Below are positions 1 through 64,000 of a stretch of DNA of 64,000 nt, piece after piece. The notes beneath the pieces are model-generated. The model was not told the DNA's origin, ran no database searches, and saw nothing but the letters and a program-made list of their open reading frames with translations. Location: NCBI RefSeq assembly GCF_949987515.2, contig NW_027192651.1, positions 62,001-126,000 on the forward strand, in the 5' to 3' direction. The stretch's first letter is position 1; each line of letters begins with the position of its first letter. A program made the position numbers and the translations under genes. Origin of the DNA: Delphinus delphis. Lineage: Eukaryota > Chordata > Mammalia > Artiodactyla > Delphinidae.

Positions 1-1448
1 AAGGGCCATCTGAAAAAAGTGTAAAATCCATAAAGGCACGACAGGCCATGGAGAACTGGGAGCCTTCTTATGCTGATGGGCGGGATGTAAATTGCCAACA
101 GCCACTCTGGAGAAGTGTATGGTGTTTCCTGAAACATCTAAAAAACAAAGCAACAGAACCTAGGGCACTTCCACTTATGGTCCTATAGCTTAGGGAAATT
201 AAAATCAAAAAGACACAGCCACCCCAAAGTTTGGGACAGCTCTGTTTACAAGAACCTTGTTTACAGTACAAGTTCAATATCGCAGAAAGTGAAAAATGGA
301 TAAAGAACTTGTGGTACTTACGTACAATGCAATATCACTCAGCAATGAAATCTATGTCATCAGGCCCGTAGCAGCATAATGAGTGGATTCAGGTATGATG
401 ATTCGAACTGAAATAAGTCACACAGAAAAGAAACATCATAAGGTATCACTAATACACAGAATGTGAACTTGGCTACACATGAACTGAATTACAAAACAGA
501 ACAGTGTCTCAAGTTTAGAAAACCAACTTATGCTTGCTTAAGGGGGAAGGTGAGTTGGGGTGCTGCATAAAACCAGAGATTGAAATGAGCACAGATAAAG
601 TTCCTTAAGCCAAATATGGAATAGACAAGAGCTACTCCTTGCTCAACGAAATGGACTCAACACCCCATATTAAACGCCTAAGAATGTACCTGACTAGTAA
701 GTATCTTAAAACCTATGGATTGCTATGTCTCCAAAAGAGAATCAAGCGTGTGTACAGGGGCATAAACGCAGCAGTGATAGGATTGGAGAGGTTCGGTGAG
801 CAAATGAAGACCCTTTGAAGTCATATTGCATGGTACCCATTACACGGGTCTCAACTCTCCAGGTTTAAGGTATTCTTCCTTCAGCTAAAACATGCATGTG
901 GAACCCAGAGTATGATCAACCGTGTGAACGGGAGACGTGTTCAAATATGTCTCAGTTTTCCTCCCCTGGTACTCGGGTGCAACATTCCAGACGCTTTACT
1001 AACACTCTCCCCACTTGGAGAGTCAGCACCTTTAACCTCCTGTTTGGCCCCGTTTGCAATTTCTGCGGAAGATGAACAGGAATAGGGAGAACCAATGAGA
1101 GACTAGCTGGAGGTGTCTGGACGGGCAAATTTAACTCTCATTTCCCACCAGAAAGAGGAAATAACCAAAGGCTCAGCATGCCGTGCCTGAACCAGATTAG
1201 GGCCTGAAGCCATCCAGCGGTGTTGCAGCCAGCTCACAAGAAAACGAGTTGAAGAAAGGAGCTCAGGGGCACTGTAACTCACAAACCTGCAGAGTTATAA
1301 ATGACAGCTATCGTCCAAAAATAGACTGAAGTAAGGCTGCCAAGAGGACTTGAAAGCGGGGCAGAATTGCAGGAAACCGATTTCAGGAGGTAGACTGGAA
1401 TTGCATTGAAAGCATAGGAAAAGAGGCAGAACGTCCACAATGATGCAC
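1..1448 (+). repeat. Satellite unit 0 (partial, 5' cut by window edge)
   Basis: Lacks about the first 130 bases, including its palindrome. Looks divergent: CAGAAAAGAAAC is one A shorter than the usual form, with private forms CAGTGTCTCAAGTTTAG, ACACAGAATGTGAAC, AAGGGGGAAGG and CCAGAAAGAGG. It combines CCCGTAGCAGCATAATG of one haplotype with GGTATGATG of the other. Confidence 0.85.
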
Positions 1449-1520
1449 TTGGCCAAAAAGGGCGTATGCGTTTTTTCCTGAATATATTCAGGAAAAAACG
1501 CATACGCCCTTTTTGGCCAA
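1449..1520. mobile_element. 72-bp perfect palindrome, mariner-like MITE (reference copy)
   Basis: Two 36-bp arms are exact reverse complements with no spacer; the centre is GAATA|TATTC. Arms begin TTGGCCAAAAAGGGCGTATG and end at TTTTTGGCCAA. The outer TTGGCCAAAAAG and the inner run of T followed by CC resemble, from memory, the terminal repeats of cetartiodactyl mariner elements, whose MITE forms are near-perfect palindromes of about 80 bp. On the right the sequence continues CCAAG, or CCCAG in some copies, similar to the mariner end. The left flank has diverged (GCAC before TTGG). No transposase sequence is present. As DNA it could extrude a cruciform; as RNA it would fold into a 36-bp hairpin. 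The same element is the first 72 (or 73) bases of every unit listed here; 28 of 40 copies are perfect. Confidence 0.85.
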
Positions 1521-1524
1521 CCAA

Positions 1525-2330
1525 GCAAGCTTGCAAAGGAAATCTGCACTACAATGAAGTCTCACTTCCCCCCGGTCAAAAGGGCCATCTGAAAAAAGTG
1601 TAAAATCCAGAAAGGCAGGAGAGGCCATGGAGAACTGGGAGCCTTGTTATGCTGATGGGCGGGATGTAAATTGCCAACAGACACTCGGGAGAAGTGTATG
1701 GTGTTTCCTGAAACATCGAAAAAACAAAGCAACTGAGCCTAGGGCACTTCCACTTATGGTCCTATAGCTTAGGGAAATTAAAATCAAAAAGACACAGCCA
1801 CCCCAAAGTTTGGGACGCCTCTGTTTACAAGAACCTCGTTTACAGTACAAGTTCAACATCGCAGAAAGTGAAAAATGGATAAAGAAGTTGTGGTATTTAC
1901 TTACAAAGCAATATCACTCAGCAATGAAATCTATGTCATCAGGCCCTTAGCAGCACAATGAGTGGATTCAGGTATGATGATTCTAACTGAAATAAGTCAC
2001 ACAGAAAAAGAAACATCATAAGATATCAGTAATACACGGAATGTAAACTTGGCTACACAGGAACTGAATTACAGAACAGAACAGGGTCTCAAATTTAGAA
2101 AACCAACTTATGCTTGCTTAAGGGGAAAGGTGAGTTGGGGTGCTGCATAAAACCAGAGATTGAAATGAGCACAGATAAAGTTCCTTAGGCCAAATATGGA
2201 ATAGACAAGAGCTACTCCTTGCTCAACGAAATGGACTCAACACCGCATATTAAACGCCTAAGAATGTACCTGACTAGTAAGTATCTTAAAACCTATGGAT
2301 TGCTATGTCTCCGAAAGAGAATCAAGCATG
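1525..2330 (+). mobile_element. Decayed LINE-1 3' region downstream of the palindrome (reference copy)
   Basis: Reading the + strand, successive stretches match mammalian L1 3' sequence in the right order. ACTACAATGAAGTCTCAC (L1 ACTACAATGAGGTATCAC) comes first, then GGGCCATCTGAAAAAAGT, GATGTAAATTGCCAACAG, ATCAAAAAGACACAGCCACC followed by CCAAAGTTTG, TGGATAAAGAAGTTGTGG, TATCACTCAGCAATGAAA, CTGAAATAAGTCACACAGAA, GATATCAGTAATACACGGAA and an A/G-rich AAGGGGAAAGGTGAG. Similarity seems to fade into the L1 3' UTR after about 2170 and I lose it by about 2330. The element is 5'-truncated and full of substitutions, so it encodes nothing. It recurs at the same place in all units. The comparison is from memory; RepeatMasker would settle the subfamily and edges. 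Confidence 0.8.
1876..1929 (+). pseudogene. Relic of LINE-1 ORF2-like reading frame (reference copy)
   Basis: Frame 1 from TGG at 1876 reads WIKKLWYLLTKQYHSAMK, recognisably the tryptophan-rich motif near the end of L1 ORF2 (WIKK-W...T.(E/Q)Y..A.K). Flanking codons in this frame do not form a long open frame, so this is a fossil, not a gene. In other units the motif varies at single residues. It helps to fix the strand of the LINE-1 insertion as +. Confidence 0.7.
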
Positions 2331-2930
2331 TGTACAGGGGCATAAACGCAGCAGTGATAGGATTGGAGAGGTTCGGTGAGCAAATGAAGACCCTTTGAAG
2401 TCATATTGCATGGTACCCATTCCACGGGTTTCAACTACCCAGGTTTAAGGTATTCTTCCTTCAGCTAAAACATGCATGTGGAACCTAGAGTATGATCAAC
2501 CATGTGATCGGGAGACGTGTTTAAATATGTCTCAGTTTTCCTCCCCTGGTACTCGGGTGCAACATTCCAGACGCTTTACTAACACTCTCCCCACTTGGAG
2601 AGTCAGTCCCTTTAACCTCCTGTTTGGCCCAGTTTGCAATTTCTGCGGAAGATGAACAGGAATAGCGAGAACCAATGAGAGGCTAGCTGGAGGTGTCTGG
2701 ACGGGCAAATTTAACTCTCATTTCCCACCAGGAAGAGGAATTAACCAAAGGCTCACCATGCCGGGCCGGAACCAGATTAGGGCCTGAAGCCATCCTGCGG
2801 TGTTGCGGCCAGGTCACAAGAAAGCGAGTTGAAGAAAGGAGCTCAGGGGCACTGTAATTCACAAACCTGCAGAGTTATAAATGACAGCTATCGTCCAAAA
2901 ATAGACTGAAGTAAGGCTGCCAAGAGGACT
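2331..2930. other. Unassigned ~600-bp segment of the unit (reference copy)
   Basis: I recognise no gene or transposon here. Visible elements are a 10-bp palindrome ACATGCATGT, a small stem CTCTCC/GGAGAG with a 6-base loop, an isolated CCAAT about 200 bases before a TATAAAT, and a GAGCTC site. CCAAT and TATAAAT are too far apart for a standard core promoter. The segment differs between unit types at clustered sites, for example TTTTCCTCCCCTGG against TTTTCGTACCCTGG, and GTCAGCGCC against GTCAGTCCC, which serve as haplotype markers. It could be older L1 or LTR sequence diverged beyond recognition by eye. Confidence 0.6.
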
Positions 2931-3028
2931 TGAAAGCGGGGCAGAATTGCAGGAAACCGATTTCAGGAGGTAGACTGGAATTGCATTGAAAGCATAGGAA
3001 AAGAGGCAGAACGTCCACAATGATGCAC
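2931..3028 (+). mobile_element. LINE-1-like sequence immediately upstream of the palindrome (reference copy)
   Basis: GGGGCAGAATTGCAGGAAAC followed by CGATTTC resembles the L1 stretch GGGCAGAAGACC...ACATTTC. GGAAAAGAGGCAGAACGTCC followed by ACAATGATG resembles L1 GAAAAGATGCTCAACATCAC followed by TAATCAT. In L1 this piece lies directly before the one found to the right of the palindrome, which implies the palindrome split one L1 fragment. Similarity is weaker than on the right side, so this call is less certain. Confidence 0.55.
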
Positions 3029-4608
3029 TTGGCCAAAAAGGGCGTATGCGTTTTTTCCTGAATATATTCAGGAAAAAACGCATACGCCCTTTTTGGCCAA
3101 CCAAGCAAGCTTGCAAAGGAAATCTGCACTACAATGAAGTCTCACTTCCCCCCGGTCAAAAGGGCCATCTGAAAAAAGTGTAAAATCCAGAAAGGCAGGA
3201 CAGGCCATGGAGAACTGGGAGCCTTGTTATGCTGATGGGCGGGATGTAAATTGCCAACAACCACTCGGGAGAAGTGTATGGTGTTTCCTGAAACATCTAA
3301 AAAACAAAGCAACAGAACCTAGGGCACTTCCACTTATGGTCCTATAGCTTAGGGAAATTAAAATCAAAAAGACACAGCCACCCCAAAGTTTGGAACGGCT
3401 CTGTTTACAAGAACCTCGTTTACAGTACAAGTTCAACATCGCAGAAAGTGAAAAATGGAGAAAGAAGTTGTGGTATTTACTTACAAAGCAATATCACTCA
3501 GCAATGAAATCTGTGTCATCACGCCCTTAGCAGCACAATGAGTGGATTCAGGTATGATGATTCTAACTGAAATAAGTCACACAGAAAAAGAAACATCATA
3601 AGATATCAGTAATACACGGAATGTAAACTTGGCTACACAGGAACTGAATTACAGAACAGAACAGGGTCTCAAATTTAGAAAACCAACTTATGCTTGCTTA
3701 AGGGGAAAGGTGAGTTGGGGTGCTGCATAAAACCAGAGATTGAAATAGGCACAGATAAAGTTCCTTAAGCCAAATATGGAATAGACAAGAGCTACTCCTT
3801 GCTCAACGAAATGGACTCAACACCGCATATTAAACGCCTAAGAATGTACCTGACTAGTAAGTATCTTAAAACCTATGGATTGCTATGTCTCCGAAAGAGA
3901 ATCAAGCATGTGTACAGGGGCATAAACGCAGCAGTGATAGGATTGGAGAGGTTCGGCGAGCAAATGAAGACCCTTTGAAGTCATATTGCATGGTACCCAT
4001 TCCACGGGTTTCAACTACCCAGGTTTTAGGTATTCTTCCTTCAGCTAAAACATGCATGTGGAACCCAGAGTATGATCAACCATGTGATCGGGAGACGTGT
4101 TCAAATATGTCTCAGTTTTCCTCCCCTGGTACTCGGGTGCAACATTCCAGACGCTTTACTAACACTCTCCCCACTTGGAGAGTCAGCACCTTTAACCTCC
4201 TGTTTGGCCCAGTTTGCAATTTCTGCGGAAGATGAACAGGAATAGCGAGAACCAATGAGAGACTAGCTGGAGGTGTCTGGACGGGCAAATTTAACTCTCA
4301 TTTCCCACCAGGAAGAGGAAATAACCAAAGGCTCAGCGTGCCGTGCCGGAACCAGATTAGGGCCTGAAGCCATCCTGCGGTGTTGCGGCCAGCTCACAAG
4401 AAAGCGAGTTGAAGAAAGGACCTCAGGGGCACTGTAATTCACAAACCTGCAGAGTTATAAATGACAGCTATCGTCCAAAAATATACTGAAGTAAGCCTGC
4501 CAAGAGGACTTGAAAGCGGGGCAGAATTGCAGGAAACCGATTTCAGGAGGTAGACTGGAATTGCATTGAAAGCATAGGAAAAGAGGCAGAACGTCCACAA
4601 TGATGCAC
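3029..4608 (+). repeat. Satellite unit 2 (1580 bp)
   Basis: Perfect palindrome. Markers shared with unit 4: ATGGAGAAAGAAG, GTCATCACGCCC, TTGAAATAGGCAC, GGTTCGGCGAG, CCAGGTTTTAGG. An incidental + frame at 3885-4235 stays open because TTTTAGG replaces TTTAAGG; I do not regard it as a gene. Confidence 0.9.
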
Positions 4609-6187
4609 TTGGCCAAAAAGGGCGTATGCGTTTTTTCCTGAATATATTCAGGAAAAAACGCATACGCCCTTTTTGGCCAACCAAGCAAGCTTGCAAAGGA
4701 AATCTGCACTACAATGAAGTTTCACTTCCCCCCGGTCAAAAGGGCCATCTGAAAAAAGTGTAAAATCCAGAAAGGCAGGACAGGCCATGGAGAACTGGGA
4801 GCCTTGTTATGCTGATGGGCGGGATGTAAATTGCCAACAGACACTCGGGAGAAGTGTATGGTGTTTCCTGAAACATCTAAAAAACAAAGCAACAGAACCT
4901 AGGGCACTTCCACTTATGGTCCTATAGCTTAGGGAAATTAAAATCAAAAAGACACAGCCACCCCAAATTTGGGACTCCTCTGTTTACAAGAACCTCGTTT
5001 ACCGTACAAGTTCAATATCACAGAAAGTGAAAAATGGATAAAGAACTTGTGGTACTTACGTACAATGCAGTATCACTCAGCAATGAAATCTATGTCATCA
5101 GGCCCGTAGCAGCATAATGAGTGGATTCAGGTACGATGATTCTAACTGAAATAAGTCACACAGAAAAAGAAACATCATAAGATATCACTAATACACGGAA
5201 TGTAAACTTGGCTACACAGGAACTGCATTCCAAAACAGAACAGGGTCTCAAATTTAGAAAACCAACTTATGCTTGCTTAAGGGGAAAGGTGAGTTGGGGT
5301 GCTGCATAAAACCAGAGATTGAAATGAGCACAGATAAAGTTCCTTAGGCCAAATATGGAATAGACAAGAGCTACTCCTTGCTCAACGAAATGGACTCAAC
5401 ACCGCATATTAAACGCCTAAGAATGTACCTGACTAGTAAGTATCTTAAAACCTATGGATTGCTATGTCTCCGAAAGAGAATCAAGCATGTGTACAGGGGC
5501 ATAAACGCAGCAGTGATAGGATTGGAGAGGTTCGGTGAGCAAATGAAGACCCTTTGAAGTCATATTGCATGGCACCCATTCCACGGGTTTCAACTACCCA
5601 GGTTTAAGGTATTCTTCCTTCAGCTAAAACATGCATGTGGAACCTAGAGTATGATCAACCATGTGATCGGGAGACGTGTTTAAATATGTCTCAGTTTTCC
5701 TCCCCTGGTACTCGGGTGCAACATTCCAGACGCTTTACTAACACTCTCCCCACTTGGAGAGTCAGTCCCTTTAACCTCCTGTTTGGCCCAGTTTGCAATT
5801 TCTGCGGAAGATGAACAGGAATAGCGAGAACCAATGAGAGGCTAGCTGGAGGTGTCTGGACGGGCAAATTTAACTCTCATTTCCCACCAGGAAGAGGAAT
5901 TAACCAAAGGCTCACCATGCCGGGCCGGAACCAGATTAGGGCCTGAAGCCATCCTGCGGTGTTGCGGCCAGGTCACAAGAAAGCGAGTTGAAGAAAGGAG
6001 CTCAGGGGCACTGTAATTCACAAACCTGCAGAGTTATAAATGACAGCTATCGTCCAAAAATAGACTGAAGTAAGGCTGCCAAGAGGACTTGAAAGCGGGG
6101 CAGAATTGCAGGAAACCGATTTCAGGAGGTAGACTGGAATTGCATTGAAAGCATAGGAAAAGAGGCAGAACGTCCACAATGATGCAC
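4609..6187 (+). repeat. Satellite unit 3 (1579 bp, mosaic)
   Basis: Perfect palindrome. Up to about 5240 it carries the Y haplotype (CAGTATCACTC, CCCGTAGCAGCATAATG, GGTACGATG, CTGCATTCC); beyond about 5260 it matches unit 1 (TTAGGCC, GTTTAAATATG). The switch lies inside the LINE-1 part. One base is lost in CACCCCAAATTTGGG. Confidence 0.9.
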
Positions 6188-7767
6188 TTGGCCAAAAAGG
6201 GCGTATGCGTTTTTTCCTGAATATATTCAGGAAAAAACGCATACGCCCTTTTTGGCCAACCAAGCAAGCTTGCAAAGGAAATCTGCACTACAATGAAGTC
6301 TCACTTCCCCCCGGTCAAAAGGGCCATCTGAAAAAAGTGTAAAATCCAGAAAGGCAGGACAGGCCATGGAGAACTGGGAGCCTTGTTATGCTGATGGGCG
6401 GGATGTAAATTGCCAATAGACACTCCGGAGAAGTGTATGGTGTTTCCTGAAACATCTAAAAAACAAAGCAACAGAGCCTAGGGCACTGCCACTTATGGTC
6501 CTATAGCTTAGGGAAATTAAAATCAAAAAGACACAGCCACCCCAAAGTTTGGAACGGCTCTGTTAACAAGAACCTCGTTTACAGTACAAGTTCAACATCG
6601 CAGAAAGTGAAAAATGGAGAAAGAAGTTGTGGTATTTACTTACAAAGCAATATCACTCAGCAATGAAATCTGTGTCATCACGCCCTTAGCAGCACAATGA
6701 GTGGATTCAGGTATGATGATTCTAACTGAAATAAGTCACACAGAAAAAGAAACATCATAAGATATCAGTAATACACGGAATGTAAACTTGGCTACACAGG
6801 AACTGAATTACAGAACAGAACAGGGTCTCAAATTTAGAAAACCAACTTATGCTTGCTTAAGGGGAAAGGTGAGTTGGGGTGCTGCATAAAACCAGAGATT
6901 GAAATAGGCACAGATAAAGTTCCTTAAGCCAAATATGGAATAGACAAGAGCTACTCCTTGCTCAACGAAATGGACTCAACACCGCATATTAAACGCCTAA
7001 GAATGTACCTGACTAGTAAGTATCTTAAAACCTATGGATTGCTATGTCTCCGAAAGAGAATCAAGCATGTGTACAGGGGCATAAACGCAGCAGTGATAGG
7101 ATTGGAGAGGTTCGGCGAGCAAATGAAGACCCTTTGAAGTCATATTGCATGGTACCCATTCCACGGGTTTCAACTACCCAGGTTTTAGGTATTCTTCCTT
7201 CAGCTAAAACATGCATGTGGAACCCAGAGTATGATCAACCATGTGATCGGGAGACGTGTTCAAATATGTCTCAGTTTTCCTCCCCTGGTACTCGGGTGCA
7301 ACATTCCAGACGCTTTACTAACACTCTCCCCACTTGGAGAGTCAGCACCTTTAACCTCCTGTTTGGCCCAGTTTGCAATTTCTGCGGAAGATGAACAGGA
7401 ATAGCGAGAACCAATGAGAGACTAGCTGGAGGTGTCTGGACGGGCAAATTTAACTCTCATTTCCCACCAGGAAGAGGAATTAACCAAAGGCTCAGCGTGC
7501 CATGCCGGAACCAGATTAGGGCCTGAAGCCATCCTGCGGTGTTGCGGCCAGCTTACAAGAAAGCGAGTTGAAGAAAGGAGCTCAGGGGCACTGTAATTCA
7601 CAAACCTGCAGAGTTATAAATGACAGCTATCGTCCAAAAATAGACTGAAGTAAGGCTGCCAAGAGGACTTGAAAGCGGGGCAGAATTGCAGGAAACCGAT
7701 TTCAGGAGGTAGACTGGAATTGCATTGAAAGCATAGGAAAAGAGGCAGAACGTCAACAATGATGCAC
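6188..7767 (+). repeat. Satellite unit 4 (1580 bp)
   Basis: Perfect palindrome. Repeats the marker set of unit 2 at an offset of 3159. Private variants: CCAATAGACACTCC, TCTGTTAACAAG. Its last bases carry GTCAACAATG in place of GTCCACAATG, which recurs at the end of unit 10. Confidence 0.9.
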
Positions 7768-9346
7768 TTGGCCAAAAAGGGCGTATGCGTTTTTTCCTGA
7801 ATATATTCAGGAAAAAACGCATACGCCCTTTTTGGCCAACCAAGCAAGCTTGCAAAGGAAATCTGCACTACAATGAAGTCTCACTTCCCCCCGGTCAAAA
7901 GGGCCATCTGAAAAAAGTGTAAAATCCAGAAAGGCAGGACAGGCCATGGAGAACTGGGAGCCTTGTTATGCTGATGGGCGGGATGTAAATTGCCAACAGA
8001 CACTCGGGAGAAGTGTATGGTGTTTCCTGAAACATCTAAAAAACAAAGCAACAGAGCCTAGGGCACTTCCACTTATGGTCCTATAGCTTAGGAAAATTAA
8101 AATCAAAAAGACACAGCCACCCCAAAGTTTGGGACGCCTCCGTTTACACAAACCCCGTTTACCGTACAAATTCAATATCACAGAAAGTGAAAAATGGATA
8201 AAGAACTTGTGGTACTTACGTACAATGCAGTATCACTCAGCAATGAAATCTATGTCATCAGGCCCGTAGCAGCATAATGAGTGGATTCAGGTACGATGAT
8301 TCTAACTGAAATAAGTCACACAGAAAAAGAAACATCATAAGATATCAGTAATACACGGAATGTAAACTTGGCTACACAGGAACTGCATTCCAAAACAGAA
8401 CAGGGTCTCAAATTAAAAAACCAACTTATGCTTGCTTAAGGGGAAAGGTGAGTTGGGGTGCTGCATAAAACCAGAGATTGAAATGAGCACAGATAAAGTT
8501 CCTTAAGCCAAATATGGAATAGACAAGAGCTACTCCTTGCTCAACGAAATGGACTCAACACCGCATATTAAACGCCTAAGAATGTACCTGACTAGTAAGT
8601 ATCTTAAAACCTATGGATTGCTATGTCTCCGAAAGAGAATCAAGCATGTGTACAGGGGCATAAACGCAGCAGTGATAGGATTGGAGAGGTTCGGTGAGCA
8701 AATGAAGACCCTTTGAAGTCATATTGCATGGTACCCATTACACGGGTCTTAACTCTCCAGGTTTAAGGTATTCTTCCTTCAGCTAAAACCTGCATGTGGA
8801 ACCCAGAGTATGATCAACCATGTGAACGGTAGACGTGTTCAAATATGTCTCAGTTTTCCTCCCCTGGTACTCGGGTGCAACATTCCAGACGCTTTACTAA
8901 CACTCTCCCGACTTGGAGAGTCAGCGCCTTTAACCTCCTGTTTGGCCAAGTTTGCAATTTCTGCGGAAGATGAACAGGAATAGCGAGAACCAATGAGAGA
9001 CTAGCTGGAGGTGTCTGGACGGGCAAATTTAACTCTCATTTCCCACCAGGAAGAGGAAATAAGCAAAGGCTCAGCATGCCGTGCCGGAACCAGATTAGGG
9101 CCTGAAGCCATCCTGCGGTGTTGCGGCCAGCTCACAAGAAAGCGAGTTGAAGAAAGGAGCTCAGGGGCACTGTAATTCACAAACCTGCAGAGTTATAAAT
9201 GACAGCTATCTTCCAAAAATATACTGAAGTAAGCCTGCCAAGAGGACTTGAAAGCGGGGCAGAATTGCAGGAAACCGATTTCAGGAGGTAGACTGGAATT
9301 GCATTGAAAGCATAGGAAAAGAGGCAGAACGTCCACAATGATGCAC
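7768..9346 (+). repeat. Satellite unit 5, type A (1579 bp)
   Basis: Perfect palindrome. Type A markers: TTAGGAAAATTAAAATC, CCTCCGTTTACACAAACCCC, AAATTAAAAAACCAAC. Y haplotype in the LINE-1 part. Matched by unit 11 at an offset of 9479. Confidence 0.9.
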
Positions 9347-10926
9347 TTGGCCAAAAAGGGCGTATGCGTTTTTTCCTGAATATATTCAGGAAAAAACGCA
9401 TACGTCCTTTTTGGCCAACCAAGCAAGCTTGCAAAGGAAATCTGCACTACAATGAAGTCTCACTTCCCCCCGGTCAAAAGGGTCATCTGAAAAAAGTGTA
9501 AAATCCAGAAAGGCAGGACAGGCCATGGAGAACTGGGAGCCTTGTTAATCTGATGGGCGGGATGTAAATTGCCAACAGACACTCGGGAGAAGTGTATGGT
9601 GTTTCCTGAAACATCTAAAAAACAAAGCAACAGAACCTAGGGCACTTCCACTTATGGTCCTATAGCTTAGGGAAATTAAAATCAAAAAGACACAGCCACC
9701 CCAATGTTTGGAACGGCTCTGTTTACAAGAACCTCGTTTACAGTACAAGTTCAATATCGCAGAAAGTGAAAAATGGATAAAGAAGTTGTGGTATTTACTT
9801 ACAAAGCAATATCACTCAGCAATGAAATCTGTGTCATCAGGCCCTTAGCAGCACAATGAGTGGATTCAGGTATGATGATTCTAACTGAAATAAGTCACAC
9901 AGAAAAAGAAACATCATAAGATATCAGTAATACACGGAATGTAAACTTGGCTACACAGGAACTGAATTACAGAACAGAACAGGGTCTCAAATTTAGAAAA
10001 CCAACTTATGCTTGCTTAAGGGGAAAGGTGAGTTGGAGTGCTGCATAAAACCAGAGATTGAAATGAGCACAGATAAAGTTCCTTAAGCCAAATATGGAAT
10101 AGACAAGAGCTACTCCTTGCTCAACGAAATGGACTCAACACCGCATATTAAACGCCTAAGAATGTACCTGACTAGTAAGTATCTTAAAACCTATGGATTG
10201 CTATGTCTCCGAAAGAGAATCAAGCATGTGTACAGGGCCATAAACGCAGCAGTGATAGGATTGGAGAGGTTCGGTGAGCAAATGAAGACCCTTTGAAGTC
10301 ATATTGCATGGTACCCATTACACGGGTCTTAACTCTCCAGGTTTAAGGTATTCTTCCTTCAGCTAAAACCTGCATGTGGAACCCAGAGTATGATCAACCA
10401 TGTGAACGGTAGACGTGTTCAAATATGTCTCAGTTTTCCTCCCCTGGTACTCGGGTGCAACATTCCAGACGCTTTACTAACACTCTCCCGACTTGGAGAG
10501 TCAGCGCCTTTAACCTCCTGTTTGGCCCAGTTTGCAATTTCTGCGGAAGATGAACAGGAATAGCGAGAACCAATGAGAGACTAGCTGGAGGTGTCTGGAC
10601 GGGCAAATTTAACTCTCATTTCCCACCAGGAAGAGGAAATAACCAAAGGCTCAGCGTGCCGTGCCGGAACCAGATTAGGGCCTGAAGCCATCCTGCGGTG
10701 TTGCGGCCAGCTCACAAGAAAGCGAGTTGAAGAAAGGAGCTCAGGGGCACTGTAATTCACAAACCTGCAGAGTTATAAATGACAGCTATCGTCCAAAAAT
10801 ATACTGAAGTAAGCCTGCCAAGAGGACTTGAAAGCGGGGCAGAATTGCAGGAAACCGATTTCAGGAGGTAGACTGGATTTGCATTGAAAGCATAGGAAAA
10901 GAGGCAGGAAGTCCACAATGATGCAC
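9347..10926 (+). repeat. Satellite unit 6, type B (1580 bp)
   Basis: Right palindrome arm has C to T at 9405. Type B markers: AAGGGTCATCTG, CTTGTTAATCTGATGGG, CACCCCAATGTTTGG, GAGTTGGAGTGCTG. Matched by units 8 and 12. Confidence 0.9.
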
Positions 10927-12506
10927 TTGGCCAAAAAGGGCGTATGCGTTTTTTCCTGAATATATTCAGGAAAAAACGCATACGCCCTTTTTGGCCAACC
11001 AAGCAAGCTTGCAAAGGAAATCTGCACTACAATGAAGTCTCACTTCCCCCCGGTCAAAAGGGCCATCTGAAAAAAGTGTAAAATCCAGAAAGGCAGGACA
11101 GGCCATGGAGAACTGGGAGCCTTGTTATGCTGAAGGGCGGGATGTAAATTGCCAACAGACACTCCGGAGAGGTGTATGGTGTTTCCTGAAACATCTAAAA
11201 AACAAAGCAACAGAGCCTAGGGCACTGCCAATTATGGTCCTATAGCTTAGGGAAATTAAAATCAAAAAGACACAGCCACCCCAAAGTTTGGGACGCCTCT
11301 GTTTACAAGAACCTCGTTTACAGTACAAGTTCAACATCGCAGAAAGTGAAAAATGGATAAAGAAGTTGTGGTATTTACTTACAAAGCAATATCACTCAGC
11401 AATGAAATCTGTGTCATCAGGCACTTAGCAGCACAATGAGTGGATTCAGGTATGATGATTCTAACTGAAATAAGTCACACAGAAAAAGAAACATCATAAG
11501 ATATCAGTAATACACGGAATGTAAACTTGGCTACACAGGAACTGAATTACAGAACAGAACAGGGTCTCAAATTTAGAAAACCAACTTATGCTTGCTTAAG
11601 GGGAAAGGTGAGTTGGGGTGCTGCATAAAACCAGAGATTGAAATGAGCACAGATAAAGTTCCTTAAGCCAAATATGGAATAGACAAGAGCTACTCCTTGC
11701 TCAACGAAACGGACTCAACACCGCATATTAAACGCCTAAGAATGTACCTGACTAGTAAGTATCTTAAAACCTATGGATTGCTATGTCTCCGAAAGAGAAT
11801 CAAGCATGTGTACAGGGGCATAAACGCAGCAGTGATAGGATTGGAGAGGTTCGGTGAGCAAATGAAGACCCATTGAAGTCATATTGCATGGTACCCATTC
11901 CACGGGTTTCTACTAACCAGTTTTAAGGTATTCTTCCTTCAGCTAAAACATGCATGTGGAACCCAGAGTATGATCAACCATGTGATCGGGAGACGTGTTC
12001 AAATATGTCTCAGTTTTCGTACCCTGGTACTCGGGTGCAACATTCCAGACGCTTTACTAACACTCTCCCGACTTGGAGAGTCAGTCCCTTTAAACTCCTG
12101 TTTGGCCCAGTTTGCAATTTCTGCGGAAGATGAACAGGAATAGCGAGAACCAATGAGAGACTAGCTGGAGGTGTCTGGACGGGCAAATTTAACTCTCATT
12201 TCCCACCAGGAAGAGGAAATAACCAAAGGCTCAGCGTGCCGTGCCGGAACCAGATTAGGGCCTGAAGCCATCCTGCGGTGTTGCGGCCAGCTCACAAGAA
12301 AGCGAGTTGAAGAAAGGAGCTCAGGGGCACTGTAATTCACAAACCTGCAGAGTTATAAATGACAGCTATCGTCCAAAAATATACTGAAGTAAGCCTGCCA
12401 AGAGGACTTGAAAGCGGGGCAGAATTGCAGGAAACCGATTTCAGGAGGTAGACTGGAATTGCATTGAAAGCATAGGAAAAGAGGCAGAACGTCCACAATG
12501 ATGCAC
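10927..12506 (+). repeat. Satellite unit 7, type C (1580 bp)
   Basis: Perfect palindrome. Type C markers: GCTGAAGGGCGGG, GGCACTGCCAATTATGG, CAACGAAACGGAC, GACCCATTGAAG, GGTTTCTACTAACCAG. Matched by units 9 and 13; private GGAGAGGTGTATGG. Confidence 0.9.
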
Positions 12507-14086
12507 TTGGCCAAAAAGGGCGTATGCGTTTTTTCCTGAATATATTCAGGAAAAAACGCATACGTCCTTTTTGGCCAACCAAGCAAGCTTGCAAAGGAAA
12601 TCTGCACTACAATGAAGTCTCACTTCCCCCCGGTCAAAAGGGTCATCTGAAAAAAGTGTAAAATCCAGAAAGGCAGGACAGGCCATGGAGAACTGGGAGC
12701 CTTGTTAATCTGATGGGCGGGATGTAAATTGCCAACAGACACTCGGGAGAAGTGTATGGTGTTTCCTGAAACATCTAAAAAACAAAGCAACAGAACCTAG
12801 GGCACTTCCACTTATGGTCCTATAGCTTAGGGAAATTAAAATCAAAAAGACACAGCCACCCCAATGTTTGGAACGGCTCTGTTTACAAGAACCTCGTTTA
12901 CAGTACAAGTTCAATATCGCAGAAAGTGAAAAATGGATAAAGAAGTTGTGGTATTTACTTACAAAGCAATATCACTCAGCAATGAAATCTGTGTCATCAG
13001 GCCCTTAGCAGCACAATGAGTGGATTCAGGTATGATGATTCTAACTGAAATAAGTCACACAGAAAAAGAAACATCATAAGATATCAGTAATACACGGAAT
13101 GTAAACTTGGCTACACAGGAACTGAATTACAGAACAGAACAGGGTCTCAAATTTAGAAAACCAACTTATGCTTGCTTAAGGGGAAAGGTGAGTTGGAGTG
13201 CTGCATAAAACCAGAGATTGAAATGAGCACAGATAAAGTTCCTTAAGCCAAATATGGAATAGACAAGAGCTACTCCTTGCTCAACGAAATGGACTCAACA
13301 CCGCATATTAAACGCCTAAGAATGTACCTGACTAGTAAGTATCTTAAAACCTATGGATTGCTATGTCTCCGAAAGAGAATCAAGCATGTGTACAGGGGCA
13401 TAAACGCAGCAGTGATAGGATTGGAGAGGTTCGGTGAGCAAATGAAGACCCTTTGAAGTCATATTGCATGGTACCCATTACACGGGTCTTAACTCTCCAG
13501 GTTTAAGGTATTCTTCCTTCAGCTAAAACCTGCATGTGGAACCCAGAGTATGATCAACCATGTGAACGGTAGACGTGTTCAAATATGTCTCAGTTTTCCT
13601 CCCCTGGTACTCGGGTGCAACATTCCAGACGCTTTACTAACACTCTCCCGACTTGGAGAGTCAGCGCCTTTAACCTCCTGTTTGGCCCAGTTTGCAATTT
13701 CTGCGGAAGATGAACAGGAATAGCGAGAACCAATGAGAGACTAGCTGGAGGTGTCTGGACGGGCAAATTTAACTCTCATTTCCCACCAGGAAGAGGAAAT
13801 AACCAAAGGCTCAGCGTGCCGTGCCGGAACCAGATTAGGGCCTGAAGCCATCCTGCGGTGTTGCGGCCAGCTCACAAGAAAGCGAGTTGAAGAAAGGAGC
13901 TCAGGGGCACTGTAATTCACAAACCTGCAGAGTTATAAATGACAGCTATCGTCCAAAAATATACTGAAGTAAGCCTGCCAAGAGGACTTGAAAGCGGGGC
14001 AGAATTGCAGGAAACCGATTTCAGGAGGTAGACTGGATTTGCATTGAAAGCATAGGAAAAGAGGCAGGACGTCCACAATGATGCAC
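12507..14086 (+). repeat. Satellite unit 8, type B (1580 bp)
   Basis: Second B copy, 3160 bases after unit 6, with the same arm mutation at 12565. One difference seen: CAGGGGCATAAAC here against CAGGGCCATAAAC in unit 6. Confidence 0.9.
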
Positions 14087-15666
14087 TTGGCCAAAAAGGG
14101 CGTATGCGTTTTTTCCTGAATATATTCAGGAAAAAACGCATACGCCCTTTTTGGCCAACCAAGCAAGCTTGCAAAGGAAATCTGCACTACAATGAAGTCT
14201 CACTTCCCCCCGGTCAAAAGGGCCATCTGAAAAAAGTGTAAAATCCAGAAAGGCAGGACAGGCCATGGAGAACTGGGAGCCTTGTTATGCTGAAGGGCGG
14301 GATGTAAATTGCCAACAGACACTCCGGAGAAGTGTATGGTGTTTCCTGAAACATCTAAAAAACAAAGCAACAGAGCCTAGGGCACTGCCAATTATGGTCC
14401 TATAGCTTAGGGAAATTAAAATCAAAAAGACACAGCCACCCCAAAGTTTGGGACGCCTCTGTTTACAAGAACCTCGTTTACAGTACAAGTTCAACATCGC
14501 AGAAAGTGAAAAATGGATAAAGAAGTTGTGGTATTTACTTACAAAGCAATATCACTCAGCAATGAAATCTGTGTCATCAGGCACTTAGCAGCACAATGAG
14601 TGGATTCAGGTATGATGATTCTAACTGAAATAAGTCACACAGAAAAAGAAACATCATAAGATATCAGTAATACACGGAATGTAAACTTGGCTACACAGGA
14701 ACTGAATTACAGAACAGAACAGGGTCTCAAATTTAGAAAACCAACTTATGCTTGCTTAAGGGGAAAGGTGAGTTGGGGTGCTGCATAAAACCAGAGATTG
14801 AAATGAGCACAGATAAAGTTCCTTAAGCCAAATATGGAATAGACAAGAGCTACTCCTTGCTCAACGAAACGGACTCAACACCGCATATTAAACGCCTAAG
14901 AATGTACCTGACTAGTAAGTATCTTAAAACCTATGGATTGCTATGTCTCCGAAAGAGAATCAAGCATGTGTACAGGGGCATAAACGCAGCAGTGATAGGA
15001 TTGGAGAGGTTCGGTGAGCAAATGAAGACCCATTGAAGTCATATTGCATGGTACCCATTCCACGGGTTTCTACTAACCAGTTTTAAGGTATTCTTCCTTC
15101 AGCTAAAACATGCATGTGGAACCCAGAGTATGATCAACCATGTGATCGGGAGACGTGTTCAAATATGTCTCAGTTTTCGTACCCTGGTACTCGGGTGCAA
15201 CATTCCAGACGCTTTACTAACACTCTCCCGACTTGGAGAGTCAGTCCCTTTAAACTCCTGTTTGGCCCAGTTTGCAATTTCTGCGGAAGATGAACAGGAA
15301 TAGCGAGAACCAATGAGAGACTAGCTGGAGGTGTCTGGACGGGCAAATTTAACTCTCATTTCCCACCAGGAAGAGGAATTAACCAAAGGCTCAGCGTGCC
15401 GTGCCGGAACCAGATTAGGGCCTGAAGCCATCCTGCGGTGTTGCGGCCAGGTCACAAGAAAGCGAGTTGAAGAAAGGAGCTCAGGGGCACTGTAATTCAC
15501 AAACCTGCAGAGTTATAAATGACAGCTATCGTCCAAAAATAGACTGAAGTAAGGCTGCCAAGAGGACTTGAAAGCGAGGCAGCATTGCAGGAAACCGATT
15601 TCAGAAGGTAGACTGGAATTGCATTGAAAGCATAGGAAAAGAGGCAGAACGTCCATAATGATGCAC
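14087..15666 (+). repeat. Satellite unit 9, type C (1580 bp)
   Basis: Second C copy, 3160 bases after unit 7; perfect palindrome. Carries GAGGAATTAACC and GGCCAGGTCAC near its end where unit 7 has GAGGAAATAACC and GGCCAGCTCAC, so it adopts the flank seen before type D. Confidence 0.9.
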
Positions 15667-17246
15667 TTGGCCAAAAAGGGCGTATGCTTTTTTTCCTGAA
15701 TATATTCAGGAAAAAACGCGTACGCCCTTTTTGGCCAACCAAGCAAGCTTGCAAAGGAAATCTGCTCTACAATGAAGTCTCACTTCCCCCGGGTTAAAAG
15801 GGCCATCTGAAAAAAGTGTAAAATCCAGAAAGGCAGGACAGGCCATGGAGAACTGGGAGCCTTGTTATGCTGATGGGCGGGATGTAAATTGCCAACAACC
15901 ACTCGGGAGAAGTGTATGGTGTTTCCTGAAACATCTAAAAAACAAAGCAACAGAACCTAGGGCACTTCCACTTATGGTCCTATAGCTTAGGGAATTTAAA
16001 ATCAAAAAGACACAGCCACCCCAAAGTTTGGAACGGCTCTGTTTACAAGAACCTCGTTTACAGTACAAGTTCAACATCGCAGAAAGTGAAAAATGGATAA
16101 AGAAGTTGTGGTATTCACTTACAAAGCAATATCACTCAGCAATGAAATCTATGTCATCAGGCCCTTAGCAGCACAATGAGTGGATTCAGGTATGATGATT
16201 CTAACTGAAATAAGTCACACAGAAAAAGAAACATCATAAGATATCAGTAATACACGGAATGTAAACTTGGCTACACAGGAACTGAATTACAGAACAGAAC
16301 AGGGTCTCAAATTTAGAAAACCAACTTATGCTTGCTTAAGGGTAAAGGTGAGTTGGGGTGCTGCATAAAACCAGAGATTGAAATGAGCACAGATAAAGTT
16401 CCTTAAGCCAAATATGGAATAGACAAGAGCTACTCCTTGCTCAACGAAACGGACTCAACACCGCATATTAAACGCCTAAGAATGTACCTGACTAGTAAGT
16501 ATCTTAAAACCTATGGATTGCTATGTCTCCGAAAGAGAATCAAGCATGTGTACAGGGGCATAAACGCAGCAGTGATAGGTTTGGAGAGGTTCGGTGAGCA
16601 AATGAAGACCCATTGAAGTCATATTGCATGGTACCCATTCCACGGGTTTCAACTACCCAGGTTTAAGGTATTCTTCCTTCAGCTAAAACATGCATGTGGA
16701 ACCCAGAGTATGATCAACCATGTGATCGGGAGACGTGTTCAAATATGTCTCAGTTTTCCTCCCCTGGTACTCGGGTGCAACATTCCAGACGCTTTACTAA
16801 CACTCTCCCCACTTGGAGAGTCAGCGCCTTTAACCTCCTGTTTGGCCAAGTTTGCAATTTCTGCGGAAGATGAACAGGAATAGCGAGAACCAATGAGAGA
16901 CTAGCTGGAGGTGTCTGGACGGGCAAATTTTACTCTCATTTCCCACCAGGAAGAGGAATTAACCAAAGGCTCAGCGTGCCATGCCGGAACCAGATTAGGG
17001 CCTGAAGCCATCCTGCGGTGTTGCGGCCAGCTTACAAGAAAGCGAGTTGAAGAAAGGAGCTCAGGGGCACTGTAATTCACAAACCTGCAGAGTTATAAAT
17101 GACAGCTATCGTCCAAAAATAGACTGAAGTAAGGCTGCCAAGAGGACTTGAAAGCGGGGCAGAATTGCAGGAAACCGATTTCAGGAGGTAGACTGGAATT
17201 GCATTGAAAGCATAGGAAAAGAGGCAGAACGTCAACAATGATGCAC
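15667..17246 (+). repeat. Satellite unit 10, type D (1580 bp)
   Basis: Palindrome broken at 15688 (G to T, left arm) and 15720 (A to G, right arm). Type D markers: TTCCCCCGGGTTAAAAGG, TTAGGGAATTTAAAATC, GATAGGTTTGGAG. Matched by unit 14. Confidence 0.9.
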
Positions 17247-18825
17247 TTGGCCAAAAAGGGCGTATGCGTTTTTTCCTGAATATATTCAGGAAAAAACGCA
17301 TACGCCCTTTTTGGCCAACCAAGCAAGCTTGCAAAGGAAATATGCACTACAATGAAGTCTCACTTCCCCCCGGTCAAAAGGGCCATCTGAAAAAAGTGTA
17401 AAATCCAGAAAGGCAGGACAGGCCATGGAGAACTGGGAGCCTTGTTATGCTGATGGGCGGGATGTAAATTGCCAACAGACACTCGGGAGAAGTGTATGGT
17501 GTTTCCTGAAACATCTAAAAAACAAAGCAACAGAGCCTAGGGCACTTCCACTTATGGTCCTATAGCTTAGGAAAATTAAAATCAAAAAGACACAGCCACC
17601 CCAAAGTTTGGGACGCCTCCGTTTACACAAACCCCGTTTACCGTACAAATTCAATATCACAGAAAGTGAAAAATGGATAAAGAACTTGTGGTACTTACGT
17701 ACAATGCAGTATCACTCAGCAATGAAATCTATGTCATCAGGCCCGTAGCAGCATAATGAGTGGATTCAGGTACGATGATTCTAACTGAAATAAGTCACAC
17801 AGAAAAAGAAACATCATAAGATATCAGTAATACACGGAATGTAAACTTGGCTACACAGGAACTGCATTCCAAAACAGAACAGGGTCTCAAATTAAAAAAC
17901 CAACTTATGCTTGCTTAAGGGGAAAGGTGAGTTGGGGTGCTGCATAAAACCAGAGATTGAAATGAGCACAGATAAAGTTCCTTAAGCCAAATATGGAATA
18001 GACAAGAGCTACTCCTTGCTCAACGAAATGGACTCAACACCGCATATTAAACGCCTAAGAATGTACCTGACTAGTAAGTATCTTAAAACCTATGGATTGC
18101 TATGTCTCCGAAAGAGAATCAAGCATGTGTACAGGGGCATAAACGCAGCAGTGATAGGATTGGAGAGGTTCGGTGAGCAAATGAAGACCCTTTGAAGTCA
18201 TATTGCATGGTACCCATTACACGGGTCTTAACTCTCCAGGTTTAAGGTATTCTTCCTTCAGCTAAAACCTGCATGTGGAACCCAGAGTATGATCAACCAT
18301 GTGAACGGTAGACGTGTTCAAATATGTTTCAGTTTTCCTCCCCTGGTACTCGGGTGCAACATTCCAGACGCTTTACTAACACTCTCCCGACTTGGAGAGT
18401 CAGCGCCTTTAACCTCCTGTTTGGCCAAGTTTGCAATTTCTGCGGAAGATGAACAGGAATAGCGAGAACCAATGAGAGACTAGCTGGAGGTGTCTGGACG
18501 GGCAAATTTAACTCTAATTTCCCACCAGGAAGAGGAAATAACCAAAGGCTCAGCGTGCCGTGCCGGAACCAGATTAGGGCCTGAAGCCATCCTGCGGTGT
18601 TGCGGCCAGCTCACAAGAAAGCGAGTTGAAGAAAGGAGCTCAGGGGCACTGTAATTCACAAACCTGCAGAGTTATAAATGACAGCTATCGTCCAAAAATA
18701 TACTGAAGTAAGCCTGCCAAGAGGACTTGAAAGCGGGGCAGAATTGCAGGAAACCGATTTCAGGAGGTAGACTGGAATTGCATTGAAAGCATAGGAAAAG
18801 AGGCAGAACGTCCACAATGATGCAC
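17247..18825 (+). repeat. Satellite unit 11, type A (1579 bp)
   Basis: Perfect palindrome. Second A copy. Private variants: AAATATGCACTAC soon after the palindrome, ATATGTTTCAG, AACTCTAATTTCCC. Confidence 0.9.
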
Positions 18826-20405
18826 TTGGCCAAAAAGGGCGTATGCGTTTTTTCCTGAATATATTCAGGAAAAAACGCATACGTCCTTTTTGGCCAACCA
18901 AGCAAGCTTGCAAAGGAAATCTGCACTACAATGAAGTCTCACTTCCCCCCGGTCAAAAGGGTCATCTGAAAAAAGTGTAAAATCCAGAAAGGCAGGACAG
19001 GCCATGGAGAACTGGGAGCCTTGTTAATCTGATGGGCGGGATGTAAATTGCCAACAGACACTCGGGAGAAGTGTATGGTGTTTCCTGAAACATCTAAAAA
19101 ACAAAGCAACAGAACCTAGGGCACTTCCACTTATGGTCCTATAGCTTAGGGAAATTAAAATCAAAAAGACACAGCCACCCCAATGTTTGGAACGGCTCTG
19201 TTTACAAGAACCTCGTTTACAGTACAAGTTCAATATCGCAGAAAGTGAAAAATGGATAAAGAAGTTGTGGTATTTACTTACAAAGCAATATCACTCAGCA
19301 ATGAAATCTGTGTCATCAGGCCCTTAGCAGCACAATGAGTGGATTCAGGTATGATGATTCTAACTGAAATAAGTCACACAGAAAAAGAAACATCATAAGA
19401 TATCAGTAATACACGGAATGTAAACTTGGCTACACAGGAACTGAATTACAGAACAGAACAGGGTCTCAAATTTAGAAAACCAACTTATGCTTGCTTAAGG
19501 GGAAAGGTGAGTTGGAGTGCTGCATAAAACCAGAGATTGAAATGAGCACAGATAAAGTTCCTTAAGCCAAATATGGAATAGACAAGAGCTACTCCTTGCT
19601 CAACGAAATGGACTCAACACCGCATATTAAACGCCTAAGAATGTACCTGACTAGTAAGTATCTTAAAACCTATGGATTGCTATGTCTCCGAAAGAGAATC
19701 AAGCATGTGTACAGGGGCATAAACGCAGCAGTGATAGGATTGGAGAGGTTCGGTGAGCAAATGAAGACCCTTTGAAGTCATATTGCATGGTACCCATTAC
19801 ACGGGTCTTAACTCTCCAGGTTTAAGGTATTCTTCCTTCAGCTAAAACCTGCATGTGGAACCCAGAGTATGATCAACCATGTGAACGGTAGACGTGTTCA
19901 AATATGTCTCAGTTTTCCTCCCCTGGTACTCGGGTGCAACATTACAGACGCTTTACTAACACTCTCCCGACTTGGAGAGTCAGCGCCTTTAACCTCCTGT
20001 TTGGCCCAGTTTGCAATTTCTGCGGAAGATGAACAGGAATAGCGAGAACCAATGAGAGACTAGCTGGAGGTGTCTGGACGGGCAAATTTAACTCTCATTT
20101 CCCACCAGGAAGAGGAAATAACCAAAGGCTCAGCGTGCCGTGCCGGAACCAGATTAGGGCCTGAAGCCATCCTGCGGTGTTGCGGCCAGCTCACAAGAAA
20201 GCGAGTTGAAGAAAGGAGCTCAGGGGCACTGTAATTCACAAACCTGCAGAGTTATAAATGACAGCTATCGTCCAAAAATATACTGAAGTAAGCCTGCCAA
20301 GAGGACTTGAAAGCGGGGCAGAATTGCAGGAAACCGATTTCAGGAGGTAGACTGGATTTGCATTGAAAGCATAGGAAAAGAGGCAGGACGTCCACAATGA
20401 TGCAC
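18826..20405 (+). repeat. Satellite unit 12, type B (1580 bp)
   Basis: Third B copy, with arm mutation at 18884. Private CAACATTACAGACGC where other copies read CAACATTCCAGACGC. Confidence 0.9.
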
Positions 20406-21985
20406 TTGGCCAAAAAGGGCGTATGCGTTTTTTCCTGAATATATTCAGGAAAAAACGCATACGCCCTTTTTGGCCAACCAAGCAAGCTTGCAAAGGAAAT
20501 CTGCACTACAATGAAGTCTCACTTCCCCCCGGTCAAAAGGGCCATCTGAAAAAAGTGTAAAATCCAGAAAGGCAGGACAGGCCATGGAGAACTGGGAGCC
20601 TTGTTATGCTGAAGGGCGGGATGTAAATTGCCAACAGACACTCCGGAGAAGTGTATGGTGTTTCCTGAAACATCTAAAAAACAAAGCAACAGAGCCTAGG
20701 GCACTGCCAATTATGGTCCTATAGCTTAGGGAAATTAAAATCAAAAAGACACAGCCACCCCAAAGTTTGGGACGCCTCTGTTTACAAGAACCTCGTTTAC
20801 AGTACAAGTTCAACATCGCAGAAAGTGAAAAATGGATAAAGAAGTTGTGGTATTTACTTACAAAGCAATATCACTCAGCAATGAAATCTGTGTCATCAGG
20901 CACTTAGCAGCACAATGAGTGGATTCAGGTATGATGATTCTAACTGAAATAAGTCACACAGAAAAAGAAACATCATAAGATATCAGTAATACACGGAATG
21001 TAAACTTGGCTACACAGGAACTGAATTACAGAACAGAACAGGGTCTCAAATTTAGAAAACCAACTTATGCTTGCTTAAGGGGAAAGGTGAGTTGGGGTGC
21101 TGCATAAAACCAGAGATTGAAATGAGCACAGATAAAGTTCCTTAAGCCAAATATGGAATAGACAAGAGCTACTCCTTGCTCAACGAAACGGACTCAACAC
21201 CGCATATTAAACGCCTAAGAATGTACCTGACTAGTAAGTATCTTAAAACCTATGGATTGCTATGTCTCCGAAAGAGAATCAAGCATGTGTACAGGGGCAT
21301 AAACGCAGCAGTGATAGGATTGGAGAGGTTCGGTGAGCAAATGAAGACCCATTGAAGTCATATTGCATGGTACCCATTCCACGGGTTTCTACTAACCAGG
21401 TTTAAGGTATTCTTCCTTCAGCTAAAACATGCATGTGGAACCCAGAGTATGATCAACCATGTGATCGGGAGACGTGTTCAAATATGTCTCAGTTTTCGTA
21501 CCCTGGTACTCGGGTGCAACATTCCAGACGCTTTACTAACACTCTCCCGACTTGGAGAGTCAGTCCCTTTAAACTCCTGTTTGGCCCAGTTTGCAATTTC
21601 TGCGGAAGATGAACAGGAATAGCGAGAACCAATGAGAGACTAGCTGGAGGTGTCTGGACGGGCAAATTTAACTCTCATTTCCCACCAGGAAGAGGAATTA
21701 ACCAAAGGCTCAGCGTGCCGTGCCGGAACCAGATTAGGGCCTGAAGCCATCCTGCGGTGTTGCGGCCAGGTCACAAGAAAGCGAGTTGAAGAAAGGAGCT
21801 CAGGGGCACTGTAATTCACAAACCTGCAGAGTTATAAATGACAGCTATCGTCCAAAAATAGACTGAAGTAAGGCTGCCAAGAGGACTTGAAAGCGAGGCA
21901 GCATTGCAGGAAACCGATTTCAGAAGGTAGACTGGAATTGCATTGAAAGCATAGGAAAAGAGGCAGAACGTCCATAATGATGCAC
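20406..21985 (+). repeat. Satellite unit 13, type C (1580 bp)
   Basis: Third C copy; perfect palindrome. Differs from unit 9 at ACTAACCAGGTTTAAGG (others ACTAACCAGTTTTAAGG). Confidence 0.9.
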
Positions 21986-23565
21986 TTGGCCAAAAAGGGC
22001 GTATGCTTTTTTTCCTGAATATATTCAGGAAAAAACGCGTACGCCCTTTTTGGCCAACCAAGCAAGCTTGCAAAGGAAATCTGCACTACAATGAAGTCTC
22101 ACTTCCCCCGGGTTAAAAGGGCCATCTGAAAAAAGTGTAAAATCCAGAAAGGCAGGACAGGCCATGGAGAACTGGGAGCCTTGTTATGCTGATGGGCGGG
22201 ATGTAAATTGCCAACAACCACTCGGGAGAAGTGTATGGTGTTTCCTGAAACATCTAAAAAACAAAGCAACAGAGCCTAGGGCACTTCCACTTATGGTCCT
22301 ATAGCTTAGGGAATTTAAAATCAAAAAGACACAGCCACCCCAAAGTTTGGAACGGCTCTGTTTACAAGAACCTCGTTTACAGTACAAGTTCAACATCGCA
22401 GAAAGTGAAAAATGGATAAAGAAGTTGTGGTATTCACTTACAAAGCAATATCACTCAGCAATGAAATCTATGTCATCAGGCCCTTAGAAGCACAATGAGT
22501 GGATTCAGGTATGATGATTCTAACTGAAATAAGTCACACAGAAAAAGAAACATCATAAGATATCAGTAATACACGGAATGTAAACTTGGCTACACAGGAA
22601 CTGAATTACAGAACAGAACAGGGTCTCAAATTTAGAAAACCAACTTATGCTTGCTTAAGGGTAAAGGTGAGTTGGGGTGCTGCATAAAACCAGAGATTGA
22701 AATGAGCACAGATAAAGTTCCTTAAGCCAAATATGGAATAGACAAGAGCTACACCTTGCTCAACGAAACGGACTCAACACCGCATATTAAACGCCTAAGA
22801 ATGTACCTGACTAGTAAGTATCTTAAAACCTATGGATTGCTATGTCTCCGAAAGAGAATCAAGCATGTGTACAGGGGCATAAACGCAGCAGTGATAGGTT
22901 TGGAGAGGTTCGGTGAGCAAATGAAGACCCATTGAAGTCATATTGCATGGTACCCATTCCACGGGTTTCAACTACCCAGGTTTAAGGTATTCTTCCTTCA
23001 GCTAAAACATGCATGTGGAACCCAGAGTATGATCAACCAGGTGATCGGGAGACGTGTTCAAATATGTCTCAGTTTTCGTACCCTGGTACTCGGGTGCAAC
23101 ATTCCAGACGCTTTACTAACACTCTCCCGACTTGGAGAGTCAGTCCCTTTAACCTCCTGTTTGGCCCAGTTTGCAATTTCTGCGGAAGATGAACAGGAAT
23201 AGCGAGAACCAATGAGAGACTAGCTGGAGGTGTCTGGACGGGCAAATTTAACTCTCATTTCCCACCAGGAAGAGGAATTAACCAAAGGCTCAGCGTGCCG
23301 TGCCAGAACCAGATTGGGGCCTGAAGCCATCGTGCGGTGTTGCGGCCAGCTCAAAAGAAAGCGAGTTGAAGAAAGGAGCTCAGGGGCACTGTAATTCACA
23401 AACCTGCAGAGTTATAAATGACAGCTATCGTCCAAAAATAGACTGAAGTAAGGCTGCCAAGAGGACTTGAAAGCGGGGCAGCATTGCAGGAAACCGATTT
23501 CAGGAGGTAGACTGGAATTGCATTGAAAGCATAGGAAAAGAGGCAGAACGTCCACAATGATGCAC
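21986..23565 (+). repeat. Satellite unit 14, type D (1580 bp)
   Basis: Second D copy with the same two arm changes as unit 10. Its later part shows TTTTCGTACCCTGG and GTCAGTCCC where unit 10 has TTTTCCTCCCCTGG and GTCAGCGCC, so the match to D ends within the unassigned segment. Private: GAGCTACACCTTG, CCCTTAGAAGCAC, CCATCGTGCGG. Confidence 0.9.
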
Positions 23566-25144
23566 TTGGCCAAAAAGGGCGTATGCGTTTTTTCCTGAAT
23601 ATATTCAGGAAAAAACGCATACGCCCTTTTTGGCCAACCAAGCAAGCTTGCAAAGGAAATCTGCACTACAATGAAGTCTCACTTCCCCCAGGTCAAAAGG
23701 GCCATCTGAAAAAAGTGTAAAATCCAGAAAGGCAGGACAGGCCATGGAGAACTGGGAGCCTTGTTATGCTGATGGGCGGGATGTAAATTGCCAACAACCA
23801 CTCGGGAGAAGTGTATGGTGTTTCCTGAAACATCTAAAAAACAAAGCAACAGAACCTAGGGCACTTCCACTTATGGTCCTATAGCTTAGGGAAATTAAAA
23901 TCAAAAAGACACAGCCACCCCAAAGTTTGGAACGGCTCTGTTTACAAGAACCTCGTTTACAGTACAAGTTCAACATCGCAGAAAGTGAAAAATGGATAAA
24001 GAAGTTGTGGTATTTACTTACAAAGCAATATCACCAAGCAATGAAATCTGTGTCATCAGGCCCTTAGCAGCACAATGAGTGGATTCAGGTATGATGATTC
24101 TAACTGAAATAAGTCACACAGAAAAAGAAACATCATAAGATATCAGTAATACACGGAATGTAAACTTGGCTACACAGGAACTGAATTACAGAACAGAACA
24201 GGGTCTCAAATTTAGAAAACCAACTTATGCTTGCTTAAGGGTAAAGGTGAGTTGGGGTGCTGCATAAAACCAGAGATTGAAATGAGCACAGATAAAGTTC
24301 CTTAAGTCAAATATGGAATAGACAAGAGCTACTCCTTGCTCAACGAAATGGACTCAACACCGCATATTAAACGCCTAAGAATGTACCTGACTAGTAAGTA
24401 TCGTAAAACCTATGGATTGCTATGTCTCCAAAAGAGAATCAAGCATGTGTACAGGGGCATAAACGCAGCAGTGATAGGATTGGAGAGGTTCGGTGAGCAA
24501 ATGAAGACCCTTTGAAGTCATATTGCATGGTACCCATTACACGGGTCTCAACTCTCCAGGTTCAAGGTATTCTTCCTTCAGCTAAAACATTCATGTGGAA
24601 ACCAAGTATGATCAACCATGTGAACGGGAGACGTTTTCAAATATGTCTCAGTTTTCCTCCCCTGGTACTCGGGTGCAACATTCCAGACGCTTTACTAACA
24701 CTCTCCCCACTTGGAGAGTCAGCGCCTTTAACCTCCTGTTTGGCCCAGTTTGCAATTTCTGCGGAAGATGAACAGGAATAGTGAGAACCAATGAGAGACT
24801 AGCTGGAGGTGTCTGGACGGACAAATTTAACTCTCATTTCCCACCAGGAAGAGGAAATAACCAAAGGCTCAGTGTGCCGTGCCGGAACCAGATTAGGGCC
24901 TGAAGCCATCCTGCGGTGTTGCGGCCAGCTCAAAAGAAAGCGAGTTGAAGAAAGGAGCTCAGGGGCACTGTAATTCACAAACCTGCAGAGTTATAAATGA
25001 CAGCTATCGTCCAAAAATAGACTGAAGTAAGGCTGCCAAGAGGACTTGAAAGCGGGGCAGAATTGCAGGAAACCGATTTCAGGAGGTAGACTGGAATTGC
25101 ATTGAAAGCATAGGAAAAGAGGCAGAACGTCCACAATGATGCAC
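23566..25144 (+). repeat. Satellite unit 15 (1579 bp)
   Basis: Perfect palindrome; no close partner found in the window. Private variants: TATCACCAAGCAATG, AAGTATCGTAAAACC, ACATTCATGTGGAAACCAAG (a net one-base loss). Confidence 0.85.
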
Positions 25145-26724
25145 TTGGCCAAAAAGGGCGTATGCGTTTTTTCCTGAATATATTCAGGAAAAAACGCATA
25201 CGCCCTTTTTGGCCAACCAAGCAAGCTTGCAAAGGAAATCTGCACTACAATGAAGTCTCACTTCCCCCCGGTCAAAAGGGCCATCTGAAAAAAGTGTAAA
25301 ATCCAAAAAGGCAGGACAGGCCATGGAGAACTGGGAGCCTTGTTATGCTGAAGGGCGGGATGTAAATTGCCAACAACCACTCGGGAGAAGTGTATGGTGT
25401 TTCCTGAAACATCTAAAAAACAAAGCAACAGAGCCTAGGGCACTTCCACTTATGGTCCTATAGCTTAGGGAATTTAAAATCAAAAAGAAACAGCCACCCC
25501 AAAGTTTGGAACGGATCTGTTTACAAGAACCTCGTTTACAGTACAAGTTCAACATCGCAGAAAGTGAAAAATGGATAAAGAAGTTGTGGTATTTACTTAC
25601 AAAGCAATATCACTCAGCAATGAAATCTGTGTCATCAGGCCCTTAGCAGCACAATGAGTGGATTCAGGTATGATGATTCTAACTGAAATAAGTCACACAG
25701 AAAAAGAAACATCATAAGATATCAGTAATACACGGAATGTAAACTTGGCTACACAGGAACTGAATTACAGAACAGAACAGGTTCTCAAATTTAGAAAAAC
25801 AACTTATGCTTGCTTAAGGGTAAAGGTGAGTTGGGGTGCTGCATAAAACCAGAGATTGAAATGAGCACAGATAAAGTTCCTTAAGCCAAATATGGAATAG
25901 ACAAGAGCTACTCCTTGCTCAACGAAATGGACTCAACACCGCATATTAAACGCCTAAGAATGTACCTTACTTGTAAGTATCTTAAAACCTATGGATTGCT
26001 ATGTCTCCGAAAGAGAATCAAGCATGTGTACAGGGGCATAAACGCAGCAGTGATAGGATTGGAGAGGTTCGGTGAGCAAATGAAGACCCTTTGAAGTCAT
26101 ATTGCATGGTACCCATTCCACGGGTTTCAACTACCCAAGTTTAAGGTATTCTTCCTTCAGCTAAAACATGCATGTGGAACCTAGAGTATGATCAACCATG
26201 TGATCGGGAGACGTGTTCAAATATGTCTCAGTTTTCGTACCCTGGTACTCGGGTGCAACATTCCAGACACTTTACTAACACTCTCCCGACTTGGAGAGTC
26301 AGTCCCTTTAACCTCCTGTTTGGCCCAGTTTGCAATTTCTGCGGAAGATGAACAGGAATAGCGAGAACCAATGAGAGACTAGCTGGAGGTGTCTGGACGG
26401 GCAAATTTAACTCTCATTTCCCACCAGGAAGAGGAATTAACCAAAGGCTCAGCGTGCCGTGCCGGAACCAGATTAGGGCCTGAAGCCATCCTGCGGTGTT
26501 GCGGCCAGCTCAAAAGAAAGCGAGTTGAAGAAAGGAGCTCAGGGGCACTGTAATTCACAAACCTGCAGAGTTATAAATGACAGCTATCGTCCAAAAATAG
26601 ACTGAAGTAAGGCTGCCAAGAGGACTTGAAAGCGGGGCAGAATTGCAGGAAACCGATTTCAGGAGGTAGACTGGAATTGCATTGAAAGCATAGGAAAAGA
26701 GGCAGAACGTCCACAATGATGCAC
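25145..26724 (+). repeat. Satellite unit 16 (1580 bp)
   Basis: Perfect palindrome. Carries GCTGAAGGGCGGG as in type C and GGGAATTTAAAATC as in type D, with private AAAAGAAACAGCC, GGAACGGATCTG and TACCTTACTTGTAAG. A mosaic or ancestral-like copy. Confidence 0.85.
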
Positions 26725-28304
26725 TTGGCCAAAAAGGGCGTATGCGTTTTTTCCTGAATATATTCAGGAAAAAACGCATACGCCCTTTTTGGCCAACCAA
26801 GCAAGCTTGCAAAGGAAATCTGCACTACAATGAAGTCTCACTTCCCCCCGGTCAAAAGGGCCATCTGAAAAAAGTGTAAAATCCAGAAAGGCAGGACAGG
26901 CCATGGAGAACTGGGAGCCTTGTTATGCTGATGGGCGGGATGTAAATTGCCAACAACCACTCGGGAGAAGTGTATGGTGTTTCCTGAAACATCTAAAAAA
27001 CAAAGCAACAGAACCTAGGGCACTTCCACTTATGGTCCTATAGCTTAGGGAAATTAAAATCAAAAAGACACAGCCACCCCAAAGTTTGGAACGGCTCTGT
27101 TTACAAGAACCTCGTTTACAGTACAAGTTCAACATCGCAGAAAGTGAAAAATGGATAAAGAAGTTGTGGTATTTACTTACAAAGCAATATCACTCAGCAA
27201 TGAAATCTGTGTCATCAGGCACTTAGCAGCACAATGAGTGGATTCAGGTATGATGATTCTAACTGAAATAAGTCACACAGAAAAAGAAACATCATAAGAT
27301 ATCAGTAATACACGGAATGGAAACTTGGCTACACAGGAACTGAATTACAGAACAGAACAGGGTCTCAAATTTAGAAAACCAACTTATGCTTGCTTAAGGG
27401 TAAAGGTGAGTTGGGGTGCTGCATAAAACCAGAGATTGAAATGAGCACAGATAAAGTTCCTTAAGCCAAATATGGAATAGACAAGAGCTACTCCTTGCTC
27501 AACGAAATGGACTCAACACCGCATATTAAACGCCTAAGAATGTACCTGACTAGTAAGTATCTTAAAACCTATGGATTGCTATGTCTCCGAAAGAGAATCA
27601 AGCATGTGTACAGGGCCATAAACGCAGCAGTGATAGGATTGGAGAGGTTCGGTGAGCAAATGAAGACCCTTTGAAGTCATATTGCATGGTACCCATTCCA
27701 CGGGTTTCAACTACCCAGGTTTTAGGTATTCTTCCTTCAGCTAAAACCTGCATGTGGAACCCAGAGTATGATCAAGCATGTGATCGGGAGATGTGTTCAA
27801 ATATGTCTCAGTTTTCGTACCCTGGTACTCGGGTGCAACATTCCAGACACTTTACTAACACTCTCCCGACTTGGAGAGTCAGTCCCTTTAACCTCCTGTT
27901 TGGCCCAGTTTGCAATTTCTGCGGAAGATGAACAGGAATAGCGAGAACCAATGATAGACTAGCTGGAGGTGTCTGGACGGGCAAATTTGACTCTCATTTC
28001 CCACCAGGAAGAGGAATTAACCAAAGGCTCAGCGTGCCGTGCCGGAACCAGATTAGGTCCTGAAGCCATCCTGCGGTGTTGCGGCCAGGTCACAAGAAAG
28101 CGAGTTGAAGAAAGGAGCTCAGGGGCACTGTAATTCACAAACCTGCAGAGTTATAAATGACAGCTATCGTCCAAAAATAGACTGAAGTAAGGCTGCCAAG
28201 AGGACTTGAAAGCGGGGCAGAATTGCAGGAAACCGATTTCAGGAGGTAGACTGGAATTGCATTGAAAGCATAGGAAAAGAGGCAGAACGTCCACAATGAT
28301 GCAC
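26725..28304 (+). repeat. Satellite unit 17 (1580 bp)
   Basis: Perfect palindrome. Private: GATCAAGCATGTG, GGGAGATGTGTTC, AATTTGACTCTC, CCAATGATAGAC, TTAGGTCCTGAAG. CAGGTTTTAGG is shared with unit 2, giving an incidental 86-codon + frame at 27671-27931. Confidence 0.85.
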
Positions 28305-29884
28305 TTGGCCAAAAAGGGCGTATGCGTTTTTTCCTGAATATATTCAGGAAAAAACGCATACGCCCTTTTTGGCCAACCCAGCAAGCTTGCAAAGGAAATC
28401 TGCACTACAATGAAGTCTCACTTCCCCCAGGTCAAAAGGGCCATCTGAAAAAAGTGTAAAATCCAGAAAGGCAGGACAGGCCATGGAGAACTGGGAGCCT
28501 TGTTATGCTGATGGGCGGGATGTAAATTGCCAACAACCACTAGGGAGAAGTGTATGGTGTTTCCTGAAACATCTAAAAAACAAAGCAACAGAACCTAGGG
28601 CACTTCCACTTATGGTCTTATAGCTTAGGGAAATTAAAATCAAAAAGACACAGCCACCCCAATGTTTGGAACGGCTCTGTTTACAAGAACCTCGTTTACA
28701 GTACAAGTTCAACATCGCAGAAAGTGAAAAATGGATAAAGAACTTGTGGTATTTACTTACAAAGCAATATCACTCAGCAATGAAATCTGTGTCATCAGGC
28801 CCTTAGCAGCACAATGAGTGGATTCAGGTATGATGATTCTAACTGAAATAAGTCACACAGAAAAAGAAACATCATAAGATATCAGTAATACACGGAATGT
28901 AAACTTGGCTACACAGGAACTGAATTACAGAACAGAACAGGGTCTCAAATTTAGAAAACCAACTTATGCTTGCTTAAGGGTAAAGGTGAGTTGGGGTGCT
29001 GCATAAAACCAGAGATTGAAATGAGCACAGATAAAGTTCCTTAAGCCAAATATGGAATAGACAAGAGCTACTCCTTGCTCAATGAAATGGACTTAACACC
29101 CCATATTAAACGCCTAAGAATGTACCTGACTAGTAAGTATCTTAAAACCTATGGATTGCTATGTCTCCGAAAGAGAATCAAGCATGTGTACAGGGGCATA
29201 AACGCAGCAGTGATAGGATTGGAGAGGTTCGGTGAGCAAATGAAGACCCTTTGAAGTCATATTGCATGGTACCCATTCCACGGGTTTCAACTACCCAGGT
29301 TTAAGGTATTCTTCCTTCAGCTAAAACATGCATGTGGAACCTAGAGTATGATCAACCATGTGATCGGGAGACGTGTTCAAATATGTCTCAGTTTTCCTAC
29401 CCTGGTACTCGGGTGCAACATTCCAGACACTTTACTAACACTCTCCCGACTTGGAGAGTCAGTCCCTTTAACCTCCTGTTTGGCCCAGTTTGCAATTTCT
29501 GTGGAAGATGAACAGGATTAGCGAGAACCAATGAGAGGCTAGCTGGAGGTGTCTGGACGGGCAAATTTAACTCTCATTTTCCACCAGGAAGAGGAATTAA
29601 CCAAAGGCTCAGCATGCCCTGCCGGAACCAGATTAGGGCCTGAAGCCATCCTGCGGTGTTGCGGCCAGGTCACAAGAAAGCAAGTTGAAGAAAGGAGCTC
29701 AGGGGCACTGTAATTCACAAACCTGCAGAGTTATAAATGACAGCTATCGTCCAAAAATAGACTGAAGTAAGGCTGCCAAGAGGACTTGAAAGCGGGGCAG
29801 AATTGCAGGAACCCGATTTCAGGAGGTAGACTGGAATTGCATTGAAAGCATAGGAAAAGAGGCAGAACGTCCACAATGATGCAC
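28305..29884 (+). repeat. Satellite unit 18, type I (1580 bp)
   Basis: Perfect palindrome, right flank GGCCAACCCAGC. Type I markers: CACTAGGGAGAAG, ATGGTCTTATAGC, CTCAATGAAATGGACTTAAC, TCTGTGGAAGATG, GAACAGGATTAGCG, GAAAGCAAGTTG. Matched by unit 20. Confidence 0.9.
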
Positions 29885-31464
29885 TTGGCCAAAAAGGGCG
29901 TATGCGTTTTTTCCTGAATATATTCAGGAAAAAACGCATACGCCCTTTTTGGCCAACCAAGCAAGCTTGCAAAGGAAATCTGCACTACAATGAAGTCTCA
30001 CTTCCCCCGGGTCAAAAGGGCCATCTGAAAAAAGTGTAAAATCCAGAAAGGCAGGACAGGCCATGGAGAACTGGGAGCCTTGTTATGCTGATGGGCGGGA
30101 TGTAAATTGCCAACAACCACTCGGGAGAAGTGTATGGTGTTTCCTGAAACATCTAAAAAACAAAGCAACAGAACCTAGGGCACTTCCTCTTATGGTCCTA
30201 TAGCTTAGGGAAATTAAAATCAAAAAGACACAGCCACCCCAAAGTTTGGAACGGCTCTGTTTACAAGAACCTCGTTTACAGTACAAGTTCAACATCGCAG
30301 AAAGTGAAAAATGGATAAAGAACGTGTGGTATTTACTTACAAAGCAATATCACTCAGCAATGAAATCTGTGTCATCAGGCCCTTAGCAGCACAATGAGTG
30401 GATTCAGGTATGATGATTCTAACTGAAATAAGTCACACAGAAAAAGAAACATCATAAGATATCAGTAATACACGGAATGTAAACTTGGCTACACAGGAAC
30501 TGAATTACAGAACAGAACAGGGTCTCAAATTTAGAAAACCAACTTATGCTTGCTTAAGGGGAAAGGTGAGTTGGGGTGCTGCATAAAACAAGAGATTGAA
30601 ATGAGCACAGGTAAAGTTCCTTAAGTCAAATATGGAATAGACAAGAGCTACTCCTTGCTCAACGAAATGGACTCAACACCGCATATTAAACGCCTAAGAA
30701 TGTACCTGACTAGTAAGTATCTTAAAACCTATGGATTGCTATGTCTCCGAAAGAGAATCAAGCATGTGTACAGGGGCATAAACGCAGCAGTGATAGGATT
30801 GGAGAGGTTCGGTGACCAAATGAAGACCCTTTGAAGTCATATTGCATGATACCCATTACACGGGTCTTAACTCTCCAGGTTTAAGGTATTCTTCCTTCAG
30901 CTAAAACATGCATGTGGAACCTAGAGTATGATCAACCATGTGATCGGGAGACGTGTTCAAATATGTCTCAGTTTTCGTACCCTGGTACTCGGGTGCAACA
31001 TTCCAGACGCTTTACTAACCCTCTCCCGACTTGGAGAGTCAGCGCCTTTAACCTCCTGTTTGGCCCAGTTTGCAATTTCTGCGGAAGATGAACAGGAATA
31101 GCGAGAACCAATGAGAGACTAGCTGGAGGTGTCTGGACGGGCAAATTTAACTCTCATTTCCCACCAGGAAGAGGAAATAACCAAAGGCTCAGCGTGCCGT
31201 GCCGGAACCAGATTAGGGCCTGAAGCCATCCTGCGGTGTTGCGGCCAGCTCAAAAGAAAGCGAGTTGAAGAAAGGAGCTCAGGGGCACTGTAATTCACAA
31301 ACCTGCAGAGTTATAAATGACAGCTATCGTCCAATAATAGACTGAAGTAAGGCTGCCAAGAGGACTTGAAAGCGGGGCAGAATTGCAGGAAACCGATTTC
31401 AGGAGGTAGACTGGAATTGCATTGAAAGAATAGGAAAAGAGGCAGAACGTCCACAATGATGCAC
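29885..31464 (+). repeat. Satellite unit 19, type J (1580 bp)
   Basis: Perfect palindrome. Type J markers: CACTTCCTCTTATGG, AAAGAACGTGTGG, ATAAAACAAGAG, CACAGGTAAAG, CGGTGACCAAATG, ACTAACCCTCTCCC. Matched by unit 21; TTGCATGATACCC (A at 30849) is private. Confidence 0.9.
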
Positions 31465-33044
31465 TTGGCCAAAAAGGGCGTATGCGTTTTTTCCTGAATA
31501 TATTCAGGAAAAAACGCATACGCCCTTTTTGGCCAACCCAGCAAGCTTGCAAAGGAAATCTGCACTACAATGAAGTCTCACTTCCCCCCGGTCAAAAGGG
31601 CCATCTGAAAAAAGTGTAAAATCCAGAAAGGCAGGACAGGCCATTGAGAACTGGGAGCCTTGTTATGCTGATGGGCGGGATGTAAATTGCCAACAACCAC
31701 TAGGGAGAAGTGTATGGTGTTTCCTGAAACATCTAAAAAACAAAGCAACAGAACCTAGGGCACTTCCACTTATGGTCTTATAGCTTAGGGAAATTAAAAT
31801 CAAAAAGACACAGCCACCCCAATGTTTGGAACGGCTCTGTTTACAAGAACCTCGTTTACAGTACAAGTTCAACATCGCAGAAAGTGAAAAATGGATAAAG
31901 AACTTGTGGTATTTACTTACAAAGCAATATCACTCAGCAATGAAATCTGTGTCATCAGGCCCTTAGCAGCACAATGAGTGGATTCAGGTATGATGATTCT
32001 AACTGAAATAAGTCACACAGAAAAAGAAACATCATAAGATATCAGTAATACACGGAATGTAAACTTGGCTACACAGGAACTGAATTACAGAACAGAACAG
32101 GGTCTCAAATTTAGAAAACCAACTTATGCTTGCTTAAGGGTAAAGGTGAGTTGGGGTGCTGCATAAAACCAGAGATTGAAATGAGCACAGATAAAGTTCC
32201 TTAAGCCAAATATGGAATAGACAAGAGCTACTCCTTGCTCAATGAAATGGACTTAACACCCCATATTAAACGCCTAAGAATGTACCTGACTAGTAAGTAT
32301 CTTAAAACCTATGGATTGCTATGTCTCCGAAAGAGAATCAAGCATGTGTACAGGGGCATAAACGCAGCAGTGATAGGATTGGAGAGGTTCGGTGAGCAAA
32401 TGAAGACCCTTTGAAGTCATATTGCATGGTACCCATTCCACGGGTTTCAACTACCCAGGTTTAAGGTATTCTTCCTTCAGCTAAAACATGCATGTGGAAC
32501 CTAGAGTATGATCAACCATGTGATCGGGAGACGTGTTCAAATATGTCTCAGTTTTCCTACCCTGGTACTCGGGTGCAACATTCCAGACACTTTACTAACA
32601 CTCTCCCGACTTGGAGAGTCAGTCCCTTTAACCTCCTGTTTGGCCCAGTTTGCAATTTCTGTGGAAGATGAACAGGATTAGCGAGAACCAATGAGAGGCT
32701 AGCTGGAGGTGTCTGGACGGGCAAATTTAACTCTCATTTTCCACCAGGAAGAGGAATTAACCAAAGGCTCAGCATGCCCTGCCGGAACCAGATTAGGGCC
32801 TGAAGCCATCCTGCGGTGTTGCGGCCAGGTCACAAGAAAGCAAGTTGAAGAAAGGAGCTCAGGGGCACTGTAATTCACAAACCTGCAGAGTTATAAATGA
32901 CAGCTATCGTCCAAAAATAGACTGAAGTAAGGCTGCCAAGAGGACTTGAAAGCGGGGCAGAATTGCAGGAACCCGATTTCAGGAGGTAGACTGGAATTGC
33001 ATTGAAAGCATAGGAAAAGAGGCAGAACGTCCACAATGATGCAC
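31465..33044 (+). repeat. Satellite unit 20, type I (1580 bp)
   Basis: Second I copy; perfect palindrome. Its first ~200 bases differ from unit 18 (CCCCCCGGTC for CCCCCAGGTC, CCATTGAGAAC for CCATGGAGAAC); after that I saw no difference. Confidence 0.9.
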
Positions 33045-34624
33045 TTGGCCAAAAAGGGCGTATGCGTTTTTTCCTGAATATATTCAGGAAAAAACGCATA
33101 CGCCCTTTTTGGCCAACCAAGCAAGCTTGCAAAGGAAATCTGCACTACAATGAAGTCTCACTTCCCCCGGGTCAAAAGGGCCATCTGAAAAAAGTGTAAA
33201 ATCCAGAAAGGCAGGACAGGCCATGGAGAACTGGGAGCCTTGTTATGCTGATGGGCGGGATGTAAATTGCCAACAACCACTCGGGAGAAGTGTATGGTGT
33301 TTCCTGAAACATCTAAAAAACAAAGCAACAGAACCTAGGGCACTTCCTCTTATGGTCCTATAGCTTAGGGAAATTAAAATCAAAAAGACACAGCCACCCC
33401 AAAGTTTGGAACGGCTCTGTTTACAAGAACCTCGTTTACAGTACAAGTTCAACATCGCAGAAAGTGAAAAATGGATAAAGAACGTGTGGTATTTACTTAC
33501 AAAGCAATATCACTCAGCAATGAAATCTGTGTCATCAGGCCCTTAGCAGCACAATGAGTGGATTCAGGTATGATGATTCTAACTGAAATAAGTCACACAG
33601 AAAAAGAAACATCATAAGATATCAGTAATACACGGAATGTAAACTTGGCTACACAGGAACTGAATTACAGAACAGAACAGGGTCTCAAATTTAGAAAACC
33701 AACTTATGCTTGCTTAAGGGGAAAGGTGAGTTGGGGTGCTGCATAAAACAAGAGATTGAAATGAGCACAGGTAAAGTTCCTTAAGTCAAATATGGAATAG
33801 ACAAGAGCTACTCCTTGCTCAACGAAATGGACTCAACACCGCATATTAAACGCCTAAGAATGTACCTGACTAGTAAGTATCTTAAAACCTATGGATTGCT
33901 ATGTCTCCGAAAGAGAATCAAGCATGTGTACAGGGGCATAAACGCAGCAGTGATAGGATTGGAGAGGTTCGGTGACCAAATGAAGACCCTTTGAAGTCAT
34001 ATTGCATGGTACCCATTACACGGGTCTTAACTCTCCAGGTTTAAGGTATTCTTCCTTCAGCTAAAACATGCATGTGGAACCTAGAGTATGATCAACCATG
34101 TGATCGGGAGACGTGTTCAAATATGTCTCAGTTTTCGTACCCTGGTACTCGGGTGCAACATTCCAGACGCTTTACTAACCCTCTCCCGACTTGGAGAGTC
34201 AGCGCCTTTAACCTCCTGTTTGGCCCAGTTTGCAATTTCTGCGGAAGATGAACAGGAATAGCGAGAACCAATGAGAGACTAGCTGGAGGTGTCTGGACGG
34301 GCAAATTTAACTCTCATTTCCCACCAGGAAGAGGAAATAACCAAAGGCTCAGCGTGCCGTGCCGGAACCAGATTAGGGCCTGAAGCCATCCTGCGGTGTT
34401 GCGGCCAGCTCAAAAGAAAGCGAGTTGAAGAAAGGAGCTCAGGGGCACTGTAATTCACAAACCTGCAGAGTTATAAATGACAGCTATCGTCCAATAATAG
34501 ACTGAAGTAAGGCTGCCAAGAGGACTTGAAAGCGGGGCAGAATTGCAGGAAACCGATTTCAGGAGGTAGACTGGAATTGCATTGAAAGAATAGGAAAAGA
34601 GGCAGAACGTCCACAATGATGCAC
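33045..34624 (+). repeat. Satellite unit 21, type J (1580 bp)
   Basis: Second J copy; perfect palindrome. The only difference from unit 19 that I noticed is G at 34009. Confidence 0.9.
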
Positions 34625-36202
34625 TTGGCCAAAAAGGGCGTATGCGTTTTTTCCTGAATATATTCAGGAAAAAACGCATACGCCCTTTTTGGCCAACCCA
34701 GCAAGCTTGCAAAGGAAATCTGCACTACAATGAAGTCTCACTTCCCCCCGGTCAAAAGGGCCATCTGAAAAAAGTGTAAAATCCAGAAAGGCAGGACAGG
34801 CCATGGAGGACTGGGAGCCTTGTTATGCTGATGGGCGGGATGTAAATTGCCAACAACCACTCGGGAGAAGTGTATGGTGTTTCCTGAAACATCTAAAAAA
34901 CAAAGCAACAGAACCTAGGGCACTTCCACTTATGGTCCTATAGCTTTGGGAAATTAAAATCAAAAAGACACAGCCACCCCAAAGTTTGGAATGTCTCTGT
35001 TTACAAGAACCTCGTTTACAGTACAAGTTCAACATCGCAGAAAGTGAAAAATGGATAAAGAACTTGTGGTATTTACTAACAAAGCAATATCACTCAGCAA
35101 TGAAATCTGTGTCATCAGGCCCTTAGCAGCACAATGAGTGGATTCAGGTATGATGATTCTAACTGAAATAAGTCACACAGAAAAAGAAACATCATAAGAT
35201 ATCAGTAATACACGGAATGGAAACTTGGCTACACAGGAACTGAATTACAGAACAGAACAGGGTCTCAAATTTAGAAAACCAACTTATTCTTGCTTAAGGG
35301 TAAAGGTGAGTTGGGGTGCTGCATAAAACCAGAGATTGAAATGAGCACAGATAAAGTTCCTTAAGCCAAATATGGAATAGACAAGAGCTACTCCTTGCTC
35401 ATCGAAATGGACTCAACACCGCATATTAAACGCCTAAGAATGTACCTGACTAGTAAGTATCTTAAAACCTATGGATTGCTATGTCTCCGAAAGAGAATCA
35501 AGCATGTGTACAGGGGCATAAACGCAGCAGTGATAGGATTGGAGAGGTTCGTGAGCAAATGGAGACCCTTTGAAGTCATATTGCATGGTACCCATTCCAC
35601 GGGTTTCAACTACCCAGGTTTAATGTATTCTTCCTTCAGCTAAAACATGCATGTGGACCCCAGAGTATGATCAACCATGTGATCGGGAGACGTGTTTAAA
35701 TATGTCTCAGTTTTCGTACCCTGGTACTCGGGTGCAACATTCCAGACGCTTTACTAACACTCTCCCCACTTGGAGAGTCAGTCCCTTTAACCTCCTGTTT
35801 GGCCAAGTTTGCAATTTCTGTGGAAGATGAACAGGAATAGCGAGAACCAATGAGAGCTAGCTGGAGGTGTCTGGATGGGCAAATTTAACTCTCATTTCCC
35901 ACCAGGAAGAGGAATTAACCAAAGGCTCAGCATGCCGTGCCAGAACCAGATTAGGTCCTGAAGACATCCTGGGGTGTTGCGGCCAGGTCATAAGAAAGCG
36001 AGTTGAAGAAAGGAGCTCAGGGGCACTGTAATTCACAAACCTGCAGAGTTATAAATGACAGCTATCGTCCAAAAATACACTGAAGTAAGGCTGCCAAGAG
36101 GACTTGAAAGCGGGGCAGAATTGCAGGAAACCGATTTCAGGAGGTAGACTGGAATTGCATTGAAAGCATAGGAAAAGAGGCAGAACGTCCACAATGATGC
36201 AC
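34625..36202 (+). repeat. Satellite unit 22, type E (1578 bp)
   Basis: Perfect palindrome with the CCCAGC flank of type I. From about 35000 it has E markers: GAATGTCTCTG, CTTATTCTTGC, GAGGTTCGTGAGC (1-base deletion), AATGAGAGCTAGC (2-base deletion) and GGATGGGCAAATT. Private CTCATCGAAATGG creates an ATG and the incidental 82-codon frame at 35395-35643. Confidence 0.9.
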
Positions 36203-37781
36203 TTGGCCAAAAAGGGCGTATGCGTTTTTTCCTGAATATATTTCAGGAAAAAACGCATACGCACTTTTTGGCCAACCAAGCAAACTTGCAAAGGAAATCT
36301 GCACTACAATGAAGTCTCACTTCTCCCCGGTCAAAAGGGCCATCTGAAAAAAGTGTAAAATCCAGAAAGGCAACAGGCCATTGAGAACTGGGAGCCTTGT
36401 TATGCTGATGGGCGGGATGTAAATTGCCATCAGACACTTGGGAGAAGTGTATGGTGTTTCCTGAAACATCTAAAAAACAAAGCAACAGAACCTAGGGCAC
36501 TTCCACTTATGGTCCTATAGCTTAGGGAAATTAAAATCAAAAAGACACAGCCACCCCAAAGTTTGGAGCGCCTCCGTTTACAAGAACCTCATTTACCCTA
36601 CAAGTTCAATATCACAGAAAGTGAAAAATGGATAAAGAACTTGTGGTACTTACGTACAATGCAGTATCACTCAGCAATGAAATCTATGTCATCAGGCCCG
36701 TAGAAGCATAATGAGTGGATTCAGGTACGATGATTCTAACTGAAATAAGTCACACAGAAAAAGAAACATCATAAGATATCACTAATACACGGAATGTAAA
36801 CTTGTCTACACAGGAACTGCATTCCAAAACAGAACAGGGTCTCAAATTTAGAAAACCAACTTATGCTTGCTTAAGGGGAAAGGTGAGTTGGGGTGCTGCA
36901 TATAACCAGAAATTGAAATGAGCACAGATAAATTTCCTTAAGCCAAATATGGAATAGACAAGAGCTACTCCTTGCTCAACGAAATGGACTCAAAACCCCA
37001 TATTAAACGCCTAAGAATGTACCTGACTAGTAAGTATCTTAAAACCTATGGATTGCTATGTCTCCAAAAGAGAATCAAGCGTGTGTACAGGGGCATAAAC
37101 GCAGCAGTGATAGGATTGGAGAGGTTCGCTGAGCAAATGAAGACCCTTTGAAGTCATATTGCATGGTACCCATTCCACGGGTTTCAACTACCCAGGTTTA
37201 AGGTATTCTTCCTTCAGCTAAAACATGCATGTGGAACCTAGAGTATGATCAACCATGTGATCGGGAGACGTGTTCAAATATGTCTCAGTTTTCGTACCCT
37301 GGTACTCGGGTGCAACATTCCAGACACTTTACTAACACTCTCCCGACTTGGAGAGTCAGTCCCTTTAACCTCCTGTTTGGCCCAGTTTGCAATTTCTGCG
37401 GAAGATGAACAGGAATAGCGAGAACCAATGAGAGGCTAGCTGGAGGTGTCTGGACGGGCAAATTTAACTCTCATTTCCCACCAGGAAGAGGAATTAACCA
37501 AAGGCTCAGCGTGCCGTGCCGGAACCAGATTAGGGCCTGAAGCCATCCTGCGGTGTTGCGGCCAGCTCAAAAGAAAGCGAGTTGAAGAAAGGAGCTCAGG
37601 GGCACTGTAATTCACAAACCTGCAGAGTTATAAATGACAGCTATCGTCCAAAAAAATACTGAAGTAAGGCTGCCAAGAGGACTTGAAAGCGGGGCAGAAT
37701 TGCAGGAAACCGATTTCAGGAGGTAGACTGGAATTGCATTGAAAGCATAGGAAAAGAGGCAGAACGTCCACAATGATGCAC
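36203..37781 (+). repeat. Satellite unit 23, type F (1579 bp)
   Basis: Palindrome is 73 bp (36203-36275): one extra T right of centre, and C to A at 36263. F markers: CAAGCAAACTTGC, CACTTCTCCCCGG, AAAGGCAACAGG (2-base deletion), GCCATCAGACACTTG, TTTGGAGCGCC, CTCAAAACCCC. Y haplotype. The last third looks unlike units 25 and 28 (AGACACTTTACTAAC). Confidence 0.9.
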
Positions 37782-39359
37782 TTGGCCAAAAAGGGCGTAT
37801 GCGTTTTTTCCTGAATATATTCAGGAAAAAACGCATACGCCCTTTTTGGCCAACCCAGCAAGCTTGCAAAGGAAATCTGCACTACAATGAAGTCTCACTT
37901 CCCCCCGGTCAAAAGGGCCATCTGAAAAAAGTGTAAAATCCAGAAAGGCAGGACAGGCCATGGAGAACTGGGAGCCTTGTTATGCTGATGGGCGGGATGT
38001 AAATTGCCAACAACCACTCGGGAGAAGTGTATGGTGTTTCCTGAAACATGTAAACAACAAAGCAACAGAACCTAGGGCACTTCCACTTATGGTCCTATAG
38101 CTTAGGGAAATTAAAATCAAAAAGACACAGCCACCCCAAAGTTTGGAACGTCTCTGTTTACAAGAACCTCGTTTACAGTACAAGTTCAACATCGCAGAAA
38201 GTGAAAAATGGATAAAGAACTTGTGGTATTTACTTACAAAGCAATATCACTCAGCAATGAAATCTGTGTCATCAGGCCCTTAGCAGCACAATGAGTGGAT
38301 TCAGGTATGATGATTCTAACTGAAATAAGTCACACAGAAAAAGAAACATCATAAGATATCAGTAATACACGGAATGGAAACTTGGCTACACAGGAACTGA
38401 ATTACAGAACAGAACAGGGTCTCAAATTTAGAAAACCAACTTATTCTTGCTTAAGGGTAAAGGTGAGTTGGGATGCTGCATAAAACCAGAGATTGAAATG
38501 AGCACAGATAAAGTTCCTTAAGCCAAATATGGAATAGACAAGAGCTACTCCTTGCTCAACGAAATGGACTCAACACCGCATATTAAACGCCTAAGAATGT
38601 ACCTGACTAGTAAGTATCTTAAAACCTATGGATTGCTATGTCTCCGAAAGAGAATCAAGCATGTGTACAGGGGCATAAACGCAGCAGTGATAGGATTGGA
38701 GAGGTTCGTGAGCAAATGAAGACCCTTTGAAGTCATATTGCATGGTACCCATTCCACGGGTTTCAACTACCCAGTTTTAAGGTATTCTTCCTTCAGCTAA
38801 AACATGCATGTGGAACCCAGAGTATGATCAACCATGTGATCGGGAGACGTGTTTAAATATGTCTCAGTTTTCGTACCCTGGTACTCGGGTGCAACATTCC
38901 AGACGCTTTACTAACACTCTCCCCACTTGGAGAGTCAGTCCCTTTAACCTCCTGTTTGGCCCAGTTTGCAATTTCTGTGGAAGATGAACAGGAATAGCGA
39001 GAACCAATGAGAGCTAGCTGGAGGTGTCTGGATGGGCAAATTTAACTCTCATTTCCCACCAGGAAGAGGAATTAACCAAAGGCTCAGCATGCCGTGCCAG
39101 AACCAGATTAGGTCCTGAAGACATCCTGGGGTGTTGCGGCCAGGTCACAAGAAAGCGAGTTGAAGAAAGGAGCTCAGGGGCACTGTAATTCACAAACCTG
39201 CAGAGTTATAAATGACAGCTATCGTCCAAAAATACACTGAAGTAAGGCTGCCAAGAGGACTTGAAAGCGGGTCAGAATTGCAGGAAACCGATTTCAGGAG
39301 GTAGACTGGAATTGCATTGAAAGCATAGGAAAAGAGGCAGAACGTCCACAATGATGCAC
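37782..39359 (+). repeat. Satellite unit 24, type E (1578 bp)
   Basis: Perfect palindrome with CCCAGC flank. Markers: AACATGTAAACAACAAAG, GAGTTGGGATGCTG, GGTTCGTGAGC. Matched by unit 27 at an offset of 4735. Confidence 0.9.
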
Positions 39360-40938
39360 TTGGCCAAAAAGGGCATATGCGTTTTTTCCTGAATATATTT
39401 CAGGAAAAAACGCATACGCACTTTTTGGCCAACCAAGCAAACTTGCAAAGGAAATCTGCACTACAATGAAGTCTCACTTCTCCCCGGTCAAAAGGGCCAT
39501 CTGAAAAAAGTGTAAAATCCAGAAAGGCAACAGGACATTGAGAACTGGGAGCCTTGTTATGCTGATGGGCGGGATGTAAATTGCCATCAGACACTTGAGA
39601 GAAGTGTATGGTGTTTCCTGAAACATCTAAAAAACAAAGCAACAGAACCTAGGGCACTTCCACTTATGGTCCTATAGCTTAGGGAAATTAAAATCAAAAA
39701 GACACAGCCACCCCAAAGTTTGGAGCGCCTCTGTTTACAAGAACCTCGTTTACCGTACAAGTTCAATATCACAGAAATTGAAAAATGGATAAAGAACTTG
39801 TGGTACTTACGTACAATGCAGTATCACTCAGCAATGAAATCTATGTCATCAGGCCCGTAGAAGCATAATGAGTGGATTCAGGTACGATGATTCTAACTGA
39901 AATAAGTCACACAGAAAAAGAAACATCATAAGATATCAGAAATACACGGAATGTAAACTTGGCTACACAGGAACTGCATTCCAAAACAGAACAGGGTCTC
40001 AAATTTAGAAAACCAACTTATGCTTGCTTAAGGGTAAAGGTGAGTTGGGGTGCTGCATAAAACCAGAGATTGAAATGAGCACAGATAAAGTTCCTTAAGC
40101 CAAATATGGAATAGACAAGAGCTACTCCTTGCTCAACGAAATGGACTCAAAACCCCATATTAAACGCCTAAGAATGTACCTGACTAGTAAGTATCTTAAA
40201 ACCTATGGATTGCTATGTCTCCAAAAGAGAATCAAGCGTGTGTACAGGGGCATAAACGCAGCAGTGATAGGATTGGAGAGCTTCGGTGAGCAAATGAAGA
40301 CCCTTTGAAGTCATATTGCATGGTACCCATTACAAGGGTCTCAACTCTCCAGGTTTAAGGTATTCTTCCTTCAGCTAAAACATGCATGTGGAACACAGAG
40401 TATGATCAACCATGTGAACGGGAGACGTGTTCAAATATTTCTCAGTTTTCCTCCCCTGGTACTCGGGTGCAACATTCCAGACGCTTTACTAACACTCTCC
40501 CGACTTGGAGAGTCAGTCCCTTTAACCTCCTGTTTGGCCCAGTTTGCAATTTCTGCGGAAGATGAACAGGAATAGCGAGAACCAATGAGAGGCTAGCTGG
40601 AGGTGTCTGGACGGGCAAATTTAACTCTCATTTCCCACCAGGAAGAGGAATTAACCAAAGGCTGAGCATGCCGGGCCGGAACCAGATTAGGGCCTGAAGC
40701 CATCCTGCGGTGTTGCGGCCAGCTGAAAAGAAAGCGAGTTGAAGAAAGGAGCTCAGGGGCACTGTAATTCACAAACCTGCAGAGTTATAAATGACAGCTA
40801 TCGTCCAAAAATAGACTGAAGTAAGGCTGCCAAGAGGACTTGAAAGCGGGGCAGAATTGCAGGAAACCGATTTCAGGAGGTAGACTGGAATTGCATTGAA
40901 AGCATAGGAAAAGAGGCAGAACGTCCACAATGATGCAC
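39360..40938 (+). repeat. Satellite unit 25, type F (1579 bp)
   Basis: 73-bp palindrome (39360-39432) with the F insertion, C to A at 39420 and a private G to A at 39375. Markers: CAGAAATTGAAAAATGG, GATATCAGAAATACAC, GGAGAGCTTCGG, CAAATATTTCTCAG. Confidence 0.9.
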
Positions 40939-42516
40939 TTGGCCAAAAAGGGCGTATGCGTTTTTTCCTGAATATATTCAGGAAAAAACGCATACACCCT
41001 TTTTGGCCAACCAAGCAAGCTTGCAAAGGAAATCTGCACTACAATGAAGTCTCACTTCCCCCCGGTCAAAAGGGCCATCTGAAGAAAGTGTAAAATGCAG
41101 AAAGGCAACAGGCCATTGAGAACTGGGAGCCTTGTTATGCTGATGGGCGGGATGTAAATTGCCAACAGACACTTGGGAGAAGTGTATGGTGTTTCCTGAA
41201 ACATCTAAAAAACAAAGCAACAGAGCCTAGGGCACTTCCACTTATGGTCCTATAGCTTAGGGAAATTAAAATCAAAAAGACACAGCCACCCCAAAGTTTG
41301 GAACGGCTCTGTTTACAAGAACCTCATTTACAGTACAAGTTCAACATCGCAGAAAGTGAAAAATGGATAAAGAAGTTGTGGTATTCACTTACAAAGCAAT
41401 ATCACTCAGCAATGAAATCTATGTCATCAGGCCCTTAGCAGCACAATGAGTGGATTCAGGTATGATGATTCTAACTGAAATAAGTCACACAGAAAAAGAA
41501 ACATCATAAGATATCAGTAATACACGGAATGGAAACTTGGCTACACAGGAACTGAATTACAGAACAGAACAGGGTCTCAAATTTAGAAAACCAACTTATG
41601 CTTGCTTAAGGGGAAAGGTGAGTTGGGGTGCTGCATAAAACCAGAGATTGAAATGAGCACAGATAAAGTTCCTTAAGCCAAATATGGAATAGACAAGAGC
41701 TACTCCTTGCTCAACGAAATGGACTCAACACCGCATATTAAACGCCTAAGAATGTACCTGACTAGTAAGTATCTTAAAACCTATGGATTGCTATGTCTCT
41801 GAAAGAGAATCAAGCATGTGTACAGGGGCATAAACGCAGCAGTGATAGGATTGGAGAGGTTCGGTGAGCAAATGAAGACCCTTTGAAGTCATATTGCATG
41901 GTACCCATTCCACGGGTTTCAACTACCCAGGTTTAAGGTATTCTTCCTTCAGCTAAATCATGCATGTGGAACCTAGAGTATGATCAACCATGTGATCGGG
42001 AGACGTGTTCAAATATGTCTCAGTTTTCGTACCCTGGTACTCGGGTGCAACATTCCAGACGCTTTACTAACACTCTCCCGACTTGGAGAGTCAGTCCCTT
42101 TAACCTCCTGTTTGGCACAGTTTGCAATTTCTGCGGAAGATGAACAGGAATAGCGAGAACCAATGAGAGACTAGCTGGAGGTGTCTGGACGGGCAAATTT
42201 AACTCTCATTTCCCACCAGGAAGAGGAAATAACCAAAGGCTCAGCGTGCCGTGCCGGAACCAGATTAGGGCCTGAAGCCATCCTGCGGTGTTGCGGCCAG
42301 CTCACAAGAAAGCGAGTTGAAGAAAGGAGCTCAGGGGCACTGTAATTCACAAACCTGCAGAGTTATAAATGACAGCTATCGTCCAATAATAGACTGAAGT
42401 AAGGCTGCCAAGAGGACTTGAAAGCGGGGCAGAATTGCAGGAAACCGATTTCAGGAGGTAGACTGGAATTGCATTGAAAGCATAGGAAAAGAGGCAGAAC
42501 GTCCACAATGATGCAC
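40939..42516 (+). repeat. Satellite unit 26, type G (1578 bp)
   Basis: Right palindrome arm has G to A at 40996. G markers: CTGAAGAAAGTGTAAAATGC, AAAGGCAACAGGCC, GTGGTATTCACTT, GGAATGGAAAC. Private: TGTCTCTGAAAGAG, GCTAAATCATGC. Matched by unit 29. Confidence 0.9.
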
Positions 42517-44094
42517 TTGGCCAAAAAGGGCGTATGCGTTTTTTCCTGAATATATTCAGGAAAAAACGCATACGCCCTTTTTGGCCAACCAAGCAAGCTT
42601 GCAAAGGAAATCTGCACTACAATGAAGTCTCACTTCCCCCCGGTCAAAAGGGCCATCTGAAGAAAGTGTAAAATGCAGAAAGGCAGGACAGGCCATGGAG
42701 AACTGGGAGCCTTGTTATGCTGATGGGCGGGATGTAAATTGCCAACAACCACTCGGGAGAAGTGTATGGTGTTTCCTGAAACATGTAAACAACAAAGCAA
42801 CAGAACCTAGGGCACTTCCACTTATGGTCCTATAGCTTAGGGAAATTAAAATCAAAAAGACACAGCCACCCCAAAGTTTGGAACGTCTCTGTTTACAAGA
42901 ACCTCGTTTACAGTACAAGTTCAACATCGCAGAAAGTGAAAAATGGATAAAGAACTTGTGGTATTTACTTACAAAGCAATATCACTCAGCAATGAAATCT
43001 GTGTCATCAGGCCCTTAGCAGCACAATGAGTGGATTCAGGTATGATGATTCTAACTGAAATAAGTCACACAGAAAAAGAAACATCATAAGATATCAGTAA
43101 TACACGGAATGTAAACTTGGCTACACAGGAACTGAATTACAGAACAGAACAGGGTCTCAAATTTAGAAAACCAACTTATTCTTGCTTAAGGGTAAAGGTG
43201 AGTTGGGATGCTGCATAAAACCAGAGATTGAAATGAGCACAGATAAAGTTCCTTAAGCCAAATATGGAATAGACAAGAGCTACTCCTTGCTCAACGAAAT
43301 GGACTCAACACCGCATATTAAACGCCTAAGAATGTACCTGACTAGTAAGTATCTTAAAACCTATGGATTGCTATGTCTCCGAAAGAGAATCAAGCATGTG
43401 TACAGGGGCATAAACGCAGCAGTGATAGGATTGGAGAGGTTCGTGAGCAAATGAAGACCCTTTGAAGTCATATTGCATGGTACCCATTCCACGGGTTTCA
43501 ACTACCCAGGTTTAAGGTTTTCTTCCTTCAGCTAAAACATGCATGTGGAACCCAGAGTATGATCAACCATGTGATCGGGAGACGTGTTTAAATATGTCTC
43601 AGTTTTCGTACCCTGGTACTCGGGTGCAACATTCCAGACGCTTTACTAACACTCTCCCCACTTGGAGAGTCAGTCCCTTTAACCTCCTGTTTGGCCCAGG
43701 TTGCAATTTCTGTGGAAGATGAACAGGAATAGCGAGAACCAATGAGAGCTAGCTGGAGGTGTCTGGATGGGCAAATTTAACTCTCATTTCCCACCAGGAA
43801 GAGGAATTAACCAAAGGCTCAGCATGCCGTGCCAGAACCAGATTAGGTCCTGAAGACATCCTGGGGTGTTGCGGCCAGGTCACAAGAAAGCGAGTTGAAG
43901 AAAGGAGCTCAGGGGCACTGTAATTCACAAACCTGCAGAGTTATAAATGACAGCTATCGTCCAAAAATACACTGAAGTAAGGCTGCCAAGAGGACTTGAA
44001 AGCGGGTCAGAATTGCAGGAAACCGATTTCAGGAGGTAGACTGGAATTGCATTGAAAGCATAGGAAAAGAGGCAGAACGTCCACAATGATGCAC
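42517..44094 (+). repeat. Satellite unit 27, type E (1578 bp)
   Basis: Perfect palindrome, but flank CCAAGC and GAAGAAAGTG as in type G at the start, then E (AACATGTAAACAACAAAG). The duplication junction therefore appears to lie within its first ~200 bases. Private: AAGGTTTTCTTCC, CCAGGTTGCAATT. Confidence 0.9.
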
Positions 44095-45673
44095 TTGGCC
44101 AAAAAGGGCGTATGCGTTTTTTCCTGAATATATTTCAGGAAAAAACGCATACGCACTTTTTGGCCAACCAAGCAAACTTGCAAAGGAAATCTGCACTACA
44201 ATGAAGTCTCACTTCTCCCCGGTCAAAAGGGCCATCTGAAAAAAGTGTAAAATCCAGAAAGGCAACAGGCCATTGAGAACTGGGAGCCTTGTTATGCTGA
44301 TGGGCGGGATGTAAATTGCCATCAGACACTTGGGAGAAGTGTATGGTGTTTCCTGAAACATCTAAAAAACAAAGCAACAGAACCTAGGGCACTTCCACTT
44401 ATGGTCCTATAGCTTAGGGAAATTAAAATCAAAAAGACACAGCCACCCCAAAGTTTGGAGCGCCTCTGTTTACAAGAACCTCGTTTACCGTACAAGTTCA
44501 ATACCACAGAAATTGAAAAATGGATAAAGAACTTGTGGTACTAACGTACAATGCAGTATCACTCAGCAATGAAATCTATGTCATCAGGCCCTTAGCAGCA
44601 CAATGAGTGGATTCAGGTATGATGATTCTAACTGAAATAAGTCACACAGAAAAAGAAACATCATAAGATATCAGAAATACACGGAATGTAAACTTGGCTA
44701 CACAGGAACTGCATTCCAAAACAGAACAGGGTCTCAAATTTAGAAAACCAACTTATGCTTGCTTCAGGGGAAAGGTGAGTTGGGGTGCTGCATAAAACCA
44801 GAGATTGAAATGAGCACAGATAAAGTTCCTTAAGCCAAATATGGAATAGACAAGAGCTACTCCTTGCTCAACGAAATGGACTCAAAACCCCATATTAAAC
44901 GCCTAAGAATGTACCTGACTAGTAAGTATCTTAAAACCTATGGATTGCTATGTCTCCAAAAGAGAATCAAGCGTGTGTACAGGGGCATAAACGCAGCAGT
45001 GATAGGATTGGAGAGCTTCGGTGAGCAAATGAAGACCCTTTGAAGTCATATTGCATGGTACCCATTACACGGGTCTCAACTCTCCAGGTTTAAGGTATTC
45101 TTCCTTCAGCTAAAACATGCATGTGGAACACAGAGTATGATCAACCATGTGAACGGGAGACGTGTTCAAATATTTCTCAGTTTTCCTCCCCTGGTACTCG
45201 GGTGCAACATTCCAGACGCTTTACTAACACTCTCCCGACTTGGAGAGTGAGTCCGTTTAACCTCCTGTTTGGCCCAGTTTGCAATTTCTGCGGAAGATGA
45301 ACAGGAATAGCGAGAACCAATGAGAGGCTAGCTGGAGGTGTCTGGACGGGCAAATTTAACTCTCATTTCCCACCGGGAAGCGGAATTAACCAAAGGCTGA
45401 GCATGCCGGGCCGGAACCAGATTAGGGCCTGAAGCCATCCTGCGGTGTTGCGGCCAGGTCACAAGAAAGCGAGTTGAAGAAAGGAGCTCAGGGGCACTGT
45501 AATTCACAAACCTGCAGAGTTATAAATGACAGCTATCGTCCAAAAATAGACTGAAGTAAGGCTGCCAAGAGGACTTGAAAGCGGGTCAGAATTGCAGGAA
45601 AGCGATTTCAGGAGGTAGACTGGAATTGCATTGAAAGCATAGGAAAAGAGGCAGAACGTCCACAATGATGCAC
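44095..45673 (+). repeat. Satellite unit 28, type F (1579 bp)
   Basis: 73-bp palindrome (44095-44167) with the F insertion and C to A at 44155. Matches unit 25 except for a short patch at 44592-44620 carrying the other haplotype. Private: GCTTCAGGGGAAAGG, GTCCGTTTAACC, CACCGGGAAGCGG. Confidence 0.9.
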
Positions 45674-47251
45674 TTGGCCAAAAAGGGTGTATGCGTTTTT
45701 TCCTGAATATATTCAGGAAAAAACGCATACGCCCTTTTTGGCCAACCAAGCAAGCTTGCAAAGGAAATCTGCACTACAATGAAGTCTCACTTCCCCCCGG
45801 TCAAAAGGGCCATCTGAAGAAAGTGTAAAATGCAGAAAGGCAACAGGCCATTGAGAACTGGGAGCCTTGTTATGCTGATGGGCGGGATGTAAATTGCCAA
45901 CAGACACTTGGGAGAAGTGTATGGTGTTTCCTGAAACATCTAAAAAACAAAGCAACAGAGCCTAGGGCACTTCCACTTATGGTCCTATAGCTTAGGGAAA
46001 TTAAAATCAAAAAGACACAGTCACCCCAAAGTTTGGAACAGCTCTGTTTACAAGAACCTCGTTTACAGTACAAGTTCAACATCGCAGAAAGTGAAAAATG
46101 GATAAAGAAGTTGTGGTATTCACTTACAAAGCAATATCACTCAGCAATGAAATCTATGTCATCAGGCCCTTAGCAGCACAATGAGTGGATTCAGGTATGA
46201 TGATTCTAACTGAAATAAGTCACACAGAAAAAGAAACATCATAAGATATCAGTAATACACGGAATGGAAACTTGGCTACACAGGAACTGAATTACAGAAC
46301 AGAACAGGGTCTCAAATTTAGAAAACCATCTTATGCTTGCTTAAGGGGAAAGGTGAGTTTGGGTGCTGCATAAAACCAGAGATTGAAATGAGCACAGATA
46401 AAGTTCCTTAAGCCAAATATGGAATAGACAAGAGCTACTCCTTGCTCAACGAAATGGACTCAACACCGCATATTAAACGCCTAAGAATGTACCTGACTAG
46501 TAAGTATCTTAAAACCTATGGATTGCTATGTCTCCGAAAGAGAATCAAGCATGTGTACAGGGGCATAAACGCAGCAGTGATAGGATTGGAGAGGTTCGGT
46601 GAGCAAATGAAGACCCTTTGAAGTCATATTGCATGGTACCCATTCCACGGGTTTCAACTACCCAGGTTTAAGGTATTCTTCCTTCAGCTAAAACATGCAT
46701 GTGGAACCTAGAGTATGATCAACCATGTGATCGGGAGACGTGTTCAAATATGTCTCAGTTTTCGTACCCTGGTACTCGGGTGCAACAATCCAGACGCTTT
46801 ACTAACACTCTCCCCACTTGGAGAGTCAGTCCCTTTAACCTCCTGTTTGGCCCAGTTTGCAATTTCTGCGGAAGATGAACAGGAATAGCGAGAACCAATG
46901 AGAGGCTAGCTGGAGGTGTCTGGACGGGCAAATTTAACTCTCATTTCCCACCTGGAAGAGGAATTAACCAAAGGCTCAGCGTGCCGTGCCGGAACCAGAT
47001 TAGGGCCTGAAGCCATCCTGCGGTGTTGCGGCCAGCTGAAAAGAAAGCGAGTTGAAGAAAGGAGCTCAGGGGCACTGTAATTCACAAACCTGCAGAGTTA
47101 TAAATGACAGCTATTGTCCAAAAATATACTGAAGTAAGGCTGCCAAGAGGACTTGAAAGCGGGGCAGAATTGCACGAAACCGATTTCAGGAGGTAGACTG
47201 CAATTGCATTGAAAGCATAGGAAAAGAGGCAGAACGTCCACAATGATGCAC
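45674..47251 (+). repeat. Satellite unit 29, type G (1578 bp)
   Basis: Left palindrome arm has C to T at 45688. Second G copy. Private: GACACAGTCACCCC (shared with units 32, 33, 35), GGAACAGCTCTG, GAGTTTGGGTGCTG, CAACAATCCAGACGC. Confidence 0.9.
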
Positions 47252-48831
47252 TTGGCCAAAAAGGGCGTATGCGTTTTTTCCTGAATATATTCAGGAAAAA
47301 ACGCATACGCCCTTTTTGGCCAACCAAGCAAGCTTGCAAAGGAAATCTGCACTACAATGAAGTCTCACTTCCCCCCGGTCAAAAGGGCCATCTGAAAAAA
47401 GTGTAAAATCCAGAAAGGCAGGACAGGCCATGGAGAACTGGGAGCCTTGTTATGCTGATGGGCGGGATGTAAATTGCCAACAGACACTCAGGAGAAGTGT
47501 ATGGTGTTTCCTGAAACATCTAAAAAACAAAGCAACAGAGCCTAGGGCACTTCCACTTATGGTCCTATAGCTTAGGGAAATTAAAATCAAAAAGACACAG
47601 CCACCCCAAAGTTTGGGACGCCTCCGTTTACAAGAACCTCGTTTACCGTACAAGTTCAATATCACAGAAAGTGAAAAATGGATAAAGAACTTGTGGTACT
47701 TACGTACAATGCAGTATCACTCAGCAATGAAATCTATGTCATCAGGCCCGTAGCAGTATAATGAGTGGATTCAGGTACGAAGATTCTAACTGAAATAAGT
47801 CACACAGAAAAAGAAACATCATAAGATATCACTAATACATGGAATGTAAACTTGGCTACACAGGAACTGCATTCCAAAACAGAACAGGGTCTCAAATTTA
47901 GAAAACCAACTTATGCTTGCTTAAGGGGAAAGGTGAGTTGGGGTGCTGCATAAAACCAGAGATTGAAATGAGCACAGATAAAGTTTCTTAAGCCAAATAT
48001 GGAATGGACAAGAGCTACTCCTTGCTCAACGAAATGGACTCAAAACCCCATATTAAACGCCTAAGAATGTACCTGACTAGTAAGTATCTTAAAACCTATG
48101 GATTGCTATGTCTCCAAAAGAGAATCAAGCGTGTGTACAGGGACATAAACGCAGCAGTGATAGGATTGGAGAGGTTCGGTGAGCAAATGAAGACCCTTTG
48201 AAGTCATATTGCATGGTACCCATTACACGGGTCTTAACTCTCCAGGTTTAAGGTATTCTTCCTTCAGCTAAAACATGCATGTGGAACCTAGAGTATGATC
48301 AACCATGTGAACGGGAGACGTGTTCAAATATGTCTCAGTTTTCGTACCCTGGTACTCGGGTGCAACATTCCAGACGCTTTACTAACACTCTCCCGACTTG
48401 GAGAGTCAGCGCCTTTAACCTCCTGTTTGGCCCAGTTTGCAATTTCTGCGGAAGATGAACAGGAATAGCGAGAACCAATGAGAGACTAGCTGGAGGTGTC
48501 TGGACGGGCAAATTTAACTCTCATTTCCCACCAGGAGGAGGAAATAACCAAAGGCTCAGCGTGCCGTGCCAGAACCAGATTAGGGCCTGAAGCCATCCTG
48601 CGGTGTTGCGGCCAGGTCACAAGAAAGCGAGTTGAAGAAAGGAGCTCAGGGGCACTGTAATTCACACACCTGCAGAGTTATAAATGACAGCTATCGTCCA
48701 AAAATAGACTGAAGTAAGGCTGCCAAGAGGACTTGAAAGCGGGGCAGAATTGCAGGAAACCGATTTCAGGAGGTAGACTGGAATTGCATTGAAAGCATAG
48801 GAAAAGAGGCAGAACGTCCACAATGATGCAC
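47252..48831 (+). repeat. Satellite unit 30 (1580 bp)
   Basis: Perfect palindrome. Y haplotype with private CGTAGCAGTATAATG, GGTACGAAGATTC, GGAATGGACAAG and AGGGACATAAAC. CTCAAAACCCC links it to type F. The private GAATGGAC supplies the ATG of an incidental 65-codon frame. Confidence 0.85.
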
Positions 48832-50410
48832 TTGGCCAAAAAGGGCGTATGCGTTTTTTCCTGAATATATTCAGAAAAAAACGCATACGCCCTTTTTGGC
48901 CAACCAAGCAAGCTTGCAAAGGAAATCTGCACTACAATGAAGTCTCACTTCCCCCCGGTCAAAAGGGCCATCTGAAAAAAGTGTAAAATCCAGAAAGGCA
49001 GGACAGGCCATGGAGAACTGGGAGCCTTGTTATGCTGATGGGCGGGACGTAAATTGCCAACAACCACTCGGGAGAAGTTTATGATGTTTCCTGAAACATC
49101 TAAAAAACAAAGCAACAGAACCTAGGGCACTTCCACTTATGGTCCTATAGCTTAGGGAAATTAAAATCAAAAAGACACAGCCACCCCAAAGTTTGGAACG
49201 CCTCTGTTTACAAGAACGTCTTTTACAGTACAAGTTCAACATCGCAGAAAGTGAAAAATGGATAAAGAACTTGTGGTATTTACTTACAAAGCAATATCAC
49301 TCAGCAATGAAATCTGTGTCATCAGGCCCTTAGCAGCACAATGAGTGGATTCAGGTATGATGATTCTAACTGAAATAAGTCACACAGAAAAAGAAACATC
49401 ATAAGATATCAGTAATACACGGAATGTAAACTTGGCTACACAGGAACTGAATTACAGAACAGAACAGGGTCTCAAATTTAGAAAACCAACTTATGCTTGC
49501 TTAAGGGGAAAGGTGAGTTGCGGTGCTGCATAAAACCAGAGATTGAAATGAGCACAGATAAAGTTCCTTAAGTCAAATATGGAATAGACAAGAGCTACTC
49601 CTTGCTCAACGAAATGGACTCAACACCGCATATTAAACGCCTAAGAATGTACCTGACTAGTAAGTATCTTAAAACCTATGGATTGCTATGACTCCGAAAG
49701 AGAATCAAGCATGTGTACAGGGGCATAAACGCAGCAGTGATAGGATTGGAGAGGTTCGGTGAGCAAATGAAGACCCTTTGAAGTCATATTGCATGGTACC
49801 CATTACACGGGTTTTAACTCTCCAGGTTTAAGGTATTCTTCCTTCATCTAAAACATGCATGTGGAACCTAGAGTATGATCAACCATGTGATCGGGAGACG
49901 TGTTCAAATATGTCTCAGTTTTCGTACCTGGTACTCGGGTGCAACATTCCAGATGCTTTACTAACACTCTCCTGACTTGGAGAGTCAGCGCCTTTAACCT
50001 CCTGTTTGGCCCAGTTTGCAATTTCTGCGGAAGATGTACAGGAATAGGGAGAACCAATGAGAGACTAGCTGGAGGTGTCTGGACGGGCAAATTTAACTCT
50101 CATTTCCCACCAGGAAGAGGAAATAACCAAAGGCTCAGCGTGCCGTGCCGGAACCAGATTAGGGCCTGAAGCCATCCTGCGGTGTTGCGGCCAGTTCACA
50201 AGAAAGCGAGTTGAAGAAAGGAGCTCAGGGGCACTGTAATTCACAAACCTGCAGAGTTATAAATGACAGCTATCGTCCAAAAATAGACTGAAGTAAGGCT
50301 GCCAAGAGGACTTGAAAGCGGGGCAGAATTGCAGGAAACCGATTTCAGGAGGTAGACTGGAATTGCATTGAAAGCATAGGAAAAGAGGCAGAACGTCCAC
50401 AATGATGCAC
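48832..50410 (+). repeat. Satellite unit 31, type H (1579 bp)
   Basis: Right palindrome arm has G to A at 48875. H markers: GAGTTGCGGTGCTG, GCTATGACTCCGAAAG, CACGGGTTTTAAC, CTTCATCTAAAAC, TTTCGTACCTGGTAC (1-base deletion), GAAGATGTACAGG. Matched by the later part of unit 32. Confidence 0.9.
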
Positions 50411-51987
50411 TTGGCCAAAAAGGGCGTATGCGTTTTTTCCTGAATATATTCAGGAAAAAACGCATACGCCCTTTTTGGCCAACCAAGCAAGCTTGCAAAG
50501 GAAATCTGCACTACAATGAAGTCTCACTTCCCCCCGGTCAAAAGGGCCATCTGAAGAAAGTGTAAAATGCAGAAAGGCAACAGGCCATTGAGAACTGGGA
50601 GCCTTGTTATGCTGATGGGCGGGATGTAAATTGCCAACAGACACTTGGGAGAAGTGTATGGTGTTTCCTGAAACATCTAAAAAACAAAGCAACAGAGCCT
50701 AGGGCACTGCCACTTATGGTCCTATAGTTTAGGGAAATTAAAATCAAAAAGACACAGTCACCCCAAAGTTTGGAACGGCTCTGTTTACAAGAACCTCGTT
50801 TACAGTACAAGTTCAACATTGCAGAAAGTGAAAAATGGATAAAGAAGTTGTGGTATTCACTTACAAAGCAATATCACTCAGCAATGAAATCTATGTCATC
50901 AGGCCCTTAGCAGCACAATGAGTGGATTCAGGTATGATGATTCTAACTGAAATAAGTCACACAGAGAAAGAAACATCATAAGATATCAGTAATACACGGA
51001 ATGGAAACTTGGCTACACAGGAACTGAATTACAGAACAGAACAGGGTCTCAAATTTAGAAAACCAACTTATGCTTGCTTAAGGGGAAAGGTGAGTTGCGG
51101 TGCTGCATAAAACCAGAGATTGAAATGAGCACAGATAAAGTTCCTTAAGTCAAATATGGAATACACAAGAGCTACTCCTTGCTCAACGAAATGGACTCAA
51201 CACCACATATTAAACGCCTAAGAATGTACCTGACTAGTAAGTATCTTAAAACCTATGGATTGCTATGACTCCGAAAGAGAATCAAGCATGTGTACAGGGG
51301 CATAAACGCAGCAGTGATAGGATTGGAGAGGTTCGGTGAGCAAATGAAGACCCTTTGAAGTCATATTGCATGGTACCCATTACACGGGTTTTAACTCTCC
51401 AGGTTTAAGGTATTCTTCCTTCATCTAAAACATGCATGTGGAACCTAGAGTATGATCAACCATGTGATCGGGAGACGTGTTCAAATATGTCTCAGTTTTC
51501 GTACCTGGTACTCGGGTGCAACATTCCAGATGCTTTACTAACACTCTCCTGACTTGGAGAGTCAGCGCCTTTAACCTCCTGTTTGGCCCAGTTTGCAATT
51601 TCTGCGGAAGATGTACAGGAATAGGGAGAACCAATGAGAGACTAGCTGGAGGTGTCTGGACGGGCAAATTTAACTCTCATTTCCCACCAGGAAGAGGAAA
51701 TAACCAAAGGCTCAGCGTGCCGTGCCGGAACCAGATTAGGGCCTGAAGCCATCCTGCGGTGTTGCGGCCAGTTCACAAGAAAGCGAGTTGAAGAAAGGAG
51801 CTCAGGGGCACTGTAATTCACAAACCTGCAGAGTTATAAATGACAGCTATCGTCCAAAAATATACTGAAGTAAGGCTGCCAAGAGGACTTGAAAGCGGGG
51901 CAGAATTGCAGGAAACCGATTTCAGGAGGTAGACTGGAATTGCATTGAAAGCATAGGAAAAGAGGCAGAACGTCCACAATGATGCAC
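50411..51987 (+). repeat. Satellite unit 32, G/H mosaic (1577 bp)
   Basis: Shortest unit. Perfect palindrome. First half is G-like (GAAGAAAGTG, GGCAACAGG deletion, CACAGTCACCCC, AACATTGCAG); second half repeats unit 31 (CGGTGCTG onward). It carries both the 2-base G deletion and the 1-base H deletion, which explains its length. Confidence 0.9.
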
Positions 51988-53565
51988 TTGGCCAAAAAGG
52001 GCGTATGCGTTTTTTCCTGAATATATTCAGGAAAAAACGCATACGCCCTTTTTGGCCAACCAAGCAAGCTTGCAAAGGAAATCTGCACTACAATGAAGTC
52101 TCACTTCCCCCCGGTCAAAAGGGCCATCTGAAGAAAGTGTAAAATGCAGAAAGGCAACAGGCCATTGAGAACTGGGAGCCTTGTTATGCTGATGGGCGGG
52201 ATGTAAATTGCCAACAGACACTTGGGAGAAGTGTATGGTGTTTCCTGAAACATCTAAAAAACAAAGCAACAGAGCCTAGGGCACTGCCACTTATGGTCCT
52301 ATAGTTTAGGGAAATTAAAATCAAAAAGACACAGTCACCCCAAAGTTTGGAACGGCTCTGTTTACAAGAACCTCGTTTACAGTACAAGTTCAACATTGCA
52401 GAAAGTGAAAAATGGATAAAGAAGTTGTGGTATTCACTTACAAAGCAATATCACTCAGCAATGAAATCTATGTCATCAGGCCCTTAGCAGCACAATGAGT
52501 GGATTCAGGTATGATGATTCTAACTGAAATAAGTCACACAGAAAAAGAAACATCATAAGATATCAGTAATACACGGAATGGAAACTTGGCTACACAGGAA
52601 CTGAATTACAGAACAGAACAGTGTCTCAAATTTAGAAAACCAACTTATGCTTGCTTAAGGGTAAAGGTGAGTTGGGGTGCTGCATAAAACCAGAGATTGA
52701 AATGAGCACAGATAAAGTTCCTTAAGCCAAATATGGAATAGACAAGAGCTACTCCTTGCTCAACGAAATGGACTCAACACCGCATATTAAACGCCTAAGA
52801 ATATACCTGACTAGTAATTATCTTAAAACCTATGGATTGCTATGTCTCCGAAAGAGAATCAAGCATGTGTACAGGGGCATAAACGCAGCAGTGATAGGAT
52901 TGGAGAGGTTCGGTGAGCAAATGAAGACCCTTTGAATTCATATTGCATGGTACCCATTCCACGGGTTTCAACTACCCAGGTTTAAGGTATTCTTCCTTCA
53001 GCTAAAACATGCATGTGGAACCTAGAGTATGATCAACCATGTGATCGGGAGACGTGTTCAAATATGTCTCAGTTTTCGTACCCTGGTACTCGGGTGCAAC
53101 AATCCAGACGCTTTACTAACACTCTCCCCACTTGGAGAGTCAGCGCCTTTAACCTCCTGTTTGGCCCAGTTTTCAATTTCTGCGGAAGATGAACAGGAAT
53201 AGCGAGAACCAATGAGAGGCTAGCTGGAGGTGTCTGGACGGGCAAATTTAACTCTCATTTCCCACCTGGAAGAGGAATTAACCAAAGGCTCAGCGTGCCG
53301 TGCCAGAACCAGATTAGGGCCTGAAGCCATCCTGCGGTGTTGCGGCCAGCCCAAAAGAAAGCGAGTTGAAGAAAGGAGCTCAGGGGCACTGTAATTCACA
53401 AACCTGCAGAGTTATAAATGACAGCTATCGTCCAAAAATACACTGAAGTAAGGCTGCCAAGAGGACTTGAAAGCGGGGCAGAATTGCAGGAAACCGATTT
53501 CAGGAGGTAGACTGGAATTGCATTGAAAGCATAGGAAAAGAGGCAGAACGTCCACAATGATGCAC
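51988..53565 (+). repeat. Satellite unit 33, type K (1578 bp)
   Basis: Perfect palindrome. Starts as unit 32, then K markers: CAGTGTCTC, CTAGTAATTATC, TTTGAATTCATATTG, CAACAATCCAGACGC, CAGTTTTCAATTTC, CCCACCTGGAAG. Matched by unit 35. Confidence 0.9.
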
Positions 53566-55145
53566 TTGGCCAAAAAGGGCGTATGCATTTTTTCCTGAAT
53601 ATATTCAGGAAAAAACGCATACGCCCTTTTTGGCCAACCAAGCAAATTTGCAAAGGAAATCTGCACTACAATGAAGTCTCACTTCCCCCCGGTCAAAAGG
53701 GCCATCTGAAAAAAGTGTAAAATCCAGAAAGGCAAGACAGGCCATGGAGAACTGGGAGCCTTGTTATGCTGATGGGCGGGATGTAAATTGCCAACAGACA
53801 CTCGGGAGAAGTGTATGGTGTTTCCTGAAACATCTAAAAAACAAAGCAACAGAGCCTAGGGCACTTCCACTTATGGTCCTATAGCTTAGTGAAATTAAAA
53901 TCAAAAAGACACAGCCACCCCAAAGTTTGGAACGGCTCTGTTTACAAGAACCTCGTTTACAGTACAAGTTCAACATCGCAGAAAGTGAAAAATGGATAAA
54001 GAACTTGTGGTATTTACTTACAAAGCAATATCACTCAGCAATGAAATCTGTGTCATCAGGCCCTTAGCAGCACAATGAGTGGATTCAGGTATGATGATTC
54101 TAACTGAAATAAGTCACACAGAAAAAGAAACATCATAAGATATCAGTAATACACGGAATGGAAACTTGGCTACACAAGAACTGAATTACAGAACAGAACA
54201 GGGTCTCAAATTTAGAAAACCAACTTATGCTTGCTTAAGGGTAAAGGTGAGTTGGGGTGCTGCATAAAACCAGAGATTGAAATGAGCACAGATAAAGTTC
54301 CTTAAGCCAAATATGGAATAGACAAGAGCTACTCCTTGCTCAACGAAATGGACTCAACACCGCATATTAAACGCCTAAGAATGTACCTGACTAGTAAGTA
54401 TCTTAAAACCTATGGATTGCTATGTCTCCGAAAGAGAATCAAGCATGTGTACAGGGGCATAAACGCAGCAGTGATAGGATTGGAGAGGTTCGGTGAGCAA
54501 ATGAAGACCCTTTGAAGTCATATTGCATGGTACCCATTACACGGGTTTTAACTCTCCAGGTTTAAGGTATTCTTCCTTCATCTAAAACATGCATGTGGAA
54601 CCTAGAGTATGATCAACCATGTGATCGGGAGACGTGTTCAAATATGTCTCAGTTTTCCTCCCCTGGTACTCGGGTGCAACATTCCAGACGCTTTACTAAC
54701 ACTCTCCCGACTTGGAGAGTCAGCGCCTTTAACCTCCTGTTTGGCCCAGTTTGCAATTTCTGCGGAAGATGTACAGGAATAGGGAGAACCAATGAGAGAC
54801 TAGCTGGAGGTGTCTGGACGGGCAAATTTAACTCTCATTTCCCACCAGGAAGAGGAAATAACCAAAGGCTCAGCGTGCCGTGCCGGACCCAGATTAGGGC
54901 CTGAAGCCATCCTGCGGTGTTGCGGCCAGTTCACAAGAAAGCGAGTTGAAGAAAGGAGCTCAGGGGCACTGTAATTCACAAACCTGCAGAGTTATAAATG
55001 ACAGCTATCGTCCAAAAATAGACTGAAGTAAGGCTGCCAAGAGGACTTGAAAGCGGGGCAGAATTGCAGGAAACCGATTTCAGGAGGTAGACTGGAATTG
55101 CATTGAAAGCATAGGAAAAGAGGCAGAACGTCCACAATGATGCAC
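53566..55145 (+). repeat. Satellite unit 34 (1580 bp)
   Basis: Left palindrome arm has G to A at 53587; right flank CAAATTTGC (also unit 36). Second half carries H markers (GGGTTTTAACTC, CTTCATCTAAAAC, GATGTACAGG) but keeps TTTTCCTCCCCTGG and lacks the H deletion. Confidence 0.9.
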
Positions 55146-56723
55146 TTGGCCAAAAAGGGCGTATGCGTTTTTTCCTGAATATATTCAGGAAAAAACGCAT
55201 ACGCCCTTTTTGGCCAACCAAGCAAGCTTGCAAAGGAAATCTGCACTACAATGAAGTCTCACTTCCCCCCGGTCAAAAGGGCCATCTGAAGAAAGTGTAA
55301 AATGCAGAAAGGCAACAGGCCATTGAGAACTGGGAGCCTTGTTATGCTGATGGGCGGGATGTAAATTGCCAACAGACACTTGGGAGACGTGTATGGTGTT
55401 TCCTGAAACATCTAAAAAACAAAGCAACAGAGCCTAGGGCACTTCCACTTATGGTCCTATAGTTTAGGGAAATTAAAATCAAAAAGACACAGTCACCCCA
55501 AAGTTTGGAACGGCTCTGTTTACAAGAACCTCGTTTACAGTACAAGTTCAACATTGCAGAAAGTGAAAAATGGATAAAGAAGTTGTGGTATTCACTTACA
55601 AAGCAATATCATTCAGCAATGAAATCTCTGTCATCAGGCCCTTAGCAGCACAATGAGTGGATTCAGGTATGATGATTCTAACTGAAATAAGTCACACAGA
55701 AAAAGAAACATCATAAGATATCAGTAATACACGGAATGGAAACTTGGCTACACAGGAACTGAATTACAGAACAGAACAGTGTCTCAAATTTAGAAAACCA
55801 ACTTATGCTTGCTTAAGGGTAAAGGTGAGTTGGGGTGCTGCATAAAACCAGAGATTGAAATGAGCACAGATAAAGTTCCTTAAGCCAAATATGGAATAGA
55901 CAAGAGGTACTCCTTGCTCAACGAAATGGACTCAACACCGCATATTAAACGCCTAAGAATGTACCTGACTAGTAATTATCTTAAAACCTATGGATTGCTA
56001 TGTCTCTGAAAGAGAATCAAGCATGTGTACAGGGGCATAAACGCAGCAGTGATAGGATTGGAGAGGTTCGGTGAGCAAATGAAGACCCTTTAAATTCATA
56101 TTGCATGGTACCCATTCCACGGGTTTCAACTACCCAGGTTTAAGGTATTCTTCCTTCAGCTAAAACATGCATGTGGAACCTAGAGTATGATCAACCATGT
56201 GATCGGGAGACGTGTTCAAATATGTCTCAGTTTTCGTACCCTGGTACTCGGGTGCAACAATCCAGACGCTTTACTAACACTCTCCCCACTTGGAGAGTCA
56301 GTCCCTTTAACCTCCTGTTTGGCCCAGTTTTCAATTTCTGCGGAAGATGAACAGGAATAGCGAGAACCAATGAGAGGCTAGCTGGAGGTGTCTGGACGGG
56401 CAAATTTAACTCTCATTTCCCACCTGGAAGAGGAATTAACCAAAGGCTCAGCGTGCCGTGCCAGAACCAGATTAGGGCCTGAAGCCATCCTGCGGTGTTG
56501 CGGCCAGGTCACAAGAAATCGAGTTGAAGAAAGGAGCTCAGGGGCACTGTAATTCACAAACCTGCAGAGTTATAAATGACAGCTATCGTCCAAAAATAGA
56601 CTGAAGTAAGGCTGCCAAGAGGACTTGAAAGCGGGGCAGAATTGCAGGAAACCGATTTCAGGAGGTAGACTGGAATTGCATTGAAAGCATAGGAAAAGAG
56701 GCAGAACGTCCACAATGATGCAC
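55146..56723 (+). repeat. Satellite unit 35, type K (1578 bp)
   Basis: Perfect palindrome. Second K copy, 3158 bases after unit 33. Private: TGGGAGACGTGTATGG, AAATCTCTGTCATC, CAAGAGGTACTCC, CCCTTTAAATTC. Confidence 0.9.
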
Positions 56724-58302
56724 TTGGCCAAAAAGGGCGTATGCGTTTTTTCCTGAATATATTCAGGAAAAAACGCATACGCCCTTTTTGGCCAACCAAG
56801 CAAATTTGCAAAGGAAATCTGCACTACAATGAAGTCTCACTTCCCCCCGGTCAAAAGGGCCATCTGAAAAAAGTGTAAAATCCAGAAAGGCAAGACAGGC
56901 CATGGAGAACTGGGAGCCTTGTTATGCTGATGGGCGGGATGTAAATTGCCAACAGACACTCGGGAGAAGTGTATGGTGTTTCCTGAAACATCTAAAAAAC
57001 AAAGCAACAGAGCCTAGGGCACTTCCACTTATGGTCCTATAGCTTAGGGAAATTAAAATCAAAAAGACACAGCCACCCCAAAGTTTGGGACGCCTCTGTT
57101 TACAAGAACCTCGTTTACCGTACAAGTTCAATATAACAGAAAGTGAAAAATGGATAAAGAACTTGTGGTACTTACGTACAATGCAGTATCACTCAGCAAT
57201 GAAATATATGTCATCAGGCCCGTAGCAGCATAATGAGTAGTTTCAGGTACGATGATTCTAACTGAAATAAGTCACACAGAAAAAGAAACATCATAAGATA
57301 TCACTAATACACGGAATATAAACTTGGCTACACAGGAACTGAATTCCAAAACAGAACAGGTTCTCAAATTTAGAAAACCAACTTATGCTTGCTAAAGGGG
57401 AAAGGTGAGTTGGGTTGCTGCATAAAACCAGAGATTGAAATGAGCACAGATAAAGATCCTTAAGCCAAATATGGAATAGACAAGAGCTACTCCTTGCTCA
57501 ACGAAATGGACTCAACACCGCACATTAAACACCTAAGAATGTACCTGACTAGTAAGTATCTTAAAACCTATGGATTGCTATGTCTCCGAAAGAGAATCAA
57601 ACATGTGTACAGGGGCATAAACGCAGCATGATAGGATTGGAGAGGTTCGGTGAGCAAATGAAGACCCTTTGAAGTCATATTGCATGGTACCCATTCCACG
57701 GCTTTCAACTACCCAGGTTTTAGGTATTCTTCCTTCAGCTAAAACATGCATGTGGAACCCAGAGTATGATCAACCATGTGATCGGGAGACGTGTTCAAAT
57801 ATGTCTCAGTTTTCCTCCCCTGGTACTCGGGTGCAACATTCCAGACGCTTTACTAACACTCTCCCCACTTGGAGAGTCAGCGCCTTTAACCTCCTGTTTG
57901 GCACAGTTTGCAATTTCTGCGGAAGATGAACAGGAATAGCGAGAACCAATGGGAGGCTAGCTGGAGGTGTCTGGACGGGCAAATTTAACTCTCATTTCCC
58001 ACCAGGAAGAGGAAATAACCAAAGGCTCAGCGTGCCGTGCCGGACCCAGATTAGGGCCTGAAGCCATCCTGCGGTGTTGCGGCCAGCTGAAAAGAAAGCG
58101 AGTTGAAGAAAGGAGCTCAGGGGCACTGTAATTCACAAACCTGCAGAGTTATAAATGACAGCTATCGTCCAAAAATAGACTGAAGTAAGGCTGCCAAGAG
58201 GACTTGAAAGCGGGGCAGAATTGCAGGAAACCGATTTCAGGAGGTAGACTGGAATTGCATTGAAAGCATAGGAAAAGAGGCAGAACGTCCACAATGATGC
58301 AC
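56724..58302 (+). repeat. Satellite unit 36, type L (1579 bp)
   Basis: Perfect palindrome. L markers: GAAATATATGTCATC, GAGTAGTTTCAGG, GGAATATAAACTTGG, GCTTGCTAAAGGGG, GGGTTGCTGC, CGCACATTAAACACC, GCAGCATGATAGG (1-base deletion), CCACGGCTTTC, TTTGGCACAG. Matched by units 37 and 39. Confidence 0.9.
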
Positions 58303-59881
58303 TTGGCCAAAAAGGGCGTATGCGTTTTTTCCTGAATATATTCAGGAAAAAACGCATACGCCCTTTTTGGCCAACCAAGCAAGCTTGCAAAGGAAATCTG
58401 CACTACAATGAAGTCTCACTTCCCCCCGGTCAAAAGGGCCATCTGAAAAAAGTGTAAAATCCAGAAAGGCAAGACAGGCCATGGAGAACTGGGAGCCTTG
58501 TTATGCTGATGGGCGGGATGTAAATTGCCAACAGACACTCGGGAGAAGTGTATGGTGTTTCCTGAAACATCTAAAAAACAAAGCAACAGAACCTAGGGCA
58601 CTTCCACTTATGGTCCTATAGCTTAGGGAAATTAAAATCAAAAAGACACAGCCACCCCAAAGTTTGGGACGCCTCTGTTTACAAGAACCTCGTTTACCGT
58701 ACAAGTTCAATATAACAGAAAGTGAAAAATGGATAAAGAACTTGTGGTACTTACGTACAATGCAGTATCACTCAGCAATGAAATATATGTCATCAGGCCC
58801 GTAGCAGCATAATGAGTAGTTTCAGGTACGATGATTCTAACTGAAATAAGTCACACAGAAAAAGAAACATCATAAGATATCACTAATACACGGAATATAA
58901 ACTTGGCTACACAGGAACTGAATTCCAAAACAGAACAGGTTCTCAAATTTAGAAAACCAACTTATGCTTGCTAAAGGGGAAAGGTGAGTTGGGTTGCTGC
59001 ATAAAACCAGAGATTGAAATGAGCACAGATAAATATCCTTAAGTCAAATATGGAATAGACAAGAGCTACTCCTTGCTCAACGAAATGGACTCAACACCGC
59101 ACATTAAACACCTAAGAATGTACCTGACTAGTAAGTATCTTAAAACCTATGGATTGCTATGTCTCCGAAAGAGAATCAAACATGTGTACAGGGGCATAAA
59201 CGCAGCATGATAGGATTGGAGAGGTTCGGTGAGCAAATGAAGACCCTTTGAAGTCATATTGCATGGTACCCATTCCACGGCTTTCAACTACCCAGGTTTT
59301 AGGTATTCTTCCTTCAGCTAAAACATGCATGTGGAACCCAGAGTATGATCAACCATGTGATCGGGAGACGTGTTCAAATATGTCTCAGTTTTCCTCCCCT
59401 GGTACTCGGGTGCAACATTCCAGACGCTTTACTAACACTCTCCCCACTTGGAGAGTCAGCGCCTTTAACCTCCTGTTTGGCACAGTTTGCAATTTCTGCG
59501 GAAGATGAACAGGAATAGCGAGAACCAATGAGAGGCTAGCTGGAGGTGTCTGGACGGGCAAATTTAACTCTCATTTCCCACCAGGAAGAGGAAATAACCA
59601 AAGGCTCAGCGTGCCGTGCCGGACCCAGATTAGGGCCTGAAGCCATCCTGCGGTGTTGCGGCCAGCTGAAAAGAAAGCGAGTTGAAGAAAGGAGCTCAGG
59701 GGCACTGTAATTCACAAACCTGCAGAGTTATAAATGACAGCTATCGTCCAAAAATAGACTGAAGTAAGGCTGCCAAGAGGACTTGAAAGCGGGGCAGAAT
59801 TGCAGGAAACCGATTTCAGGAGGTAGACTGGAATTGCATTGAAAGCATAGGAAAAGAGGCAGAACGTCCACAATGATGCAC
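58303..59881 (+). repeat. Satellite unit 37, type L (1579 bp)
   Basis: Second L copy, directly adjacent to the first; perfect palindrome. Small differences from unit 36: GATAAATATCC, AAGTCAAATATGG. Confidence 0.9.
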
Positions 59882-61461
59882 TTGGCCAAAAAGGGCGTAT
59901 GCGTTTTTTCCTGAATATATTCAGGAAAAAACGCATACGCCCTTTTTGGCCAACCAAGCAAGCTTGCAAAGGAAATCTGCACTACAATGAAGTCTCACTT
60001 CCCCCCGGTCAAAAGGGCCATCTGAAAAAAGTGTAAAATCCAGAAAGGCAGGACAGGCCATGGAGAACTGGGAGCCTTGTTATGCTGATGGGCGGGATGT
60101 AAATTGCCAACAACCACTCGGGAGAAGTGTATGGTGTTTCCTGAAACATCTAAAAAACAAAGCAACAGAACCTAGGGCACTTCCACTTATGGTCCTATAG
60201 CTTAGTGAAATTAAAATCAAAAAGACACAGCCACCCCAAAGTTTGGAACGTCTCTGTTTACAAGAACCTCGTTTACAGTACAAGTTCAACATCGCAGAAA
60301 GTGAAAAATGGATAAAGAACTTGTGGTATTTACTTACAAAGCAATATCACTCAGCAATGAAATCTGTGTCATCAGGCCCTTAGCAGCACAATGAGTGGAT
60401 TCAGGTATGATGATTCTAACTGAAATAAGTCACACAGAAAAAGAAACATCATAAGATATCAGTAATACACGGAATGGAAACTTGGCTACACAAGAACTGA
60501 ATTACAGAACAGAACAGGGTCTCAAATTTAGAAAACCAACTTATGCTTGCTTAAGGGTAAAGGTGAGTTGGGGTGCTGCATAAAACCAGAGATTGAAATG
60601 AGCACAGATAAAGTTCCTTAAGCCAAATATGGAATAGACAAGAGCTACTCCTTGCTCAACGAAATGGACTCAACACCGCATATTAAACGCCTAAGAATGT
60701 ACCTGACTAGTAAGTATCTTAAAACCTATGGATTGCTATGTCTCCGAAAGAGAATCAAGCATGTGTACAGGGGCATAAACGCAGCAGTGATAGGATTGGA
60801 GAGGTTCGGTGAGCAAATGAAGACCCTTTGAATTCATATTGCATGGTACCCATTCCACGGGTTTCAACTACCCAGGTTTAAGGTATTCTTCCTTCAGCTA
60901 AAACATGCATGTGGAACCTAGAGTATGATCAACCATGTGATCGGGAGACGTGTTCAAATATGTCTCAGTTTTCGTACCCTGGTACTCGGGTGCAACAATC
61001 CAGACGCTTTACTAACACTCTCCCCACTTGGAGAGTCAGTCCCTTTATCCTCCTGTTTGGCCCAGTTTTCAATTTCTGCGGAAGATGAACAGGAATAGCG
61101 AGAACCAATGAGAGGCTAGCTGGAGGTGTCTGGACGGGCAAATTTAACTCTCATTTCCCACCTGGAAGAGGAATTAACCAAAGGCTCAGCGTGCCGTGCC
61201 AGAACCAGATTAGGGCCTGAAGCCATCCTGCGGTGTTGCGGCCAGGTCACAAGAAAGCGAGTTGAAGAAAGGAGCTCAGGGGCACTGTAATTCACAAACA
61301 TGCAGAGTTATAAATGACAGCTATCGTCCAAAAATAGACTGAAGTAAGGCTGCCAAGAGGACTTGAAATCGGTGCAGAATTGCAGGAAACCGATTTCAGG
61401 AGGTAGACTGGAATTGCATTGAAAGCATAGGAAAAGAGGCAGAACGTCCACAATGATGCAC
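59882..61461 (+). repeat. Satellite unit 38 (1580 bp)
   Basis: Perfect palindrome. First part matches unit 40 (GCTTAGTGAAATT, GGAACGTCTCTG); later part is K-like (TTTGAATTCAT, CAACAATCC, TTTTCAATTTC, CACCTGGAAG). Private: CCCTTTATCCTCC. Ends with GAAATCGGTGCAG. Confidence 0.9.
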
Positions 61462-63040
61462 TTGGCCAAAAAGGGCGTATGCGTTTTTTCCTGAATATAT
61501 TCAGGAAAAAACGCATACGCCCTTTTTGGCCAACCAAGCAAGCTTGCAAAGGAAATCTGCACTACAATGAAGTCTCACTTCCCCCCGGTCAAAAGGGCCA
61601 TCTGAAAAAAGTGTAAAATCCAGAAAGGCAAGACAGGCCATGGAGAACTGGGAGCCTTGTTATGCTGATGGGCGGGATGTAAATTGCCAACAGACACTCG
61701 GGAGAAGTGTATGGTGTTTCCTGAAACATCTAAAAAACAAAGCAACAGAGCCTAGGGCACTTCCACTTATGGTCCTATAGCTTAGGGAAATTAAAATCAA
61801 AAAGACACAGCCACCCCAAAGTTTGGGACGCCTCTGTTTACAAGAACCTCGTTTACCGTACAAGTTCAATATCACAGAAAGTGAAAAATGGATAAAGAAC
61901 TTGTGGTACTTACGTACAATGCAGTATCACTCAGCAATGAAATATATGTCATCAGGCCCGTAGCAGCATAATGAGTAGTTTCAGGTACGATGATTCTAAC
62001 TGAAATAAGTCACACAGAAAAAGAAACATCATAAGATATCACTAATACACGGAATATAAACTTGGCTACACAGGAACTGAATTCCAAAACAGAACAGGTT
62101 CTCAAATTTAGAAAACCAACTTATGCTTGCTAAAGGGGAAAGGTGAGTTGGGTTGCTGCATAAAACCAGAGATTGAAATGAGCACAGATAAAGATCCTTA
62201 AGCCAAATATGGAATAGACAAGAGCTACTCCTTGCTCAACGAAATGGACTCAACACCGCACATTAAACACCTAAGAATGTACCTGACTAGTAAGTATCTT
62301 AAAACCTATGGATTGCTATGTCTCCGAAAGAGAATCAAGCATGTGTACAGGGGCATAAACGCAGCATGATAGGATTGGAGAGGTTCGGTGAGCAAATGAA
62401 GACCCTTTGAAGTCATATTGCATGGTACCCATTCCACGGCTTTCAACTACCCAGGTTTTAGGTATTCTTCCTTCAGCTAAAACATGCATGTGGAACCCAG
62501 AGTATGATCAACCATGTGATCGGGAGACGTGTTCAAATATGTCTCAGTTTTCCTCCCCTGGTACTCGGGTGCAACATTCCAGACGCTTTACTAACACTCT
62601 CCCCACTTGGAGAGTCAGCGCCTTTAACCTCCTGTTTGGCACAGTTTGCAATTTCTGCGGAAGATGAACAGGAATAGCGAGAACCAATGAGAGGCTAGCT
62701 GGAGGTGTCTGGACGGGCAAATTTAACTCTCATTTCCCACCAGGAAGAGGAAATAACCAAAGGCTCAGCGTGCCGTGCCGGAACCAGATTAGGGCCTGAA
62801 GCCATCCTGCGGTGTTGCGGCCAGCTCAAAAGAAAGCGAGTTGAAGAAAGGAGCTCAGGGGCACTGTAATGCACAAAGCTGCAGAGTTATAAATGACAGC
62901 TATCGTCCAAAAATAGACTGAAGTAAGGCTGCCAAGAGGACTTGAAAGCGGGGCAGAATTGCAGGAAACCGATTTCAGGAGGTAGACTGGAATTGCATTG
63001 AAAGCATAGGAAAAGAGGCAGAACGTCCACAATGATGCAC
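61462..63040 (+). repeat. Satellite unit 39, type L (1579 bp)
   Basis: Third L copy; perfect palindrome. Keeps AATCAAGCATG where units 36 and 37 have AATCAAACATG, and ends differently (CTGTAATGCACAAAGCTGC), which extends an incidental minus-strand frame. Confidence 0.9.
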
Positions 63041-64000
63041 TTGGCCAAAAAGGGCGTATGCGTTTTTTCCTGAATATATTCAGGAAAAAACGCATACGCC
63101 CTTTTTGGCCAACCAAGCAAGCTTGCAAAGGAAATCTGCACTACAATGAAGTCTCACTTCCCCCCGGTCAAAAGGGCCATCTGAAAAAAGTGTAAAATCC
63201 AGAAAGGCAGGACAGGCCATGGAGAACTGGGAGCCTTGTTATGCTGATGGGCGGGATGTAAATTGCCAACAACCACTCGGGAGAAGTGTATGGTGTTTCC
63301 TGAAACATCTAAAAAACAAAGCAACAGAACCTAGGGCACTTCCACTTATGGTCCTATAGCTTAGTGAAATTAAAATCAAAAAGACACAGCCACCCCAAAG
63401 TTTGGAACGTCTCTGTTTACAAGAACCTCGTTTACAGTACAAGTTCAACATCGCAGAAAGTGAAAAATGGATAAAGAACTTGTGGTACTTACGTACAATG
63501 CAGTATCACTCAGCAATGAAATCTATGTCATCAGGCCCGTAGAAGCATAATGAGTGGATTCAGGTACGATGATTCTAACTGAAATAAGTCACACAGAAAA
63601 AGAAACATCATAAGATATCAGAAATACACGGAATGTAAACTTGGCTACACAGGAACTGCATTCCAAAACAGAACAGGGTCTCAAATTTAGAAAACCAACT
63701 TATGCTTGCTTAAGGGTAAAGGTGAGTTGGGGTGCTGCATAAAACCAGAGATTGAAATGAGCACAGATAAAGTTCCTTAAGCCAAATATGGAATAGACAA
63801 GAGCTACTCCTTGCTCAACGAAATGGACTCAAAACCCCATATTAAACGCCTAAGAATGTACCTGACTAGTAAGTATCTTAAAACCTATGGATTGCTATGT
63901 CTCCAAAAGAGAATCAAGCGTGTGTACAGGGGCATAAACGCAGCAGTGATAGGATTGGAGAGGTTCGGTGAGCAAATGAAGACCCTTTGAAGTCATATTG
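63041..64000 (+). repeat. Satellite unit 40 (partial, 3' cut by window edge)
   Basis: First 960 bases of a unit; perfect palindrome at 63041-63112. Matches unit 38 to about 63480, then switches to the Y haplotype of type F (CAGTATCACTC, CGTAGAAGCATAATG, CAGAAATACAC, CTCAAAACCCC). Confidence 0.9.

What the first reader, a model, noticed from the sequence alone, without database searches (positions are those of the whole stretch)
1449..63112. A perfect 72-bp palindrome sits in every satellite unit, 40 times in one orientation
Direct reading shows two 36-bp arms with no spacer, exact in 28 of 40 copies. Long spacerless palindromes are usually unstable in eukaryotic genomes because they extrude cruciforms and are cut or deleted, yet here one persists every ~1.58 kb over 64 kb. 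It may be tolerated in heterochromatin, help drive unequal exchange and spread of the array, or be a protein-binding or nucleosome-phasing site. The function is inference.
Basis: partly seen in the sequence, partly recalled or inferred. Interest (0 to 1): 0.75.

Follow-up and report, generated by a model that had tools for sequence, protein, structure and literature searches.

The report
Transposon-end palindrome preserved in whale-type satellite
Every 1.58-kb repeat of this whale-type satellite DNA carries a 72-letter mirror sequence, usually perfect, that looks like the captured ends of a small mariner jumping gene, and this stretch has stayed almost unchanged while the rest of the repeat drifted apart, which suggests that its hairpin-like shape may matter.

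Summary
Confirmed: 40 spacerless 72-bp palindromes in one orientation, 28 exact, every 1,577-1,580 bp. The window lies in a 2.66-Gb genome with 95,762 exact copies of the 72-mer. By unit length and L1-like content it resembles the 'common cetacean satellite' (literature; no tool named the species).

New here: the palindrome looks like a captured mariner MITE. A transposon-end pattern built from bovine miR-2284-type RNAs plus recall hits the genome 246 times (reversed control 0); 27 of the 30 loci read are short palindromic MITEs whose majority core aligns end to end with it.

Within the window it does not clearly outlast its flanks (8/72 against 62/400 variable sites, p=0.47). Between old dispersed units and young arrays it does: 0/70 fixed differences against 220/1,361 elsewhere; three units chosen blind to it differ at 14/211 sites against 113/419 flank sites. 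Eight of the twelve old units were found by its letters. Some changes match on both arms. Rare units lost it, four leaving one terminal TTGGCCAA.

Most likely a captured transposon-end dyad kept by constraint or palindrome-centred copying; which is open.

The parts
1..64000 (+). head-to-tail satellite array, ~1,580-bp units, mean pairwise difference 2.9%
1449..1520 (+). palindrome copy 1, exact
3029..3100 (+). palindrome copy 2, exact
4609..4680 (+). palindrome copy 3, exact
6188..6259 (+). palindrome copy 4, exact
7768..7839 (+). palindrome copy 5, exact
9347..9418 (+). palindrome copy 6, one substitution (C59T)
10927..10998 (+). palindrome copy 7, exact
12507..12578 (+). palindrome copy 8, C59T
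14087..14158 (+). palindrome copy 9, exact
15667..15738 (+). palindrome copy 10, two unpaired substitutions (G22T, A54G)
17247..17318 (+). palindrome copy 11, exact
18826..18897 (+). palindrome copy 12, C59T
20406..20477 (+). palindrome copy 13, exact
21986..22057 (+). palindrome copy 14, G22T and A54G
23566..23637 (+). palindrome copy 15, exact
25145..25216 (+). palindrome copy 16, exact
26725..26796 (+). palindrome copy 17, exact
28305..28376 (+). palindrome copy 18, exact
29885..29956 (+). palindrome copy 19, exact
31465..31536 (+). palindrome copy 20, exact
33045..33116 (+). palindrome copy 21, exact
34625..34696 (+). palindrome copy 22, exact
36203..36275 (+). palindrome copy 23, 73 bp: one T inserted beside the centre plus one substitution
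37782..37853 (+). palindrome copy 24, exact
39360..39432 (+). palindrome copy 25, 73 bp: one T inserted beside the centre plus two substitutions
40939..41010 (+). palindrome copy 26, G58A
42517..42588 (+). palindrome copy 27, exact
44095..44167 (+). palindrome copy 28, 73 bp: one T inserted beside the centre plus one substitution
45674..45745 (+). palindrome copy 29, C15T
47252..47323 (+). palindrome copy 30, exact
48832..48903 (+). palindrome copy 31, G44A
50411..50482 (+). palindrome copy 32, exact
51988..52059 (+). palindrome copy 33, exact
53566..53637 (+). palindrome copy 34, G22A
55146..55217 (+). palindrome copy 35, exact
56724..56795 (+). palindrome copy 36, exact
58303..58374 (+). palindrome copy 37, exact
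59882..59953 (+). palindrome copy 38, exact
61462..61533 (+). palindrome copy 39, exact
63041..63112 (+). palindrome copy 40, exact
1521..1526 (+). CCAAGC, probable shortened remnant of the mariner terminal end CCCAA; three satellite units read on contig C51 keep the full CCCAA
1666..1933 (+). LINE-1 ORF2 C-terminus-like stretch (decayed), one per unit, about +217 to +484 from each palindrome start; similarity weak

Best explanation
The palindrome is a mariner-type MITE (two terminal inverted repeats head to head) that was captured by an ancestral unit of an L1-derived, whale-type satellite and multiplied with it. Shown: 246 exact mariner-end matches in the same genome, MITE copies of similar length and end letters, and end-to-end alignment with their majority. 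Inferred: that an insertion, rather than another route, put it there. The arrays keep copies alike by unequal exchange or conversion (near-identical units 2, 4 and 6 apart; shown). In addition the palindrome is kept almost unchanged between old dispersed units and young arrays while the rest of the unit drifts (shown, on twelve old units), and some changes appear on both arms together (shown, small numbers). The most likely reason is that the dyad itself is constrained, as a protein-binding site or cruciform/hairpin-forming element, with arm-to-arm copying restoring symmetry (inferred; no function tested). Its hairpin occasionally causes loss by slippage between the terminal TTGGCCAA repeats (junctions shown, mechanism inferred).
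For: Mariner end pattern: 129+117 exact matches, 0 in the reversed control. Of the first 30 of those loci, 27 show both ends about 59-71 bp apart, mostly flanked as TATTGGG...CCCAATA; L010 has a longer loop, L016 a cut right arm, L038 no right arm, and L021-L023 are near-duplicates of one another. The majority MITE core is 70 bp and aligns end to end with the 72-bp palindrome. The arm resembles 15 bovine miR-2284/2285-type RNAs copied from papers (10 of 15 at p<0.05, 0 of 20 control miRNAs; summed score reached by 2 of 2,000 shuffles; best 17/21 in register, no shuffle of 20,000). Three satellite units on C51 keep the full mariner end TTGGGTTGGCC. Array consensus against the majority of diverged units: 0/70 fixed differences in the palindrome, 220/1,361 elsewhere; none of 1,373 overlapping windows outside it reaches zero. 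Diverged units against array consensus: all twelve 49/845 against 439/1,675 flank sites, three chosen fully blind 14/211 against 113/419; the four not picked by palindrome letters (L065b, L082-L084) 22/280 against 152/558; unselected left arms of eight units 12/282. Dispersed MITEs do decay: unselected arm 86/868 = 9.9% in 25 copies. Both-arm changes: one T/A indel pair (70-bp against 72-bp form), two adjacent pairs in L067, one pair shared by L065b and c, one in L063; cells paired 92.4% (0 of 500 shuffles as high), covariation score 1 of 500.
Against: Inside the window's array the palindrome is not clearly more conserved than its +-200-bp flanks (8/72 against 62/400, p=0.47), 4 of its 8 variable sites are CpG, and no substitution there is two-sided; of 37 palindromes at 13 other array loci 30 are exact and none has a two-sided change. 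Eight of the twelve diverged units were found with letters of one arm (seven the right, L065c the left), which favours intact palindromes; L082 lies about 5 kb from L065, so it is not a distant sample. Without the columns of the selected right arm the fixed-difference result is 0/52, P=1e-4; if both arms count as one, P=0.002. The number of pairs changed on both sides alone is not striking (2; 47 of 500 shuffles as high). The arms differ from the MITE majority by four substitutions and one indel, alike on both sides (letters); no dispersed MITE with GGGCG on both arms was seen, but only 100 of about 1,200 places were listed. Timing is awkward: satellite flanks differ by about 26% between old and young units, dispersed MITEs by only about 10%, so the captured element may be an older relative. 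The left outer end and a TA duplication are not recognisable. The link from miR-2284 to Mariner1_BT is recalled.
Confidence: 0.58

Rival explanations
1. Passive passenger: a captured MITE carried by tandem amplification, with uniformity due only to array homogenisation and no constraint.
For: Within the window's array the palindrome varies like its flanks; recent segmental copying of units is plain; 4 of its 8 variable sites are CpG. Eight of twelve old units were found by palindrome letters.
Against: 0/70 fixed differences against 220/1,361 between array and diverged units; three blind units 14/211 against 113/419; four not picked by its letters 22/280 against 152/558.
Confidence: 0.22
2. Palindrome-centred homogenisation: hairpin or cruciform breaks start gene conversion at the palindrome, so copies are patched there and stay alike without any selected function.
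For: Diversity is lowest around the palindrome, and not only in it: pi 0.010 at the palindrome rising to 0.042 at 236-336 bp in the window, and the ring 36-136 bp ranks 0.003 of all positions in 32 units from 13 other loci. Breakpoints inside the palindrome in L045/L046, L073 and L085.
Against: The old units L063, L065a-c, L067, L068, L083 and L084 keep the 70-bp form, the length of the MITE core, rather than the arrays' 72-bp form, so they were not patched from the arrays. Exchange breakpoints are not enriched near it (6 of 24 within 200 bp, 6.1 expected). No flank trough in the old-against-young comparison (12/70 and 4/68 fixed differences in the windows straddling the two edges). The trough test was post hoc (ranks 0.006-0.24 in the window; 0.003-0.24 elsewhere) and the arrays share ancestry.
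Confidence: 0.3
3. Hairpin RNA source: transcripts through the array fold into a perfect stem that Dicer or Drosha cut, giving small RNAs for heterochromatin.
For: The RNA folds as an unbroken stem. Similar mariner MITEs make miR-548 in human (PMC1784062, passages); bovine miR-2284-type RNAs resemble the arm.
Against: All Rfam hits are below the gathering scores and unrelated miRNA families score nearly as high because of the perfect stem. No small-RNA data were available.
Confidence: 0.08
4. Assembly artefact: perfect arms created by consensus errors.
For: Raw reads not seen.
Against: 95,762 exact copies, one-sided variants shared by units that are also alike elsewhere, and near-identical palindromes in diverged units on large contigs.
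Confidence: 0.02

Closest known systems
Common cetacean satellite (1,579-bp killer-whale component; title seen in a reference list, PMC7763226)
   Same: Unit length 1,577-1,580 bp; a weak LINE-1 ORF2-like stretch in each unit, as a review reports for this satellite (PMC9659126, passages); very abundant.
   Different: The original papers were not held, so whether they name the palindrome is unknown to me. Identity rests on length, L1-like content and genome context, not on comparison with a named record.
Mariner1_BT and its short derivatives (ruminants, toothed whales, leaf-nosed bats; PMC3517439, parts 1-2 of 3 read)
   Same: Host range fits; the genome carries 246 exact mariner-type ends of the pattern searched, and short palindromic MITEs.
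   Different: The satellite copy has four substitutions and one indel per arm against the MITE majority, alike on both arms, a fully palindromic centre and worn ends. No Mariner1_BT sequence was available to compare.
MADE1 / mir-548 (human Hsmar1 MITE; PMC1784062, passages)
   Same: 80-bp near-perfect palindrome of two mariner ends; its Rfam model is the top hit when 171 bases are searched and aligns over all 84 positions.
   Different: Dispersed, not in a satellite; 19 of 36 arm letters shared (p=0.014); the Rfam hit is below the gathering score and absent from the list when 5,000 bases are searched.
Satellites with MITE parts in other animals (PMC12628747, passages)
   Same: MITEs as a source or carrier of satellite DNA; palindromes in monomers are said there to be frequent.
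   Different: There the tandem repeats come from inside MITEs; here a whole short MITE sits as a part of an L1-derived unit.
CENP-B box in alpha satellite
   Same: In concept: a short motif repeated in a satellite, said (recalled) to resemble transposon ends and to be bound by a transposase-derived protein.
   Different: No CENP-B box in the window (0 exact, 0 with up to 3 mismatches). No binding protein is known here.
Dyad symmetries at centromeres (PMC8997354, passages)
   Same: Inverted repeats predicted to extrude cruciforms in satellite DNA.
   Different: Those are under 10 bp; here one 36-bp-arm palindrome per 1.58 kb. Centromeric location not tested.

Membership tests
Common cetacean satellite | Tandem unit near 1,579 bp (delphinid type) | tested here: met
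   Spacing 1577-1580; length taken from the title of Widegren 1985 seen
Common cetacean satellite | LINE-1 3' end inside the unit | tested here: inconclusive
   Top 4 of 5 PDB hits are LINE-1 ORF2p, collinear at residues 1147-1237, best E=0.026; one piece alone gave 4 of 4 ORF2p hits at E=0.41 or worse, another gave none, a third hit an unrelated protein; Pfam none
Common cetacean satellite | Sequence identity to a named cetacean satellite record | not testable with these tools
Mariner-type MITE | Two mariner terminal repeats head to head, ~70-80 bp | tested here: met
   End-to-end alignment with the majority of dispersed MITEs of the same genome
Mariner-type MITE | Intact outer ends | tested here: inconclusive
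   Right end CCAACC(C)AA kept, in full in C51 units; left outer end not recognisable
Mariner-type MITE | TA target duplication | tested here: not met
   No TA on either side of the satellite copy; may be worn away
Mariner-type MITE | Moved by a mariner transposase | not testable with these tools
   No activity data
CENP-B box satellite | 17-bp CENP-B box | tested here: not met
   0 matches in the window (motif recalled)
microRNA precursor | Curated family score reached | tested here: not met
   All hits below gathering

The most novel reading that the evidence does not exclude
The satellite dyad is a working analogue of the CENP-B box: a captured mariner end-pair, bound by a protein derived from a mariner transposase or by a cruciform-recognising factor, and held constant by selection in a satellite that fills about 5.7% of the genome in intact-palindrome units alone.
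Probability: 0.08. Interest if true: 0.92.

Novelty: new variant of a known kind. Interest (0 to 1): 0.62.

Why it matters
It gives a likely origin and a testable role to a long palindrome repeated about 96,000 times in a mammal-sized genome. Captured transposon ends in satellites and DNA shape as the selected feature of heterochromatin are both debated; here one genome holds old dispersed units, young arrays and the dispersed transposon relatives side by side, so drift, copying and selection can be separated. If the dyad is bound by a factor, it would be a further case of a transposon end recruited as a satellite motif.

Tried and rejected
Rejected: chance; artefact; CENP-B box; curated microRNA family; exchange breakpoints clustering at the palindrome. 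Weak or empty: Pfam on L1-like pieces; Tandem Repeats Finder, whose period limit of 500 hides the array; viral, prokaryote and phage collections, the one hit, being an unrelated viral contig (L001). Eight pieces fetched to sample old units (L074-L081; hits 2-9 of the 40) do not align across the palindrome, probably because they are copies of an array edge; they are not counted. Of the next group I fetched four (L082-L085), in list order apart from L064 which was already held; L085 keeps only the right arm (2/35 differences) and joins other DNA near the centre; it is told but not counted among the twelve. Original satellite papers not held; two others not held.

Dropped rows: L022 and L023 (near-duplicates of L021) and L038 were left out of the MITE majority; L022, L023, L010, L016 and L038 out of the MITE arm rate. 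In one search blast stretches under 120 bp or over 92% identity were left out. In one search palindromes cut by a locus end and the half palindrome of L045 are not among the 37. In one search I sorted the RNAs into 15 alike and 20 controls by eye, 13 of the 15 being unnamed candidates of one paper, and did not give all that the papers print; the 2-of-2,000 result leans on that choice.

Confidence was lowered by 0.02 for this and the passive rival raised by 0.02.
Full report
OBSERVATION. The window is one tandem array. A script found 40 palindromes of 72 bp, all in one orientation, 28 exact, nine with one or two substitutions, three with a 1-bp insertion beside the centre plus one or two substitutions; spacing is 1,577-1,580 bp. 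The consensus unit is 1,580 bp; mean pairwise difference is 2.9%. In 300 dinucleotide shuffles of the unit the longest arm was 10 bp, and outside the palindrome the unit has none longer than 5.

WHERE IT IS. The window is G000:C27:62001-126000 of a 2.66-Gb assembly in 630 contigs. The exact 72-mer occurs 95,762 times, equal to about 151 Mb of 1,580-bp units or 5.7% of the assembly. [quoted passage not shown] Each unit carries a decayed stretch whose translation has LINE-1 ORF2p as its top four of five PDB hits, collinear at residues 1147-1237, best E=0.026; shorter pieces gave ORF2p once, nothing and an unrelated protein, and Pfam gave nothing. A review says the common cetacean satellite resembles the L1 3' end (PMC9659126, passages). 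I therefore call it a whale-type satellite; no tool named the species.

LIKELY ORIGIN OF THE PALINDROME. The arm resembles bovine miR-2284/2285-type RNAs: of 15 sequences copied from papers 10 align at p<0.05 and their summed score was reached by 2 of 2,000 shuffles; of 20 control miRNAs none reached p<0.05. I sorted them by eye. Candidate AB-156 (PMC7653039, passages) shares 17 of 21 letters in register (0 of 20,000 shuffles); AB-29 is weaker (10/20, p=0.037). From these RNAs and recall I wrote a mariner end pattern; it hits the genome 246 times exactly, the reversed control 0 times. Of the first 30 loci, 27 are short palindromic MITEs, mostly with ends TATTGGG...CCCAATA; three of these are near-duplicates. 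Their 70-bp majority core aligns from end to end with the satellite palindrome. Three satellite units on contig C51 still show the complete mariner end TTGGGTTGGCC. The human miR-548 model, built on the mariner MITE MADE1 (PMC1784062, passages), is the top Rfam hit for 171 bases but below its gathering score, and was not listed when 5,000 bases were searched. Mariner1_BT is reported from ruminants, toothed whales and leaf-nosed bats (PMC3517439, parts 1 and 2 of 3 read). That miR-2284 comes from Mariner1_BT is my recollection; one search for papers joining these terms found none.

YOUNG TIMESCALE. Within the window the palindrome has 8 variable sites of 72, against 62 of 400 in its +-200-bp flanks (p=0.47); without CpG sites 4/64 against 56/386 (p=0.076), and against the whole unit 4/64 against 250/1,444 (p=0.017). 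No substitution is matched on the other arm. Intact copies number 28 of 40 for the palindrome, 29 and 21 for the adjoining 72-mers. At 13 other array loci, chosen as best matches and so biased to likeness, 30 of 37 palindromes are exact and none has a matched change. Diversity is lowest around the palindrome (pi 0.010, rising to 0.042 at 236-336 bp); ranks run from 0.006 to 0.24 in the window and from 0.003 to 0.24 in 32 other units. The test was post hoc and the arrays share history. The 24 breakpoints of recent unit duplications do not favour the palindrome.

OLD TIMESCALE. On large contigs there are diverged units, 67-82% identical to the array consensus; where successive units were seen the period is mostly near 1.72-1.76 kb, about 1.96 kb in L063. 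Twelve gave palindromes. Against the array consensus the palindrome differs at 49/845 sites and the +-70-bp flanks at 439/1,675. Eight of the twelve were found with letters of one arm, seven by the right and L065c by the left. The unselected left arms of eight units differ at 12/282. The four units not picked by palindrome letters give 22/280 against 152/558; the three of them picked by DNA about 200 bp away give 14/211 against 113/419. Fixed differences between array consensus and diverged majority: 0/70 in the palindrome, 220/1,361 elsewhere; the minimum of 1,373 overlapping windows outside it is 3.1%. Without the right-arm columns used for finding it is 0/52, P=1e-4; if both arms count as one, P=0.002. 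Dispersed MITEs of the same genome differ from their own majority at 86/868 sites of the unselected arm, so being a palindrome does not by itself stop decay. Among the diverged units themselves the palindrome differs at 10.8% and the flanks at 19.9%; 65 of 66 pairs show the palindrome lower.

TWO-SIDED CHANGE. Eight of the twelve old palindromes (L063, L065a-c, L067, L068, L083, L084) lack one T on the left and one A on the right together, giving the 70-bp length also of the MITE core; L082 lacks the left one only. L067 has two adjacent matched changes, L065b and c share one, L063 has one. The pair count gives 92.4% paired cells (0 of 500 shuffles as high), covariation score 1 of 500, cells changed on both sides 7 of 500, pairs changed on both sides 47 of 500; the alignment sets the indel gaps unevenly, which lowers these counts. 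About 0.5 matched cells are expected from independent change. Read from the letters, the satellite arms differ from the MITE majority by four substitutions and one indel, alike on both arms, plus one site on the right where the MITE itself is unmatched.

LOSS. Six units with intact close flanks have lost most or all of the palindrome; four keep a single TTGGCCAA, the 8-bp word present at both ends, as expected of hairpin slippage. Breakpoints inside the palindrome occur in a deletion variant of about 340 bp met in L045 and L046, in L073, and at an array edge in L085. A total of units by flanks could not be obtained, so no loss rate is given.

READING. The origin as a captured mariner MITE is well supported, though the captured copy may belong to an older relative, because satellite flanks have diverged more than dispersed MITEs. 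Uniformity within arrays needs no more than homogenisation. Preservation between old and young units needs more: either the dyad is constrained, or the palindrome is preferentially re-copied. Against copying from the arrays stands the retention of the 70-bp form in the older units; for it stands the diversity trough. I give constraint of the dyad the edge, with arm-to-arm copying as helper, at moderate confidence.

LITERATURE LIMITS. I saw no paper on a palindrome or a mariner MITE in this satellite in the rows listed, but the lists were capped and the original papers on it are not held, so this is not proof that it is unpublished.

Noticed in passing
window 1-64000: Unit-to-unit variants are rich in transversions (129 transitions, 188 transversions; alike in singletons and shared variants), unusual for a mammal.
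   Followed up: partly
window 7768-21986 and 29885-33045: Near-identical units at lags 2, 4 and 6 (for example units 5-7 with 11-13, 9-10 with 13-14; units 19 and 21 identical), marking recent duplications inside the array.
   Followed up: partly
window 36203, 39360, 44095: Three related units share a T inserted beside the palindrome centre and form a distinct unit lineage in the second half of the array.
   Followed up: no
L045:5795-6301 and L046:2412-3648: A unit variant with a deletion of about 340 bp ending inside the left arm of the palindrome occurs at least twice in one array.
   Followed up: partly
G000 contigs C3, C5, C10, C13, C14, C15, C19, C20: The closest relatives of one old array edge (90-95% alike) include many places near contig ends, which hints at subtelomeric segment duplication.
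   Followed up: no
G000:C7:35326838-35326902 and C13:15588485-15588552: Two dispersed MITEs carry the same end variant on both arms (GTGCG, GGTCG), so matched arm changes also occur outside the satellite.
   Followed up: no
L053:1501-1530: A lone mariner-like end with satellite-type letters GGGCG breaks off into other DNA inside the arm.
   Followed up: no
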